The notes below the pieces were generated by a model, which was not told the DNA's origin, made no database searches, and was given only the letters and a program-made list of their open reading frames with translations. Below, in pieces: positions 1 to 64,000 of a stretch of 64,000 bases of DNA. Position 1 is the first letter of the stretch, and each line of letters opens with the position of its first letter. The stretch covers positions 1,302,001 through 1,366,000 of the forward strand of contig OZ025790.1 in assembly GCA_964019425.1 (NCBI GenBank). Direction: 5' to 3'. This stretch comes from Flectonema sp. DT1601. Lineage: Eukaryota; Euglenozoa; Diplonemea; Diplonemida; Diplonemidae. Made by a program: the position numbers and the translations under genes.

Positions 1-299
1 GATGCAGGCGAGGGTAGTATTTTGAAAATACATCGTTTTGGTGTATTGTTTTTTTTTACTGTTTTAATAGCATTGGTTCATTAATTGTATCGCACAACTT
101 AACTTCAATGTGTGTTTTCTTTTCTTTTCTATTCTTTTTTTTTTTAAAAACTTTTCCTTTTTTATATTTTGATTTGGTACACTATCGCATAACAAACTAA
201 TATTCTCGTTACAACAGCAATACTTAACTATGTTGATTTGTTTGAGAAAGCAAACACGATGAGTCAGGGTTGTTGTCCGAAGAAAGGTTGTCAAAGTTT

Positions 300-365
300 C
301 CCCACCTTTCTGATTTTACATTGCAACCAGGTTTTGTCCGAACCCTTGTTTGTCTTTACCTTCAA
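300..365. repeat. Partial copy of interspersed repeat family C
   Basis: The stretch around the words 'ttgcaaccaggtttt' and 'ccgaaccc' matches the middle of a longer repeat whose better copies lie at 49636-49803 and 61576-61762. Only the middle is present here. Nothing else gene-like is seen in positions 1-470, which are T-rich. Confidence 0.4.
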
Positions 366-477
366 TCTTAACATAATATTATACTTCTTTCTCAGGTGTA
401 TATAGTGATGGAAAGCGAATTACTGGATAGCAGTATTTTATGGGAAATCACAACCACAGAATATGTTGCACTATTCA

Positions 478-725
478 GGAATCGGAAGCTGCTTTTCGGG
501 GTTTTCCTTATTACTTTACGATTGTTGCCGCCGTTCGGAACACTTCAGCAATTTTAATAAATATTTTTGTCTTTCAGTAGATTACTAAAGAAGAGAAGTT
601 CTAGTATTGGAAATCATTTTTTGTGTAGGTGTTCAGAAATCGCTTCTCTTGACCTTTCGGGTCTTAGCAGTGTCACCAGTATTGGAAGTCGTTTTTTGTC
701 TGAGTGTTCACAAATCACTTGGGTA
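478..725 (+). pseudogene. Fragment of a ubiquitin-like/LRR family gene with its 5' leader
   Basis: Positions 478-598 match the leader of the intact ubiquitin-like/LRR gene (23813-23940), including the 'ttattactttacgattgttgccgcc' region and a 'tttgtctttcag' tract. Instead of the ATG and ubiquitin-like domain, the leader runs directly into about one and a half of the 72-75 bp LRR units (602-725), with words such as 'cttgacctttcgggtctt'. The sequence then leaves the family at 'cttgggtaacg'. It lacks the N-terminal domain and most repeats, so it is a relic of a multicopy family rather than a working gene. Confidence 0.7.
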
Positions 726-1865
726 ACGAAACTCGGATAGCGCGCCTCCTCGTGGTGTTGCCTGGATGCACCTTGTGTGTAACTAGAGTGCTGACGTATT
801 GTTGTTGCTGTGTATTCTTTTACCCCCGTTTTATTTTCCGGTAGCCTAACCTTTAAAAAAAAAGGACAACATAGCAGAAGGTCAGGTGATCCGGCCCGGG
901 ATACTCAGGCACCCAGAGCTCACAGGGGCCACCGGGTTTTTATTTTTTCCTTAGTGGCATGATTTCCCTTTACCCCCATTTCCCTCAAACTTCCCCCGTT
1001 TAGTCTTTTCACGCATGGGGGGATTATAAGTTCAGGTCGCCTGAAATGTATTAACAGTATCAGCCCCGCGAGTTACTCGGGGAGCTCCCATGCAATGTGT
1101 GGAGAAAGAGGCCATCCCTCCCCCTACCTCTCTGCTTTACTACGTCGTTTTTTGTGTGTGGCATTTCTTTTCTTATATTCTTTTCTTTTCAATCTTGTTC
1201 CTTCACACGCTTCCCAAAAGCTGCGGATTTTGTAGAGCTTGTCAGTAGGTACGGGGTTGGTGACAGTGTAAAACTTTAGATTGGTTCGAATTTAGAGGAA
1301 CCGATCTCAGGAAGCGAAGTGGGGTGTGTACGCTGGGTCTGATGTACCGTTCCTGTAATCTGAGATATTTGGTTTATCACAGAGACCCACGAGGATATTG
1401 AGTCCTAAAGAGAGTTTGAGTTCAGACTGTTCCCAGTGCAGAAAAAAAAAAGAGAACTTTTTCTCAGAAAAAGCTGGTGATTTTGCAGCACGATCTTTCC
1501 TTTTAACAGTAACTCACAGAATGATCAGAGGCTGCTTCTGTATAGTTACGAGTTCTGGGATTGCTGTAACTCGTTGTTTCCTCGGTAGCGAAAGACATCT
1601 AATGTTCGAGATATTTGCATATCCCTGATGTATGCAGCTAAGTTAGAAGCGTTAATATTGAAATGAACTACTGATGTTACTTTTTTTTGCTAATGTTTTA
1701 AGTTGGTTAACTATTTTGACACAATACAGCATTTTCCCACCCCCCATGAAGCCTTCATCCTGTAGAATGTGGTCTCCGAATCACCATATTCGACAGCACA
1801 TACCAAGAAGCTAAATGCGATGCACATATTTATGTCCTTAGTTATTTACACTCACAGTTCTTTGA
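726..1865. other. Intergenic stretch without a recognisable gene
   Basis: A moderately GC-rich patch (about 860-1110, with a small hairpin CCCCG/CGGGG near 1063-1081) lies within otherwise T-rich sequence. Open frames here are short and low in complexity. A GTTCGAATTT word near 1284 resembles a B box but lacks the CC, and no RNA gene follows at the expected distance. Positions 1745-1810 carry another partial copy of repeat family C. Confidence 0.4.
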
Positions 1866-4488
1866 ATGGACCTACAGAATGAAATCAAACAACGAACAAT
1901 TAATGTTACAGTTCTTGCGGCGGTAGTTGTTTTTTACTTACTATTTGAAACTTTCCGATATGAAAATGGCTATGGGGACATTTTAATTCGTGAAAACATA
2001 GAAACGGATGAAGACGTTAATACAACGTGGTACAGTTCAAAGCAAAATACCTGGTTAGCAGGGGACTGTCCATTGAGTGGTTTGATGGGGACATTATCTC
2101 CAACAGGGAATGAATCTGGATGGATTGAAATATATCATTCAAATTCTTCTCTTCTTTCAGAACGATCTGGAACTCAACATCTCCAATCAGAATTATCCTG
2201 TTGGCATGATGCTCCAGAAGTTTGTAGCAGTTGTTGTGATGGTCTCCATCGAGGATGTGGCGGCGAACGCAAACCAAAATATATGACTAAGCATTTACGA
2301 GGTAAAATGGACAACACTTTTCCCATCGCAATTAAGAATGGTCTCATTGCAGGATTCGGTCAGGAAATACCGTACTCCTATGCCCTTCGAAAACAAGGAA
2401 TCCTGCTTCATAACGACAAAGTAACCCAGAGTGATTGCACAGTAAATATTTCGATACCTGTAATGCTTATTGTCAGTGGCAGATGGACACAAGCAACATC
2501 AGCAGTCAATGCAGCCCATTGGATAGCTGAGGTCTTTGGTCCATTGGTTCAGGCTGCCCACACACATAAAGTTGATGCGTTCATCCCTATTGTTACGGTT
2601 TGCTATTTTTGTTTTTTTCATTGTGTGGTGTGATGAATCAACTCAGCAAGAAAAAAAAAAAAAAATAGTTTTGTGGAGGATCCCCAAAGGCTTCTTGCAG
2701 CGGACACACTGTTTCATATTCAAGTAATCCGCTACCACATTGGAAGTCATCAGGTGGAGTGAATGACACTCACTGGCCATTCATATTGCCCAGGTTTGTA
2801 AATTACTTGCTCATCTTTTTTTTCCCTTTTTTTTTCCCGCAGGCTTCCATTGATGACCTGTAATTTTTGTTACTTTCGACATGGGGTGGGTCAAATCAAG
2901 AGATTAGTAACTTCAATGTTCCACTTTGGCCGGGTCACCAGACAGTATTGGGAGTTGAGGTTGCAGTTTTTTGTAATATTTTTTAAAGAAACCCAAACCT
3001 TAGGACGACTATATTTGTCTCTTTTTTTTGCATGAAGTGGTTCTCACGCTTCAGTTTTTTGGGATTGCATCATCACGTCAACTTCCCAAGCTTTACGCTA
3101 TTTTGATGTAGTAACATATTACAGAATGAAATGTTTAAAGAGTTCGTCTGCATCCCTTTTCTGGGAGCGAGCAGTTAGATCTGCTTATTCTCATCCAACT
3201 AGTAGGAATGTTTTCCATCTCTGATGCCGCTCTTCTGATGTAGCCTGCAAGCAAGTAGCAGTGAGAACTTAAGCACAGTTGATGGTGAGGAAGCAGTGTT
3301 GGAAGCGATTGCCAAAGAGAGCGAATCAGTTCCTACAACTGCTGATGAGGAAATGAATTAATTAATCAACTCTATGAGTCTTCTCAACTAACTAGCACAG
3401 TAAGTGGTGAGGCAAACGTGATTCTTGTGTACTTTCTTACCAAAAAAAAGAAAGTGAGGTGGGAAAAAAAAGGAGGGGGAAAAAAGGGGTCGAACTATTC
3501 TTTATTCTTTTTATATTTGGCGTAGTGAATCTTGTTTCAGAAGCTGAAACTCCGTTTTTTTCATATCTTCTACTGTCCGCAGCTGGTCATTTCATTTATA
3601 TCACCGTCTGAGTGTAAGACTTTAATCCTCTATCTCTGGGGGAAAGTTTCATTTTTTTTTTTTAAACAAGCATTGTAACACACAAACAAACGTATCAGTC
3701 TAAGTCGGTTCACGGTTCCGTGCACATTACTATTTTCGCCTATTATTTTTTTTTTCCCCCTGTTGTAAACACATCATCTGTGTCATCATGCAAAAAAAAA
3801 AAACAGGTTTATGGGCATCCCTTGGCTGTCAAAACTTACTGCAGCGCCTCGGTTTGCATCAAATGACACAGTTTGTATAGAAAGATTCTTCGTGGGTTGT
3901 CCACAACCAATGCATTGCCCTGCTCCAAAATATGTTCAATCAGTGATGCCGTTGATGAGAAGTTGGTTGCAGCAGTATGGGGGACTACAATATGGGAGAT
4001 TACTTCCGGATCAAAAGAATAATTTAGTAATTATAAATAGAAAACCAGGAGGAACTCGATATATTGCTAACACTAACGACTTAGTAGCGATTGCTGCTGC
4101 TGAAGGTTGGAATTCATTTGTCTCAGTTGGTTCTTACAATCTAATGCTTACACACATTCAACAAGCGAGTTTAACTGCCTCTTTTCATGGTGCGGATTTA
4201 GCACTAGCGATGCTTTTCAAAAGAGATTTCTCTGCCATTATAGAAATCCTTCTCAACCAAGGAAGGCGTGAAGATCCTTGGTATTTGTACCAAGCTAATG
4301 GGGCTTCGTTGAAAATAATTAGATGGATTTTACACCATACACAAGTCCCAGAATGGGTGAATGAGCCAGAAGAAGTGCAGCGTCGTGGAAAGTACAAAAA
4401 CAGACTTTCATGGAGGAGGAAATCAATAAATTTCACATTGCCGTTGGAATCTTGGAGGACAGTGCTGCAGACCGCTGGTTCGGTGTAA
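1866..4488 (+). CDS. Split gene for a type II membrane glycosyltransferase of the GT61 (EOGT-like) family
   Basis: Exon 1 starts at 1866 and encodes a short cytosolic tail followed by a membrane anchor (residues about 13-30) and several NxS/T sites, which fits a Golgi/ER type II enzyme. Its end (AHWIAEVFGPLV...DAFIPIVT) resembles the middle of GT61 proteins, and a donor GTTTGC follows near 2597. The last exon (about 3806-4488) carries the family hallmark: a basic segment IINRKPGG, then SFHGADLALAMLF, the counterpart of the HGAGLTHLLFL motif of EOGT, then an acidic/aromatic stretch. At least one exon lies between. A candidate is about 2668-2790 (donor GTTTGT) followed by about 2844-2970, but I could not connect all phases, so the middle of the protein is unresolved. 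The family transfers sugars such as GlcNAc or xylose to secreted proteins. The acceptor here is unknown. Confidence 0.6.
3655..3725 (-). repeat. Short copy of SINE-like repeat family A
   Basis: A poly(T) run is followed by 'aacaagcattgtaa' and 'gtcggttcacgg', the core of a family with fuller copies at 13695-13860 and 55203-55415. Read on the minus strand it ends in poly(A). It lies in an intron of the GT61-like gene. Confidence 0.5.
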
Positions 4489-4580
4489 CAACGGGACATT
4501 ATTCTCCAAAATTATAATATAGTAAAAATCGGGTGCTCTAAGATTTTCGTCGAAATCTCTGTTCTATTGTTTTTAGAACA

Positions 4581-4884
4581 GACATAGAACAAGTTGCTGT
4601 TGGGGAGAATGTGTCTTCGTCAAACACGATGGAGATTCTGACAGGTATCAATTCGGTACTCAGAGAAGAAAATGAAAAACTAATTAGAGAATCCCAACAA
4701 TCTTCTTCAGTTATCAAGTCTCTTGAAGTTCCGGTTTTTGTTACAATCACCAGTTACCCGTTAATTATTTTTTCTTAAGACTTAATAAGTATTTTTAGAA
4801 TCTGGTTGATTTCATTTTGTTTCATCCTGATGTTCATTCTTGAAACAGATTTTTGCTCTGAACCCTTTCTAATATGAAGGCCAT
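4581..4884 (+). pseudogene. Chimeric duplicate of a coiled-coil gene exon and the promoter of the secreted Cys-rich gene
   Basis: Positions 4581-4727 repeat 14275-14421, an internal piece of exon 1 of the coiled-coil gene, with about one base change. Immediately after, 4735-4884 repeat 17182-17324, which is the intergenic region and first bases (ATG AAG GCC) of the GC-rich secreted protein gene. The 2.8 kb that separates these two segments in the source locus is missing. The U1 upstream box follows 27 bases later. It is not a working gene: neither frame continues. Confidence 0.85.
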
Positions 4885-4910
4885 TTGTTTTTGGAATGAA
4901 CAGGCGTCAA

Positions 4911-4920
4911 GTTCGATTCC
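4911..4920 (+). promoter_or_regulatory. B-box element upstream of U1 (cluster I)
   Basis: GTTCGATTCC matches the tRNA-type B-box consensus. It begins 86 nt before the inferred U1 start, as in the other two U1 copies. Confidence 0.85.
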
Positions 4921-4996
4921 GGGTCGAAGCATGATAAACTAGCTGATTGTAAAATTATCGGCCTCCTGGAAAGCTTTCGAAGGATATTTTGAGAAG

Positions 4997-5156
4997 TACA
5001 TACCTGATTGGTGTCTGGCCTGATCACGTAGGGTGCCGACATAACAACGGTCCTTGCATTGCACTTCGCTTGGAACGTTGTTAGGGGGCTGGTTTCGGCT
5101 GGCTTCCCACAATGAAATTTTTGGTAGCGGTGGTGCTGCGCTTGCGCAAACCCACC
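4997..5156 (+). ncRNA. U1 spliceosomal snRNA, copy 1
   Basis: The 160-nt RNA begins UACAUACCUG, the 5' splice-site recognition end of U1 (usual form UACUUACCUG). It contains GAUCACG in the first stem-loop (U1-70K site), UUGCAC in the second loop (U1A-type site), an Sm site AAUUUUUGG and a strong 3' hairpin GCGC/GCGC. A T9 run follows at 5160, consistent with Pol III termination. The U-to-A change in the recognition end predicts preference for GUAUGU donors, which this genome uses. The copies at 22021 and 40099 are almost identical. Confidence 0.95.
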
Positions 5157-5254
5157 TTATTTTTTTTTACTGTAAATTCCACCGATACTCAATGGAGCAT
5201 TTTTTTAAAGCCAATCTGTGAGAATATTTCACTTTATAGAATTTCGACTGTCAA

Positions 5255-5264
5255 GTTCGAATCC
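5255..5264 (+). promoter_or_regulatory. B-box element upstream of U3 (cluster I)
   Basis: GTTCGAATCC begins 87 nt before the inferred U3 start. Confidence 0.85.
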
Positions 5265-5341
5265 CGGTGAAGGCGAGAAGTGACTCTCTTTTGGTGGATA
5301 GGCAATCCCCTGAACGAAGCTGTGAGGGAGTTTTAGAGATT

Positions 5342-5519
5342 AAGACTGTACTCTACACAGGATCTGTTTTTGAGTACATTCGTGTTGGAGTTTACATAAC
5401 CCAGCACAAGGCCAAAGCTGGATGATGACGTAGACCAGCACTGTGCCGCATGAGCATTGCGATGATTGCATACGATGCGTCAAGTTTCACCTTGACAAGC
5501 ACAGTCTGGTCACTTACAG
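5342..5519 (+). ncRNA. U3 snoRNA, copy 1
   Basis: The RNA begins AAGACUGUACUC, the conserved GAC/5' end of U3, followed by GGAUC of box A. Further on come GAUGAUGA (C'-type box), GCGAUGAUUGC (box C) and CAGUCUGG (box D) closing the terminal stem. The length of about 178 nt is slightly short for U3. A T6 run follows directly. U3 guides early pre-rRNA processing in the nucleolus. The copies at 22334 and 37985 are near identical, and the 3' end given is inferred. Confidence 0.85.
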
Positions 5520-5733
5520 CTTTTTTAATAAAATCAACATAAGAATGTTGCCTTTCAAAAAAAGGCATCTAACCTGATCCTTTTGGTTTGGCTGGGTAAG
5601 GATAATTATGATAATTACTAACCTGTAATAACTGTGTAACCAGCTTAAGACTGTTTTATTTTAGCAGATAAAACACATTCTGACAAGTCTTTCTTTGGTG
5701 AATTATATTCCGAAGGCATATAATAATTCACCA

Positions 5734-5743
5734 GTTCGATTCC
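5734..5743 (+). promoter_or_regulatory. B-box element upstream of U5 (cluster I)
   Basis: GTTCGATTCC begins 87 nt before the inferred U5 start. Confidence 0.85.
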
Positions 5744-5820
5744 CGCTGTTGACTACTTTCGATGCATCGTCCAGGAGAAGAGGCATCTCTGTTCCTTTGC
5801 TCCAATACTTTTTTGAGAGC

Positions 5821-5931
5821 ATCTCACGATTCTTGTTCATATCGAACTCATCTTTCGCCTTTTACTAAAGATGACCGTGGACATGCATCACTAAGTGAAA
5901 ACTTAATTTTTATAGAGACCTCGCTGTCTCC
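5821..5931 (+). ncRNA. U5 spliceosomal snRNA, copy 1
   Basis: The invariant loop I, CGCCUUUUACUAAAG, lies 35 nt from the start, as in known U5 RNAs, and sits on a stem closed by UCUUU/AAAGA. An Sm-type site AAUUUUUAUAG and the final stem AGACCUCGCUGUCU follow. T4 and T5 runs come next. The start is placed by family alignment and by the shared 86-87 nt spacing to the B box. Confidence 0.93.
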
Positions 5932-6117
5932 TTTTAATTTTTAGGGAAACGCATGCAAAAATCGGTGACTTTTTTTGTATAGAGTTGCTATATTCTTTAT
6001 TACACCTCACTTTTTCTTAGGAAATCGTCTTAACGATGACAGTCCACTTGCAGTTTTTTTATTAGATGGACAATTACAATTTTTTTCCTTAAGTCACTAG
6101 CAAACTGGATCACAAAA

Positions 6118-9100
6118 ATGATACGACTCGAGCAGATGGAAGAGGAAGGATATGAAAGTGGGGAGGTGAACAACACCAAAAAGCTCTTCTGGCGGATATT
6201 CGCAGCGATTGTAATTATAATTGCGTTGGTTATGCTAGTGACCACAGTGGTTAAGGCGAAGAGTGAGAAAACAACGATTGATTTTACAAGGGTTCCAACC
6301 CCAAGTCCTACAAGTGCAGCACCAACAGTACGACTTGTTGATGGGAACGTTGCGAGTGAGGGAAGGGTTGAGCTCTACCACAACGGATCGTGGGGTACAA
6401 TTTGCGGAGATAATTGGGATGCACGAGACGCCCACGTTGTCTGCCAATCACTTGGCTATGTAGGAGCACGTGATGCTCCACTGCACGCCTATTTTGGAGA
6501 AGGAAAGCTTCCTATTTTATTAGATGATGTGAATTGCGAAGGTGACGAGAACAGCATTTTTGATTGTCGTCATCCACCATACTACACACATGACTGTCTT
6601 CACAGCCAAGATGCAAGTGCTATATGCCTCAACAGTAATGTAGACGACACATGTGATTCATCTTGTAAGGCTTTCCCTATTCATTTTACGACTACAGCCG
6701 CTACGGTTCTGTTATTGTGTGATGTAAGAGGTCATTTTATTTCATCACCCTCCGTCAATAAGGATGTTCGGGTTAGCAGTGGTGTTGGTTCAACGATAGT
6801 AGTCCCAATTGACCTGTCGAACTCTTCAAGCTCTGATGTGATCTTTGAGTTGTTTTTAAACAGACGACCAGCTGCTTCAGTACTTCGGTCTTGGAGTGAT
6901 TTCTGTTCTTTGCGTGTTCCCGAAGGGACGATCAGCGGGAAATATGTAGCCAACAGAGTTGGTGAGGTCTCAGAAATCGGTAGAATTGTAACATACAGCA
7001 GCGGATGGGAATTCTCATCGGTGGAAGAATTTCCGAGTTTTGTTGGTGAATTTATAATATTCCCAAAGCAGATTGCTGCTACTCCATCCCCTCCTCCTCC
7101 TTGTCCTGCATCAGAAGAACTCATCAGTGGTGCGTACATATCAGGGTACGCACTGCATGATTCAAACATATACGACGTGGACACAGCTGTAGCAAAATGC
7201 CGGGACTACAACTGGGCTTGTGGAGGTGTTACGTGTACGACTGTCTCTTCGTGCACACTCAGGAGTGATTCCTCTCCAAAGGCTTCAAGTTCATCTGAGT
7301 ACACATGTTTAAAACAAGAACAGAAACTGATATCCAACCAATCAAAATGCATTGCTTGGAGAGCAACAAACGACTGTTCTGGAAGCGGAGATCTCATCAA
7401 AGAAGCGATAACTCAAAATTGTTCTTATGACATAGGGCAATCTGATTCTGGGATTTGCCAATGTGGGGGAAGAAGAGTGCTACCAATTTCATGTAATGAT
7501 AAACAAACAGTCAATCCGTTTAACTGTTCTTATGCGTGCAGTCTGCCTCCTGTTGATGAATGTGTTGATAATAATCCGTGTGAGGGATTTCCGTGTGCTG
7601 ATCCCTCTTCAGCTCAGCTTAATGATGTATTTTGTTCTTGTACCGATGGCTTACTTGGCGTCTCAATAAACTCACCTCCTGAATGCAGATCACCTTTCGT
7701 TGCTGTGGCTGGGGATTCTTTTGGTTGTCCAAAACAACTATTTCCTATTGACTCTCTAAATTCTTGTAGAAACGCATTCTTAGCCACCAACTCTGACGTT
7801 GAAAATGTTAAGGTTACTCTCAGTGATTACAACGGATGCGTTGTTGTTGATGATGAGGTGTATTGGGGATACCCAACTATACCACAAAATTTAAATTCAA
7901 CAGCGATTAACATAAGCAATATCGATACTTACACTTTGTGTGATACTCGTGAGTTACCTGGGGGACTTATCCCACCCCCAGAAGACAATAAACAGTCGGA
8001 AGAGATACAGCAGTTTGCAGTTGGTGAAGTACTGCAGCAATTATCTGAGGATTTGAGAAGGCATGTCGAGGTTAAAATAAAGTTTGATTCTCGTTGGGAT
8101 GGTTGCAGCCTGTCGTCTAATACGAATCAGAGCAGTCAATCAAAACCTGTTGTGGTTTCTGGGAACTCAGGTATCGCAGTGCTAAAGTGTGTGTACAAAT
8201 ACCTCATGGCTAACAACATGTCAACGTCGTGGGGTAGGTTCGGATCAAAGAACAATCTAAACCGACAAAATGATTGGAAAATTCAAAAAATTTCATTATC
8301 GAGTAAAGTCCCTTACAGATATGCTTTAAACGAAGTTACCTTCAGCTACACTAGCGCTTGGTGGGATTGGGACCAGTGGAGTGATCACATTAACTGGCTT
8401 GCCCTTCGAGGTGTAAACCTACCACTCGCACCAGTCGGACAAGAGTATCTCTGGGCTGAAGTCTACAGAGAGATTGGACTCACTGAAGAAGAGATTATGG
8501 ACCACTTTGGTAGCCCAGCATACCAGGCATGGGTTCGAATGGGGAATTTAGAAGGTTTCGGTGGAGGAGTTTCCGAAGCATTTCTACTGAAAAGACATTT
8601 ATTGCAGAAGAGAATTTTAAAGAAGATGACTAGCTTGGGAATGCACCCGGTGCTGCCAGCATTCGCTGGACATGTCCCTAGAGGGCTTGTGAGAGCGTAT
8701 CCGAACTCTTCGTTTGTTGAGGGTGGGGAGTGGAATGGTTTTCCTGGAGCAGTGTTTTTGCAACCGACTGATGAGTTATTCGCTGAGATAGCAGAAAAAT
8801 TTATAAATATTCAAATTAAATCTTACAATGGAACTGATCACTGGTACAGCGCTGATTCTTTCAACGAAATGATCCCATCTCAAACATCAACAGAATACCT
8901 CCAACAATCATCAACAGCTGTCTTGAGGGGAATAAAGAACGCTGATCCTAACGGTAAATGGATTCTTCAAGGGTGGTTCTTTACGAGACAATGGTGGGTA
9001 CAAAGGGACTATTTAGTAAAAGCATATTTAAGTAGTGTATCGCCGTCAGATGTTCTCATCTTAGATTTGAATAGCGTTATTGATCCAGTGTATGCCCGCA

Positions 9101-10185
9101 CCAATCAGTACTATGGACATTCATATGTTTGGTGTTTGTTACATAATTATGGTGGTAGGAATTTGATTTATGGAAATCTTGATGAAGTTTTTGAATCAGC
9201 GAAGACAGCAATGTCGAATGTGATGGGAGGACTCTCAGGTATCGGGATTACAATGGAAGGTTTAAATCAAAATGATATAATTTACGATATGACTCTAGAG
9301 TTGGCATGGCTTGACAACGACATCCCCGACAGAGGTGATTTCATATCAAAATGGACTCGGTCTTGGATCACAAGCAGGTACTCAAGCAGCCTTCCTATTC
9401 AAAGTTGGGAAATATTACTGAAAACAATGTACCGCACAAGTATGGAACCTCCTCTTAATAAATGGGTTATCTACGGTAGGCCATCTCTAACAGAGAGGTG
9501 TTCTTGCATCTACTGCAAACCAGAGCATAGCATTCACTCAGCATGGTCGTTATTTCTTAACGATAAAAATGCTTTGGGAGGGAGTCAGGTTTGGAGGTCA
9601 GATTTAGCTGTGCTAACGGGATTGGTATTGCAGAGCAGTGCTTGTAGGGTGATTGATGAATTGGTTACCGAGGTTGGTGATTTTCATTCTGGAGAACTAC
9701 TGGTAGAGACGGCTATAACAAACATAACAACGACCATGAAAGATTTAGAACAGATCCTCATCACTCTGGATGAGGTTCTCTCAACAGACGTCAACACTCA
9801 ACTATCCTGTTGGTTGTCTGACGCTGCCAAGTCTGGTGTTTCTCAAGACGAAAAAAACTCTTTTGTGGAGAGTGCTGCTCGTTTGGTCACATCCTGGGGA
9901 TTAACTTCTGCTCTGAATGACTATGCAAAACGTCATTGGGGAGGACTAGTTCGATCGTATTATCTCCCTCGATGGCAAATATTGAGATCTCAAATTCGTC
10001 AAATTCTCATAAACGGAACTGATCCCGATAGTTCTCTAATTCAGTTTGAACAATCATGGCCAGAGAGTCTATACGCTGATAACTTTACTACGGTAGTAGG
10101 TGGTTGCCTTCCTGTTGGTGACATTGTTCAGATTGCCGAAGAAGTGAGGCTGAAATACTATCCCGAACTGGTTGGTGTCAAGTAA
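6118..10185 (+). CDS. Membrane-anchored SRCR-GH89 protein, alpha-N-acetylglucosaminidase (NAGLU-like)
   Basis: A single uninterrupted frame of 1355 residues. A short acidic cytosolic tail precedes a membrane anchor (about 26-46), making it type II. An SRCR domain follows (about 72-172, VRLVDG...GRVELYHNGSWGTIC...VVCQSLGY, with paired cysteines). A Cys-rich region with an EGF-like part runs to about 530. The NAGLU N-terminal domain starts near 625. The GH89 catalytic part (about 732-1110) carries DSFNEM and MEGLNQ, matching the two catalytic glutamates of human NAGLU (FNE and PEGI). A helical C-terminal domain completes the family length. GH89 enzymes remove terminal alpha-GlcNAc from heparan sulfate-type glycans. 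The SRCR/TM front end suggests a surface or vacuolar-membrane enzyme rather than a soluble lysosomal one. No intron is seen. Confidence 0.9.
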   Translation: MIRLEQMEEEGYESGEVNNTKKLFWRIFAAIVIIIALVMLVTTVVKAKSEKTTIDFTRVPTPSPTSAAPTVRLVDGNVASEGRVELYHNGSWGTICGDNWDARDAHVVCQSLGYVGARDAPLHAYFGEGKLPILLDDVNCEGDENSIFDCRHPPYYTHDCLHSQDASAICLNSNVDDTCDSSCKAFPIHFTTTAATVLLLCDVRGHFISSPSVNKDVRVSSGVGSTIVVPIDLSNSSSSDVIFELFLNRRPAASVLRSWSDFCSLRVPEGTISGKYVANRVGEVSEIGRIVTYSSGWEFSSVEEFPSFVGEFIIFPKQIAATPSPPPPCPASEELISGAYISGYALHDSNIYDVDTAVAKCRDYNWACGGVTCTTVSSCTLRSDSSPKASSSSEYTCLKQEQKLISNQSKCIAWRATNDCSGSGDLIKEAITQNCSYDIGQSDSGICQCGGRRVLPISCNDKQTVNPFNCSYACSLPPVDECVDNNPCEGFPCADPSSAQLNDVFCSCTDGLLGVSINSPPECRSPFVAVAGDSFGCPKQLFPIDSLNSCRNAFLATNSDVENVKVTLSDYNGCVVVDDEVYWGYPTIPQNLNSTAINISNIDTYTLCDTRELPGGLIPPPEDNKQSEEIQQFAVGEVLQQLSEDLRRHVEVKIKFDSRWDGCSLSSNTNQSSQSKPVVVSGNSGIAVLKCVYKYLMANNMSTSWGRFGSKNNLNRQNDWKIQKISLSSKVPYRYALNEVTFSYTSAWWDWDQWSDHINWLALRGVNLPLAPVGQEYLWAEVYREIGLTEEEIMDHFGSPAYQAWVRMGNLEGFGGGVSEAFLLKRHLLQKRILKKMTSLGMHPVLPAFAGHVPRGLVRAYPNSSFVEGGEWNGFPGAVFLQPTDELFAEIAEKFINIQIKSYNGTDHWYSADSFNEMIPSQTSTEYLQQSSTAVLRGIKNADPNGKWILQGWFFTRQWWVQRDYLVKAYLSSVSPSDVLILDLNSVIDPVYARTNQYYGHSYVWCLLHNYGGRNLIYGNLDEVFESAKTAMSNVMGGLSGIGITMEGLNQNDIIYDMTLELAWLDNDIPDRGDFISKWTRSWITSRYSSSLPIQSWEILLKTMYRTSMEPPLNKWVIYGRPSLTERCSCIYCKPEHSIHSAWSLFLNDKNALGGSQVWRSDLAVLTGLVLQSSACRVIDELVTEVGDFHSGELLVETAITNITTTMKDLEQILITLDEVLSTDVNTQLSCWLSDAAKSGVSQDEKNSFVESAARLVTSWGLTSALNDYAKRHWGGLVRSYYLPRWQILRSQIRQILINGTDPDSSLIQFEQSWPESLYADNFTTVVGGCLPVGDIVQIAEEVRLKYYPELVGVK

Positions 10186-10451
10186 CACCAAAAAAAAAAA
10201 AAAAGACTTCGTGTGACTTATCCTTTTTGTTCCTTGTACGTTTTCTTGAATATTCTTATTATTATTATTACCAATTGTGGTTTCTTTTTTTTTTTTTTTT
10301 CCTGTTGACGTTATCACACTTATGGATTGCAATCGTCTATTGTTTGTTAAAAGGTAACTCACAACACACAACTCACACACGCAATGTGCTTTATCATTAA
10401 CCATCATGTTGCATTTAAGGACAATAAAACTCCTCAAAAAAGAAAAAAAAA

Positions 10452-13400
10452 ATGAAAAATAAAGTTGATAACCTCGACATAGAAATGGAATCCAGGGGTG
10501 AAGAAGATGAAGAGGAAGAAGAAGAGTCGGAGGGCGATGATGAAGATGCTCACCTTGTGAGCGAATCTGCTGACCTCCAAAACGATCCTATAATTGATTT
10601 CTTTTTGAGAAAATTTAAGGAAATCGAGCGCGCGAAATTAGTCGTTGCGGTTCTTTTATTCATTTCTCTTGGAGCGTTCCTCGCGCTGCTTCCTGCTAGA
10701 ATGTTGAAGGCATCGTACGAATCTGAAGTTCATTTTTCAATTCGAGACGAACACTACACTAATTCTGTCAACGCGCTAAACAACGACTTAGCTGTGTCAA
10801 AACTTACATTCGTTCACATGAGGTGCACGTGGAATCCTACAACCGACACCATCGCTGATTACACTACTCAAAAGAATAACCTTCTGGGTAGCCTATCAAA
10901 ATCGTCAGCAAAATTAAATTTCTCAAACATATTATCACTACAGGAACTTAATAAAGCTTCTCAGTTAATCGACGCTTGGATACCTAAGGCTGATGCGATA
11001 GTACATCGATTGGAATTATTCACCCAAGCCGAGCAGCATAAAAAAAAAGTGTCAGCCGGATTACCTTTATCAGTCACCCTCCAAGAATACCACGAAGACA
11101 TAATTAATATTTGCGAGGTTGAGATTGCGGCTTTGAAAGAAGTTAATTTGATAGTGTTGCAAACACAACAACGGAAAGCGATTGCTACATGGGAAGCGGG
11201 TCTCAACGCATTGCTTCGAGAATCGATCTTATTAACGGAAGCAGAGTACTTAGTACTACTACACGGTACTTCTAAACGCCACATTGAATTAAATAAAGCA
11301 ATCATGAGGTTCAGAGCTGCAATTCAAATGATTCAGAACGTATTAGTGGCGGATCAGGCTGCTGAGTCTTCTGAGACTAACATTTTCCCAACAGTTATCA
11401 ATTCACACATTGCGATATTAACAACTACGTCGTGGGTATCATTATTAAATGAAGAGGAGTCAAGAATAACAGTGATCGCAAGTGATAGAGTCGCTCAGGG
11501 GGTCTCTTCGGATGACTTTCAAACGATCGTAAGCGACTCTCATTCTGTCGGTCACGTCCTTCCAACTCAACCCTTATTGGAGGTTGTTAGGTTGGAAAAA
11601 GAATCTTTTCTAATTGAAAAAAAATTTGGTGTTTCAAACGTCCAGTTCGAATCCCTGTTTTGGATGTCTTTGATAACGTTTTTCTCGTTAGCGGTCATGA
11701 ATGCAGTGCTTCCGGATTGTAAAGGGATAACGAATTTATCATACATGAGTCACGGAATGGTGTACATGGCTATTTTGTTAGGATCCTGTGCTATCATTGC
11801 GAGCCTTATCGTGTCGGCTTCAGAGTTGGAACAAGACCTTCAGAAGGATATGGGTGTGTCTCATAGAACACTTGTTGACACTGCATCCGCAACAAAGAAA
11901 TGGATTCACTGCCTTGTCTTAATTGATGAACACTTGATGTTAGGGACTGAAGACTCACGATTTAAACTAGAGGATTGCTACACAGAGTTGAATGCTATCA
12001 TTGAATTGTTCAACATGAGACTCCCTGATACATTCATTAGAGCAGCTAGAGAGTTATCCAACTTGAGAAGGAGAGCTTTCATACCTGAAGTTAGCATGAC
12101 TGAAGGTGCGATTATGAAAAAGATTCAAAAACTTCAGATTGAAAGCGGGTCTAGAATTGATAAAAAAAGATCTCTACTTACTTCAAGCATAGCTGAAATC
12201 GACGATGATGAAAATAAATTGGGAAATAAACTTTTTGATATTACCATGGCAAGTAATCAGATTACCGGAACAATCTACAAATCGTTAGTCGGAATGACTC
12301 CACATGGAAAAATTGATATCGGAGTTGCTAAGGTGTTTCTCAGTTCTCTAAACCAACAACTCTCTGATAGTCTGAAATCATTACTTTCTGAATCACTAGT
12401 TGGGTCTCACACTACCATTAACAACAGCCTTACTATGCTAAGAGAGGTCGATGACGATATTCACAAGTATTGGGGGGATCTAATTCAAAATGTTGAACGG
12501 TTGTCGGATTTCAAATCACACTCTCCGGTGTTGGAAACTGTTAAAAGCAATCGTTTGGAAATATACAACACGACTTGGCTATTACAAGAACTCGATGCAA
12601 TTATCGGAGATAAGACGGTAGCATCTCAGAATGAAGCGTTGGGTTATTTAGATTCAAAGAGATCTCAAATTCGTCATCTTCGTATTGACGTCAGTTGGGT
12701 AGCAGCTCTCAGCGTCATAATCTGTACCGGATACTGGTATGATTATTTTTTTTTCTTCTTCTGGGAAAATAAAATGGAAACTCTTTTCTTCGTTACTTAG
12801 AAAATTAGTATAATATGCAGTAAATAAAATGGGGCGAAAAGAAGCAGGAGAGTCGTCCGTACTTTTGTCTCTGGGGCGTGCGGACGTCAAGATTTTTCGC
12901 TCGAACGCTTTCATCCTTTTCTTGGGTGGGGGTTTAAGGTTCTTTTTTTTTTTGTAAAAGTGCGGCCTTGGCTCCACTGGTCGGTGTTTCCCGGGAGTGG
13001 AAAGCATGCTTGGGTCAGAGTGTTCCTCGTTGACCGAGGCAGGGTGTGTGCCTCCTGAGGAGAACAAACCCTCGCAACCAGAGCGAAAAAGATGTGTGTG
13101 CATCATAAGTTTTGGCCCGATTTTCCAGGTCCTATCCGTCACCGCAGCGAAGAAGAGAAAATTTTTTAAAGGAAATCAAATAGGGATTTAATATTTCTAT
13201 CGGCACTGAAGGTTACACTTTCTGTTCCTCTTGTTATCTTTGCGTGAGCCTCCTCGGGAATCATTAATTACTTGGTATTTACTACTGGTGGTACTAAATA
13301 CCACGGGAATTTCCACAAGTGGATTACCGCCTTGTTATACTACTATTTTTTCTGTTTTTTTTAAGATAAATCCAATCACTACACACACAGGGCTGTCATA

Positions 13401-13577
13401 TGGATGTCGTTATTTTCCGATTGTGTGTTTTTGCTTCAAGGTTACTTCACTGCGAATACCAACCCGGATGATGAATTACATTCAGACTCTGAAGAAGAAG
13501 AGGAAGGAGAAGAAACGGAAGAAGAAGAAGATTCCGAACTCATCGAAGGAGAACTGTTGGGACGAAAAGGCGACTAA
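10452..13577 (+). CDS. Four-TM protein with two large helical loops and acidic tails (prominin-like layout)
   Basis: The first exon runs 10452-12736. A very acidic N-terminus (Glu/Asp run, residues about 15-32) is followed by TM1 (about 63-82), a helix-rich loop of about 320 residues, a TM hairpin (about 401-423 and 432-458), a second loop of about 285 residues, and TM4 at the exon end (VSWVAALSVIICTGYW). The donor GTATGA follows at 12737. A likely last exon at 13441-13577 encodes another acidic tail (HSDSEEEEEGEETEEEE...) mirroring the N-terminus. Its phase does not fit a direct join, so a middle exon may be missing from this reading. The 12800-13440 stretch between them holds a GC-richer patch of unknown nature. 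Large loop, TM hairpin, large loop is the prominin topology, but I see no decisive sequence motif, so the family is an inference. Confidence 0.6.
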
Positions 13578-13694
13578 ATAATATTATTTTCTGTTCTGTT
13601 ATTTTCTTTTTTTCTCTCTTTTTGCTCTCAATTACACCACCATTTTCCTTCACTCACTATTTACATAGTGGCATATTGTTAAGTTTTTTTTTTT

Positions 13695-13860
13695 TGCATT
13701 TAACAAGTATTGTAAGAACGAAAAAAGAATGTTGGGCAGCACACGTAAACCTACTTTAGCTTTATCAGTTTAAAGTCGGTTCACGGGTTTCGTGACACAA
13801 ACAAAAACATCAACACAGTTACTATTTAATTCTGTAAGATAAAGCCTATTCAGTTTTTTG
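13695..13860 (-). repeat. SINE-like repeat family A, full-length copy
   Basis: Poly(T), then 'gcatttaacaagtattgtaagaacg', 'gttgggcagcac', 'gctttatcagtttaaa' and 'gtcggttcacgggt'. The same order of words occurs at about 44040, 51840 (opposite strand), 55240, 62190 and 63360. Read on the minus strand the unit ends in poly(A), as retroposed short elements do. Confidence 0.65.
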
Positions 13861-14030
13861 TTTGCCCCCTTTTTTAAAATCTCTTAAGTTTTTTTTTTTT
13901 TTTTCATAAACAAAAAAAGGGTACTATTTTGAACAAACGTGTTATTGCTTATCTTTCATTCAAAAGGGAGGAGAAAAAAAAAAAGAAGGGGAAAAAAAAA
14001 ATAAAAATAAAAATTGATATAAATGTTCCG

Positions 14031-17000
14031 ATGACTACCAACAATCCAATTATAGACAACATCCAAACAAACGACAACAACAACGATGCAGCTTTCGGAG
14101 AAGTGTTTTTAAAGTATTTAATTAACGTCAGAGACGCTGTTATTGGTGCCACCATTGAACGAGATCGAGTGTTAGAATATGCTCCTCCTAGTGTGAAGTT
14201 AGAGTTTGAGGTTTTACTAAAAAGAGATATTCTTCAACTATTACTAGACGTTAGTCGGAAAGCCAGAGTAACAGACGTAGAACAAGTTGCTGTTGGGGAG
14301 AATGTGTCTTCGTCAAACACGATGGAGATTCTGACAGGTATCAATTCGGTACTCAGAGAAGAAAATGAAAAACTAATTAGAGAATCCCAACAATCTTCTT
14401 CAGTTATCAAGTCTCTTGAAGGACAAGTCACTCGTCGGCAACAACAAATATCAGACCAGAGAACACAATTTCTACGTCAACTTCTACAAAAGGAAGACTC
14501 CTCTCTGTCAGCCAGGAGAGGTCATCAAACAGAATCCTACTGGTCAGAGATGTCCATATCTGATGACGAGAGAACTAGAGACAAACATTCAGCAGACCAA
14601 ATAACTCAGCTAAAAGAAAAGTTCAACCAGGAAAAAGATTTATTAGAAGCAAGAAGGAAAGAACAGGTTTGTCGCTCAATCGTTTTTTTTTCTTCTTTCC
14701 ATGATGTGTTGAGTGGGAAAGAAAAAAAGGAGGAAAAAAACAGGTAACGGACCTTCGCTGCCAGCTTCAAGAAGCAGAGGCAAAATATCTGAGTGCCATG
14801 AGCACCATGCGGAAGAGTGACAGCTTCAGGACCCCAGTAGTAAATAATTTATCCGCATTCTCCAATGACATTCCTGGTGAAAATATAAACGGAAGGCATT
14901 GTCCACCACCAGTTCCGATATCCGTGCCGGGATCCGGTGTTGATGCTGTTACCCAGACGGAGGAAGACGTTTTAGAAAAATTATTCGTTCGGGAATCGAA
15001 CTTGGCGGAGACAAGCTTTTCGGATGAAGAAAATTCGATGTCGGAGTTGCCGGCGATAACTCTCTCTAATGAGAAGGATAATCCTATTGTAATAGAAAAC
15101 ACTTTGTCGAGTAGTCTCCTCGAACCTTTTGAGTCAGACGATTCGCAGGGAAGTTGCACCGAATCGTCGACTGACAGCGAACCCGATGAAGAATCGGCCG
15201 AAACAAATTCAACTCTAGATCCACATCGAGCTCCTACCAGCAGTGGCGACAATGCAAGCACCATTTCTGTTAAACCGGTGAGTGCTGAGGCTGACCATTC
15301 TGAGGACTCACCACAGGCACCCGACGTTGATACTGAACCGCTCTCACCTCAAGGAAGCTTCCAACAGAATACTGTTTCTGGGAAAACTACTACACCTGAA
15401 ACCAACCTGTCTGATGATTGTTTACGAAGTGGTGTTCAGCATCCTAATGATAACAAAGATAGCGGGAAGGAATCTCCTCCTGCGAAACCAAAAAAGAAAC
15501 CCGTTCCGAAAAAGAATAAGAAACATAATCCTTCAAGAAGGATTCTAACCCGAGCAGTCAAGGTGGAACGGACAAACGTCTCGGATGAGACCAATTCTGT
15601 TGAGATGAGCGCACAACCGAAGAAATTTACGTCTGGAGGGAAAATCAGCTCGGTTAAGAGTCAAATGCAACTTCAACAAGCGAAGTTGGATGAAGCGAAG
15701 AATAAAAAAGAAATAAATCGTCTAAAGGCAGAGCTTACTTCAAAAGATCGCATTCTAACACAAGTCCTCTCAGACATAACTGATTTAAACAGCAGTACTG
15801 AAGAGGTTAGTGAAGTGACATTAGCACCCGCGCTCCATCAACGACTTGAAAAATATCGAGAGACAAAAAATGAATTGTCTCAGGCGATGGGAGAGTATTC
15901 ATCATTAAGAGATGAGGTTTCAACAATGAAAAATACGATAAAAAAACTACACACCCCAAGTGAACAAGTTTGTCAAGAATCTGACACTACTTACTTAGCA
16001 AACACGATCAGTAATCTTCAATCTGAACTGCAACTAAAGACAGACATGTTGAGAGAATGCAACACTGAATTAAACAAACTACGAGGAGACGTTCAAACCT
16101 TACAAGGGTCATTAGGATACAGACTCAGTCTGATTAATGTTAACGTCGTTGATAAGCTCCGTAACTCTGTTGAATCCGCGGAAATGACTGAAGAACTCTA
16201 CCGTGTTAGTGGTTGGACTCTTCTTGCAATGGGAATGCGATACAGTCGAATACTTGACAGTGCTGTAGAAGTAATTAGAGAAGATAGATCTTTATTTGGG
16301 AGTACTGCTTCTTTAAGAAGGTCTCAGAAAGCTGTAGAGATATTGGAACATCGCTGTACAGTTTTGATGAATTCACAACGATCAGAACGGTGTCGGTTAA
16401 AAAACATTTCAAACAGAAACTGGGACAGAGTCCTCTACTACGCCAGATCTGTTGTAACTCCAAAAGCTCCTCAGCAACTTCCTCAAAGAACTCCTTCAGT
16501 TGCTTCTCATGTTCGACCATCGTCTGCACCTGCGACACGAAATCCCTTTTCAAGAACACCCGACACGCTTCACAGAGCACCACACACACCACAGCCTACT
16601 CATTATCCAATTGTTCCTATTTTACACAAGGATGACACTAAAGGGACTGGGGCTGCTGGATATTCACCAAATCCACCTCCTCTTAATAGTAGACCTTCTA
16701 GGTATGTTTTTTTGTTTTTTTTGAAGGCGAAGAAAATAAAATGGTCAAAGGTCAAGGTCGCTATGGAATTAATTTTGCTCTTGCGATGTGTTGGTGGTGG
16801 ATTCTAAGACCGATAATGCCTTTTGTTCTAATTAATGCCAAACCGTTGGTGTTCAACTCGCTGTGTCGAATTTAAGATCATAATGGGATATAACAATCAA
16901 TCTGAATTTTATTTTTTTTTTGCAACATGTATTGTAAACCAAACAGTGCTCCCATAACGAATCGCAAGGCTTCAAAAGTACAATCAGCACACAGTAAGAG

Positions 17001-17157
17001 AGAACAAGTTCTTAGCCTGATTTACAAAGACAGAAGGATTGCAGAAGAACATTCTATGAACGACAGGAGGAAGAACGCATTGTCATCACTACATCCAGTC
17101 TTCTCAGACTCTGCTAAGATATTTCGATTAGTGGCTTCGAAGAATGAAACGGTGTGA
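14031..17157 (+). CDS. Three-exon coiled-coil protein, function unknown
   Basis: Exons are 14031-14666, 14744-16701 and 16947-17157. The introns start GTTTGT and GTATGT and end in AACAG and AAACAG, with phases 0 and 2. Spliced, they give about 934 residues. I chose the ATG at 14031 because upstream in-frame sequence is a poly-Lys artefact of an A-run. The N-terminal 130 residues are helical. A coiled coil follows (about 130-215), then an acidic Ser-rich region, a basic Pro/Lys block (KPKKKPVPKKNKK), a second long coiled coil (about 475-650) and a Pro-rich tail. The layout suits a cytoskeletal or flagellar scaffold, but no family is recognised. Part of exon 1 is duplicated at 4581-4727. Confidence 0.75.
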
Positions 17158-17311
17158 TGATAAAAAGTTATCTAATATTTGTTTTGTTACAATCACCAGT
17201 TACCCGTTAATTATTTTTTCTTAAGTATTTTTAGAATCTGGTTGATTTCATTTTGTTTCATCCTAATACGTTCATTCTCGAAACAGATTTTTGCTCTGAA
17301 CCCTTTCTAAT

Positions 17312-18091
17312 ATGAAGGCCATCGCTACCCTGATCACAGCGGTTGTCGCAGCTGCCCAAGCCCAAGACTCGCCTGCCCTGCAGGCAGCCCTGGCCCAGTA
17401 CCCGACAGACGTCTGCTGGTGCCTGTTCGGGACGCCTGACACGAGCAGCGCGGCAACAGTGAGCAGCGGAACGTTGATTGCTCTCGGGGGCGGGCAGGTG
17501 GCCAACTACATGCCTGGCTGGATTGACCCGGAAACCGCTGGTTCGAGGTTCTTCCACATTCCCGAATCCCAGATCCTGAACGCTGCGTACATCCCGCCAT
17601 GGAACATCGCGTCGGGTTCGTTCATGAGGTTCTGGTGCGCGGACCACCCGTCGATAAAGATGTGCGACATCTACATCAACATCTACAAGTGTGCGGGATG
17701 CGAGGCCGGGCTAAACGCGGATTTCAGGAACTACCTAGTGACCGAGGGTTGGACTCCTTCGCAGTGCGGGCCGAAGTTCATCAGCGACGCGGGGGAGGAC
17801 AAGCACAAGTTCATGTCGTTCAGGAAGCAGGTTCCGAGGAACCACCTCGAGAGAGTCGACATCGATTCGAACGTGAGGCTGATGTTCGCGTCGATGAGCA
17901 GCGAGGGCGTGGACTGCTCGGGTCTCTCGCTTGCGAAATGCGAGACCTCGGGATACGACCAGTGCAGAATCATCAACGGAGTGTGTGTTGACGACTGGTG
18001 CCCAAGGATGCTACAGGGTCCTTGCATTCCTCCGTTGTGTGGCAGTGGAGGATGCACCAAGTGTGCTCTGGCAGAGGCGGCCTTTCAGTAG
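17312..18091 (+). CDS. Secreted cysteine-rich protein, GC-rich gene
   Basis: 259 residues starting with a clear signal peptide (MKAIATLITAVVAAAQAQ, cleavage after AQA likely). The mature part has about 20 cysteines, including CWC, the pairs CAGCEAG and CGSGGCTKC, and a C-terminal CxxxxC cluster. No TM segment follows, so it is probably secreted or vacuolar. Third codon positions are strongly G/C, unlike the AT-rich neighbours, which suggests high expression or foreign origin. Its promoter region and first codons are duplicated at 4735-4884. No known family recognised. Confidence 0.8.
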   Translation: MKAIATLITAVVAAAQAQDSPALQAALAQYPTDVCWCLFGTPDTSSAATVSSGTLIALGGGQVANYMPGWIDPETAGSRFFHIPESQILNAAYIPPWNIASGSFMRFWCADHPSIKMCDIYINIYKCAGCEAGLNADFRNYLVTEGWTPSQCGPKFISDAGEDKHKFMSFRKQVPRNHLERVDIDSNVRLMFASMSSEGVDCSGLSLAKCETSGYDQCRIINGVCVDDWCPRMLQGPCIPPLCGSGGCTKCALAEAAFQ

Positions 18092-18798
18092 GACGATGGA
18101 GACGCGACGGCGTCGCAAACAATTACTGGCACACTAACTTCTTGTCAACGCACCAAACGTTCTTCGTTTGTCGATTTGTTTTCCCGAGTTCAACTTGTTT
18201 CCCACCAGCCCGTTGTTCTTTTCCGAGAAAAAAGTGAACTGAAACCTTTTCCGTCCTTTTTATCGATAATTGGGCCGTGGTGAAGAGACATGTGTTTCCG
18301 TTTATTTTGTGTTCGATGGCACTCTTTTCCCCTTTTTGTGCTCCAAAAGATGGAAAAAAAAGAAGAAGAAAAATTCAATGAGATAGGCAGCGCTCAGTTT
18401 TTGACATCTTCTGATGTCTTCTGAAGGAAGTCTTTCTCATATGAAAAAAATGAAGTCAGAGAGTTGTTTTTCTTGCCAAAAAAGCCTCATTATTGTTCCT
18501 CAGTTGTATTCTGCGTCTCTGCAAGGAAAAACATTTTTGAGTTGTATTCTGCGTCTCTGTAAGGAACAACATTTTTGGTAACCCTTTTTTTTTTTTTTTT
18601 GAATTGCTTCCTCGCCTTTTATTCAGACACACCCTCCCTTCTGCGGACCGTATGCTGCTGGTTACGCATGTTACAGGTTACGCATTGCATCAGGCTATTT
18701 TTCAGTTTCTGGATTAGTCCTGTCTGTCTTGTTAGTTGAGTTCTGCTTTTCCTCACAGCTTCTTTCTCAAAACAGCCCAGGTGAGATATAAATAAAAG
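18092..18798. other. Intergenic spacer with a short tandem duplication
   Basis: No gene is seen. A 38-39 bp unit beginning 'gttgtattctgcgtctctg' is present twice (18502-18539 and 18541-18578) with two or three differences. A polypyrimidine stretch and several AG dinucleotides precede the next ATG, suitable for 5' splicing. Confidence 0.5.
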
Positions 18799-19827
18799 AT
18801 GCACTCACCAATGACTAGAAAGAGTTGCAAACTTCAACCGTTGGAATTGAAATGTAATTGGCTTCCAAAGGTTGAGCCGTTGACACCGACACCACCACCG
18901 CTACCACCACCACCACCTGTTGAAGATAAAGTAATTAAGAGAAAAAGACGCTTTGTTGGAGTTGCTCCAAGAAAACCATTGTTGTTGAAGTCACTCTCTC
19001 CTAACAAGCTTCCTGTCATTCCGGCTGTCCTAGAAATCAAACAAGGAATGTGGGTAAAAACAATACAAGAAAACCTAACAAGAGAATTAGGAAAGTATTC
19101 ATTGAATTTAACATCGGGTGGGATGAGTTATCAGGACTCTGAAGATAGAATCGAAATTTTTAAAAAAATTTGTTTGGATGCTATCGTTGCTTGTAGTACT
19201 GTTTATTCACCTTTGTTGAAACTGTTATCAGATGAATACGATCGGCATTTTAAAATTACAAAGTCTTTAGTACTAAAAAAAGATAAATTAAATACTGAAC
19301 TTCTTCATAAAAATGGTGAGTTATCATCAACGATTGATAATTTGCAAAGAGAGAGTGAACTTCTTGATTCGAAATCATTGAGAAAACAAAGACATAGCAG
19401 CACCGAATGGAAATTAAATGAGGCAATGCAAGAGTTGAAGAAATTAAAAAATGAACAGACTCTCTCTGAACCACAGCAGTTTGAAGCCAGCACACATTTA
19501 TCAATGTTATACGATAATGATGTTCTAAAAGAAGAAATTGAGTCGTTGAAAAAACTTCATGAAGAAGCTACATTGTCACTGGAGCTAATAAGAATGCGAG
19601 ACAACCAAATTAAAAAACGTCGGAGAGCCCTCGCTCCCCTTGTCGAGAGGGGAGGTAAACAAATTGATATAAAGGGAATCTTAATGCAAAACACAGTACC
19701 GTCAGTTGTTGAAAGTGCAAACGCTGAAACTCAAACTGGATTTTACACCCCTGAGACTTCTCCTCTGAGTGTTAAACCCGAAATGCCAAGACTCACTTTT
19801 ACATTTGGAGATGAGCAAATCACATAA
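18799..19827 (+). CDS. Coiled-coil protein resembling the N-terminal domain of TSNAXIP1
   Basis: 342 residues. A basic, proline-rich head (TPTPPPLPPPPP) is followed at about 75-160 by a helical region with KTIQENLTRELGKYS and VYSPLLKLLSDEYDRHF. This pattern recalls the TSNAXIP1 N-terminal domain (translin-associated factor X-interacting protein), in which 'Y.PLL..I..EY' is typical. A coiled coil runs from about 160 to 285. In animals the family is linked to cilia and sperm. The assignment rests on motif memory only. Confidence 0.6.
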   Translation: MHSPMTRKSCKLQPLELKCNWLPKVEPLTPTPPPLPPPPPVEDKVIKRKRRFVGVAPRKPLLLKSLSPNKLPVIPAVLEIKQGMWVKTIQENLTRELGKYSLNLTSGGMSYQDSEDRIEIFKKICLDAIVACSTVYSPLLKLLSDEYDRHFKITKSLVLKKDKLNTELLHKNGELSSTIDNLQRESELLDSKSLRKQRHSSTEWKLNEAMQELKKLKNEQTLSEPQQFEASTHLSMLYDNDVLKEEIESLKKLHEEATLSLELIRMRDNQIKKRRRALAPLVERGGKQIDIKGILMQNTVPSVVESANAETQTGFYTPETSPLSVKPEMPRLTFTFGDEQIT

Positions 19828-19953
19828 AATTGTTATTATTCATTTACACCATTTCTATTCTCTCTCTCCAAATCAAAAAAAAAACCCCCCAAAACAAAGA
19901 CAGTCTTCAAAAAATCAAATATTTCTATCAAAAACAGGTCCCCCCACACAAAA

Positions 19954-21504
19954 ATGTCTCGTCCCCTTGAAGCAGAAGACTTAATGGATGATTTAATGCA
20001 TGGTGAGGGTATCTTGGGATCGTTTTTTTCAATAATTTGGTACAAAGGACTGGGTAAGAGAATGCATAAACTAATTGGAATAAACATCCCTGATACCATA
20101 ATCTACCTTTATTCTAAGCCTTTACATTGGTTTTTTTCATCGAAATCTGGGGAGATAAAGAAGAAATCAAGAGGGAAACTGAACAGCAAGCACATTGAAG
20201 AACAGTTTTTAAAAAATGGGACATCTGTGAGTAATGTAAAAGCTTCGTATTTTATGTCACGACCCAGTGATGCTAAGACAGATGCCCAACACGCTCAAAT
20301 AACATACACTTATGGAAATGATTTGAGAAAATTTTTACAAGAAGATAAACCAAATGGAGTTCTTCAGCTGTTTTTTGATCCAAAACCAGAAGCAGCGAGG
20401 GAAGGAACCGCTGTTAGAAATAGCTTAGTTCAAACAACTTGGTCTCCTGGATGTTTTTTTATCGAAAAACGAGTTAATAAATACAGATTGGACACACACA
20501 AAGTACCAATAGAAATCAGAGCAGCAACATTTGATGATTACCAAAATACAGAAACTATTCCACTCGTCTCTGATAGTGTTGCTGCATCCTTTCAACGGGT
20601 TTGCCAGTTGATAGCAGAACATGTTCGGGTTGTGTTTCGATATAAACTTGCATCTTTGGTTTTAAACTTTAAGATAGATAAAAACGATACTATTTGGTTG
20701 CTGTGGTGTTCCTCTATCAGGATAGTTTCGGAAGAAAATCCCAGCAAAGCTCTCACCGCAACAACAGTACCGCCACTTCAACACTACACCAAGGAACAGA
20801 AGGAACGATTAGTTGCAAATGGAAAACGACGTGAAAATCAACGAAGTAAACGACGACAACTTGAAGACGCTCTACGAACAGCAGAAGAATCTCACCAATG
20901 TCCCCTTTGTCTTCATAAATACCCAGGTAATGAGCTGTGTGTGGTACTCACAAAGTCAATATTGGCAGCTTTAGGAGGTGATCAAAATTCAGTTGAAAGC
21001 ATTCCTGCTCCCATTCGACTTATATCTCCTGGACTTGATCTGACTGAATACCTCGAGGTCAGAGATAAAATGTCATTTTTGAATTCCCCAGTTAAAGTTT
21101 GTTGTATTTGCCTGCAAGGATTGGTGAAGTGTGCGTCTGGTGCAGGTCCACGTCAGCTTTTGGGAAAGAAAATGTTAGCGTCTTCTAGCAGGTTAAAGAT
21201 TTCATATGACCACATGCCTTCAACAAAACATCTCTCTCCATTGATTAAGTCAGGATCAATAAAAAATCCTTCTTCGCTGGAGTACTACAAATATGATTCT
21301 CGAGGTCTTGCAACAAAGCTGGGGTATGCAACACTTCGGGATCAACCTGTTGGTTGCTTGGGGAAGGCAGCCCTTGATTCATACCAACTGCTGTCATCCG
21401 AGATTAAGGAATCCCTCAACAAGCACACCTCATCACTAATCAAGATAAAGGTAAATGGTTTTGAGGATATTATTACTCCAAGCACTACTCCGAGACAACT
21501 TTAG
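19954..21504 (+). CDS. Conserved-looking protein with two CxxC pairs, function unknown
   Basis: 516 residues, single exon, with AG and a C-rich tract shortly before the ATG. The central part has IWLLWCSSIRIV in a beta-rich context. It is followed by a basic linker and two CxxC pairs (CPLC at about 314, CCIC at about 387) that could bind zinc. No membrane segment or signal peptide is obvious. I do not recognise the family. The even codon use and lack of low-complexity sequence argue that it is a real gene. Confidence 0.75.
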   Translation: MSRPLEAEDLMDDLMHGEGILGSFFSIIWYKGLGKRMHKLIGINIPDTIIYLYSKPLHWFFSSKSGEIKKKSRGKLNSKHIEEQFLKNGTSVSNVKASYFMSRPSDAKTDAQHAQITYTYGNDLRKFLQEDKPNGVLQLFFDPKPEAAREGTAVRNSLVQTTWSPGCFFIEKRVNKYRLDTHKVPIEIRAATFDDYQNTETIPLVSDSVAASFQRVCQLIAEHVRVVFRYKLASLVLNFKIDKNDTIWLLWCSSIRIVSEENPSKALTATTVPPLQHYTKEQKERLVANGKRRENQRSKRRQLEDALRTAEESHQCPLCLHKYPGNELCVVLTKSILAALGGDQNSVESIPAPIRLISPGLDLTEYLEVRDKMSFLNSPVKVCCICLQGLVKCASGAGPRQLLGKKMLASSSRLKISYDHMPSTKHLSPLIKSGSIKNPSSLEYYKYDSRGLATKLGYATLRDQPVGCLGKAALDSYQLLSSEIKESLNKHTSSLIKIKVNGFEDIITPSTTPRQL

Positions 21505-21633
21505 CAGTTTTCTACTTTTACACGCTGCTTTTTCAAGCAAGCATTCATTTTCATCATTTCACATTCTGTTTTGAAGTGCCAAACTAACATTTTCTCAATC
21601 CAGGTCCGCACCTAATTATTTAGGAACCGTCAA

Positions 21634-21643
21634 GTTCAATTCC
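21634..21643 (+). promoter_or_regulatory. B-box element upstream of U4
   Basis: GTTCAATTCC, a permitted B-box variant, begins 87 nt before the inferred U4 start. Confidence 0.8.
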
Positions 21644-21720
21644 CGGTGGGGGCAGTCTCCCGGACCAGAAATCCGCAAGGTTGTCGATGGGGTCAAAAAA
21701 AATGAAGACTATTTGAGGTT

Positions 21721-21862
21721 ATCCTTGCGCTCGGGAAGAATCTACAGACAATGACCTAACAGGGATGTCGTAGAGAAATTGCTGGTTGAAAACTACCCAA
21801 TTGCCCGTTTGGCAGCGCTTCGGTGCTGACCAAACAATTTCTGTAACTGCCACTTGGCAGTC
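21721..21862 (+). ncRNA. U4 spliceosomal snRNA
   Basis: The start AUCCUUGCGC is exactly complementary to the invariant GCGCAAGGAU of U6 (U4/U6 stem II). An AAUGA...GGGAU internal loop of k-turn type follows. AUUGCUGGUUGAAAACU, the U4/U6 stem I side, matches fungal U4 closely. A hairpin (GGCAGCGCUUCGGUGCUGACC), an Sm-like site AAUUUCUG and a final stem CUGCCACUUGGCAG complete it. TCTTTT follows. This is the only U4 in the window. It was located by looking 87 nt downstream of a B box. Confidence 0.9.
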
Positions 21863-21934
21863 TTTTAATTTCCTGTTTGTAACAATTCTTCCTTGAGAAT
21901 TTTTTTCAAATTTCTAAGAATGAACAGGCGTCAA

Positions 21935-21944
21935 GTTCGATTCC
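21935..21944 (+). promoter_or_regulatory. B-box element upstream of U1 (cluster II)
   Basis: GTTCGATTCC begins 86 nt before U1 copy 2. Confidence 0.85.
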
Positions 21945-22020
21945 GGGTCGAAGCATGATAAACTAGCTGATTGTAAAATTATCGGCCTCCTGGAAAGCTT
22001 TTGAAGGATATTTTGAGAAG

Positions 22021-22180
22021 TACATACCTGATTGGTGTCTGGCCTGATCACGTAGGGTGCCGACATAACAACGGTCCTTGCATTGCACTTCGCTTGGAAC
22101 GTTGTTAGGGGGCTGGTTTCGGCTGGCTTCCCACAATGAAATTTTTGGTAGCGGTGGTGCTGCGCTTGCGCAAACCCACC
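22021..22180 (+). ncRNA. U1 spliceosomal snRNA, copy 2
   Basis: Identical or nearly so to the copy at 4997 over 160 nt, with the same UACAUACCUG 5' end, Sm site AAUUUUUGG and terminal hairpin, and followed by a T9 run. The upstream 86 nt is also conserved, with one C/T difference near 22002. Confidence 0.95.
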
Positions 22181-22246
22181 TTATTTTTTTTTACTGTAAA
22201 TTCCACCGATCAATGGAGCATTTTTTTATAGAATTTCGACCGTCAA

Positions 22247-22256
22247 GTTCGAATCC
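22247..22256 (+). promoter_or_regulatory. B-box element upstream of U3 (cluster II)
   Basis: GTTCGAATCC begins 87 nt before U3 copy 2. Confidence 0.85.
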
Positions 22257-22333
22257 CTGTGAAGGCGAGAAGTGACTCTCTTTTGGTGGATAGGCAGCCC
22301 CCTGAACGAAGCTGTGAGGGAGTTTTAGAGATT

Positions 22334-22511
22334 AAGACTGTACTCTACACAGGATCTGTTTTTGAGTACATTCGTGTTGGAGTTTACATAACCCAGCACA
22401 AGGCCAAAGCTGGATGATGACGTAGACCAGCACTGTGCCGCATGAGCATTGCGATGATTGCATACGATGCGTCAAGTTTCACCTTGACAAGCACAGTCTG
22501 GTCACTTACAG
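22334..22511 (+). ncRNA. U3 snoRNA, copy 2
   Basis: Same sequence as the copy at 5342, with GAC start, box A, GAUGAUGA, box C and CAGUCUGG box D, ending just before a T6 run. It follows U1 directly, as in cluster I. Confidence 0.85.
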
Positions 22512-22969
22512 CTTTTTTAATAATCAAGTGGGTCTCTTCCTTTGAAAGTTGACTTTTCAAATTTTATGATTTGAATTAAAACTTACAGCTTTTTTAATAT
22601 AAATCGATATAAGTGCGTGCACATCACCTGATGAATGATGCAGTAGCCATTTTTCTTTTGCTGGCAAGCTGGAAGTCGAGCCAATACTATGAAACTACAA
22701 TCTTCGCGATTGGGTACTGATGCGGGCTAAATTTGGGCTTTTGGTTGCCTAAATTCTGATGCATTTTGGATGGCTGCGCAATTACTGAAATAAAACAAAA
22801 ATGTTCCTCGCAATGATTTTTCATTTCTTCCTGTTCCTGAGACATTGTCCTTTTTTTGATTGACAACTTGTAATAACTATGTAACCAAGCAGCAAGACTA
22901 TATTTTTAGCTTTCTGACAAGTCTTTCTTTGGTGAATTATATATTCCGAAGGCATGTAATAATTCACCA
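22512..22969. other. Spacer between U3 and U5 in cluster II
   Basis: The U3 tail word 'acttacagcttttttaata' recurs at about 22581-22600, so the spacer contains a small duplication of the U3 3' end. No further snRNA signature was recognised, and no B box was seen other than the U5 one at the end. Confidence 0.4.
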
Positions 22970-22979
22970 GTTCGATTCC
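22970..22979 (+). promoter_or_regulatory. B-box element upstream of U5 (cluster II)
   Basis: GTTCGATTCC begins 86 nt before U5 copy 2. Confidence 0.85.
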
Positions 22980-23055
22980 CGCTGTTGACTACTTTCGATG
23001 CATCGTCCAGGAGAAGAGGCACTCTGTTCCTTTGCTCCAATACTTTTTTGAGAGC

Positions 23056-23166
23056 ATCTCACGATTCTTGTTCATATCGAACTCATCTTTCGCCTTTTAC
23101 TAAAGATGACCGTGGACATGCATCACTAAGTGAAAACTTAATTTTTATAGAGACCTCGCTGTCTCC
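23056..23166 (+). ncRNA. U5 spliceosomal snRNA, copy 2
   Basis: Matches the copy at 5821 over 111 nt, including loop I CGCCUUUUACUAAAG, the Sm-type site and the last stem, and is followed by TTTTAATTTT. Confidence 0.93.
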
Positions 23167-23237
23167 TTTTAATTTTCTGGGATGTGTTGAGGCATCAAAA
23201 ATCCAATTTGATTAATTTTGAACTTCAGCCTCGTTCA

Positions 23238-23247
23238 GTTCGATTCC
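23238..23247 (+). promoter_or_regulatory. B-box element upstream of U2 (cluster II)
   Basis: GTTCGATTCC begins 86 nt before U2 copy 1. Confidence 0.85.
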
Positions 23248-23323
23248 CAGTGACACACGGGTTTCTTCCTAAAATAAAGGATCCGACGTCTGCGGGGTAA
23301 GTGAAGTTGTTCTTTTCAAGTTC

Positions 23324-23512
23324 ATACCTTCTCGGCCTTTTGGCTAAGATCAAGTGTAGTATCTGTTCTTATCAGCTTAATATCTGATATGACACCTTGT
23401 GTGTCAACGATATTATAGTAATTTCTTGTTGGGGTGTCGGGTAGCTTGGGGCAACTCAGGTCCGGCACAAGTGTTGCCCTGGAGCTGCACCACATCCAGG
23501 AGTGGCACACCC
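23324..23512 (+). ncRNA. U2 spliceosomal snRNA, copy 1
   Basis: The start AUACCUUCUCGGCCUUUUGG and the following UAAGAUCAAGUGUAGUAUCUG contain the U6-pairing region and the branch-site recognition word GUGUAGUA. UUAAUAUCUGAUA of stem IIa is present. The 3' part has the large stem-loops with CUCAGGUCCGGC and the terminal GUGGCACACCC. T5 follows. The 189-nt length is normal for U2. Confidence 0.97.
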
Positions 23513-23958
23513 ATTTTTAATTAAGCAGAAGACAAAGTCTCTTTGCTGTGGAACCCTGAGGAGATTTGGTTCCGTTGGAGTCACAATGGATGTGATTCGA
23601 CGCAACTGTTGATCGAGAGTTCTAGTCACACCAGTCTACCATTGGATTTGAAGTTCTACTGTAGTGAGAGCCTGTTGCTTTTATTGAAAGCCTTACTGTC
23701 TTCCTAGCAGTGTGTTCAGACTTTGCTGAATTATACTAACTCGTTGAGCAGATTGTAAAATGAAATCGTTCGTAAGAAGGCTTTCAGTCGTTCTCGAGTT
23801 CTGATCAATCTACTGCACTATTCAAGAAAGCTGCTTTTCAGTATTTCCTTATTACTTTACGATTGTTGCCGCCATTTTGAACACTTCAGCAATTTTAATA
23901 TTTTAATAAATATTTTTGTCTTTCAGATTACTAAAAAAAAGAAGCAAATAAAACAACA
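23513..23958 (+). other. Leader of the ubiquitin-like/LRR gene
   Basis: No ORF of note. Positions 23813-23940 are repeated in the relic at 478-598. A segment near 23565-23600 ('gatttggttccgttggagtcacaatggatg') recurs at 30371-30407, in the same position relative to a U2 copy, so U2 and this leader were duplicated together. The 'tttgtctttcag' at 23926 is a good 3' splice site shortly before the ATG. Confidence 0.6.
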
Positions 23959-25059
23959 ATGCAAGTTTTTGTGACGTGTCCGGATTTGGGTTTCCCTGCG
24001 GTGTCAGTCACAGTTGGTGCTGATTCTGTTGTGAGCGACGTGTTGACGACAGCGGCTGACGAGTGGGATGTCGATGCGGATGAAGTTGAACTGTCGTTCG
24101 CTGGTGATGCCCTTTGTGAAAATGAGCGGTTAGTAGATTATGGAGTGGGTGCAAACAGCGAGTTGGAAATACGGGAGAAGCTGGTTCGGATCTTCGGTAA
24201 AAACTGGTTTGTTGATGATAGAAAAAGGGAGAAGCTGCTTCTTTGGATGAAAGACCACATTACGGAGGATTTATGTCTGGACACTCCCACATTCTCAGAA
24301 GATGGTTGCCTCACTATTGACAAAGGGTTGCTTCCTTCAGATGCCAAACGGATTTCCTTCTGCCATTCGAACTCCAACAGCACGGTCATCTCACAAGTTG
24401 CTTTTATTGGAGATAATTTCTTGTCTCGTTGTTCACAAATAAGTTTTGTTGACCTTTCCGGTCTTAATAGTGTTTCTAGTATTGGACATAATTTTTTGGC
24501 TTTCTGTTTACACATCACTTCTGTTGACCTTTCCGGTCTTAGTGGTGTCACCAGTATTGGAAATAGCTTTTTAGCTCACTGTTTAGAAATAAGTTTTATT
24601 GACCTTTCAGGTCTTAGTAGTGTCACCAGTATTGGAAGTGATTTTTTGTCTAATTGTTCACACATCACTTCTCTTGACTTTTCAGGTCTTAGAAGTGTCA
24701 CCAGTATTGGAAATTATTTTTTGTATTCTTCACATATCACTTCTCTTGACCTTTCCGGTCTTAGTGGTGTCACCAGTATTGGAAATACTTTTTTAGCTTA
24801 CTGTACACAAATTAATTTTGTTAGCCTTTCAGGTCTTAGTAGTGTCACCAGTATTGGAAATCATTTCTTGTCTAAGTCTTCAGAAATCACTTCACTTGAC
24901 CTTTCGGGTCTTAGTAGTGTCACCAGTATTGGAGATGATTTTTTGTTTCGTTGTTCAAGAATCACTTCTCTTGACCTTTCCGGTCTTAGTGGTGTTTCCA
25001 GTTCAGTTATTAAAGGAAGTACTCGGGAGTTACAAAGAAAAACCGTTACGGTGACATAG
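23959..25059 (+). CDS. Ubiquitin-like domain plus BspA-type leucine-rich repeats
   Basis: 366 residues. Residues 1-72 form a ubiquitin-like fold by pattern: MQVFVTC start, VSDV.T.AADEW helix, LSFAGDAL, NERLVDYGVGANSELEI end, without a terminal GG. After a linker come about eight 23-24 residue repeats (about 150-345) of the type VTSIGN.FL..C..ITSLDLSGLSS, which resemble BspA-type LRRs. The DNA of the repeats is nearly identical from unit to unit, so they expanded recently. The closest relic is at 478-725. A gene with the same N-terminal idea but ankyrin repeats lies at 38637. Both follow a U2 gene. The role is unknown. Such domains usually bind proteins. Confidence 0.85.
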   Translation: MQVFVTCPDLGFPAVSVTVGADSVVSDVLTTAADEWDVDADEVELSFAGDALCENERLVDYGVGANSELEIREKLVRIFGKNWFVDDRKREKLLLWMKDHITEDLCLDTPTFSEDGCLTIDKGLLPSDAKRISFCHSNSNSTVISQVAFIGDNFLSRCSQISFVDLSGLNSVSSIGHNFLAFCLHITSVDLSGLSGVTSIGNSFLAHCLEISFIDLSGLSSVTSIGSDFLSNCSHITSLDFSGLRSVTSIGNYFLYSSHITSLDLSGLSGVTSIGNTFLAYCTQINFVSLSGLSSVTSIGNHFLSKSSEITSLDLSGLSSVTSIGDDFLFRCSRITSLDLSGLSGVSSSVIKGSTRELQRKTVTVT

Positions 25060-25189
25060 TCAAGTGGAGCTCAATCGGGTGTTGTAATTGAGGGGATGTG
25101 AGCAATATTATCTCATGTCATTTATTTATTTCTCTACTCAATAATGTCAAAGTTTGTTACTGTTTTTACATTAAGAAGATCGTCACATC

Positions 25190-28100
25190 AATGTTTTAGA
25201 AGCAGATGCTCTCGGGGGGGCAGACGCTTAAGAAGATTGAGAGGAGCAGATCATCACTCCACTTGGGTAGATAATACCACAGTCTGTGATGCTTTTAGAT
25301 AAAAGCATCACCGACGATGGAGAGCACAGCCGGGGAGACGCTAGCGGAGTCAGGTGCACCGCCACCTTTGGCGGGGGAGCTGCAACTGCCGCCAGCAGCG
25401 GAAATAAACCGATCGGTGACGGCCATAGACGTGAAAACACATCGAATGGAGACCCTACCGATACACATTGCCCTGCGTGAGGGAACACTGGGGGATGAGG
25501 TGTCCCTGGCCGCGGAGGAGGACGCCGGGTTACAGCTGGACGAGGAAGAGAACAAGCCAGCGGTGTGTCAAATTATGTCGCCTGAGGGGGGAGTGGCTAC
25601 CGGGAGGAGCACAGAGGAGATTGGGAGGAGGACGGATCTCCATTTAAAGGAGAGCAAGATACCAGTGACGTCGCCGGGAAATGGATGCCGACGAACGCCT
25701 GATACAGAAGCCTGCTTCCGGTCCCTGTTAAACCCCCTGCGGATGGAGATGCTGACACAGTTAGCGCCCCCGCCACCATCGGACCGGAACAAACCGACAC
25801 CGCTGAGGATGGCGGATTACAGCACGTTGGCTGAGCGGTTGGACTCTGCTGACCAAGCCGGAGTGGAGAGGGGCACGGCACCGCATGGATGCATGGATGT
25901 CTCCACATGTCCCTTAGACCTGGGCCGGGATGTGGAGATGGAGGACTCGTGCCAAGACGTGCCGAGTGAGAAGTTGGAAGGAGCGGCACTGGACGTGGAG
26001 ATGATGGACCCGTGCCAGGACTGGTCGGATATGGGGGTGCTAGGGCCCGCCCAGAACACTGCGGAAGAGATGGGAAGGAGACAATCGGAAAAGGAGACAT
26101 TAGTAGCACCATCACACTTCGAGAGGACTACCCCAATGGCGAAGTCGTGCCTCGAGGGGCTAGAGAACCGGGGGGACACGTGCTACATGAACGTAGTCTC
26201 GCAGTGTCTGATCAAGGGGGTAGACCTCGGACTCGGTCGGATCAGAGAGCTCCCGCACGTGTGCGACCGGCTGTGCACGATTTGCATCCTAGCAGGGATA
26301 GCGGAAGGAAGTGGACGAGCCGTGAGCCAGATGGTACCTCTGGGCAGGGTGATGGCGGGGTTAACACGGCGAGGTGACGGAAGAGGGCAGCAGGACGCGC
26401 ATGAGTTGCTACTGCACCTAGTGGACGACATCCAGAGAAGAGCAGGAGCCGCGAGTCCGTTCTCGAGGATGTTCGCCTGTGGGATGGTTGTGACGACGTC
26501 GTGTGCCCGCTGCCTGAACGAGAAATCGATGCCGCAGGAAGAGCGTGGGCTGTTCGTGCATCGAGCCGCGGAGATACAGGAGGCGTTGTCGAACCTCTGG
26601 CTCTCCGTAAGGGTGACGGACTATGTATGTGATTCATGCGGGGAGAGAGGGCACTCAACGAGGAGGACGGAACTGGTGGCCGCGCCGGAGATACTGATCC
26701 TGTGTGTAGCGGGACGACCAGGAGCACTCCCGCGAATTCCTCTAAGTGAGAAAGTCTTACTGGAACCGCGAGACGGTGCCACATGGTATGAGCTGGGCGC
26801 AGTGGTGGTCCACCAGGGGATATCTGGGGTAGGCCACTACGTCTCTTTCACATGTGATGAGGAGGGCCGATGGCTACACCAGAACGACCGAGTGGAGAGG
26901 ACGGCTTCGTGGCGGGAGGTACAGGCATCGACACCTCACTTCATGCTGCTGAGGAGGCTGAAGGGACGGAAAGCCCCACGGCGGAGCAACAGTGGAGGCG
27001 ACCTGGAACCGAATGAGACAGCGCTGACGATGCCTGCCCCCGGGAGCAAAGTGCGCGAGTCAGCGGGAAGATTCAAATTCTACGCCATCGCGAATGGGAG
27101 GAATGGGTCCGGTGTAGTCACCAGCTGGGGTGAAGCGGAGCCGCTGGTGACGGGGTTGCGCTGTGCGGTGTTCAAAGGGTTCAACACCATGGTGGAGGCG
27201 GATGCGTTCATACGGGGAACGGACCCGGGACACCGGCAGGCAACCCTATCTGGACTGGCCCAGAGCATGGAGTGGTACGTGGTGTCGCGAGGGAGGCGAC
27301 CGGGATGCTACGCGACGTGGAGCGAGGCCTCGTTACAGGTACACTCGTTTCCTGGAGGGGTAGCAAAACGCGTGGAACACTCGCAGTCCCAGAGGCTGCG
27401 GGGACCGTGCTCCGTGGCGTACCTCTTTTTTGCGGGGATGAATAGAGCATACTTGCTGGAGAGCGGAGGTGGTGCGATGCTGAAACAATGGAGTTTCAAC
27501 CGCTTGGAGGGAGCGGGGGACCCAGCGATGCTCGTCCTCATGAGGGCAGTGCGTGATATCTTGTCGAGCTGTGGAGTCCTCGGCAAGCTGGGCGACGTCC
27601 AGGCGTACGGGCCTTTGGGGGGCTGGGAAGAGGGGGAATGGACACAGGTGGAGGGCATGGTCCAGAAGGCGAGTGGGGCGGGGATCTCCCTGAAGATCGC
27701 CGATCTACCGAGAGAGGTGAGACATAGCGCGTACGAGTGGTGCTACGGAGTCCCCGAAGGAATCCCAGAGAGGAAGCCAATGGTGTCTTTCCCCATGGTA
27801 GAGATGATCCCACGACCCGCGTTAGGCGACCGGCGAGGCCGGGTAGCGGAGGCGGTAAGGACACGCCCACTGGCGATAACACAGGGGCCGACCAAGCGGA
27901 GATTGGGAGGACGCTCGCCATCAGACCTGAAGAAGACAAAGTCGAGTGACCCGCGGAGGGACTCGATGGACGGCCCAGCTGGAGCTCCTTCATCGCACAT
28001 TGCATCAGATGGGCCACCCCTAGCGGAGGCCAAGGAAACCAGGCAACAAGGGTCGGACAATGCCCAACAGCAAAACAGACTGCAGGAGGACCCCAAGCCG

Positions 28101-29365
28101 GGTAGCGGACGTGTGACACCGGACTGCGAACATCGCACAGGGCCCGAACAGGCAGAGACACCAACAGGGGCTGACTCGCAACCGGGACGGGACAAACCGC
28201 CGACGGAGTCGAACGCGGAGGAGACAGCGTCGGCCGGTGGGATCGAGCAACAAGAATCAGAGAGCACACAACAGGAAATCAAAGTGCACGAAGATTCGAA
28301 GCAAGAGACCGTGACCCGACTCGCTGACGGAGAGGCGATACCTGTGCTGCCTGACTATGAGCTCCTGCAGGCAGAATTTGAGAAGGGAACAGCGACGGCG
28401 GAGGCACGTGCTGAGAGGGGGCGGCAGGAGGAGGAGGTTAATGTAGTAAAGAAGCCAGCCGAAGGAACCGAGCCACAAGAGTCAGAAAGCGCCCAACAGG
28501 AAAACAATCTGCTGGAAGACTCGAAGCTTGCAACCAAGACTGGGAGCGATGATGCAACACCGGTGCTGCTGGAGGAAGGGAGTTCCCCTCGAACCGTGTT
28601 GGATGAACAGACGGCGAAGGATCACGCAGGGGACGGCATGCGGCTGCAGCGAGCTGTGTCGTCGGAGACATCAGACTCCGAAATGACATGCATGGACACA
28701 GATGTGACGAATTCGGGCGATGATGACACCTCAACATGCTCGGCACCGTCGGAAGATCCACCTGAGCTGGGAAAGTGTCTGTGTGGAGACAGATGGCTCC
28801 CGAGGAACTTTAGGAGGAGACCCTTGGCTAGTAATGGGTGGTGCAACAGATGCCGCAGGAAGAGACTGAAGGGTACGTTGATGGTAAACTGTAGCAAATG
28901 CGACTTCGACCAATGCTGTGATCTGGCCGCGCTGAAAGCCAAACTCGCCAAGGAGGCGAAAAAGACGAAGACGAAGAGAAGGAGAGCCCATGACAAGGCG
29001 CGGAAGGGACCGGCTGGAGCTGACCGGGACCTTCTGTATCTGAGTAGTACAGACGCGTCGTCGTCGGGTTCGAAGACATTAGGGAACTTTGCGAGAGAGC
29101 TGGTGAGACGGCGGAGTAATAGAGGTAGGCTGCGGAAGCAAGTGTTTGGAAACAAGAGGAGAGTAGGAACAGGGAGCCTAACACGGTCATGCTCAGGTAA
29201 CGAAGAAGACGACGACTAGGAAGAAGGAACATGTGAAAAAAAGTGAAAGGGAAAAAAAAAAAAAAAAAAAAAAAAAAGGGTGAGCAAAAGAAAAGAACCA
29301 ATGCGTGCCCAGGGAACACTGTGAACGAGCTTACTATACTACTCGGGGGTTAAAAAGAAATGGGG

Positions 29366-29396
<31 letters not shown>
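25190..29396 (+). mobile_element. GC-rich, poly(A)-ended insertion carrying a USP/RNase H1-N protein
   Basis: The region changes abruptly from AT-rich to GC-rich near 25190 and back to AT-rich after an A31 run at 29366-29396. A second A26 run lies at 29252-29277. One intact frame fills it. A poly(A) end, foreign composition and a related fragment elsewhere in the window (31290-31930, minus strand) point to retroposition, perhaps as the first ORF of a non-LTR element. No reverse transcriptase is present, and I found no clear target-site duplication. The left edge is approximate. Confidence 0.5.
25317..29219 (+). CDS. USP-type deubiquitinase with two RNase H1 N-terminal-like modules and a Cys-rich end
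   Basis: 1300 residues in one frame. Residues 1-275 are disordered. The USP domain (about 279-545) has GLENRGDTCYMN (catalytic Cys), QQDAHELL, two CxxC zinc pairs (CARC and CDSC) and the His box GHYVSF followed by ND. All key residues are present. Two copies of the RNase H1-N/viroplasmin (Cauli_VI-type) pattern follow: FYAIANGRNGSGVVTSWGEA...FKGF.T..EADAFI (about 585-635) and WYVVSRGRRPGCYATWSEA (about 650-680). That module binds RNA/DNA hybrids or dsRNA. After a long acidic/Gln-rich linker, a CLC...WCNRCRRKR...CSKCDFDQCC motif (about 1155-1205) and a basic tail end the protein. Codon use is far more GC-rich than in neighbours. I know of no host gene with this order and infer a mobile-element protein. 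Confidence 0.8.
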   Translation: MESTAGETLAESGAPPPLAGELQLPPAAEINRSVTAIDVKTHRMETLPIHIALREGTLGDEVSLAAEEDAGLQLDEEENKPAVCQIMSPEGGVATGRSTEEIGRRTDLHLKESKIPVTSPGNGCRRTPDTEACFRSLLNPLRMEMLTQLAPPPPSDRNKPTPLRMADYSTLAERLDSADQAGVERGTAPHGCMDVSTCPLDLGRDVEMEDSCQDVPSEKLEGAALDVEMMDPCQDWSDMGVLGPAQNTAEEMGRRQSEKETLVAPSHFERTTPMAKSCLEGLENRGDTCYMNVVSQCLIKGVDLGLGRIRELPHVCDRLCTICILAGIAEGSGRAVSQMVPLGRVMAGLTRRGDGRGQQDAHELLLHLVDDIQRRAGAASPFSRMFACGMVVTTSCARCLNEKSMPQEERGLFVHRAAEIQEALSNLWLSVRVTDYVCDSCGERGHSTRRTELVAAPEILILCVAGRPGALPRIPLSEKVLLEPRDGATWYELGAVVVHQGISGVGHYVSFTCDEEGRWLHQNDRVERTASWREVQASTPHFMLLRRLKGRKAPRRSNSGGDLEPNETALTMPAPGSKVRESAGRFKFYAIANGRNGSGVVTSWGEAEPLVTGLRCAVFKGFNTMVEADAFIRGTDPGHRQATLSGLAQSMEWYVVSRGRRPGCYATWSEASLQVHSFPGGVAKRVEHSQSQRLRGPCSVAYLFFAGMNRAYLLESGGGAMLKQWSFNRLEGAGDPAMLVLMRAVRDILSSCGVLGKLGDVQAYGPLGGWEEGEWTQVEGMVQKASGAGISLKIADLPREVRHSAYEWCYGVPEGIPERKPMVSFPMVEMIPRPALGDRRGRVAEAVRTRPLAITQGPTKRRLGGRSPSDLKKTKSSDPRRDSMDGPAGAPSSHIASDGPPLAEAKETRQQGSDNAQQQNRLQEDPKPGSGRVTPDCEHRTGPEQAETPTGADSQPGRDKPPTESNAEETASAGGIEQQESESTQQEIKVHEDSKQETVTRLADGEAIPVLPDYELLQAEFEKGTATAEARAERGRQEEEVNVVKKPAEGTEPQESESAQQENNLLEDSKLATKTGSDDATPVLLEEGSSPRTVLDEQTAKDHAGDGMRLQRAVSSETSDSEMTCMDTDVTNSGDDDTSTCSAPSEDPPELGKCLCGDRWLPRNFRRRPLASNGWCNRCRRKRLKGTLMVNCSKCDFDQCCDLAALKAKLAKEAKKTKTKRRRAHDKARKGPAGADRDLLYLSSTDASSSGSKTLGNFARELVRRRSNRGRLRKQVFGNKRRVGTGSLTRSCSGNEEDDD

Positions 29397-29397
<1 letters not shown>

Positions 29398-30056
29398 CAA
29401 AACAAAACGTGACCTTGTGAGCCATCATGAGTTATAATTTACTTATCTTTTCTTCGCCATGGCGACGGGTAATCGTGGGACCTGTAAAACCAGCTTAAGA
29501 CTGTTGATGTGGTTTATATTTTTAGCACGCATTCATACATCATAAGGATCGCTGGTTCCGAGGGTTTGCTCTCCCACTTACCTGCCTCTCTATCCCTCAA
29601 AAAAAAAAAATAAAAGATGTGTGTTCGCTCACACATTCTTATCAAGTGTTTACTGGTTGCCATTGACCACCTTTTATTTTTAAAGTGTTCCCATTCCCTG
29701 GCATGGGTAATCACAAAAGCTAAACCCTGCTGATGTCCCTTCCCGAGAGGAAGTCTCCAACAGAAAGAGGCAGACAGTTTAGATACTACGAAGTAGTGAC
29801 CTTGATAGTTTTATAATGCGAGTTAACTTACTTATATTTTCGTTCTTCTTTGCCAGGTGCATACAACGATAGGATGCTAATTATTATTTTTTTTTAATTA
29901 GAGATTTCATGCACCAGTTAATATGAATTTCCTTTTGAAATTTGGGTTTGCATTTAAGAAAGAAGGCTGACAAAGGAAAGAGAGTTTTAATGCGACGAGT
30001 TATCACTTCTGTTCGTCCAGTTAGATTTCTACCTGGTTTTCTTCCTTTTCAAGTTC
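29397..30056. other. Spacer without a gene
   Basis: AT-rich. The word 'ccagcttaagactgtt' at about 29490 also occurs at 5640 in the U3-U5 spacer, so cluster sequence has been scattered here. The last 20 bases (ttttcttccttttcaagttc) match the proximal U2 promoter. The position where the other U2 copies have a B box (29971) has none. Confidence 0.45.
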
Positions 30057-30245
30057 ATACCTTCTCGGCCTTTTGGCTAAGATCAAGTGTAGTATCTGTT
30101 CTTATCAGCTTAATATCTGATATGACACTTTGTGTGTCAACGATATTATAGTAATTTCTTGTTGGGGTGTCGGGTAGCTTGGGGCAACTCAGGTCCGGCA
30201 CAAGTGTTGCCCTGGAGCTGCACCACATCCAGGAGTGGCACACCC
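30057..30245 (+). ncRNA. U2 snRNA copy 2, without upstream B box
   Basis: The 189-nt RNA region matches the other two U2 copies with a single C-to-T difference near 30128 and has the same T5 end. The proximal 15-20 bases upstream are conserved, but the B box expected 86 nt upstream is absent. It is either a recent silent copy or a gene using another element. Downstream, 30371-30407 repeat part of the leader found after U2 copy 1. Confidence 0.8.
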
Positions 30246-30845
30246 ATTTTTAATTAAAGCAGAAGACAAAGTCTCTTTTGAAATTTGAGAAGTTTCAGCA
30301 CCGTGAAGAAGAAAAATCTCTTCTTCACATAGTACTGAATGCTGTGTTTCCCAATTAATTGTGAGGGAAATTTCCCAGATTTGGTTCCGTTGGAGTCACA
30401 ATGGATGGGAAACAGAGCACAGATGTAATGTGGTTGTCGCAGTCAATCTCCATGGAATATTCTACGCTCACAATAACTTCGTGTGTTGTTAAATCTAAGA
30501 AGTACGAAATGTGAGATTTCATACATTGTGACAGGGATTTCTCTACTAGGAGCTTATTGAATCAGCAGTGGCGTTGTCAAAGTCAGTGAAGCCCGTCCTC
30601 TAAATATTAAAGACAGTTGTCATTAGAGAGTGCATCGATTGTGTTTTCGACAGTTGTAGCCATCTTTTTATATTTCGACAACGCTCATGTTTGTTTTGGA
30701 TGTGAGTGATTCAGTACAAACCAACACTATAATGGGATAACAGCAGAAGTCAGCAACAATGAAACGCGGGAAATTGTCGTCTCCGGAAGAATGCATATAA
30801 GATGTGACCGTGTGTCTATCGAGATCAGTTTCAGTAACTAGTTAA

Positions 30846-30972
30846 TTCCTCCTCCATATTCTACAACACATATGGGGTTTTATCGATACCATCTTTTCAT
30901 TGGTTTGGCCGAACCCTATATTCGTTTTCAGTTTTAAGTTGCTTTAATTAATCATAATATCAAGTTACCCCC
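30846..30972. repeat. Repeat family C copy
   Basis: Words 'catattctacaacacatatgg', 'ttatcgatacca', 'ttggccgaaccctat' and 'tatcaagttacccccc' follow in the same order as in the copies at 49636 and 61576. Confidence 0.55.
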
Positions 30973-31008
30973 CGTCAGTCCCTTTTGTACCGCCTGTAGA
31001 AAGAGAAT

Positions 31009-31248
31009 ATGCCATTTTCGTATGCATTTGGTGACAGGACGGACCGTGATCGCGTCAACGAAGTATGTGCAGTACAGAAATAAACACGTACAGCAACACA
31101 TAACCAATTAACACAGGATGTTCGTAACAGAATGTTTAGAGGTCTTCCGCGTGAGGATGCACACGAAGCCAACTCACCGCTGCTTGCTGGTGGACTGGTT
31201 GCGTTAGTCGCCTTGTTCTTTGTTGTGTTTTGGTATGTTGACAATTGA
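31009..31248 (+). CDS. Small split gene for a 61-residue tail-anchored protein
   Basis: Exon 1 is 31009-31062 (MPFSYAFGDRTDRDRVNE). A 54-nt intron (31063-31116) starts GTATGT and ends CACAG, phase 0. Exon 2 is 31117-31248. The product has a charged cytosolic head and one hydrophobic segment near the C-terminus (about 40-56) followed by only a few residues, the layout of a tail-anchored ER or mitochondrial protein such as SERP1/RAMP4-like or SNARE-like factors. The family is not identified. Canonical splice ends, frame continuity and composition support it. Confidence 0.6.
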
Positions 31249-31289
31249 GCTGTAAAATAACTTCATATTTTGTGCTGCCATACTATAGT

Positions 31290-31930
31290 GAGTGTTTCTT
31301 CGGAGGTCTTCCGATCGCTTTTCGTAGTGCGTCTCTTTCGGAACCCAGTAACTTCCATTTGTCTCTGGGTCCCTCCCAGAAAATGACGTTTTCGGTCACC
31401 GCACCGGGCGGTCTTCTTGTGTCGGCGGGGAGCAGATCGAGCTCGAGTCTGACGTCATCTTGTCTGAGTCATGGTCCATGATAGGCTCCGTGGTGGTTTC
31501 AGGCACAATATTTTTCTCGTGTGTGCTTGTTACCGCCTGTGAGACTTCCTTACCGTTCTCCTCCTTCCACTTTAACAATCTCCTCCCGACTTTTTCCTCA
31601 CCTCTCACCCATCGGTAGGCCTCTTCGCTGGCTTCGGGGGGCAGGCGCTCCAGCCTCAGCGTTGATCCAAGTCGATGCGCCATTCTCTGCGAGACCTCGA
31701 TGTATCGTCGGTGTGACTCTACTGAGTGCTCGAGTGAGCCGTACGCCACTATTTCCTTCACTGCGTCTCCGTAACTTAGTAACTGCGCCATCCCGATCCC
31801 TAACGCCTTACCCTCGCGGTTCGGCGAGCATTCATTCCTTGAGGGGGAATTTTTTCTTCGTAACGTTTTTGCGGTTTTCTGGTGTTTTGAGCTGGACACG
31901 CTTTGTCTTAAAGTAGTGTTTAAACGAGAA
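31290..31930 (-). pseudogene. Fragment related to the USP/RNase H1-N insertion
   Basis: This GC-rich island encodes, on the minus strand (31396-31899), a 167-residue frame. Its middle (AVKEIVAYGSLE...LERLPPEASEEAYRWVRG) aligns with residues about 740-805 of the 25317-29219 protein (AVRDILSSCG...IADLPREVRHSAYEWCYG), with the same spacing. No USP part is present. It looks like a truncated, diverged relative of that element inserted in the opposite direction. Confidence 0.6.
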
Positions 31931-32040
31931 CAAAAAAAAGATATGTTCTGTTTGCGCGATGACCAGCGGAAGACCGTGTCTTAAAGTAGTGTTTGACGGA
32001 CAAAAGAAAAGATGTGTCTGTTTGCGCGTTCACCAGCGGT
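31905..32040 (+). repeat. Imperfect tandem duplication of about 70 bp
   Basis: The unit 'tgtcttaaagtagtgttt ... tgtttgcgcg.t.accagcgg' is present twice in a row (about 31906-31972 and 31977-32040) with a few differences. Confidence 0.7.
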
Positions 32041-32255
32041 CCAGTCTCCAGATATGATGAGAAGGACGTGAGCCAGTGTATTCGTATTGATACAGAACCT
32101 GTCGTTCTTCTGTTCCTGATTGAGAACATTAAGTCCTCTATGCAATCAACGGCAATCTAGATTACTTGTCTAACACACGTAACTTGAGCTGTTAGATAAT
32201 GGACACACTCAAATTCAATAAGTGTCGCATTTCGTGAGGTGCCTCTGCCTTCTGC

Positions 32256-32305
32256 AACCGTCACCCATCCGTATCCGTTGCCACGGATACGGATGGGTGA
32301 CGGTT
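32256..32305. other. Perfect 23-bp hairpin with 4-nt loop
   Basis: Positions 32256-32278 are the exact reverse complement of 32283-32305, separated by TGCC. The stem is GC-containing (about half) in an AT-rich spacer. Confidence 0.9.
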
Positions 32306-33524
32306 TCTGTTAGTGTTATTTATTTACATAAACGTGAATAAAAAGGTATTTTTTTTTTTAAAAACAACCACCAAAACACAGGATTCGCAATCGCCCAGGA
32401 GACTACAAAAAGGTTAAGCAGCTGTAGTTGGCTCCAAGCAGTCGGTTTGTTGTCTAACTCGAGTTGAGAGGCTGCCCATCAGCAGCAATGGTGTCGCATG
32501 TCGTTTCACATTTATCAGTCAATTGCTGAGGTTACTTATTGTTTGGATACTCTCTGCATCTTTTGATGGATCTAGTGAGTCATCTCGCTTCCTATATTAT
32601 GGGAAACGGAAGTCGGGGTCGATTTATATAAAAAAGAAACACAAATAGAACGAAAAAAAGAAAAAAAAAAAAAAAAGAATCTGTTGTCCGAAAAAAAACA
32701 AATATGCAAAAAAAACATAAGAGATCGATAATTACGATTCTCCGCCTTACTTGACTCTCACCTCTAAAAAAAGAAACAAATAAAAATTATCATTAATCGT
32801 GAAGCCTAAAAAATGACACTCGTCAACAGGTTTCCTAAAAAAGACTGACTTGGAATTGGCATCCATACAAACGAAAGAAGAAGGGAAAAAAAAAGATAAA
32901 TAAAAGAACTAACCTGTCCTCCGAAACTCTAAAATGTTTACTTTTTTTTTGCAGCTATTTATGTGACACATTCGAGTCAATATATGAGTTTGCTTTTTTT
33001 TTTTGTTGGATGGATGGGAAAAAAAGAAAAAAAAAAAAAGAATCATCAGCCAAACTTATCATCATTTTTGGATTTTTTTTTCTTTTTTTTTTTTTTCCCC
33101 CTTTTTGAGCTTGAAAATGCAGTATCAAATTACCCCTTTTTAAAAATAACATAACGGAATACATAATATTGTATTCGTAAGTCAAAAGACTGAAATTTTG
33201 TTTTCGTTTAGTAAAAGAGACTATGCTCGCGTATCAACTATGCTAGGGAGGCATCCCAGCACTTTTTTTTTTTTTGAAAGAAAAGAGAGTGAAAGGGGAG
33301 GAGGAGGAGAAAAAAAAAAAGCACTTTTTGCAAAATCCTTAGCTGGAGATTAAATGCATTTCGGGTGTTTTTTTTTTTTTCTTCTTAACAATAAAATCCC
33401 CGTCGTGGAGAGAGCTGTCATCCGGAGTCTCATTGAAAAAGTAAAATTATTTTACCCTTTTTTTTTTTTGAGTAAAATAAATGGAATTTCCGTTTTTATT
33501 TTTTTCTCTGAAAAAAAAAAAATC

Positions 33525-33570
33525 GAATCATCATCTACCCATCTATTTATAGATGGGTAGATGATGATTC
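33525..33570. other. Perfect 22-bp inverted repeat with 2-nt centre
   Basis: Positions 33525-33546 are the exact reverse complement of 33549-33570, separated by TT. Confidence 0.9.
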
Positions 33571-35360
33571 TTTTTCATTACTTGTTTTCCATTAGTGTGA
33601 TTTGCTTAGAAAATGTAGATGAAGGAATAATCTTTTTTTTTTTTTTTTTGGCATCGGCCACTTTCCATTCAGCTCGAACAAGAGAGGGAGCAGTTATTTG
33701 TTGAATCTGAATGATTTTTTTATATAAAAATAAAAGAAAGGTGATCACGCGCGAAGTACAATTCGAGTGTTGCACTTCTTTTTTTGTTGTTAATACATTA
33801 TCGATGAGGGGCAATCAGACAAAATAGTAGTAATTAGTAATTACCGATTATTATTACTATTATTTTATAATTGCGTGTTTTTTTGTATTTTTCCCCCCTT
33901 TTTCTTTTCTTTCATTTTCTCTTTCAGAAAAACAAAAAAAACACAAAAAAATAATAATATTTTTTTTTTCGAAGTAAGAAGAGTTCTTATTTTCTCTTGC
34001 TGGGTTTTTTTTTTAAAAAGATGAAGAAGGATATTCATCCGTTCATTACGACAAAAATACTTTTCTTACAACAAGCATAGCTCCCCGAGGCAATTCGTAA
34101 TTGAATAACTCGATTTCGTACTGCACTGAATGACAACACGGAAACAACGAAACATTTAAAAATCCTCCACGTCATTTGCAGAGTGTGTTTACCTGTAGTC
34201 GCTGTGTTTCATAAGATTTTTTAATTTCATTATTTAGGTTTTGATAGAATGCCCAGTTGAATGGTTTACCTCCCGAGGCAATGCATTGAAAAATTCTTCT
34301 TTTTTTTTTTTTTCCCCCTCCATGACTACTACATAACTAGCTGTGGTTAGAGTTTTTTGTTGCTTGGTCACAATCTACAGAAAAAACAGAGAAAAAAAAA
34401 ACGACGAAAATTCGCCGTGTTGCGTTCTGACTTCCTTGGGGTCATCTTCGGTTCTTTCTTGGAAGCAGATGGCGGCGTGCTTTTGAGCCGCCGTGTCTTC
34501 TTTCTGTGTTAAGATTGAAACAGCTGATTTGTTGAAGCTGTGAGGTTGGTCTCTATCACTGACTTCTTTTCGTGTTTTTGATGTGAACCTTGTGAGTGTT
34601 GGGCTTTGCCCAAGTTTATGTTATTAAAAGAAGCGATCGAAAACATATTTGTTTCCTTTTTTATTTATTTTTTTTTTTTTGCTGTCTTGTGTGTTGTCGC
34701 CAAACGAAAAAAAAAACAAAAAAAATAACAATAACTGTATGACAATGGCAGCAGAACTGGAGGTGACTGGTATCCCCCGTTAATTAACTTTTTGATTCAA
34801 CGCATTTATTTTATATCATTATTAAGTAAGTTCAAGAATGGTTAATTTCCCCAACGTGAGCATTTATTACTTTATTGATTCATCAGCAGTCTCAGTCGGG
34901 AAGCGAAACTTTGTTAACTCATCGTTTTTTGTTTTTGTTTTTGTTTTTTTTTTTATCTAAAAAAAAAAAGGGAAATGTGTTTGTAAGATAAAAGAGCTGT
35001 AATGTCGGATGTGAAGGTGAAAATCGACTCGCTCTCCAATTAGTGAAAAAAAAAATTATAGATTCGAGAATTAAAAAAATAAGAGAAAAGACAGAGAACA
35101 AATATCAAAAAAAAAAAAAAAAAACAACAACCTCATCTTATTACTTGTATTGTTCAGTACTCTGGTTCCACACGAAGAAAACACGTTCGTTTAGTTCTCT
35201 GTACAGTTTCTTTTTTTTTTGTATGTTTATTGGTTATTGTCTTTTTTTTTTAAAACCAGATGATCATGCATGAGTCCTCTCCGGGAGAGGTAATTATTTC
35301 ATCATTCGTATTGTTTTTGACACATCACTTCTCAGACATCTACGTAGAACTAAATGATAA

Positions 35361-37634
35361 ATGCTGAATAAAGCATCCCTCTTAAACGGAACCGAACGTG
35401 CCGTGATAAGAGATGAGTTGAGCAGGAGAAGCACCTCACCATTAGGAGAAGTAAGATGTGTGACATGCACACTACCATTAGTTGAAGGGAGATGTCCTAA
35501 CGGGCATGGAGTAGAAACTCCAAAGTACAAAAGCCAAACAACTAGAAGCATATCTCCAAGAAGGGGAGACTCAGTGTTCTCACCAGGTTCTGGAAAGATG
35601 AAGATCACTACGTTGAGCCCTCACACAGTGAGAGGTACTAATACCTACAAAGACTTATCTAGATATTCGGATCACAAGATGCGTTGTTACATAACGCCTG
35701 AGTTAGTGTTAAAGGCTGTGCGTAAACAACTTCATCGCTCAAACGCACAGCTCCATGAAGTTGAACACCTCGTGTTAAAGTGTAAAGGTATCGGAGAACA
35801 GTACGTCAGAATTGAAAATCTTGGAGGCCTCATAAATCTAAAATCCCTCGCAGCTGCCAATCACACATTCTCAAAAATCGACGGCCTCCAACCACTTATA
35901 AACTTAGTCTCATTAGACCTGTCGGGTAATCGCATTCAAAAGATTGAAGGAATTAGCTCTTTAGTCCATCTCAGGGAATTGAACTTGGCTGATAATTTCA
36001 TTGAACACATTCCGTTGCACACGATGTTTCCGAAGAATATTGAGGCTATGAGCTTAGCTAACAACAGGTTATCAACACTTGATGATCTTCACAACTTCAG
36101 AGAAATGACATCATTGCTGTACATTGATTTGAGAGATAACGCAGTTTGTGAACACGCACACTACAGAAGTGTGGCTGCATATGCCGCATTAAGTATAAGG
36201 TATTTGGATGACGTCGAAGTTACTGAAATGGAGCGAAGTGCAGCAATCTATCATTGGGACAGGAAAGGTCTCAGGCCTCTTGAATCTGAGTTGAAAGATT
36301 CCCGAAAAGAAGCTGCCAAGTTAAAAAGAGAACTCGATTTGATGAAATCTGAGTCGTCACAAAAAGATGGTCAGCTTGAAGCCCTGTCAACACTATTAAA
36401 GATGACAACTTCAGAGTCACAGACCACTCGAAAAGACAAGGAAAGTACTGAGAATTGTCTTGCTCAACGCGAGGAAACCTTGTCTGACATGAGAACCATG
36501 TTACTTCAAACAAAGTCTGATTTTGAGTTTTTAAAAATCGAGCTTGAAACTTTGTATCCTGATGCCGCAAAGGCGATTATTGACAAATGTACAAATACCC
36601 TACCTGGTATTGAAGTCCCAAATGTGGAATCTAGTGCTAAGAAACCGCCAACACAAGCAGCAGTGTCTCCACCTTCGCCACCCACAACACCAGGTTGGCA
36701 AAATACTGCTGACAGGGATGCAGGACAGTCATCTCTTGTTCCACAGTCATTACTGAAGCGGTATGATGATATTTCTGGTAATGCGGAAGAACAATCAGCC
36801 CCTCGAGGATCTCTGTTAAAAAAGTACAGTGAATTATCAAGCAGGCCTAGCCCTGCCACTGTTTCGCAACAGCAATATTTTCAGGGGAATGGTTTACCCA
36901 GTCCAGCCCCATCAGCACCAAAATCGTTGTTGAAAAAATATGACGAGCTTAGTGGTAAGAGTCAGCAGCCAGATACCCTTGTTCCACAATCCTTAGTTCG
37001 AAGGTATGATGACAAACAAGCGGATGGTTTCCCTCCTTCTCACTCCCCTCCACCAAACGCTTCCGTTAAGGGCAAGTCAGTCACAAATTCTTCTGTCCCT
37101 GACGCAAAAGTCACGCAGTCAGGACCTAACATTCCACTAACGTACTCGTCTCTCTTAGAAAAAAGGGATCCAATGCATAGGAGGCAAAGTGGTGCTTCTG
37201 AAGAGTCGCTAAAGAGAACTCTCAGTCCTCACGAAGTTTTGATGGGAGAGGGACCTGTTGAGGTGAGTATGAATAGTTCTTTTGCATCAGCAAGTCCTTC
37301 TGTAGTCACATCAGCGGCAGCTTCAGTTGACGTAAAATTCATGAGTTTGATTAGAAAGGCCCTTCATTGTGAGAAGTGTGCCGAAGCCTATGAGAAAAAA
37401 CGCCTCACTGAGCTTCGTAAATGCAGTCCTGACCATGTTCTTGGTGAGCTCCAAATTTCAGTGCCTGGCTTCACCAAGGAGCTAACTGAAAAAGAAATTG
37501 TTGCCTTTGCACATCGAAAACTTGAATTTCATAAGCAGCGTTCAACCTGGTGTCTTGCTAAGTACGATGAGTGCATGGCATCTTGCAACCGCTACTTGCG
37601 AAGAGCCAGGGACCTGGTCCCTGAAATATCATAA
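35361..37634 (+). CDS. LRR (SDS22-type) and coiled-coil protein with repeated SLL(K/R)(K/R)Y motifs
   Basis: 757 residues, single exon. Near the start lies a CVTC...CPNGH zinc-ribbon-like motif (about 33-50). SDS22-type LRRs run from about 125 to 290 (LVSLDLSGNRIQKIEGISSL and LRELNLADNFIEHI) and end in a LRR-cap-like segment with YRSVAAYAALSIRYLD. A coiled coil follows (about 305-405). The C-terminal half repeats a short motif, SLLKRYDDISG, SLLKKYSELSS, SLLKKYDELSG and SLVRRYDDK, between Pro/Ser-rich linkers. SDS22-LRR plus coiled coil is common in axonemal and centrosomal proteins. The repeated motif looks like a multivalent docking site. The exact orthologue is not recognised. Confidence 0.8.
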   Translation: MLNKASLLNGTERAVIRDELSRRSTSPLGEVRCVTCTLPLVEGRCPNGHGVETPKYKSQTTRSISPRRGDSVFSPGSGKMKITTLSPHTVRGTNTYKDLSRYSDHKMRCYITPELVLKAVRKQLHRSNAQLHEVEHLVLKCKGIGEQYVRIENLGGLINLKSLAAANHTFSKIDGLQPLINLVSLDLSGNRIQKIEGISSLVHLRELNLADNFIEHIPLHTMFPKNIEAMSLANNRLSTLDDLHNFREMTSLLYIDLRDNAVCEHAHYRSVAAYAALSIRYLDDVEVTEMERSAAIYHWDRKGLRPLESELKDSRKEAAKLKRELDLMKSESSQKDGQLEALSTLLKMTTSESQTTRKDKESTENCLAQREETLSDMRTMLLQTKSDFEFLKIELETLYPDAAKAIIDKCTNTLPGIEVPNVESSAKKPPTQAAVSPPSPPTTPGWQNTADRDAGQSSLVPQSLLKRYDDISGNAEEQSAPRGSLLKKYSELSSRPSPATVSQQQYFQGNGLPSPAPSAPKSLLKKYDELSGKSQQPDTLVPQSLVRRYDDKQADGFPPSHSPPPNASVKGKSVTNSSVPDAKVTQSGPNIPLTYSSLLEKRDPMHRRQSGASEESLKRTLSPHEVLMGEGPVEVSMNSSFASASPSVVTSAAASVDVKFMSLIRKALHCEKCAEAYEKKRLTELRKCSPDHVLGELQISVPGFTKELTEKEIVAFAHRKLEFHKQRSTWCLAKYDECMASCNRYLRRARDLVPEIS

Positions 37635-37898
37635 GACTCAACAACTGAATCATAACTTTAGATCCGATTTGTATTATGTTTTTTTGTAACTCAAGAAAAA
37701 GAAAGGTAATTATTCTGACTTCCGCGTGCCAACCCTGCTTACCAGGAACATCGGCTTGTCTACTGAAATGTGTTTTTTAGTTGTCTTCCTTTTTTTGTTT
37801 CTCCCTCTTTTCTTGTATCGCAGTTACTGAGTGTCCAGAGAATGTGTTGCAGCAAACTGCATGCAGAATAATTTCTTTCTTTTCGGCAGTACAATCAA

Positions 37899-37908
37899 GT
37901 TCGAATCC
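37899..37908 (+). promoter_or_regulatory. B-box element upstream of U3 (cluster III)
   Basis: GTTCGAATCC begins 86 nt before U3 copy 3. One base is missing from the spacer compared with the other U3 genes. Confidence 0.85.
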
Positions 37909-37984
37909 CGGTGAAGGCTATAAGTGACTCTCTTTTGGTGATAGGCAGCCCCCTGAACGAAGCTGTGAGGGAGTTTTAGAGATT

Positions 37985-38162
37985 AAGACTGTACTCTACA
38001 CAGGATCTGTTTTTGAGTACATTCGTGTTGGAGTTTACATAACCCAGCACAAGGCCAAAGCTGGATGATGACGTAGACCAGCACTGTGCCGCATGAGCAT
38101 TGCGATGATTGCATACGATGCGTCAAGTTTTACCTTGACAAGCACAGTCTGGTCACTTACAG
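37985..38162 (+). ncRNA. U3 snoRNA, copy 3
   Basis: Matches the copies at 5342 and 22334 (one C/T difference near 38131), with all boxes present and a T6 run after it. Confidence 0.85.
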
Positions 38163-38289
38163 CTTTTTTAATAAAATCAACATAAGAAATGTTCCTCGCG
38201 ATGATTCATAAGACATTCGAGAATCCATTGAATTAAGTTCCAAGCTTTCCTGTCCAAAGTCTAGCCAAGATGTCACTTTTATTCATTCA

Positions 38290-38299
38290 GTTCGAATCC
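38290..38299 (+). promoter_or_regulatory. B-box element upstream of U2 (cluster III)
   Basis: GTTCGAATCC begins 86 nt before U2 copy 3. The 60 bases after it are also conserved with U2 copy 1. Confidence 0.85.
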
Positions 38300-38375
38300 C
38301 CGTGAAGTATGGTTTTCTTCCTAGAATAAAGGATCCGGCGTCTGCGGGGTAAGTGAAGTTGTTCTTTTCAAGTTC

Positions 38376-38564
38376 ATACCTTCTCGGCCTTTTGGCTAAG
38401 ATCAAGTGTAGTATCTGTTCTTATCAGCTTAATATCTGATATGACACCTTGTGTGTCAACGATATTATAGTAATTTCTTGTTGGGGTGTCGGGTAGCTTG
38501 GGGCAACTCAGGTCCGGCACAAGTGTTGCCCTGGAGCTGCACCACATCCAGGAGTGGCACACCC
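38376..38564 (+). ncRNA. U2 spliceosomal snRNA, copy 3
   Basis: Same 189-nt RNA as at 23324, with branch-site recognition word GUGUAGUA and terminal GUGGCACACCC, followed by T5. It ends only 72 bases before the next ATG. Confidence 0.97.
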
Positions 38565-38636
38565 ATTTTTAATTAAAGCAGAGATAGTTTATGTCTTGAA
38601 TATACAAGCCATTTTAATCAGAGCAAGCCAGCCCAA

Positions 38637-39998
38637 ATGGATTTGGTAGTAACCCTGCCTGACAGCAGAAGCATCACGATATCCATTTCTCGCAACACTC
38701 TCGTCTGTGATGCAAAGATTTTCATTGCTGAGAATGAAGGTCTGCAGGAGAGTATGTTTGACCTTACCGTGGAAGGCGACGTGCTGGATGAAACGAGAAA
38801 TATTAATTCTTACGGGATTCACGACGCCACTGACGTCGTTGTTGAGGTTTCAAGAAAAGCGATTGCAATAAAGAGGATCGGGTGTGAAGTCACTGCTGCT
38901 CATCTCAAAAATGCAATCAAATCTGGTAATGATATCAGCTTGATAGGAGAATACTTTTACGCAGGTATATCAATCAACGAAAACCTAGGATCGCGAAAGA
39001 CGCCCTTGTTTCATGCTGCAAAATGTGGAAACCGTGACTTGTGCGCTTTACTACTAGATATACCCGGTATTGATCCAAAGGTAACAAGCGAAGGTGGTTT
39101 AACTGCGTTTTCTGCTGCTGTTGAAAATAATCATTTGGAAGTTGTGAAATTGTTTTTGAATAAAGATAATCTGGATTTTGGCAACGATGGTGACAATGGT
39201 CAGAATTCATTTCTTACTGCTTGTGAAAATGGAAATCTTGAAATGGTCAAGCTACTGTGGGAATACTGCTTCAGTAAAACTGGTTGGAAACAACAAGATG
39301 GAATGTGTAATCCATACCTTTCTTGTTGCAAAAGCCTTCGTCCTTTCGAAACATTAAAATACCTGGTCTCTATAGAGTCTCTTCATCATTGTATAAACGC
39401 ACTTCACAGAGGGGGTACGGCTCTGCATCTGGCCTGTACAAGTTTCAATGATGACGAAGGACAGTTAATCGATTTATTGTTGCAAATACCCGACATAAAT
39501 CCAGATATTGTAAACGAGTCGTTTGGATTCACTGCTCTGATTTTTCTGTGCGGCAGTGGATCATCTCTTGAGAAAGTTAAGAAATTAGTAGAGTTCGGAG
39601 CAGATGTAAACATACAAACCAATCAAGGTAAACAGACTGCTTTACTAGAAGCAGTTCGAGTTGGTGAGTTGGATATTGTCAAATATCTTTGTGATCATCG
39701 TGACATAGACAGGTCCGCAGTATCCAACACAGGATTGTCTGCAATCTGCATTGCTGCTCTGAGAAATGACATTCCTGTTATGTCTTGTCTCACTTCGTAT
39801 GGCGACTTAAATATAAATGCTTCCGATGAATATGGGAGAACTCCGTTGCAAATATCATGTGGTTATAGCCAATTAGAAGCAGTGCAGAAATTAGTTGAAC
39901 ATCCAAATGTTGATATCAACACTCGAGACATTTTCGGAACCACTCCTCTTTTGAGTCTGTTGCTTGGAAGTGAATCTGTGAGGAAGATCCAGCATTAG
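38637..39998 (+). CDS. Ubiquitin-like domain plus ankyrin repeats
   Basis: 453 residues, single exon. Residues 1-78 follow the ubiquitin-like pattern (MDLVVTLPDSRSITISIS start, DAKIFIAENEG helix, LTVEGDVLDETRNINSYGI, then VVVEV). Ankyrin repeats cover about 95-450 (KTPLFHAAKCGNRDLCALLL, GLTAFSAAVENNHLEVVKLF, GTALHLAC, KQTALLEAVRVGELDIVKYL, GRTPLQISCGYSQLEAVQKL). The protein ends soon after the last repeat. The gene sits between U2 (72 bases upstream) and the U1 B box (15 bases downstream of the stop), so protein and RNA genes are tightly interleaved. It shares the N-terminal design with the ubiquitin-like/LRR gene. Probably a protein-interaction adaptor; role unknown. Confidence 0.85.
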   Translation: MDLVVTLPDSRSITISISRNTLVCDAKIFIAENEGLQESMFDLTVEGDVLDETRNINSYGIHDATDVVVEVSRKAIAIKRIGCEVTAAHLKNAIKSGNDISLIGEYFYAGISINENLGSRKTPLFHAAKCGNRDLCALLLDIPGIDPKVTSEGGLTAFSAAVENNHLEVVKLFLNKDNLDFGNDGDNGQNSFLTACENGNLEMVKLLWEYCFSKTGWKQQDGMCNPYLSCCKSLRPFETLKYLVSIESLHHCINALHRGGTALHLACTSFNDDEGQLIDLLLQIPDINPDIVNESFGFTALIFLCGSGSSLEKVKKLVEFGADVNIQTNQGKQTALLEAVRVGELDIVKYLCDHRDIDRSAVSNTGLSAICIAALRNDIPVMSCLTSYGDLNINASDEYGRTPLQISCGYSQLEAVQKLVEHPNVDINTRDIFGTTPLLSLLLGSESVRKIQH

Positions 39999-40012
39999 AC
40001 GCCGATCGTCAG

Positions 40013-40022
40013 GTTCGATTCC
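40013..40022 (+). promoter_or_regulatory. B-box element upstream of U1 (cluster III)
   Basis: GTTCGATTCC begins 86 nt before U1 copy 3. Confidence 0.85.
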
Positions 40023-40098
40023 GGGTCGAAGCATGATAAACTAGCTGGTTCTGAAATTGTCGGCCTCCTGGAAAGCTTCTGAAGGATATTTTGAGAAG

Positions 40099-40258
40099 TA
40101 CATACCTGATTGGTGTCTGGCCTGATCACGTAGGGTGCCGACATAACAACGGTCCTTGCATTGCACTTCGCTTGGAACGTTGTTAGGGGGCTGGTTTCGG
40201 CTGGCTTCCCACAATGAAATTTTTGGTAGCGGTGGTGCTGCGCTTGCGCAAACCCACC
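40099..40258 (+). ncRNA. U1 spliceosomal snRNA, copy 3
   Basis: Same 160-nt RNA as at 4997 and 22021. A T7 run follows at 40262. After it, an 18-bp unit 'cctcatcttatgcgaag' is repeated twice (40311-40347). Confidence 0.95.
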
Positions 40259-40417
40259 TTATTTTTTTAAAATTAGAATACTTCTGTGTGTGTATTGTGT
40301 GAATGACGGACCTCATCTTATGCGAAGCCCTCATCTTATGCGAAGCCCTTATTTATCTCATTGTTGATATCTGCCTACGACCTTAATCTTAGAATCTTTA
40401 TTTTCAGCACAAGAAAT

Positions 40418-40801
40418 ATGGGTAACACACATGCAATCAAGGCTGCTGCAGTGTGCAATCAATTCATAGAGATCCGCACTCAGGCAGGAGAAGTATATCT
40501 GATTAACGCAACCCATATTACTCAGGTTTGTTCTTTACCTTCTTCTCAGACTCGTACGTTTCATTCGCATTAAAAAAAATCATATCAGGTGACAAGAACA
40601 CCGGAATGCGTTAAAATAGTAGTAACAGGTGGGAGAGATCATGAGATAATGTACCAAGTATGGATTTATTTGTATCAGAATATCAGACGAAAAACTCTGT
40701 TCCTCTTTTTTTAAATAAACAAAAATTCTCAGATTCATAAAGAGTGTTATCCTCAAGTGGTGGAGGCGATAGCAGCAGCTATGGGCCCGCTTAAAGAATA
40801 A
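40418..40801 (+). CDS. Three-exon gene for an 81-residue protein, function unknown
   Basis: Exons are 40418-40525, 40589-40657 and 40733-40801. Both introns are phase 0 with donors GTTTGT and GTATGG and acceptors ATCAG and CTCAG. The product starts MGNTH, with Gly2 possibly N-myristoylated. It reads as alternating strands (FIEIRT, EVYLIN, KIVVTGGRDHEIMY) followed by a helix (CYPQVVEAIAAAMG), and so looks like a small compact domain. A 'tttattttcag' acceptor lies 13 bases before the ATG, so the 5' leader is probably spliced as well. No family recognised. Confidence 0.7.
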
Positions 40802-41195
40802 GTAGAATGTTGATATGGCAACGATTCTCTCTGTTTGAAGTACACCCATATATACAGCAACTTGATGCTGGCTCTTTTTCGCTCAAAAAAGTTCTTCTCA
40901 TGAAGTCAGTAGTTGGATATTTCTGGGATGTGTTCGGCTTGTGACATATTCAGCCTTAGCAAACAAAGGTATTCTATCTTCGATCTTGCTCCAAAATCTT
41001 GTTCATTTTCTTTTTTTTTTTGATGGACTCCCTTGACTGAGTTGCGTATTTGGAAAAAAAAATGGAAACTTAAATATTAGTTTTTTAACAGTTTTTCAGA
41101 GAGACGGTAGGAGATGTTTGTAATTTAACGACATTAGTTTAAATCATCTCTCACAGGAGAAAAAACAAAAAAACAAAAACAACCGAAACTATAAA

Positions 41196-41712
41196 ATGCC
41201 TTCTGTTATTGGTTTAACTCAGATTAAAGAAGCCTTTGAGCTTTTCGACTGGGATGGCAGCGGTGCTATCGATGTTGAAGAATTGAAATTAGCGATGCAG
41301 GCTTTGGGGATCATGATGACCCCACAAGAGATCGTTGACACTATGCAAAAAGTTGATAAAGATGCCAACAACACTATTGAATATCCAGAGTTTGAAATGA
41401 TGATGATGGATTGCTTTGAGTCGAGGGACACTAAGGAAGAGATGAAGAAAGCGTTCTCATACTTCGATTTGGATAAGACCGGAAACATCACAGTTGACAA
41501 CCTTGGTATGAATTGAACACAAAACAAACAAACTAACATAACCTTCAAATAAACAAAACAATCAAACAGTGGCTGTAGCAACTCAGCTGGGAGAGAATCC
41601 AGATGACGTTCGTGAAAACCTCGCTGAGTACGTTGCTGCTGCCAGCGGTGGTAACGATTGCATGACTAGCTCACAATGGATTGCAGTCATGGAGACAATG
41701 AAAGGTAAATAA
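41196..41712 (+). CDS. Centrin/calmodulin-like EF-hand protein, two exons
   Basis: Exon 1 is 41196-41505. A 64-nt intron (41506-41569, GTATGA...AACAG) interrupts a codon after its first base, and exon 2 runs 41570-41712, giving about 150 residues. Three EF-hand loops are clear: [24 protein letters not shown] and [12 protein letters not shown]. The fourth ([13 protein letters not shown]) is degenerate. Loop 1 context ([28 protein letters not shown]) is typical of centrins, which organise basal bodies and centrioles with Ca2+. The usual centrin N-terminal extension is absent. Confidence 0.85.
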
Positions 41713-42022
41713 TCTCTTTTTCGTGTTCCCATCCCACCCAGATTTTGTGCGACCGACCGAAAGACAGAAGTTTGTTTGCTGTTCTGTATAACCTTTCCCG
41801 CATCCGACTCCTTCCCCAATATCCGGTACGCTGTCCGATCGATCTCCGTCTTTTAGCTTCCGGCAGTAGTGTTGCTTTGTAGTCCAGAAATAGTTTGTTC
41901 TCTGTAATATTTAATATAAATTTCAGACAGCGAGATACAACAAAAATGTCCACAAAACAATAAATGAGAGACGAAAGTGTTTTCCAACATCAACATCAAC
42001 AGCTCAGGTAATTTGTGTTCCG

Positions 42023-43858
42023 ATGTTTCAAAAAAGAGCATCCGTCGTTGATGTTGAGATGACTAAATTAGATCAAAGCGAAATGTTGTTATGGAACACA
42101 GAATCACTTTCTTCAAGAAGAGTAGAGCATGATATTCAGAATAGATTAACTGTAACTAATCGTGGTAGTGGATTAGGTGATTCTGAAGATATGGAACCAG
42201 AGATTGAAAGAATAAAAAATGGATACAGAAGGCTTACCAAAACCAGCAGTCTAGACGCGGCAGCTGAAAAATGGATGATGAAAAGACGATCGACACTGGC
42301 TTCACTACGCAATGGAGAATCACTGTCATCATCACAGACAACATCAGAGTTTGATACTAACGAAATCTCAAGACGTGATTTAATTATTGAACTTCACACC
42401 CTCCGAGAGCAGTACAAACTCAGATGTGAAGAACTAATTTCCGCCAAGAGTGGTATCGTAGTGACCACTATTTCATCTGATGTGTCAAAACTGAAATCCC
42501 GACATGCCTTACACCTGCTAAGAACTACCCGCCAGCTCTCCGACATTTTAATTAAAGTAAGAAACGACATCGATACCTACACTACTATTTTTAGTGACTT
42601 AGTAAATTCTGGTTTTAACAAACTTCATCACCTCGTTGTTGAGATGGCATCGGCTGCAGAACACCAAAAGGAAGAATCTCCTCAAAAAACACCACCTCGA
42701 ACCAGCGTTGTTAAGATAAAAAAATCCCTTGATGTAGAAGCAATATCTCGTCAAAAGACGGAATCGAACTTGAGAGCGGTAGTTGGAGATCTGCAGTCGC
42801 AGCTTACACTCAGTACTAAGAAATGTAGTTTCTTAGATAAGAGAGTTAGGGAACAAGGGTTGCTGTTGAAGGCGGAATCGGAAAAGAAATATAAAAACAG
42901 TTCAAGCAATACTGTCGCTAAGAAAACAATTTCGGTTGGAGTGCAGTTTACCAAACCGGTAGAAGTGGAGGAGTTATGTAAGCCAGTGACTGAATGCAAA
43001 CAGCAACACTGGTCAGACTCTCTTGTGTCTATCTCCTCACCTTTAATATCGTTTCATAAACCTGAAGATGAGAATGTGTTTAAAAACAACAAACCTAATA
43101 AATCTACTCAACCAATAACAAAACCAAAACCAAAACCGAAACCGGTAGTAAAAATCTCGTCATCTGTGAATGCCGTCTCTGTGTATTTAGACAAAGGTTG
43201 CGATCCAATCCCCAAATTAGAAGCTGTTGCTGATCAAGATTTGAAGACTTCCCTAATGAAATTGTTACAAAGAGAAGGAAAGCTTTTGATAAATAAATTA
43301 TTAAAAGACGATAATGGAATCGGAAGAAGTGTACAGCGACAGGTGGTGACGGACCTGTCAAAAGTAGCAGCACACTTGATGGGCTTACCGGCAGTCTTTA
43401 CAAGATTACTGATGTGGGATTCTGCTAAACGTGATAAGATGCAAAGACTGACAACAGCAGTGCGTTCAGATATCGAAACAGCAATTAGTCGATCGCATGA
43501 GTTGTCTCGTGCTGCGGCAATGTACTGGAATAGTTCTTATCCGAATGTCTGTTTTGACAATGCTGCTTCTGAGGAAGTCATTTCAGGTCACAATACAGTT
43601 TATCCGTTCCCACACTCGAATGGAATATTTCCTGGTGGTAGTGTGCGCCGTCCACGAAGTGCTTCAAAAAAAAAAGATTTGTTGAAAATTAAAAAACCGT
43701 CACCGCCACCTGACAATCCGTATCAACTTTCTGGTCGAATCGTGTTTGCTACCAATCCTGAGGCGTTGAAACCGAGACCACCGACAACAACTTCACCTGT
43801 TGCCATTCGAGTAACCTCACCTGTTGGATTTATTAATAATATAGGTCGTATCAATTGA
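42023..43858 (+). CDS. Coiled-coil protein with KP-rich linker, function unknown
   Basis: 611 residues, single exon. Helical and coiled-coil segments at about 112-215 and 240-295 are followed by a linker with KPKPKPKP. A helical domain at about 395-505 follows (SLMKLLQREGKLLINKLL...ETAISRSHELSRAAAMYW). The C-terminal tail is Pro/Ser-rich and basic. No enzyme motif or membrane segment is seen. A cytoskeletal role is plausible from composition only. Confidence 0.7.
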   Translation: MFQKRASVVDVEMTKLDQSEMLLWNTESLSSRRVEHDIQNRLTVTNRGSGLGDSEDMEPEIERIKNGYRRLTKTSSLDAAAEKWMMKRRSTLASLRNGESLSSSQTTSEFDTNEISRRDLIIELHTLREQYKLRCEELISAKSGIVVTTISSDVSKLKSRHALHLLRTTRQLSDILIKVRNDIDTYTTIFSDLVNSGFNKLHHLVVEMASAAEHQKEESPQKTPPRTSVVKIKKSLDVEAISRQKTESNLRAVVGDLQSQLTLSTKKCSFLDKRVREQGLLLKAESEKKYKNSSSNTVAKKTISVGVQFTKPVEVEELCKPVTECKQQHWSDSLVSISSPLISFHKPEDENVFKNNKPNKSTQPITKPKPKPKPVVKISSSVNAVSVYLDKGCDPIPKLEAVADQDLKTSLMKLLQREGKLLINKLLKDDNGIGRSVQRQVVTDLSKVAAHLMGLPAVFTRLLMWDSAKRDKMQRLTTAVRSDIETAISRSHELSRAAAMYWNSSYPNVCFDNAASEEVISGHNTVYPFPHSNGIFPGGSVRRPRSASKKKDLLKIKKPSPPPDNPYQLSGRIVFATNPEALKPRPPTTTSPVAIRVTSPVGFINNIGRIN

Positions 43859-44034
43859 GAATTTTGAATTTTTTTTTATTAGGATGTACCTGTATTAGGT
43901 TTTTTTTATTTTTTTTTTTTTATTTGACGGACCGGCTTTACAGCACTGGTTTAAAACAATTTTTTTTTTTTCTGTTTTCACTTTTCTGAGCAATTTATTT
44001 TACCACAGGTTTATCAAAAAGAATGTTTTTAGTG

Positions 44035-44145
44035 AAAGATGTGATTTTTGTTAAAAACAGCACTACTTTATCAGTTTATAAAGTCGGTTCACGGGTTTTT
44101 CGTGAAACAAACAAACAAAAAAAAAAATCAACAAAGTTTTTTTTT
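44035..44145 (-). repeat. SINE-like repeat family A copy
   Basis: Contains 'actttatcagttta' and 'aagtcggttcacgggtttttcgtga', the family core, just upstream of the next gene. Confidence 0.55.
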
Positions 44146-44209
44146 TTTTCACCTCTTCTCTACTTTACAATATCCAGGTGTGTGTGTGGACTGTATTGGT
44201 CAGCTGGAG

Positions 44210-45142
44210 ATGATTGCGATTCACAGAAAACCAGTTGATTTGAGAGTCGTTAATTTAGAACAAATAGACGATCACTATATTAAAAAAAAAATTAAAATTT
44301 TTGAAGAAAATGTTGGTTCAAACCACACTGTTGGTCACGTTAAGAATAGTGATGGCGGATATGGTTTATCCTCCTATGACAGTAGTAGTCATGAATTCAT
44401 ATTAATGGAAACTCTTGACGGGATGAAGCTTTGTAAAAAACCAGACAACAACACTGTTCTTGACTTGGACTCATGTGTGATTGCGTGTGGGGAAAATGAG
44501 ATAATTTTTCCTGAAGCGATTCCTCAGATATCCTTAAATAAAAAATTAAAATTCGACATTGCGTTTATTAGTTCTCTGTGGGATGCTACTCCTCGTACTC
44601 TTCGTAAACTCAAAGACTTATTTTTCGGTTCATTCGGAGAGAGTGACACCGTGATTAACATCGCCAGAATAGTAATATTCTTCGACCCTCCTGGAGAACT
44701 CAGCATCGAAGGTATTGAATTTCAATGTAGGTTAATAAATACGTTTTTATCCGAACTAAGCAAAACAATACCCATCGACATCATTACAAGTGGTGTTGGT
44801 AAGGAATTATTTCCTTGCATGGAAAACAGTGAAACTATTTCTGTATATAAGTCACCTCTGTTCGTCGAATTATCTGGTGGGTTGACCCTAGCGATTGTAT
44901 TAAATTGGAGTCCTTCACCTAACCAATTGAGATGTGGAATCCTTCAGTCTGCTTTGTTTACAAAATGGATATTGACGACTTCTCCTCATGTTGTAATTTA
45001 TTCAGATGAAGTTCAATCGTTTTCTTCAGAGAGTAATTCTCAAACAAAATTTGTGAGGGTTCCATCACTCTCCGATCCGTTAATTGTGTTGGTTGGATAC
45101 GATGCTTCAGTTAAAACAATACCTCTCGACTTCGGTAGTTAA
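44210..45142 (+). CDS. Protein of unknown function, remotely like DNA polymerase B-subunits
   Basis: About 310 residues from the ATG at 44210. An acceptor 'atatccag' lies at 44177, and upstream in-frame sequence is repeat-derived, so I do not extend it. The middle (KLKFDIAFISSLWDATPRTLRKLKDLF) and the end (SPHVVIYSDEVQSFSSES...VRVPSLSDPLIVLVGYDASVKTIPL) recall the phosphoesterase-like fold of DNA polymerase epsilon/alpha B-subunits, where a short strand and 'PGSF' segment precede the end. This likeness is weak and from memory. The gene itself is supported by length and even codon use. Confidence 0.6.
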   Translation: MIAIHRKPVDLRVVNLEQIDDHYIKKKIKIFEENVGSNHTVGHVKNSDGGYGLSSYDSSSHEFILMETLDGMKLCKKPDNNTVLDLDSCVIACGENEIIFPEAIPQISLNKKLKFDIAFISSLWDATPRTLRKLKDLFFGSFGESDTVINIARIVIFFDPPGELSIEGIEFQCRLINTFLSELSKTIPIDIITSGVGKELFPCMENSETISVYKSPLFVELSGGLTLAIVLNWSPSPNQLRCGILQSALFTKWILTTSPHVVIYSDEVQSFSSESNSQTKFVRVPSLSDPLIVLVGYDASVKTIPLDFGS

Positions 45143-45233
45143 CAAAATGTTGACACATGAAGGTTGATCGTGTTCTTCATCAGAAGTATATTTTTTTCTC
45201 AAAACAGTTAACCCCCCCTTCCTCCTCTCTATA

Positions 45234-46879
45234 ATGGGAAACTGCTCCGCTGGAGGGGGAGCAACCCCGCGACCTATTCGACAGAAAGGTTTTAAAAGAA
45301 CTGATTTACCAAAGTTTTTAGTCTTGATTGACAGCTGTACCATCAGAGAACGTCCCAACAGAGTCAGTCGGAGAGTGATGAAAGTATTCAAAGATGAAAT
45401 GGTAAAGTCAACTGGAAAGAAACTTCAAACTGGTGAAGACATCTGGTTGGAGGTCAGCCTCGGAAGTGGAAATGGCTGGGCGATTGCTACATCAGGAGAA
45501 TCAGTATTACTCGCACATGAGAATAGCGCAGAAGCAAAAGAAGCAATCCGACAACAGTCTTTAGTCAAATTTCAAGTCTTATCGGACAGGAGTTGTATAA
45601 GAGAACAACATGACAGACAAAGTGATTGCCTGGCAAGAGTCAGAAGAGATGACACCGTCAAAGCAACTGGAGAAGTCTTCGAAACTTCAGACCAACTCTG
45701 GATTGAAGTCTTATATTCTAACAACAATCACAGCACAGGTTGGGTACTTGTAAAAGATGGTGAGACACTTTTCCTTACGGAAGAAGACAGCCCTGCAGCT
45801 CAAAGTACAATGGACGACTCACTGCGAGTTAATGAAGTTTTGTTTGATGAACCTGAGTCACCACTAACTCCAAACATCCCTGAGATTTCATTGAGTTCCG
45901 CTACTTCTTCTCCATCTTCTGCACTTGGTCAAACAGCACCACAAGAGCATCCACCACCATCAGTACCACATGTGTCTACTTACAGTGAGTATGCATTCCC
46001 TGTTGAGGACGTGGAAGATCAACAAAATCTTCTCAATCGAAACATGTTTGGAAATGAGACTCTGCTTAGGTTATCAGCTCAAGGTAGAGAACCAGCGGCA
46101 CCTCCTTTGACATCTCCTGGAGCATCTCCACGACTATTAGTTAATTCTAACATGTTTGGAAATGCGACACTAAGTCGATTACGGGATCAAGGAGCATTGC
46201 CTTTAGCTCCACCGCTATCTCCGGATTCCAGTTCTCTTCAAATTCCGAGACCTCCAGAGACGGGATCTGCGAGGGTAATAAGAAATCAACTAGGTGAAGG
46301 TTTGATTCAATCTGAGCCAGCTTCTATGTTGCAGACAGAGTACACGGGGTCAACTCAACCATCACCAATTCACAGTAGTGGATTTGGGAATGCGACACTC
46401 ATTAGGCTACTTGAACAGGGTGTTGCTCCAGATGCACCTCTAGCACCTCATCAGGATGAACTTCCTACGCCAAGGCATCTACTTAGTGCTAACACTTTCG
46501 GAGCTGCGACTTTTGAACGTCTTCGCGAGCATGGTGTCGCTCCAGCTGCTCCCCCTGCTTTAGCCGCCTCTCGTTTTGGTCGGAGACATGCGCAGAATAG
46601 TCAACGATTTAGTGCTGTTTCTGCTGATGCGCCTGCTTCTGCACGGTCAAGTATCGTCAGGGGTGGGTCGGGATACATGGACTTACACCTCGACTTGGAT
46701 ATAGACAGTGATATCTTATCGCCGACTGGTTCTTTTATCATGGTATGTGTTGGTTTATTGTGTCGTGTGAATTTTTTAATTTTGGTTTTAAAAAATAAAA
46801 TAAAAAAAAACAGTCTGGGACTTTTGATCGAACCGTCTCTGTATTGCGCAATCAGAATGTTGCCATGGCAGCAGAGTAA
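45234..46879 (+). CDS. N-myristoylation-type protein with two SH3b-like domains and four FGNATL repeats
   Basis: Exon 1 is 45234-46742. A 71-nt intron (46743-46813, GTATGT...AACAG), phase 0, precedes exon 2 (46814-46879), giving 524 residues. MGNCSAGG is a typical N-myristoylation/palmitoylation start. Two bacterial-SH3-like domains (about 27-100 and 108-182) share KFLVLIDSCTIRERP / KFQVLSDRSCIREQH and end in GW(A/V). The rest carries four copies of (M)FGN(A/E)TLxRLxxQGxxPxAPPL at about 263, 302, 381 and 420. Membrane-linked adaptor is a reasonable guess. No enzyme motif is seen. Confidence 0.75.
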
Positions 46880-47475
46880 TTGTTCTCAATCACAGAGAGG
46901 TTCTTTCTCACCTGAGCGACGAGTTATCTACGCCCAATAAAATTCGCAACACGCATTTCTAAATATTTTTTGTCTCCGGTTGGCATGATTCACACCAACC
47001 GATGATGAAAAAAACGTTCAGATATCTTCTTCTTCTTTTCTTTGTGGATTATTTTTTATTATTTTTGTCTCCGGTATGACGATTTACTGTTAGGAGGCCA
47101 TTGTGCCCAATTTTCCGTTTCTTTATTTTTTTTTTCCCCCCCACGGCTTCTTACACAACAGTAAGACGTAGACTGCAGGGAGTACGTTCTCGTACCCTTA
47201 ACAAGCAGGGTCTGTTTTTTTTTTTTTTTTGCACCTTCTTACCTTTTTATTGAACAGTTTTTTGAAAAGTTGTTCTGACCGATTCGTAAAAATAAAGGTT
47301 TTAAAAAAAAAAAAAAAAAATTCAATTCATCTCTTCCCTTTTTAAAACCTGTGTAATTTGCTTTCCTTTTGTTGGGATGTAAAAAAAACGATTTTTTCTT
47401 TTCATTTTTCTTTTTTTAAATAGTTCTCACCAGGTTTGGGTTTTCGTGCGCAAGCATATAAATACCCTACATATT

Positions 47476-47506
<31 letters not shown>

Positions 47507-47637
47507 TTTTATTTTTCTTTTTTGCACCGGCGAAAAATCAGATTAAAAGCCGTTTTATTTTATTGTAGTTTTTCAGGTTATTACTGTCTGCGATTAATAA
47601 AAAATAATATTCTAACAAAATATTAAGGCTTATCTGA

Positions 47638-47668
<31 letters not shown>

Positions 47669-47755
47669 CAAAAAATGTTAAGTTTTTCTTCACGAATTGC
47701 GAGTGAGAAACGTTCTCTCTTAAGTTTGTTTGGGAAGGTGTTTGTCAAAGTCGGG

Positions 47756-47790
<35 letters not shown>

Positions 47791-50315
47791 GTTCTTTTCG
47801 AGGCTACAGATTTCTTGATCTGTGAAGAAAGTAACAAAAAAAAATAATCCTTACGAGGGTGTCAGTACTATCACTATTGTATTAGGGAACCCAAAGAGCT
47901 TTACTCACATTTGGTGACCTGTTGGACACTTTTTTTTTTTTTTTTTTTTTAAAAAAAATTGGCCGATCTAACAACGTATTAGGCTATTGTCTGAATGGGT
48001 TGCTGTTTTTGATCGGTTGGTTTTTTTTTTTTTTTTTTTTTTTTTTCTCTACGTGTTTTTTATTAAAACAGATTAATTAGCCATCGCAAGTGTTGGTAGA
48101 TTCCGGTGGTCTTCGGAAGTTTTTAAACTCCCCTGACTTCGATAAATAGGAAAAAAAAATTCTTAATAACCGTGTTAATGTTTCTTTCTCCTCCTGCAGA
48201 GTTTTCGTTTTTTTTTTTCATTTTTTTTTTTTTGGAGTTTTTTTAATGTACAGTGCTACTACACCAAAAAAAAAAACAGAAAAGTTATTTTTTTCGTGCA
48301 GAGTTTTTTACTTTTCTTGTGTTCAACAACTGAAAAAAACAGAAAAGTCTGTTTTTCTCGCATAAACTTTTTCAATGACGACAAACATGTGATTTGGTTC
48401 CTCTCTTAAAGGTTTTTTTTATTTGTTTTTTAATTATTTTTTATAAAACAATTTTAAAACCAAATAATCACTTTTTCTCTGGGCCTTTATTTAAATGCGA
48501 CAAGTTAATATTTTCCGTAATTTCTTTTTTTTTTTTTGGAAGTAATTAATTTGGTTAATATGCATTGAGGCGTTGAGGGAGAGTGATGGCTGACCTCCTT
48601 TTTTTTTTTTTTTTGTTTTTTTTTTGTTTTTTTTTTGTTTTCATAATTTACACGTTAAAGGGAACCCTCTCCCTCTTTCTGCAGATTTGTATTCTAACGC
48701 CAAACTTGTTTCCAAATGAGGAAAAACTTCTTCATTAGTAGACGAGTACTGTCTTGCGCACATTGCTTTTTTTTTTTTTCTCTTCTTTTTTTCCCCACCA
48801 TAAATTTATCCAAGCATTCTACACTGTTACAGGTAGCAATTTGCCCCAGGTCCCTCCTCCTTCCCGAACCTTTATTCAACGACATGTGTGGGATTTTATC
48901 GATACTAATTGTTGGTTTTTTTTTTACATGGCAAGCAGGCCGGTTTCAAGTTGCTTAACTGCGGCTACCCTCTGCCCTGGTCTGCTACGGAATCCCCGCA
49001 TTCGACTGAAATCTCATAGTTACTTCAAAAGACTGAGTAAAGCATCACACCTAGTCAATCTATCTGAAACTAATGTTAAGTTAATGTTGTTTTACGATAT
49101 AATACATTTGTATTTTACGTACGAAATCGAACAGTTAACCCCGCTGACAGTCAAGATTGTCGAAGAAATTGTTGTTCCTTTTGAGCTTAAGAATGCAGTA
49201 TCAAATTACCCTCTGAATCCCCGTATTCGGTTGAATAATCTTGTTGTCTCATTACTCAAATCCTTTCTGAGCAAAAAAAAAAATTATAAAAAGAATGTTA
49301 TTATTGCTGTTCCTCTTCGACAACGATTTCTTAGATACGAACACTTGTTTACTTTAGTTACGTACCATACATATCGTAGCCACTTGTGGGTTTTATCATA
49401 ACAAGCAGGTTTGGCTTTATATCTAATCACAGTATCAAAGTATCCCACCTGACAGTACGGTTTCTGGTCGATAAGAGAATACATTTTTTCCCCCTCCTTT
49501 TTTTTATGTTTTTTCGAACCTTTTCTCTGATTAACAACAACAAAAACATTTTTTCAGTCGAGTACTTTGATATTAATTTTTGTTTTAATACCTAAAGTTG
49601 TTACTGTTTTTACATTGTAAAAGTTTCACGGCATGGGGCGTTCAACCTGTAGTACGTGGCCCCCGAATCCCCATATTCGACAGCACGTATGGGATTTTCA
49701 GCTGTTGGTGTCTTTTCATTGCAACCAGGTTTGGCCGAACCCTATTCTCGTTTTAGGCAGTTTCAAGTTACTTTCCATTTAATAATAGTATCAAGTTACC
49801 CCCTCATGATGTTGATGTACATATTTTTCTTGTTTGGTGGGTTTCGAATCTGAAATTCCACCAATACCTGAAGTAGTGTTTTCACCAGAGAGAGAGAGAG
49901 AGATGAATTTTATTATTATTTGTTTTACAAAGTCAGACTAAAGAGCCGTTTTATTTATTTATGTCTGTATTATGGTTTTTTTTTTTTTTTTTCCTCCTCC
50001 TCTCCCTTTTTTTTCTTTTTGAAAGCAAGCTGTCCCGGTAGCGTCGTTTTCTTTTTCCTTCTTTTTCTGGATTCTGTTTTCCGTTGATTTCCTTTCCAAG
50101 GAAGTGCCTCCAATTAGGTAATTCTATCAAACGAATACAATACGTTTATAGGAATGGGATGATTGTTTTATTGTGTTGATTTCCTTTTTTTTTGACAGGT
50201 CTCCGATGTAACAATTACCCCTATTAGTGTATATTTTTAATTGACTGACAGGTCATTAGTACTATTTGAACAGGTCCTGAGTAGGTGTCCTTTCCCCTAC
50301 TTCACACTACTACAT
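46880..50315. other. Repeat-rich AT-rich spacer, no supported gene
   Basis: Contains long T runs (for example 47760-47790, 48018-48046), an (ATT)n tract at 47472-47513, an (AAAAC)n tract at 47640-47672 and a short (GA)n at 49888-49902. Degenerate family C pieces lie near 48866-48960 and 49182-49220. An open frame at 48754-49401 is built from these repeats and T runs, and I do not regard it as a gene. Confidence 0.5.
49636..49803. repeat. Repeat family C, best copy
   Basis: About 168 bp: 'catggggcgttcaacctgta', 'cgaatccccatattcgacagcac', 'ttgcaaccaggtttggccg', 'ccctattctcgtttt' and a terminal 'tatcaagttaccccc'. A near copy with the same order lies at 61576-61762 and ends at a T19 run. Confidence 0.7.
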
Positions 50316-51767
50316 ATGACACTACTGGGAAGTCTGTTCTTAGCTGTGGTTGGAATCCCTAAATCGTGTGTTGATAGTGATTTGTTTAATGGAGATACGA
50401 TTCGTCACACAAACCCGAGAGATGTGATTGTTTCTGGAGATGAGTTCAGAGCTTTCTTAGTCGGGGATTTCGGTGTTGATACCAAAGAAGTTTTAGGAAA
50501 GCAATTCTTAGATCATTTTGATGTTGAAAAAAGAAATGATCTCGCGAACCGAATGAAAGAACGAACCTCAGATCCGACTATTCGAAAACCTGATTTTGTT
50601 CTTAACGTCGGAGATAGTTTTTATCCTCAGGGAGTAAGAGACATTTCAAGTAGTCGTTTTAATACAACTTTTGAGTCTGTTTTTACACAACCAGATACCT
50701 ACTGGTACACGACACTTGGAAATCATGAATGGTACGGTAATAAGGGTGATAACAAAGGCACTCGCACGATGCTTCACTACACTGAACAAAATTCCCACAA
50801 CAGGTGGTGTCTACCAGACTACAACTATACTTTATCGGTTAAGGTGAATTCAGATTTTCAAGGAGAATCATTCAACGCTAAAATTGTATTCTTAGATACG
50901 TACAGTATTATACATCAAAACCCGACCGATTCCACTGACCCAACAGCGTACGGAGATGTTACGGCGTCAGAGCAGCTTAAGTGGGCAGAAGAACAGCTGT
51001 GTAACTCTATCAACCATGATTGGTTGATAGTAGTGACGCATTATCCAATGATCACGTCGGGTCCACGGATCCGAAAATCAAAAAAAAAATGGAATTCGAA
51101 ATTCATAAACAGCCTGAACGTCACTGATGATGTTAGAAAACTTCTACTAAATGAGTTCTCGTACGACCAGAATCAAGATTTTCGAAATGATGTGACTGAA
51201 AAATACCTGTTAAGCATATTAACAAAGTGTGGAGTTGATGCTTACATCAGTGGACACGAACACATGACTCAAATTATGACCCATGATGATAAATTATTAA
51301 TGATGTCGTATGGAGATATGGGAAATGGAAACATGAAGAAACTACTGACTGAAGACCCTTCGAAAACAGCATGTCAACTGACTGGTCTTTGTATTGCTTC
51401 TGAGAAAACTATTCAGGAGGTTTGGGGTGGGTCTTGGAAATCAGTTTTTCAGCATTACGATGGAGCGTTCGGAGATGTTAGAATTTCAAAATCGAAAATG
51501 ATTTTGAAAACGATTGACACTCGTGGAGTGATTGTGAATGCTTACACCCACACGAAGTCAATTACTAATTATGGTCTCTCAACTCTGAGTGATGATGGGA
51601 TGTCTTCATTAACGATATTCGTTATCGGGTTAGTCCTCTTGTTATTCCAACAAATTATATTTTGTGTTATTTATAAAAAACACATCTCACCAGTTCACAA
51701 TAAGACATCTACCGCACCCTATGTTATGGAGAGGTCGGTTAATGGTGAGACTGAGGCCGAAGTTTGA
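50316..51767 (+). CDS. Membrane-anchored purple acid phosphatase (TRAP/ACP5-like)
   Basis: I start at the ATG at 50316 because it opens a signal peptide (MTLLGSLFLAVVGIPKS), giving 483 residues. The five metal-binding blocks of purple acid phosphatases are in order: GDFG (about 50), GDSFYPQG (about 99, with the Tyr ligand), GNHEWYG (about 135), THYPM (about 242) and SGHEHM (about 312). Size and spacing fit the mammalian-type 35 kDa TRAP core. A C-terminal membrane segment (about 429-452) and short basic tail anchor it. Expected role: hydrolysis of phosphate esters in an acidic compartment or at the cell surface. An acceptor 'tttgacag' lies upstream at 50201. Confidence 0.85.
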   Translation: MTLLGSLFLAVVGIPKSCVDSDLFNGDTIRHTNPRDVIVSGDEFRAFLVGDFGVDTKEVLGKQFLDHFDVEKRNDLANRMKERTSDPTIRKPDFVLNVGDSFYPQGVRDISSSRFNTTFESVFTQPDTYWYTTLGNHEWYGNKGDNKGTRTMLHYTEQNSHNRWCLPDYNYTLSVKVNSDFQGESFNAKIVFLDTYSIIHQNPTDSTDPTAYGDVTASEQLKWAEEQLCNSINHDWLIVVTHYPMITSGPRIRKSKKKWNSKFINSLNVTDDVRKLLLNEFSYDQNQDFRNDVTEKYLLSILTKCGVDAYISGHEHMTQIMTHDDKLLMMSYGDMGNGNMKKLLTEDPSKTACQLTGLCIASEKTIQEVWGGSWKSVFQHYDGAFGDVRISKSKMILKTIDTRGVIVNAYTHTKSITNYGLSTLSDDGMSSLTIFVIGLVLLLFQQIIFCVIYKKHISPVHNKTSTAPYVMERSVNGETEAEV

Positions 51768-51837
51768 TAAAAAATTGTGAATACGACACGCGCAACCAGA
51801 AAACAAACATATGAAGGTAGAGTTAGCTCACGGTGCT

Positions 51838-51975
51838 GATCGAAACTTTTGTTTTGTGTCACGAAAACCCGTGAACCGACTTTAAACTGATAAAGCTAAA
51901 GGAGGTTTACGTGCTGCCAACATTCTTTTTTTCGTTCTTAAGCAATACTTGTTTAAGTGTGAAAACATTTTTTCT
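51838..51975 (+). repeat. SINE-like repeat family A, the one plus-oriented copy
   Basis: Reverse complement of the other copies: 'cacgaaaacccgtgaaccgacttta', 'gataaagctaaaggaggttta', 'gtgctgccaacattc', 'cgttcttaagcaatacttgttta'. Confidence 0.65.
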
Positions 51976-52454
51976 CTTTTTTTTACACCGACAAAAATAT
52001 TTATTAATGTCAAATGTTATCTATTTCTCTGGGAAGTATTGCAGTCTGCGATCAACAAAATATTTTAGTTTATCTGTATTTTTATCAATTGACCCTATCG
52101 CAGGGTTGCTGAATGAATTTTTTTTTTTTTTTAAATTGATTCGAAGAAAGAACAACATTCTGTTATGGTTTTTATTTTATTGAGTTGCTATTAAAAAAAA
52201 AAAAACTCTCATTGTATTGTTGCTAAAAGCACTGATTCTTTTCTTACAACAGGAAATCAAAAAAGATGAGTAAATCTAATTAATTACTTACAAACGTTTA
52301 ATTTTTATTTTAATTCTCAGCTCGTTAAAAAGTATTAATTTATTTTTTTATCGTCAACAAACAGTGAGAAACGGGGGAGAAGAGAAAAAAAAAAAAAAAA
52401 AAAAAAAAAACGGAAAAAAACTGAAAAAAAAAAAAATATAACAACAAAAGAGGA

Positions 52455-55194
52455 ATGAAAAGACGAAAATGGAGCACCACGAGGATAGTTGCTGTGCTGC
52501 TCCTTCAGACTGTTGGTTCCCTAGCCGTAGATCTGTTAGTGTCATCTCCTGGAACTAAGGGAAGGGTATCTCGATATCGTAACGGAGGAGTATTAGTTGA
52601 ATACTGGAGTGAATCTGAAAAAGTCTGCACCAGTTATATTCTTGTACCCGCAGAGAGTATGTGGCATCCTATATTGAGAACAATCCTGTACTTTATGGGA
52701 TTAGTTTATTTATTTATGGGGATAGCAATACTCGCTGATGTGTTTATGATGAGCATCGAGAGAATAACTGCAGACAAGATAAAAACTATCATCGATGATG
52801 GGGGAGTTCCTTGCAAAGTTCGTGTGACAGTCTGGAATGCGACGGTTGCGAATCTAACTCTGATGGCTTTAGGTTCGAGTGCTCCTGAAGTCTTACTCTC
52901 AGTAATTGAAGCTGTCGGTACTCTTGATTCCCGACCAGGTGAACTCGGACCGTCAACAATTGTTGGATCCGCTGCTTTCAATCTTTTAGTAATTTCAGCT
53001 ATTTGCGTCATCGCTGTTAAAGAACCAAAGAGAATATCTGAACTCGGGGTATTCTTATTGACTGCTACAGCATCACTACTCGCATACGTATGGCTCATTG
53101 TTACTCTTTCGATATGGACACCCTGTGAGATAACAATCACAGAGGGTGTATTGACTTTATTAATGTTTCCGTTATTAGTAGGGGTTGCGTATCTTCAAGA
53201 CCGTGGATGGTGTAAAAAGAAATCAACTGTGAGAAGAGCGAGTAGGGTTGTGAGTGCTGAGATAATTAGACAGGAGAGTACTAGAAGGTCAAGCAAAGCA
53301 AAGCAAATATGGAATTTATTAAAAAGTCCGGGGAAGTCAGAAAACAGCGAACTCCAGTCGGAGGGATCATTCGGAATGAGGGCGACGAATCCTTTAGCGA
53401 GTGAGGGGTTTACAGAGTTGAGTAAAATCGCAACAGGAAGTCCTCCTCCGTCACCGAATCGGACGACTTCTATTCATAAAATCAAAAGAAGTAAACCATC
53501 TGATGTTTCTGGTATCAAGTTCTCAGATAGTACTAACCAACCTCAACATCAACAAGTAGTTCTCGAATGGGAAATGCAACACTACACTCTCGAACCTGAC
53601 AACATGACTGTTGTCCTTGGTCTGATCAGACACGGTCCTGACGATACTACCGTCACTGCAAAATATGAAACCCAACCCGCAACAGCTAAAAAAGACATCG
53701 ACTACGCTGTTTCAACTGGACACATAATAGTAGAAAAAGGTAGGAATAGAGGACACTTGAAAATAAATATACTGAGGAGTGTGGCAGAGGTTTGTTCGTT
53801 TCTTCAAAAAAAAAAAAACAACACAACACAACACAACACACACACACAAAAACACATCACTAAACACAGACTCTTACATTCATAGTAACGCTGCAATCTG
53901 CAGGTGGAGGAGCTATACTGGGTCACATTATTCAAACAACTGTTTGCATTGCTGCTGTTCAGGCTGAACTTTGCTTCGTTCCTGTTTGGTTTCCGTTTTA
54001 TAATTATCCATCAATCGTGAGAGGAATTATCTGTCTTGAGGTGGGTGAGAATGCGAAAGTGGTATGTTAACCTTTTAATATTTTGGATGCAAACTTCCAG
54101 ACGAGAGGGATCGTTTATCCTTTCTAAAAAACACCACACGGCTAAGCTAATTATCACTATTCAAAACTACTAATCAACAGGTCCCGATTGTAGTCGGCCG
54201 CAGTGGATCTCTGAATGAAAGATCTGTGTGTTTGGTGAAGACTGTCGCAGTTACCGCTGAGAGGGACACCGATTTCATTGTTTTTGAGAGGGAATTAGTT
54301 TTTACAAAAGGAGTCAGAACTATCACTACGATGCTTCAGTTAATTGACACGAAATCATTTGAGAAAAGAAAGCTACTTGAGGTCCGTCTTGGTAGCATTG
54401 AGGGTTCTAGAATTGCTCAGGCAAGTAGCTTAAATGTTATCATCACGGAGGATTCACAAGCAAAAACAATCGTAGATAGAGTTATTGAGAATTTACCTTC
54501 CATTTCAGCTCAAGACTTAACACGGTCGTCGTGGTCAGGTCGATTTCGTAGTGCGATTGCTATTCAAAGTGGTTTGTCATCGTTGGAGTATGCGACTTAC
54601 TTATCGACGTTGTTTTGGAGGGTTATTTCAGCTTTTATTCCTCCGGTTCATTATGCTGGTGGATGGTTTACTTTTATTGTTGCGTTGATTTTCATTGGAA
54701 TGGTCACTGCCGTTGTTGCTGAGCTTGCTGGGCTTTTTGGATGCGTCATTGGACTTCGTGATCCTGTCACGGCAATCACATTTGTTGCTTTGGGAACATC
54801 TCTACCAGACACACACGCTTCAAAAACCGTCGCTGAAGAAGAAGATACTGCAGACTCAGCGATTGGAAACATTACAGGTTCAAACTGTGTTAATGTTTTC
54901 CTTGGTCTAGGAATACCTTGGTTCATAGCATCCATATATAAAAGTACAAAGGGAGAGAGATACACCTATCCTGCTGGTGATCTTGTTTATACAGTAGCGT
55001 TGTATCTCTGTTGTTCTATAATTGGTATTGGTCTTCTACTAACTAATCGATATGTTTATGGAGGTGAGTTGGGAGGTCCTAAGAGATATGTCGTCGCATT
55101 GTTCTTAATTTTGTTGTGGATATTCTACGTCGTTATGTCATCGCTTAAGGTCTATGGTCATATCGGAACTATTAAAAAACCTGGTGATTGTTGA
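52455..55194 (+). CDS. Na+/Ca2+ exchanger (NCX/SLC8-type) with Calx-beta regulatory region, several exons
   Basis: Exon 1 (52455-53789) encodes TM helices with the alpha-1 repeat (ALGSSAPEVLLS, then GSAAFNLL), a basic region resembling the XIP site and the first Calx-beta domain. A donor GTTTGT follows. The last exon (54181-55194) completes the second Calx-beta domain and carries the alpha-2 repeat (ALGTSLPDTHASK, then GSNCVNVFLGLG) and the final TM helices. A middle exon starts at 53904 in frame (VEELYWVTL, completing the first Calx-beta) and ends at 54061 (VGENAKV, donor GTATGT), but in a different frame. Either a further small intron (for example 53922-53962) or an indel lies between. The exchanger would move Ca2+ out against Na+ entry, with Calx-beta sensing Ca2+. 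Confidence 0.85.
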
Positions 55195-55199
55195 GATTT

Positions 55200-55202
<3 letters not shown>

Positions 55203-55230
<28 letters not shown>

Positions 55231-55415
55231 CCAATATGCATTTAACAAGTACTGTTTAAGAACGAAAAAAAGAATGTTGGGCAGCACATGTAAACCTCCT
55301 TTAGCTTTATCAGTTTAAAAGTCGGTTTACGGGGTTTTTTCGTGACGCGAACAAAATACATCAACGAAGTTGTTATATTACTGTATTTTTGTATAGTTTA
55401 AGATAAAGCCAATTC
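55203..55415 (-). repeat. SINE-like repeat family A, full-length copy
   Basis: A T28 run, then 'gcatttaacaagtactg', 'gttgggcagcacatg', 'gctttatcagttta', 'gtcggtttacggggt', ending near 'gataaagccaattc'. Same order as at 13695. Confidence 0.65.
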
Positions 55416-56289
55416 TTTTTTTACCCGCTCCCCTTAGTTATGTTATTTGAAAAAAACTTTTTGTATTCACTTGGAAAACTCCTTTACAGGAGTTTTTTTT
55501 TCTTTTTTTCTTTCTTTTTTCTGTTCATTATACACATATTACCCTTTGGCCAAAAAAATTGGCCAAGCTTCGCTTTTCTTTTTTTTACTTTTTTTTTTCC
55601 TCAACACTTTTTGTTTTGTTTTGTGCGTTACCAGGGGTTCAAAATCCTAATGAAGACGTGTTAGTTCGCTGAACGTTCTCTTTCTACCGAAAACAATTGT
55701 GTTTTTGTAGGCATAAAGAAAAGGAAAACAAAAAAAAATTTTTTTTTAAGCTAAGGAGGAATTCTTTATTTCTCGTTACCCAATATTTATGCTCTTGTTT
55801 GCGAGCATTATTCTCTTCTTTGAGCTTAATTTTTTTTTTAATTTTCTTTTGTGGTTTGCTGACTCTACTAGAGAGGCAACGGTTGTCAGGAGTTCAATTA
55901 GGTTCACCTTCACAGGTTAACTTTTTATTTATTTATTTTTCTGACCTTTGGTTGTACTTATTTACCCCTCCTACTCTTCCTTTTTCTCTTCTCCCCCTTT
56001 TCCGTGTTTTTACGGTTTTCTTGTTTTAGGAAGCTACTGCCTTGAAGTGAGAAGAAGGGGGGAAGGTGAGTAGTTTTTTTTTAAATTTTTATTTTTATTA
56101 TTCCTTTGTAAGCTAATCGGAGATCAACTGAAAGCTAATTCGGTGTTTTGAAACAGCTCATCGACAGGGGGGGTACTTTGTGTAGTCATTCCTGACTACA
56201 TTTAATGGAAATAAAAGAAGTATTCTAACTCGGCTGTTGTTGTTGTTATCGTAACTCATCTTCAGAAAAAAAACAAAAATAAAAAAAAA
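55416..56289. other. Spacer with a possible short exon, not resolved
   Basis: T-rich. A short coding-like piece at about 55873-55915 ends SPSQ at a GT, and an acceptor 'gttttag' at 56029 is followed by a few codons and a stop. Too little to call a gene. A 'catcttcag' acceptor lies 20 bases before the next ATG. Confidence 0.35.
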
Positions 56290-57387
56290 ATGAAGAGGGC
56301 AATGTCAGCATGTATTCAGAGAGCAGGAAAGGGGCTCGATTACCAATTCGCTAGTGACAACACCACTGGGTGTCATAGTCAAGTCATGGAGGCAATGCAA
56401 ATGGCGAATTCTGTTTCCGCTCCACCATACGGTGATTGTGAATTCTCAAAAACAGCATCGACCATGTTGAAAACAGAATTAGGATTGAAAGAGGACGATG
56501 CCCATGTCAGATTTGTTGCTTCCGGAACAGGTGGTAATGTCCTGTGCTTGTCAATGGCATGTTCGAGACCCTATCACAGCATTATTGTATCAGAATGTGC
56601 GCATGTTGCAAACTATACCGTCGGAGTTTGTGAAAACATAATAGGATGCAAAGTTAACATCATAAATGAGAATAAGATAACTGCTCCGCTCTTAAACAAA
56701 CTACTAGAGAGTAGTGCTGTATACCCGGAGTACTCAAGCATTCCAAAGGTTGTGTCTCTCACTCAACCAACTGAATACGGTGATGTTTATACCATACAAG
56801 AAATGAATGAAATAAAAGAAATTGCGAAGAAATTTAATATTTTTATTCATGTTGATGGAGCAAGGATTGCCAGTGCTTGTGTTGCATTGTCAGAGCAAAT
56901 GAACAAACCGTCTGAGGATATATTAAAAGAGATTTGTGAGATTGCTGACCTGGTCACCTTTGGAGGTGCTAAGAATGGTCTTGGAACAGTAGAGGCTGTC
57001 GTTATTAAAAAGAATGTTTGCGAATCAATCATTGAAGTCAAGGCTGCTATGAAGCAAATCGGATTAGTTGTTTCCAAAACAAGATTATTATCAAGTCAGT
57101 TTATCGCATATTTATCTGATAAGCTGTGGCTAAGTAGTGCTGAAGCTTCTCACAAAGCTGCTTTAAACCTCTTCAGGCTGATTGAATCGAAAACCATTAA
57201 ATCCTCACCACCCGTAACTAATCAACTGTTTGTGACGATATCGAAATCTCAACTTACGTCTTTGCAGACAAAGTTTGCAGTTTATCCTTGGGGAGATGAA
57301 ACAGAGGATGGAAATATTCCTATTAGAATAGTTACGTCGTGGAATACTAGTGAGGAAGCGTGTAGTCAGTTCTGTGATTTACTGTAA
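56290..57387 (+). CDS. Threonine aldolase / beta-eliminating lyase family, PLP enzyme
   Basis: 365 residues, single exon. The start FASDNTTGCHSQVMEAM matches the N-terminal SDNT.G.HP..L.A block of low-specificity L-threonine aldolases. PPYGDCEFSKTA, ASGTGGNVL, HVDGARIASA (Asp of the PLP pocket) and TFGGAKNGLGT, with the lysine that forms the internal aldimine, follow in order and spacing. Length is normal. The reaction is L-threonine (or allo-threonine) to glycine plus acetaldehyde, giving a route to glycine in the cytosol. The form looks closer to bacterial-type enzymes than to fungal GLY1, which would fit lateral transfer, but this needs a tree. Confidence 0.88.
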   Translation: MKRAMSACIQRAGKGLDYQFASDNTTGCHSQVMEAMQMANSVSAPPYGDCEFSKTASTMLKTELGLKEDDAHVRFVASGTGGNVLCLSMACSRPYHSIIVSECAHVANYTVGVCENIIGCKVNIINENKITAPLLNKLLESSAVYPEYSSIPKVVSLTQPTEYGDVYTIQEMNEIKEIAKKFNIFIHVDGARIASACVALSEQMNKPSEDILKEICEIADLVTFGGAKNGLGTVEAVVIKKNVCESIIEVKAAMKQIGLVVSKTRLLSSQFIAYLSDKLWLSSAEASHKAALNLFRLIESKTIKSSPPVTNQLFVTISKSQLTSLQTKFAVYPWGDETEDGNIPIRIVTSWNTSEEACSQFCDLL

Positions 57388-57539
57388 GTGGTTCTTATCA
57401 AAATATTGAAAAACAAATAAAATAACAGAAGAAACCCCCCGCGTGCTGTGGTTTCCTTATTAACACAATTCGTGTACTTAGATCTCTGTTTGTATATCTG
57501 TCTGTCTGCTTTCGTATTATTTTTATCTTCAATGCAGAT

Positions 57540-58214
57540 ATGCTGTTCTTGAATACAATAAAATGGTTTTGTGTTTCTCAAGTACCAGTTGAGGATGCGG
57601 GTTCGTCATCGTCGGGTTCATTTACTGGAGTTCAGGGATGGAAGGATCATCATACCGTGTGGGTTGGAATTTTAGTAGCATCGCTGTGTGGATGTATCAT
57701 TTGTGGAAATCTTTATAAATGGAGAAAGGAAAAGAAATTACGAATAAGTCATTTGCACACCGATGCTGCGAAGTTGTTGGGTGATGAGATTCAATCTGGT
57801 GCCGCTTTAGCGAAAGATGTCGCAAAACTTGCGAAACTAGACGAAGTTGCGAGAGTGACAGGAATCACTCAAGGAGCTCATCTATTAGCTGGAGCTGCTC
57901 GTAAAGTAATCCGAAAAGATAGCATTAGTGGACTTGCTGTTGAAGATATCCAACTTCCAATCATACCTGACTTCGCAGATGACGAAGAGAAGGCCGCCAT
58001 CATCGAAGAACTGATCACAAAAAGACGTTATCCTGTAATTAAAGAAGACAGTGATGAAGACGATTCCACGACTGTCGTTTCAGTACTTCCTACTTCTAGA
58101 GTCTCAGCTGGTCGAGGTAATATTATGTTTCCACCTGTTCCTCCAACAGTTTCATCTTCTGTTAAGGCGAAGCCTCTTGTAACTGCCATGAAGACAGTCC
58201 GTGTTGTGACTTAG
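57540..58214 (+). CDS. Single-pass membrane protein with charged cytosolic tail, function unknown
   Basis: Up to 224 residues. The true start may be an exon beginning after 'cttcaatgcag' (57537) or 'gtttctcaag' (57582). A Ser/Gly-rich head is followed by one membrane helix (about 41-60, VWVGILVASLCGCIICGNLY), a basic stop-transfer KWRKEKK, a helical repeat-like region (LAKDVAKLAKLDEVARVTG) and an acidic then Pro/Ser-rich tail. The last 40 codons and the 3' flank are duplicated downstream at 58335-58506. Confidence 0.6.
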   Translation: MLFLNTIKWFCVSQVPVEDAGSSSSGSFTGVQGWKDHHTVWVGILVASLCGCIICGNLYKWRKEKKLRISHLHTDAAKLLGDEIQSGAALAKDVAKLAKLDEVARVTGITQGAHLLAGAARKVIRKDSISGLAVEDIQLPIIPDFADDEEKAAIIEELITKRRYPVIKEDSDEDDSTTVVSVLPTSRVSAGRGNIMFPPVPPTVSSSVKAKPLVTAMKTVRVVT

Positions 58215-58334
58215 TAGTATTTATCAAATTGGGAGAGTAGTGTCCCTGTCCAAGTTTTCGTGGTGCTATCGCGGTGCTGTTATTAGATTTAATTAAATAA
58301 TAATACTGCGTTCATACCCGAAGACTGTGGACCC

Positions 58335-58506
58335 TACTACTCTAGTCTCGGCTAGTCGAGGTAACATTATGTTTCCACCTGTTCCTCCAACAGTTTCATC
58401 TTCTGTTAAGCGAAGCCTCTTGTAACTGCCATGAAGACAGTCCGTGTTGTGACTTAGTAGTATTTATCAAATTGGGAGAGTAGTGTCCCTGTCCAAGTTT
58501 TCGTGG
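58335..58506 (+). repeat. Partial tandem duplicate of the preceding gene's 3' end
   Basis: Repeats 58091-58264, including the last 40 codons, stop and 3' flank, with a few differences. One is a single missing G in the 'gttaaggcgaag' word (58407-58418), so the copy does not keep the frame. Both copies are flanked by 'aagactgtgga' words (58321, 58513). Confidence 0.85.
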
Positions 58507-58698
58507 AGAGAAGACTGTGGACACGGTAGTAAGAAAAGAAATATAAACCCCACACTCACTCCATTCACTCTTCTCGTCTAAAAGAATGATTTTTTTAGAC
58601 CCAGATGGTTTTCTGTGAGGGGGGTTTTTTATCACGTTTACCTTGACTAGTGTCAAAAAGCTCTCTTTTCGTTCATCGTTTTTTCCCCCCCCGCAGTA

Positions 58699-61380
58699 AT
58701 GTGCAAAGCTTATTATTGTGAGCTATTGAAAAATGAAATGGAAAGTTACGAACAAGTAGAAAATGTATTAACAGACGGGTTAATGAAAACAAATAAGGAA
58801 CTCAAATTTCCAAAAATCACTGGCGCAGTGCCGTACTTATATGGGATTTTTAAACTGCATAAGATCCCAGACATCCGCCTTAGATGGATTGCAGGTACTT
58901 CTGTCAACTGTGAAACTTTGATTGAGGAAACGAATGAACCTGACAAAGAGACTGACGAATCAAAGAAGGTGACCAATACAAGAGAGAGAGTTTTTCGATC
59001 CAATGTAATGACACACGCTCAACAAGAACTTACTGGAATTATTAAGTTAATACTGCTCACACTAAAATCAAAGGACCATATGGAATATGTAAAGACTGGT
59101 GTTAGAAAATATTTTATTGTTGACTCAGTAGATGAGGTAATACAACGGATTAAATCCAACTACCCTGAATTTTTAAAATACGCTGAACCCAAAACTTATG
59201 ACTTCACCACCATGTACAGCAACCTGAAGCATAAGGTACTTAAACGAAATTGCAAAGAAGCAGTAGATGAAGCTTTTAGATTTTCCGGTAAGAAACATAT
59301 TGCACGAAATAGCAGAGCACGTGGAAAGTCCAAGACTTTCTTTTTCACAGACGGAGTTGATGCAAACACAAAGGAATACACTTCCGAAATGATTGGTAAA
59401 CTAATTGACATGTGTATCGACTATTCTTTAATCCAACCGATTGGTAGTCATCAATGCTACCGTCAAACGAAAGGGATACCCATGGGTGGTAATGCCTCCC
59501 CGCTTCTAGCTAACTTGTATTGTTATGCAGTTGAGAAGAAATTTATAGAACAGTCAACTCTGGAAATTGCGAAGTCACATACTTTAACAGTAAGATATAT
59601 TGATGATTTTTTATGCTGGGGGACAAAACCACCGCCGCAAAAGATGTACGGCATGGACTACAAAGATACCTCCCTAGATAGTAATGATGTGGTGTTTCTT
59701 GGTGCACGGATACGGGTCGAGGAAGACATTGCAAGGGAAGAAGTGAAAGTGAAAAAGAAATTTATTCGTCTCTCCGTTCATCGGAAAGAGTGGAACTTCA
59801 AACCTTTACAGTACGTGCATGCAGACTCCACGATGCCTGATTCCATACCCAAAGGTATAGTTAAAGGAGCGATGTATAGAGCCAGCATGATTTGTAACAA
59901 CCTCTCTGACCTACTAATAGAGTTTGAATGGATAATTTATCGGATGATTACTAGAAAATTTAAAAAGCATCACATATCAACCGGCTACAAGGAATTTTGT
60001 GACGAATTCTATGAAGAATATCCTTTTGTCAATAAAAGATGCATCAATCTTTTCTACCGGATCCTTGAAGGCTTGAAGAAAGATTATTACTACCCGACTG
60101 GTGAAAGAAACTATATAACGTACCCGCCCATCGAAAAAGATGAAATTGAAACCGACAGAACAGCTGTCCTAGTTCAAAAATTGTCATCCCCTACCAATTC
60201 GGATGCCAAGGTGAATCTGGGACATTTGGACGAGTTGGTTTCTTATTTTACGTTTCGGGATATGAAAACTCTACTAGAAACTATGGACTGGGACTTAACA
60301 ATACCCTCGGTAAACACAGCAGGTAATTGTTTCTTTGAATCTATGGCACTAATAATTTGTCAAAATGGAGTCATAAACGCTGAATGGGTACGTAGAGTTA
60401 TACATCGTAGACTGACTTTAAAGAAGGCGCAATACCAAAGTTTTGTAGACACAGATTATGAAAAATTCACAGAAGATGTACTTGACAGTAATACATATAC
60501 AGATCATGTGTATATTCAAGCTTTCTTAGATGAAATGGGTTGTTCTTTAATACTAATCACTATTAATAGCGTGCAGGAAAAAAGTTTACGATGGATTTCC
60601 CCAGCCAGTACACAAGATACATATTTTTGGGGTACGATCGGTGTAATGGCGTACCATACTACTTCTGAGCACTATATGCCAATTTTACCGAGAAGTCACG
60701 GAAAACAATGCACCATATTTACTATGTCGCAATGGAATTATGAGGCTTTCATGAATTTAATAGTACCTGAATTAGCGAAAATGTGTCCTAATTTTGTCGA
60801 CGCTGATACTCTTCTATCGAAAGCGGGTGCCACTATGAACCTTTTAACCTTCGACAACGTTAATTATGATGTTTACGAACTGTTGCATTACTGGTACTTC
60901 GATGAGATCAAAATGAAAGCAGCCACAACAATGTCAAGTTGCTCAGATTTAACCTCAGAAACCGTATCTGTGACCTCTTCCGATTCATCTTCCTCAACTA
61001 CTTCCTCAAGTTCTAATACGATTGATGAAGAGCTAGTTGTGGATGTACTTATTAATTTATTAGAAGATTCAGACATTCTAATCTTTAAAGAAGAGCTCCA
61101 CTTATGTCCAGCAAGACACAACCTGAAATTTGCGAAGGTAAGTAGTAATATGTACTGTAATATCTGTGATCGCAACATGCCACAAACCACTTATAATCTT
61201 GCATTCCAATGTAGACAAAAAGACTGTGATTATGATGTTTGTTTGAGTTGTTTGGGATTATTCATCTGTACTGCGTGTGGTGCCACGGAATCTCAGGCCG
61301 GAAGACAATTTAATTTACGAGGCTTAAGATCACACCAAACTCATTGTACAGTCTTTCGAGAGCAAAGCGAACGTAGTTAA
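58699..61380 (+). CDS. Reverse transcriptase fused to an OTU protease and a C-terminal zinc finger
   Basis: 893 residues in one frame. A polypyrimidine tract and CAG end two bases before the ATG, so upstream exons may exist. The reverse transcriptase part (about 45-340) has YGIFKLHK, motif A KTYDFTTMYSNL, motif B QTKGIPMGGNASPLLANL, motif C RYIDDFLCW and VFLGARIRVE. This style is nearest to Penelope-like and TERT-side reverse transcriptases, not to LTR elements. No GIY-YIG nuclease is seen. An OTU domain (about 535-660) follows with NTAGNCFFESM (catalytic Cys) and EHYMPI (His). After a Ser/Thr run, a ZZ/DC1-like finger (about 798-865; C..RH, YCNIC, CRQKDCDYDVCLSC, CTACG) ends the protein. No poly(A) or terminal repeats frame it, so it may be a host-captured gene rather than an active element. 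Confidence 0.75.
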   Translation: MCKAYYCELLKNEMESYEQVENVLTDGLMKTNKELKFPKITGAVPYLYGIFKLHKIPDIRLRWIAGTSVNCETLIEETNEPDKETDESKKVTNTRERVFRSNVMTHAQQELTGIIKLILLTLKSKDHMEYVKTGVRKYFIVDSVDEVIQRIKSNYPEFLKYAEPKTYDFTTMYSNLKHKVLKRNCKEAVDEAFRFSGKKHIARNSRARGKSKTFFFTDGVDANTKEYTSEMIGKLIDMCIDYSLIQPIGSHQCYRQTKGIPMGGNASPLLANLYCYAVEKKFIEQSTLEIAKSHTLTVRYIDDFLCWGTKPPPQKMYGMDYKDTSLDSNDVVFLGARIRVEEDIAREEVKVKKKFIRLSVHRKEWNFKPLQYVHADSTMPDSIPKGIVKGAMYRASMICNNLSDLLIEFEWIIYRMITRKFKKHHISTGYKEFCDEFYEEYPFVNKRCINLFYRILEGLKKDYYYPTGERNYITYPPIEKDEIETDRTAVLVQKLSSPTNSDAKVNLGHLDELVSYFTFRDMKTLLETMDWDLTIPSVNTAGNCFFESMALIICQNGVINAEWVRRVIHRRLTLKKAQYQSFVDTDYEKFTEDVLDSNTYTDHVYIQAFLDEMGCSLILITINSVQEKSLRWISPASTQDTYFWGTIGVMAYHTTSEHYMPILPRSHGKQCTIFTMSQWNYEAFMNLIVPELAKMCPNFVDADTLLSKAGATMNLLTFDNVNYDVYELLHYWYFDEIKMKAATTMSSCSDLTSETVSVTSSDSSSSTTSSSSNTIDEELVVDVLINLLEDSDILIFKEELHLCPARHNLKFAKVSSNMYCNICDRNMPQTTYNLAFQCRQKDCDYDVCLSCLGLFICTACGATESQAGRQFNLRGLRSHQTHCTVFREQSERS

Positions 61381-61575
61381 TTATCACTCGCAGCAAAGTA
61401 TTGCGAGATGTGCTCCACTGGTAGTGTGCTACGAACCAGAAATAATTTATATTTTATTTTTATTCTTTATTTCTTTTATTATTTTTGCAAAAATAGTTTT
61501 CTTTTTTTAATTTTCCTTTAATATTTATTTACCTTTGAAGTGTGAAGGAATACTATTTTAAGCTGTAACGGGCTA

Positions 61576-61762
61576 CAGGGCATGGGGTGCTCAACCTGTA
61601 GTACGTGGCCCCCGAATCCCCATATTCGACAGCACATATGGGATTTTCTATCGATACCAACTGTTGATTTCTTATATTGCAACCAGGTTTGGCCGAACCC
61701 TATTCTCGTTTTTGCCAGTTTCAAGTTGCTTTCCATTTAATATTAGTATCAAGTTACCCCCC
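61576..61762. repeat. Repeat family C copy
   Basis: Near copy of 49636-49803 with an insertion ('ctatcgataccaactgttga'), ending in 'tatcaagttaccccccttt' and a T19 run. Confidence 0.7.
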
Positions 61763-62184
61763 TTTTTTTTTTTTTTTTTTTCATTCTGAATTTTATCTGG
61801 AAAAAAAAAAAAAAAGAATTTATAATGACCATATTATTAGTATCTGTTCCTTTGCTTTTTTAATTGTTTATTCTCATTAGTTTTTTTTTTTTCCTGTTTT
61901 TTTTTGTTTCATAGACGAGGTGGATAACTGGGAAATTCCTTCCAGCCAAAGCTATGAGTAATTTCTGGGTGTGGGTTACCCTTGATATAGGACCCTGATC
62001 ATCCGCAGTTGCCAACAAGTGATTAATTTCAGCTTGGAAGTGAAAATGGTTATAATTGTTTTTCTCTCTCTATTTCTTTTTTGAAAATCATAAAACAAAT
62101 AACAATAGCCGTGGGGGGGGGGGGTGTAGTGACGAGAGATCTCACTATTTTTTTGTACAAATAAATTCCTTCTTTTCTTTTTTG

Positions 62185-62300
62185 TATTTAACAACGAGTA
62201 GTTGCAATAATCTAAAAAAAAGAACGTTTGGGAACATCACGTAGACCTCCTTCAGCTTCTATCTATCCGTCGTGGGTTTCTGTTTCGTGAAACAAGCGAA
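62185..62300 (-). repeat. SINE-like repeat family A, diverged copy
   Basis: Shares 'gtatttaaca', 'agaacgtttggga', 'gtagacctccttcagctt' and 'cgtgggtttctgtttcgtga' in family order. A G12 run lies shortly before it at 62113-62124. Confidence 0.5.
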
Positions 62301-63334
62301 AAGAAGAAAACACAACCGACTCTCTGCTTACAGATAATACTATATTGTTTTTTTGTCTCTCTCTCTATTTCTGTTTAGAATCATACAGCGAGTATTAGCT
62401 GCGGTTCTTGTACAGCAATCCTCTTGAGAAGTGGATACTAATGTGCTGCTGACTACCCCATAGAAGTGAACAAATTCAAAGCACTTCCAAAGGGACAAAA
62501 TTAGCTAAAATACGGAAGGCTAGTCCTCCCCGATGTGTGGCTTGTGAGGAGGGTCTGCTCATCCTTTTTTTACTTTTGGAGCAGGTATGAGAATCTTTCT
62601 TTTCCTCCTTTTATTTCCAATCCCGTCACCCTCGGGTGATGAGAGAATAGAGGTAAGAGGAAAATAGGTTACTCTTGAAACCTAAATAGTTACTTCAAAA
62701 GACTCCTCGACAGATGTTAAATTATCGGGCAGTTGTTTTAATGTGATCCAAGACAGTTGGGGCATTTCTTGATTTACATTTGTGACGGCTAGATGGAGTG
62801 GAGTGTAGCGAGGGAATAGCACTTTGCCACATACCAGCTGTTGGCTGTAAATGCAGGTTATCACGTTTCCTTTTTGTTTTAAAATTTTTATATCAATTTG
62901 ACTTCACGGCAGTTTGTTTAGAACATGCGATTTTGTGTGGACGGAATCCAGTTATAATGATTCATGTCTAATTTGTTGAGTGTTAACCCTTGATTTATTT
63001 ATCCAAGTTCCCCCCCGCCGCTTCCTGGAGTTCGTTATAGTTTAGTTTTTTAGTTATTAATTTAAGTACTCATGAGTTTCATAAGAAAAAAACTGTTACT
63101 GGTAACATTGGCAGGTAGTGTTCAACTACTGTTCACGGCCTCCAGTGACATTATTTATTAAAAAGCATCTTCAATGATGCAATCGAGAGATTACCTTGTT
63201 CTTAATTACCCATTACAAGATGGGCTTTTCCGTTTTGGTTTTTTTTTTTTTTTTTTTTTCTCTCCATCTCGAAGACATGTTGCGTAACGTTACTTTTTAT
63301 AGTTCTGTTTTTTGATTGTCGCACAAAATGTGAG
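62301..63334. other. Spacer without a supported gene
   Basis: Mixed sequence with short frames only. 'agttacttcaaaagact' at about 62688 recurs at 49018. Polypyrimidine/AG sites are present, but no coding exon can be linked. Confidence 0.4.
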
Positions 63335-63450
63335 AATTTTTTTTTTTTTTTTTTTTTTGAATTTAATAAGTGTTGTAAGATCTAACAAGAACGTAAACGT
63401 CCTTGTTATCGGTTTGTTGTAAATCGGTTTCATGAACAAAACAAAACCCA
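63335..63450 (-). repeat. SINE-like repeat family A, diverged copy
   Basis: A T23 run followed by 'gaatttaataagtgttgtaag', 'aagaacg', and later 'tcggtttcatgaacaaaacaaaac', in family order. Confidence 0.5.
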
Positions 63451-63699
63451 TGAACGAGTGTTATATGTTTTCTGTACGGTTTTGTAATTAGAGTTCAGTT
63501 CTTAAAAACTGTATTTATAAATACCATTGAGATATCAAAAATCTCCAAAAAAAAAAAAAAAAAAAAAATTGTGTTGTTTGTTTTGTATTATTTATTATTT
63601 ATTAGTTTTTTTTTTTTTTTTTGATTGATGTGACCTGGTTCTTTTTTTGTTTTCCAAGTCAACATTATCAAAAGGTTGTTGTTTTTAAACAAAATATAT

Positions 63700-64000
63700 A
63701 TGAGGCGGTGCAGAAACCCCCCCCCCAATTTTTACCAGGCTATTCTGTGGGCACCTAATACCCAATCCGAGCTCACCACCCCACGAAAATACTATCCAAA
63801 AAACTCAAATCCGGTACTGGGGCATCCTCTAACTGCTCACCAGTTTCAAAATTCTATATTTTTTGACTGTTTCTGGTACTTTTGCCTTGTGTCTCTGTTG
63901 GTTGCCCTCAAAATACTCAAAAACCAGCTTAGCAGCTACATTGCAGAAATTTGTTTACACCTGGGTTCCTATGAAGACTGGAATGATAGGAACAGGAGAA
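63700..64000 (+). CDS. Open frame running off the window, unknown
   Basis: From an ATG at 63700 the frame stays open for 100 codons to the last base. It begins MRRCRNPPP (a C10 run gives the prolines), has TPRKYYPKNSNPVLGHPLTAHQF and a hydrophobic segment FFDCFWYFCLVSLLVALKIL. Composition is less AT-biased than the flank. It could be the start of a gene or of another element. Nothing more can be said without the next sequence. Confidence 0.35.
   Translation, partial: MRRCRNPPPNFYQAILWAPNTQSELTTPRKYYPKNSNPVLGHPLTAHQFQNSIFFDCFWYFCLVSLLVALKILKNQLSSYIAEICLHLGSYEDWNDRNRR

Follow-up and report, generated by a model that had tools for sequence, protein, structure and literature searches.

The window analysed here is a stretch of 64,000 nt in a genome of 89.5 Mb. 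It contains a series of small RNA genes, most of them preceded by a tRNA-type B box (Table 1). Rfam matches above the gathering score identify three U1, three U2, one U4 and two U5 genes; three U3 genes, from a total of nine U3 copies in the genome, score 46–47 bits, below the gathering score of 55. All RNA starts given here are Rfam-based. With regard to the host, we take the reference entry 'Euglenozoa 14' to be Diplonema. The 5' part of the SL RNA exon is identical to that entry, as given in PMC3795323, at 37 of 39 positions; judged by this part of the exon, the genome appears to be that of a euglenozoan, most likely a diplonemid. The SL tail was ruled out as a diplonemid-specific marker, since it is also found in kinetoplastids. 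In IMG/VR viral contigs, exact U2 and U6 patterns had no matches and the SL-tail pattern matched one contig.

Table 1. Small RNA genes, upstream B boxes and start-proximal elements in the window
Feature	Position	Strand	Remarks
B box of U1 copy 1	4911..4920	+	GTTCGATTCC; -86
Start-proximal element, U1 copy 1	4986..4996	+	ATTTTGAGAAG; likewise positioned in U1 copies 2 and 3 of the window
U1 snRNA copy 1	4997..5157	+	Rfam RF00003, 83.8 bits; followed by T9 run
B box of U3 copy 1	5255..5264	+	GTTCGAATCC; -87
Start-proximal element, U3 copy 1	5331..5341	+	TTTTAGAGATT; likewise positioned in U3 copies 2 and 3 of the window
U3 snoRNA copy 1	5342..5522	+	Rfam RF01848, 46.1 bits, below gathering; T6 run at end
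B box of U5 copy 1	5734..5743	+	GTTCGATTCC; -87
Start-proximal element, U5 copy 1	5810..5820	+	TTTTTGAGAGC; likewise positioned in U5 copy 2 of the window
U5 snRNA copy 1	5821..5931	+	Rfam RF00020, 80.9 bits; internal T5, end T4
B box of U4	21634..21643	+	GTTCAATTCC; -87
Start-proximal element, U4	21710..21720	+	TATTTGAGGTT
U4 snRNA	21721..21859	+	Rfam RF00015, 75.1 bits; sole copy found
B box of U1 copy 2	21935..21944	+	-86
U1 snRNA copy 2	22021..22181	+	Rfam
B box of U3 copy 2	22247..22256	+	-87
U3 snoRNA copy 2	22334..22514	+	Rfam, below gathering
B box of U5 copy 2	22970..22979	+	-86
U5 snRNA copy 2	23056..23166	+	Rfam
B box of U2 copy 1	23238..23247	+	-86
Start-proximal element, U2 copy 1	23313..23323	+	TTTTCAAGTTC; likewise positioned in U2 copy 2 and box-less U2 (30057)
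U2 snRNA copy 1	23324..23515	+	Rfam RF00004, 151 bits
U2 snRNA copy without B box	30057..30248	+	Rfam, 152.3 bits
B box of U3 copy 3	37899..37908	+	-86
U3 snoRNA copy 3	37985..38165	+	Rfam, below gathering
B box of U2 copy 2	38290..38299	+	-86
U2 snRNA copy 2	38376..38567	+	Rfam
B box of U1 copy 3	40013..40022	+	-86
U1 snRNA copy 3	40099..40259	+	Rfam

A B box at a set distance upstream of the RNA genes

The window contains 16 copies of the motif GTTCRANTCC where 1.38 would be expected, and none of 100 shuffles reached 16. Eleven of these occurrences are the boxes of Table 1, all located where the initial annotation had placed them, and the spacing of 86 or 87 that it gave holds for all 11 boxed genes; the remaining five lie within ORFs. 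Its one exception, the third U2 gene (30057), likewise lacks a box, the best match having two mismatches and lying at -37. Genome-wide scoring of snRNA loci, a check that the annotation had proposed, covered 35 copies of U1–U6, U3 and 7SL and revealed that the pattern extends well beyond the window: an upstream B box accompanies 32 of the 35 copies, in every case on the RNA strand, and is exact in 31 of the 32, with one mismatch in the box of one 7SL gene. The boxed genes include U6 and 7SL, which lie elsewhere in the genome and were missed from the window alone. The annotation, confined to the window, also overlooked the two sub-classes described below and the polarity of the box, which is the reverse of that in trypanosomatids. 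Distances are tightly set. For U1–U5 and U3 the box lies at -81 to -87 from the RNA start; for U6 and 7SL it lies at -76 to -78, a spacing ~9–10 bp shorter, with one divergent U6 whose box is at -58.

We compared upstream sequences between paralogues over 19 chosen pairs. Mean identity is 0.58 upstream of the box (0.57 for shuffled sequence), 0.91 in and around the box, which is the most conserved segment, 0.77 between there and the start region, and 0.83 over the last 12 nt. Since identity rises at the box and is at chance level further upstream, we conclude that the promoter begins at the box. An A precedes the box in 31 of 32 copies and mostly faces a C, a combination that would break a T-stem.

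All three box-less copies are U2 genes, two of them with altered, lower-scoring bodies. The third, at 30057, has an intact body, and its upstream sequence has been shortened or replaced; we predict that this gene is weak or silent. U2 copies without box B in T. cruzi are reported not to be expressed (PMC4950102). The SL RNA gene has no B box (three or more mismatches).

Second elements, terminators and solitary boxes

The annotation had described the box as standing without a tRNA. This description is supported by ARAGORN, which found no tRNA in the window and none within 300 bp upstream of any RNA gene copy in the genome-wide set; the closest one, a tRNA-Glu in divergent orientation, lies 324 bp upstream of a U3 gene. 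We scanned for an A box in 15 representatives of the 32 boxed copies (75 single scans). Mean scores equalled those of shuffled sequence on both strands in the 15–64 nt before the box and between box and start, and were no better than shuffled on the sense strand of the first 40 nt of the RNA. Matches with one mismatch appeared in 4 of the 75 scans, at scattered positions; the same consensus matched four tRNAs of this genome with 0–1 mismatch. A TATA element was found between -40 and -18 in none of the 32 boxed copies. A type 2 (tRNA-like internal) promoter was rejected on the position of the box, upstream of the mature RNA, and on the chance-level A-box scores, and a type 3 external promoter with TATA near -30 was rejected on the TATA count. 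The genome encodes the TFIIIC subunit Tau95.

A second element divides the genes into two sub-classes. In all eight U6 and 7SL copies, GTCATTTTT follows the start of the box by 17 nt and precedes that of the RNA by about 60 bp. In U1–U5 and U3, a TTTTNAG-like element lies at -10/-11 in 20 of 24 boxed copies (it is absent in 4) and in all three box-less U2 copies, and it occurs in none of the eight U6/7SL copies. The SL RNA gene has a TTTTNAG-like element in the same register as U1, U2, U3, U4 and U5.

As initially annotated, the RNAs end near a run of T4–T9; the run lies within 4 bases of the end in all 12 window RNAs. The terminal run is longer than any internal run in 24 of 28 RNA copies examined, the exceptions being four U5 copies, each with an internal T5 and a T4 end. 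A 3' T-run does not specifically indicate Pol III, since the SL RNA gene carries one as well (T7) and since the internal run of U5 exceeds its terminal one. Runs also stand between box and RNA start: T5–T8 in all six U6/7SL copies examined and T4–T8 in the four U5 copies examined.

The strong form of the box has ~540 further copies in the genome. Of 90 such solo boxes examined, 63 lie inside ORFs, and Rfam searches of 20 of the 90 loci returned one match, a large-subunit rRNA fragment (locus L090); hence, the presence of a box is not sufficient for a gene. Searching the genome for the box combined with the proximal element gave 44 matches (control, 0), of which 19 coincide in their coordinates with known RNA genes. 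The combination was present at 4 of 91 solo sites; with the sequence after the box shuffled, 3.0 would be expected. We claim no new gene among the other 25 matches, since their number is about the chance yield for ~540 solo boxes.

Polymerase assignment and competing explanations

Our preferred reading, which we give a probability of about 70%, is that Pol III transcribes these genes from external promoters based on a solo B box. This would be a variant of the tRNA-linked trypanosomatid promoter with its polarity reversed. Each boxed U1–U5, U3, U6 and 7SL gene would possess its own external promoter of ~90 bp, starting at the box. TFIIIC would bind the box and direct TFIIIB and Pol III to the start of the RNA, 76–87 bp downstream; the second element, TTTTNAG-like in most U1–U5/U3 genes and GTCATTTTT in U6/7SL, may help to set the start, and RNA synthesis would stop at the 3' T-run.

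U6 and 7SL are ordinarily Pol III genes, and for these two the assignment to Pol III is well supported. For U1–U5 and U3 we infer Pol III, and the SL-like element and weak U5 terminator leave room for Pol II. The annotation had proposed Pol III transcription of the whole set from a stand-alone upstream B box. Its suggested cap analysis presupposes that products of Pol III do not enter the trimethyl cap pathway, which is probably untrue of trypanosomatid snRNAs. The layout that the annotation described is upheld by the 32 boxed copies of 35, free of tRNAs and with A-box scores at chance; its polymerase assignment for the whole set is plausible, because U6 and 7SL share the box and because trypanosomatid snRNAs, which have upstream A and B boxes, are all Pol III products (PMC10781861, PMC4950102).

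Some observations run against the preferred reading. The U2 gene at 30057 is intact without a box, U5 ends in T4, and the proximal element is missing from 4 of 24 boxed copies and recurs in the SL RNA gene. On a tRNA gene, TFIIIC places TFIIIB 5' of the B box; the same polarity here would put TFIIIB on the side of the box away from the RNA start.

The alternative that best survives, although we consider it unlikely, is that Pol II transcribes U1–U5 and U3 from an SL-RNA-type core (TTTTNAG at -10/-11), with the box serving as an accessory or chromatin-opening TFIIIC site and with Pol III restricted to U6 and 7SL. The proximal element follows this division in its distribution and lies in register with that of the SL RNA gene, and all four U5 copies end in a run shorter than their internal one. 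The split also coincides with the division between RNAs that usually carry modified caps and those that do not. In trypanosomatids, the SL RNA gene is transcribed by Pol II (PMC10781861). However, the SL RNA gene here has the proximal element and no box, which sets the box apart from SL-type machinery; the box is common to U6 and 7SL at similar spacing, and the Pol III origin of all trypanosomatid snRNAs (PMC10781861, PMC4950102) also weighs against Pol II.

A leader model after the manner of yeast RPR1 and SNR52, with Pol III initiating ahead of the box, reading through it and the 5' leader being removed later, is improbable. The box does face the same way as the RNA, like a B box inside a transcription unit, but A-box scores and paralogue identity upstream of it do not exceed those of shuffled sequence, and the T-runs between box and start in six U6/7SL and four U5 copies should stop such a transcript. 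Least probable of all, by our estimate, is that the boxes are functionless leftovers that were copied along when RNA gene units, their companion tRNAs already lost, duplicated in tandem: the clustered paralogues are duplicates and the box resembles that of a tRNA gene, yet it is common to seven unrelated RNA types, is the most conserved segment of diverged copies, is preceded by the A that would break a T-stem, and differs in polarity from the trypanosomatid companion tRNA.

A broader proposal built on the preferred reading is possible, if on balance somewhat doubtful. Solo-B-box TFIIIC may constitute a further type of Pol III promoter, lacking an A box and opposite in polarity to a tRNA gene, that drives all spliceosomal snRNAs, U3 and 7SL; the SL-shared proximal element would separate capped-type RNAs from U6/7SL, and the solo boxes, most of which fall in ORFs in the sample examined, may make up a network of TFIIIC sites across the genome.

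Relation to known promoters

In yeast RPR1 and SNR52, the B box lies in a transcribed leader together with an A box; in SNR6 it lies downstream, again with an A box. These genes resemble ours in having a B box outside the mature RNA and in gene orientation, and differ in that here an A box was undetected and T-runs stand between box and start (U6, 7SL, U5). Vertebrate and plant type 3 snRNA promoters are external, with a PSE or USE at a fixed distance, with or without TATA. There, as here, one scheme serves U6-type and U1–U5-type genes with a small difference in elements, whereas the upstream element here is a B box and TATA is absent from -40 to -18.

The snRNA, U3 and 7SL promoters of trypanosomatids (T. 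brucei, Leishmania, Leptomonas) are likewise euglenozoan and serve the same RNA gene set. The two systems share an upstream B box, a set distance, expected use of TFIIIC and Pol III, and loss of the box from some U2 copies. Tau95 is present on the trypanosomatid U2 promoter (PMC10781861, PMC4950102). The companion tRNA or tRNA-like gene runs in the opposite direction, with box A ~104 bp upstream, and box B of L. major U2 lies 150 bp upstream (PMC4950102). While trypanosomatid promoters thus include an opposite-facing tRNA or tRNA-like gene and an A box, the Flectonema box shares the orientation of the RNA and lies at 76–87 bp, with an A box undetected and no tRNA found nearby. In Euglena gracilis, another euglenozoan, U3 genes are also clustered with U5, but the two are convergent, and most U3 genes are not tRNA-linked (PMC2784804); the text available from that paper describes no stand-alone upstream B box for U3 or U5. 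Neither a literature search nor the diplonemid papers yielded an upstream-B-box layout, and 'polymerase III' has no matches in the main text of the latter, as far as it was available.

We conclude that the solo-B-box layout is probably a variant of the trypanosomatid tRNA-linked scheme that lacks the tRNA and a detectable A box. Trypanosomatid snRNA genes are known to borrow the promoter of a neighbouring tRNA gene, and the mechanism by which a divergent tRNA drives them has yet to be settled (PMC4950102). In a relative where the B box alone persists, its distance fixed and its polarity reversed, the system would be reduced to its minimum, and the question of the divergent tRNA becomes testable. 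The genes of the host, probably a member of a group that ranks among the most abundant marine protists, suggest how a single promoter scheme could serve U6/7SL as well as the U1–U5 set, the two being told apart by a small second element.

B boxes and RNA genes in the window and genome-wide

The window contains 16 matches to the motif GTTCRANTCC, as compared with 1.38 expected from dinucleotide-preserving shuffles. Eleven of these matches are the tRNA-type B boxes that the initial annotation had placed upstream of snRNA and U3 genes, and the fixed spacing it described, 86-87 nt from box to RNA start, holds for 11/11 boxed genes; the remaining five all lie within ORFs. The snRNAs and U3 RNAs of the window are real: three U1, three U2, one U4 and two U5 copies exceed Rfam gathering scores, and the three U3 copies, which match RF01848 at scores under its gathering score, belong to a nine-copy genomic family and begin with AAGACTGTACTC, presumably a U3-typical 5' end. 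The T-runs claimed at RNA ends are found behind 12/12 window RNAs, and one of the three U2 genes, at 30057, indeed lacks the box.

We searched the assembly containing the window (89.5 Mb, 92 contigs) with family models or DNA sequences, and recovered at least 35 copies of seven RNA types. In 14 prokaryote control genomes, the 7SL model gave matches below its cut-off in 5/14 and above it in 0/14. When the box was scored at the recovered snRNA and U3 loci, as the initial annotation had proposed, with U6 and 7SL included, it was present upstream and on the same strand as the RNA in 32/35 copies; 31 boxes are exact and one, at a 7SL gene, has one mismatch. One divergent U6 copy has long T-runs between box and RNA, and may be a pseudogene or a variant U6.

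Copies, box spacing (nt from box start to Rfam-based RNA start) and T-runs by RNA type; copy numbers are lower bounds
RNA	Copies	Box spacing	Terminal T-run	Longest internal T-run
U1	4	86	T7-9	T5
U2	9	85-86	T5-6	T4
U3	9	81 and 85-87	T6-10	T5
U4	1	87	T4	T3
U5	4	85-87	T4 (4/4 copies)	T5
U6	5	76-77 (divergent copy apart)	T7-20	T2
7SL	3	78	T6-7	T3

All three box-less copies are U2 genes, and all exceed the family cut-off of 46. The L036 copy is identical to that at 30057 at 199 positions over 200 bp upstream; its body matches an intact copy for 83 nt and then diverges. In T. cruzi, U2 copies without box B are reported as not expressed (PMC4950102).

Terminal and internal T-runs were compared in 28 of the 35 copies, and U5 is the sole type without a longer terminal run. 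One 7SL has its T-run 18 nt beyond the Rfam end. The spliced leader (SL) RNA gene likewise ends at a T7 run; hence, T-runs cannot separate polymerases here.

Coordinates of features (L, genomic loci outside the window; C, contigs)
Feature	Locus	Position	Bits	Remarks
GTTCRANTCC within ORFs	window	11645, 14992, 28205, 35975, 42760
909-aa ORF with YIDD motif	window	58651-61380		putative reverse transcriptase
Box-less U2	window	30057-30248		body intact
Box-less U2	L036, second copy on C11		108.5	altered body
Box-less U2	L037, C9		66.5	diverged, altered body
Divergent U6	L017	1501-1601	46.6	box at -58 from Rfam start
tRNA-Glu	L044	1104-1176		324 bp upstream of C72 U3, divergent
tRNA-Ser	L045	346-427		1,073 bp upstream of C15 U3
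tRNA-Arg	L033	2026-2099		downstream of a C11 U2, convergent
SL RNA gene, proximal element	L019	1481-1519 and upstream
Box without RNA gene	L080 and L046	C9:1140589		between U5 and U3

Promoter anatomy and two sub-classes

Between paralogues (19 chosen pairs, not independent of one another), sequence upstream of the box has a mean identity of 0.58, as compared with 0.57 after shuffling. Mean identity is 0.63 over the 9 nt directly preceding the box, 0.91 for the box and its surroundings, 0.77 from there on to the start region, and 0.83 across the final 12 nt. Since identity is at the shuffled level upstream and 0.91 at the box, the promoter begins at the box. An A directly precedes the box in 31/32 copies; where the box terminates in TCC, this A stands opposite C, which would disrupt a T-stem. 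Five regions in 15 copies, scanned for the A-box consensus TRGYNNARNNGG, gave mean best mismatches of 2.33-2.80, versus 2.02-2.69 in shuffled sequence; one mismatch was reached in 4/75 single scans, at no common place. Four real tRNAs from the same genome have 0-1 mismatches. TATA is absent between -40 and -18 in 32/32 boxed copies.

The initial annotation's view that no companion tRNA accompanies the box is borne out by ARAGORN, which, for all copies, detected none in the 300 bp upstream. ARAGORN did detect more distant tRNAs, and therefore works in this genome. These tRNAs near some U3 and U2 genes recall the linkages of trypanosomatids and Euglena, but are farther off than known companions. 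On C9, one box is followed by U1-promoter-like sequence but by no U1 gene; a U1 unit may have been deleted there.

GTCATTTTT lies exactly 17 nt past the box start in U6 (5/5; L013-L017) and 7SL (3/3; L081-L083), and is missing from U1-U5 and U3 promoters. A proximal element, [AT]TTTN(1-2)AG beginning at -10 or -11, is present in 20/24 boxed U1, U2, U3, U4 and U5 copies and in all three box-less U2 copies, and in 0/8 U6 and 7SL copies; where it is missing (U1 on C65, U3 on C15 and C9, U5 on C9), a T-run is kept at that place. Its shuffle probabilities (0.0075-0.017, one copy per RNA type) are only descriptive, since the motif was derived from the same sequences.

The SL RNA gene carries the proximal element in the same register as U1-U5 and U3, but lacks a B box; its best match to the box has four mismatches in -130 to -1 and three in a wider stretch. 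Thus, the box is common to U1-U6, U3 and 7SL, whereas the proximal element unites U1-U5 and U3 with SL. The SL exon is AACCAACGATTCTAAAGCTACAGTTTCTGTACTTTATTG, with a tail common to kinetoplastids; the SL-tail pattern (up to two mismatches) has 759 genomic matches (control, 0), and at the one locus read SL is in tandem repeat with 5S rRNA. ORFs of at least 200 codons lie on one strand in 23/26 cases, as in euglenozoan polycistrons. We take the published SL entry 'Euglenozoa 14' to be Diplonema. The whole exon agrees with this entry at 37/39 positions (PMC3795323), and the organism is accordingly most likely a diplonemid.

Transcription machinery

A 619-aa ORF contains both Tau95 domains (7.3e-28 and 1.9e-13), and a TFIIIC subunit is therefore encoded. 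TFIIIC would bind the box, and TFIIIB and Pol III would be placed at the RNA start. In trypanosomatids, Pol III makes all snRNAs, and the boxes A and B that it depends on belong to a tRNA or tRNA-like sequence pointing in the opposite direction; box A lies ~104 bp upstream and, in L. major U2, box B lies at 150 bp, and Tau95 is present on the T. brucei U2 promoter (PMC4950102, PMC10781861). The Flectonema box, in contrast, has the opposite polarity and a shorter distance, and its promoters have no detected A box and no tRNA found nearby. We found no description of such a stand-alone upstream B box in the literature searched, including passages from PMC12621601, PMC10161547 and PMC2784804.

The strangest point is polarity. 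In tRNA genes, TFIIIB is set on the 5' side of box B; such placement in Flectonema would fall away from the RNA start. Pol II may transcribe U1-U5 and U3, a reading that we keep because of the SL-like element near the start and the end of U5 (T4 versus an internal T5). A transcript running from upstream through the box to the RNA would settle the polarity problem, but indirect evidence speaks against it: in the U6 and 7SL copies examined, runs of T5-T8 separate the box from the RNA start, and sequence upstream of the box is unconserved.

Solo boxes elsewhere in the genome

Genome-wide, there are 566 matches to YMAGTTCGAWTCC, the strong form of the box, as compared with 4 for the reversed control and with 18-30 predicted by Markov models (orders 1-5; training sequence, 178 kb), some 20-fold more than the models predict. 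Boxes of RNA genes account for 27 sites, leaving about 540 further copies. For GGTTCRANTCC, a form that takes in tRNA boxes, there are 993 matches (control, 175; Markov, 217-366). We sampled 91 further strong-form sites, non-randomly, as the first by contig order, and removed one repeat copy (examples, L047-L076 and L084-L143). ORFs contain 63 of the 90, with all six frames represented and the two strands about equally frequent. Flanks are weakly conserved (A at -8, G/C at +13 and +15), and a T4 run falls within +18 to +32 in 27/90, versus 6-13/90 in eight other windows. A repeated unit, box then T-run, is seen at L090, L102, L120 and L135; at L090, a fragment of large-subunit rRNA is also present on the opposite strand. 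One idea is that the solo boxes may be extra TFIIIC sites.
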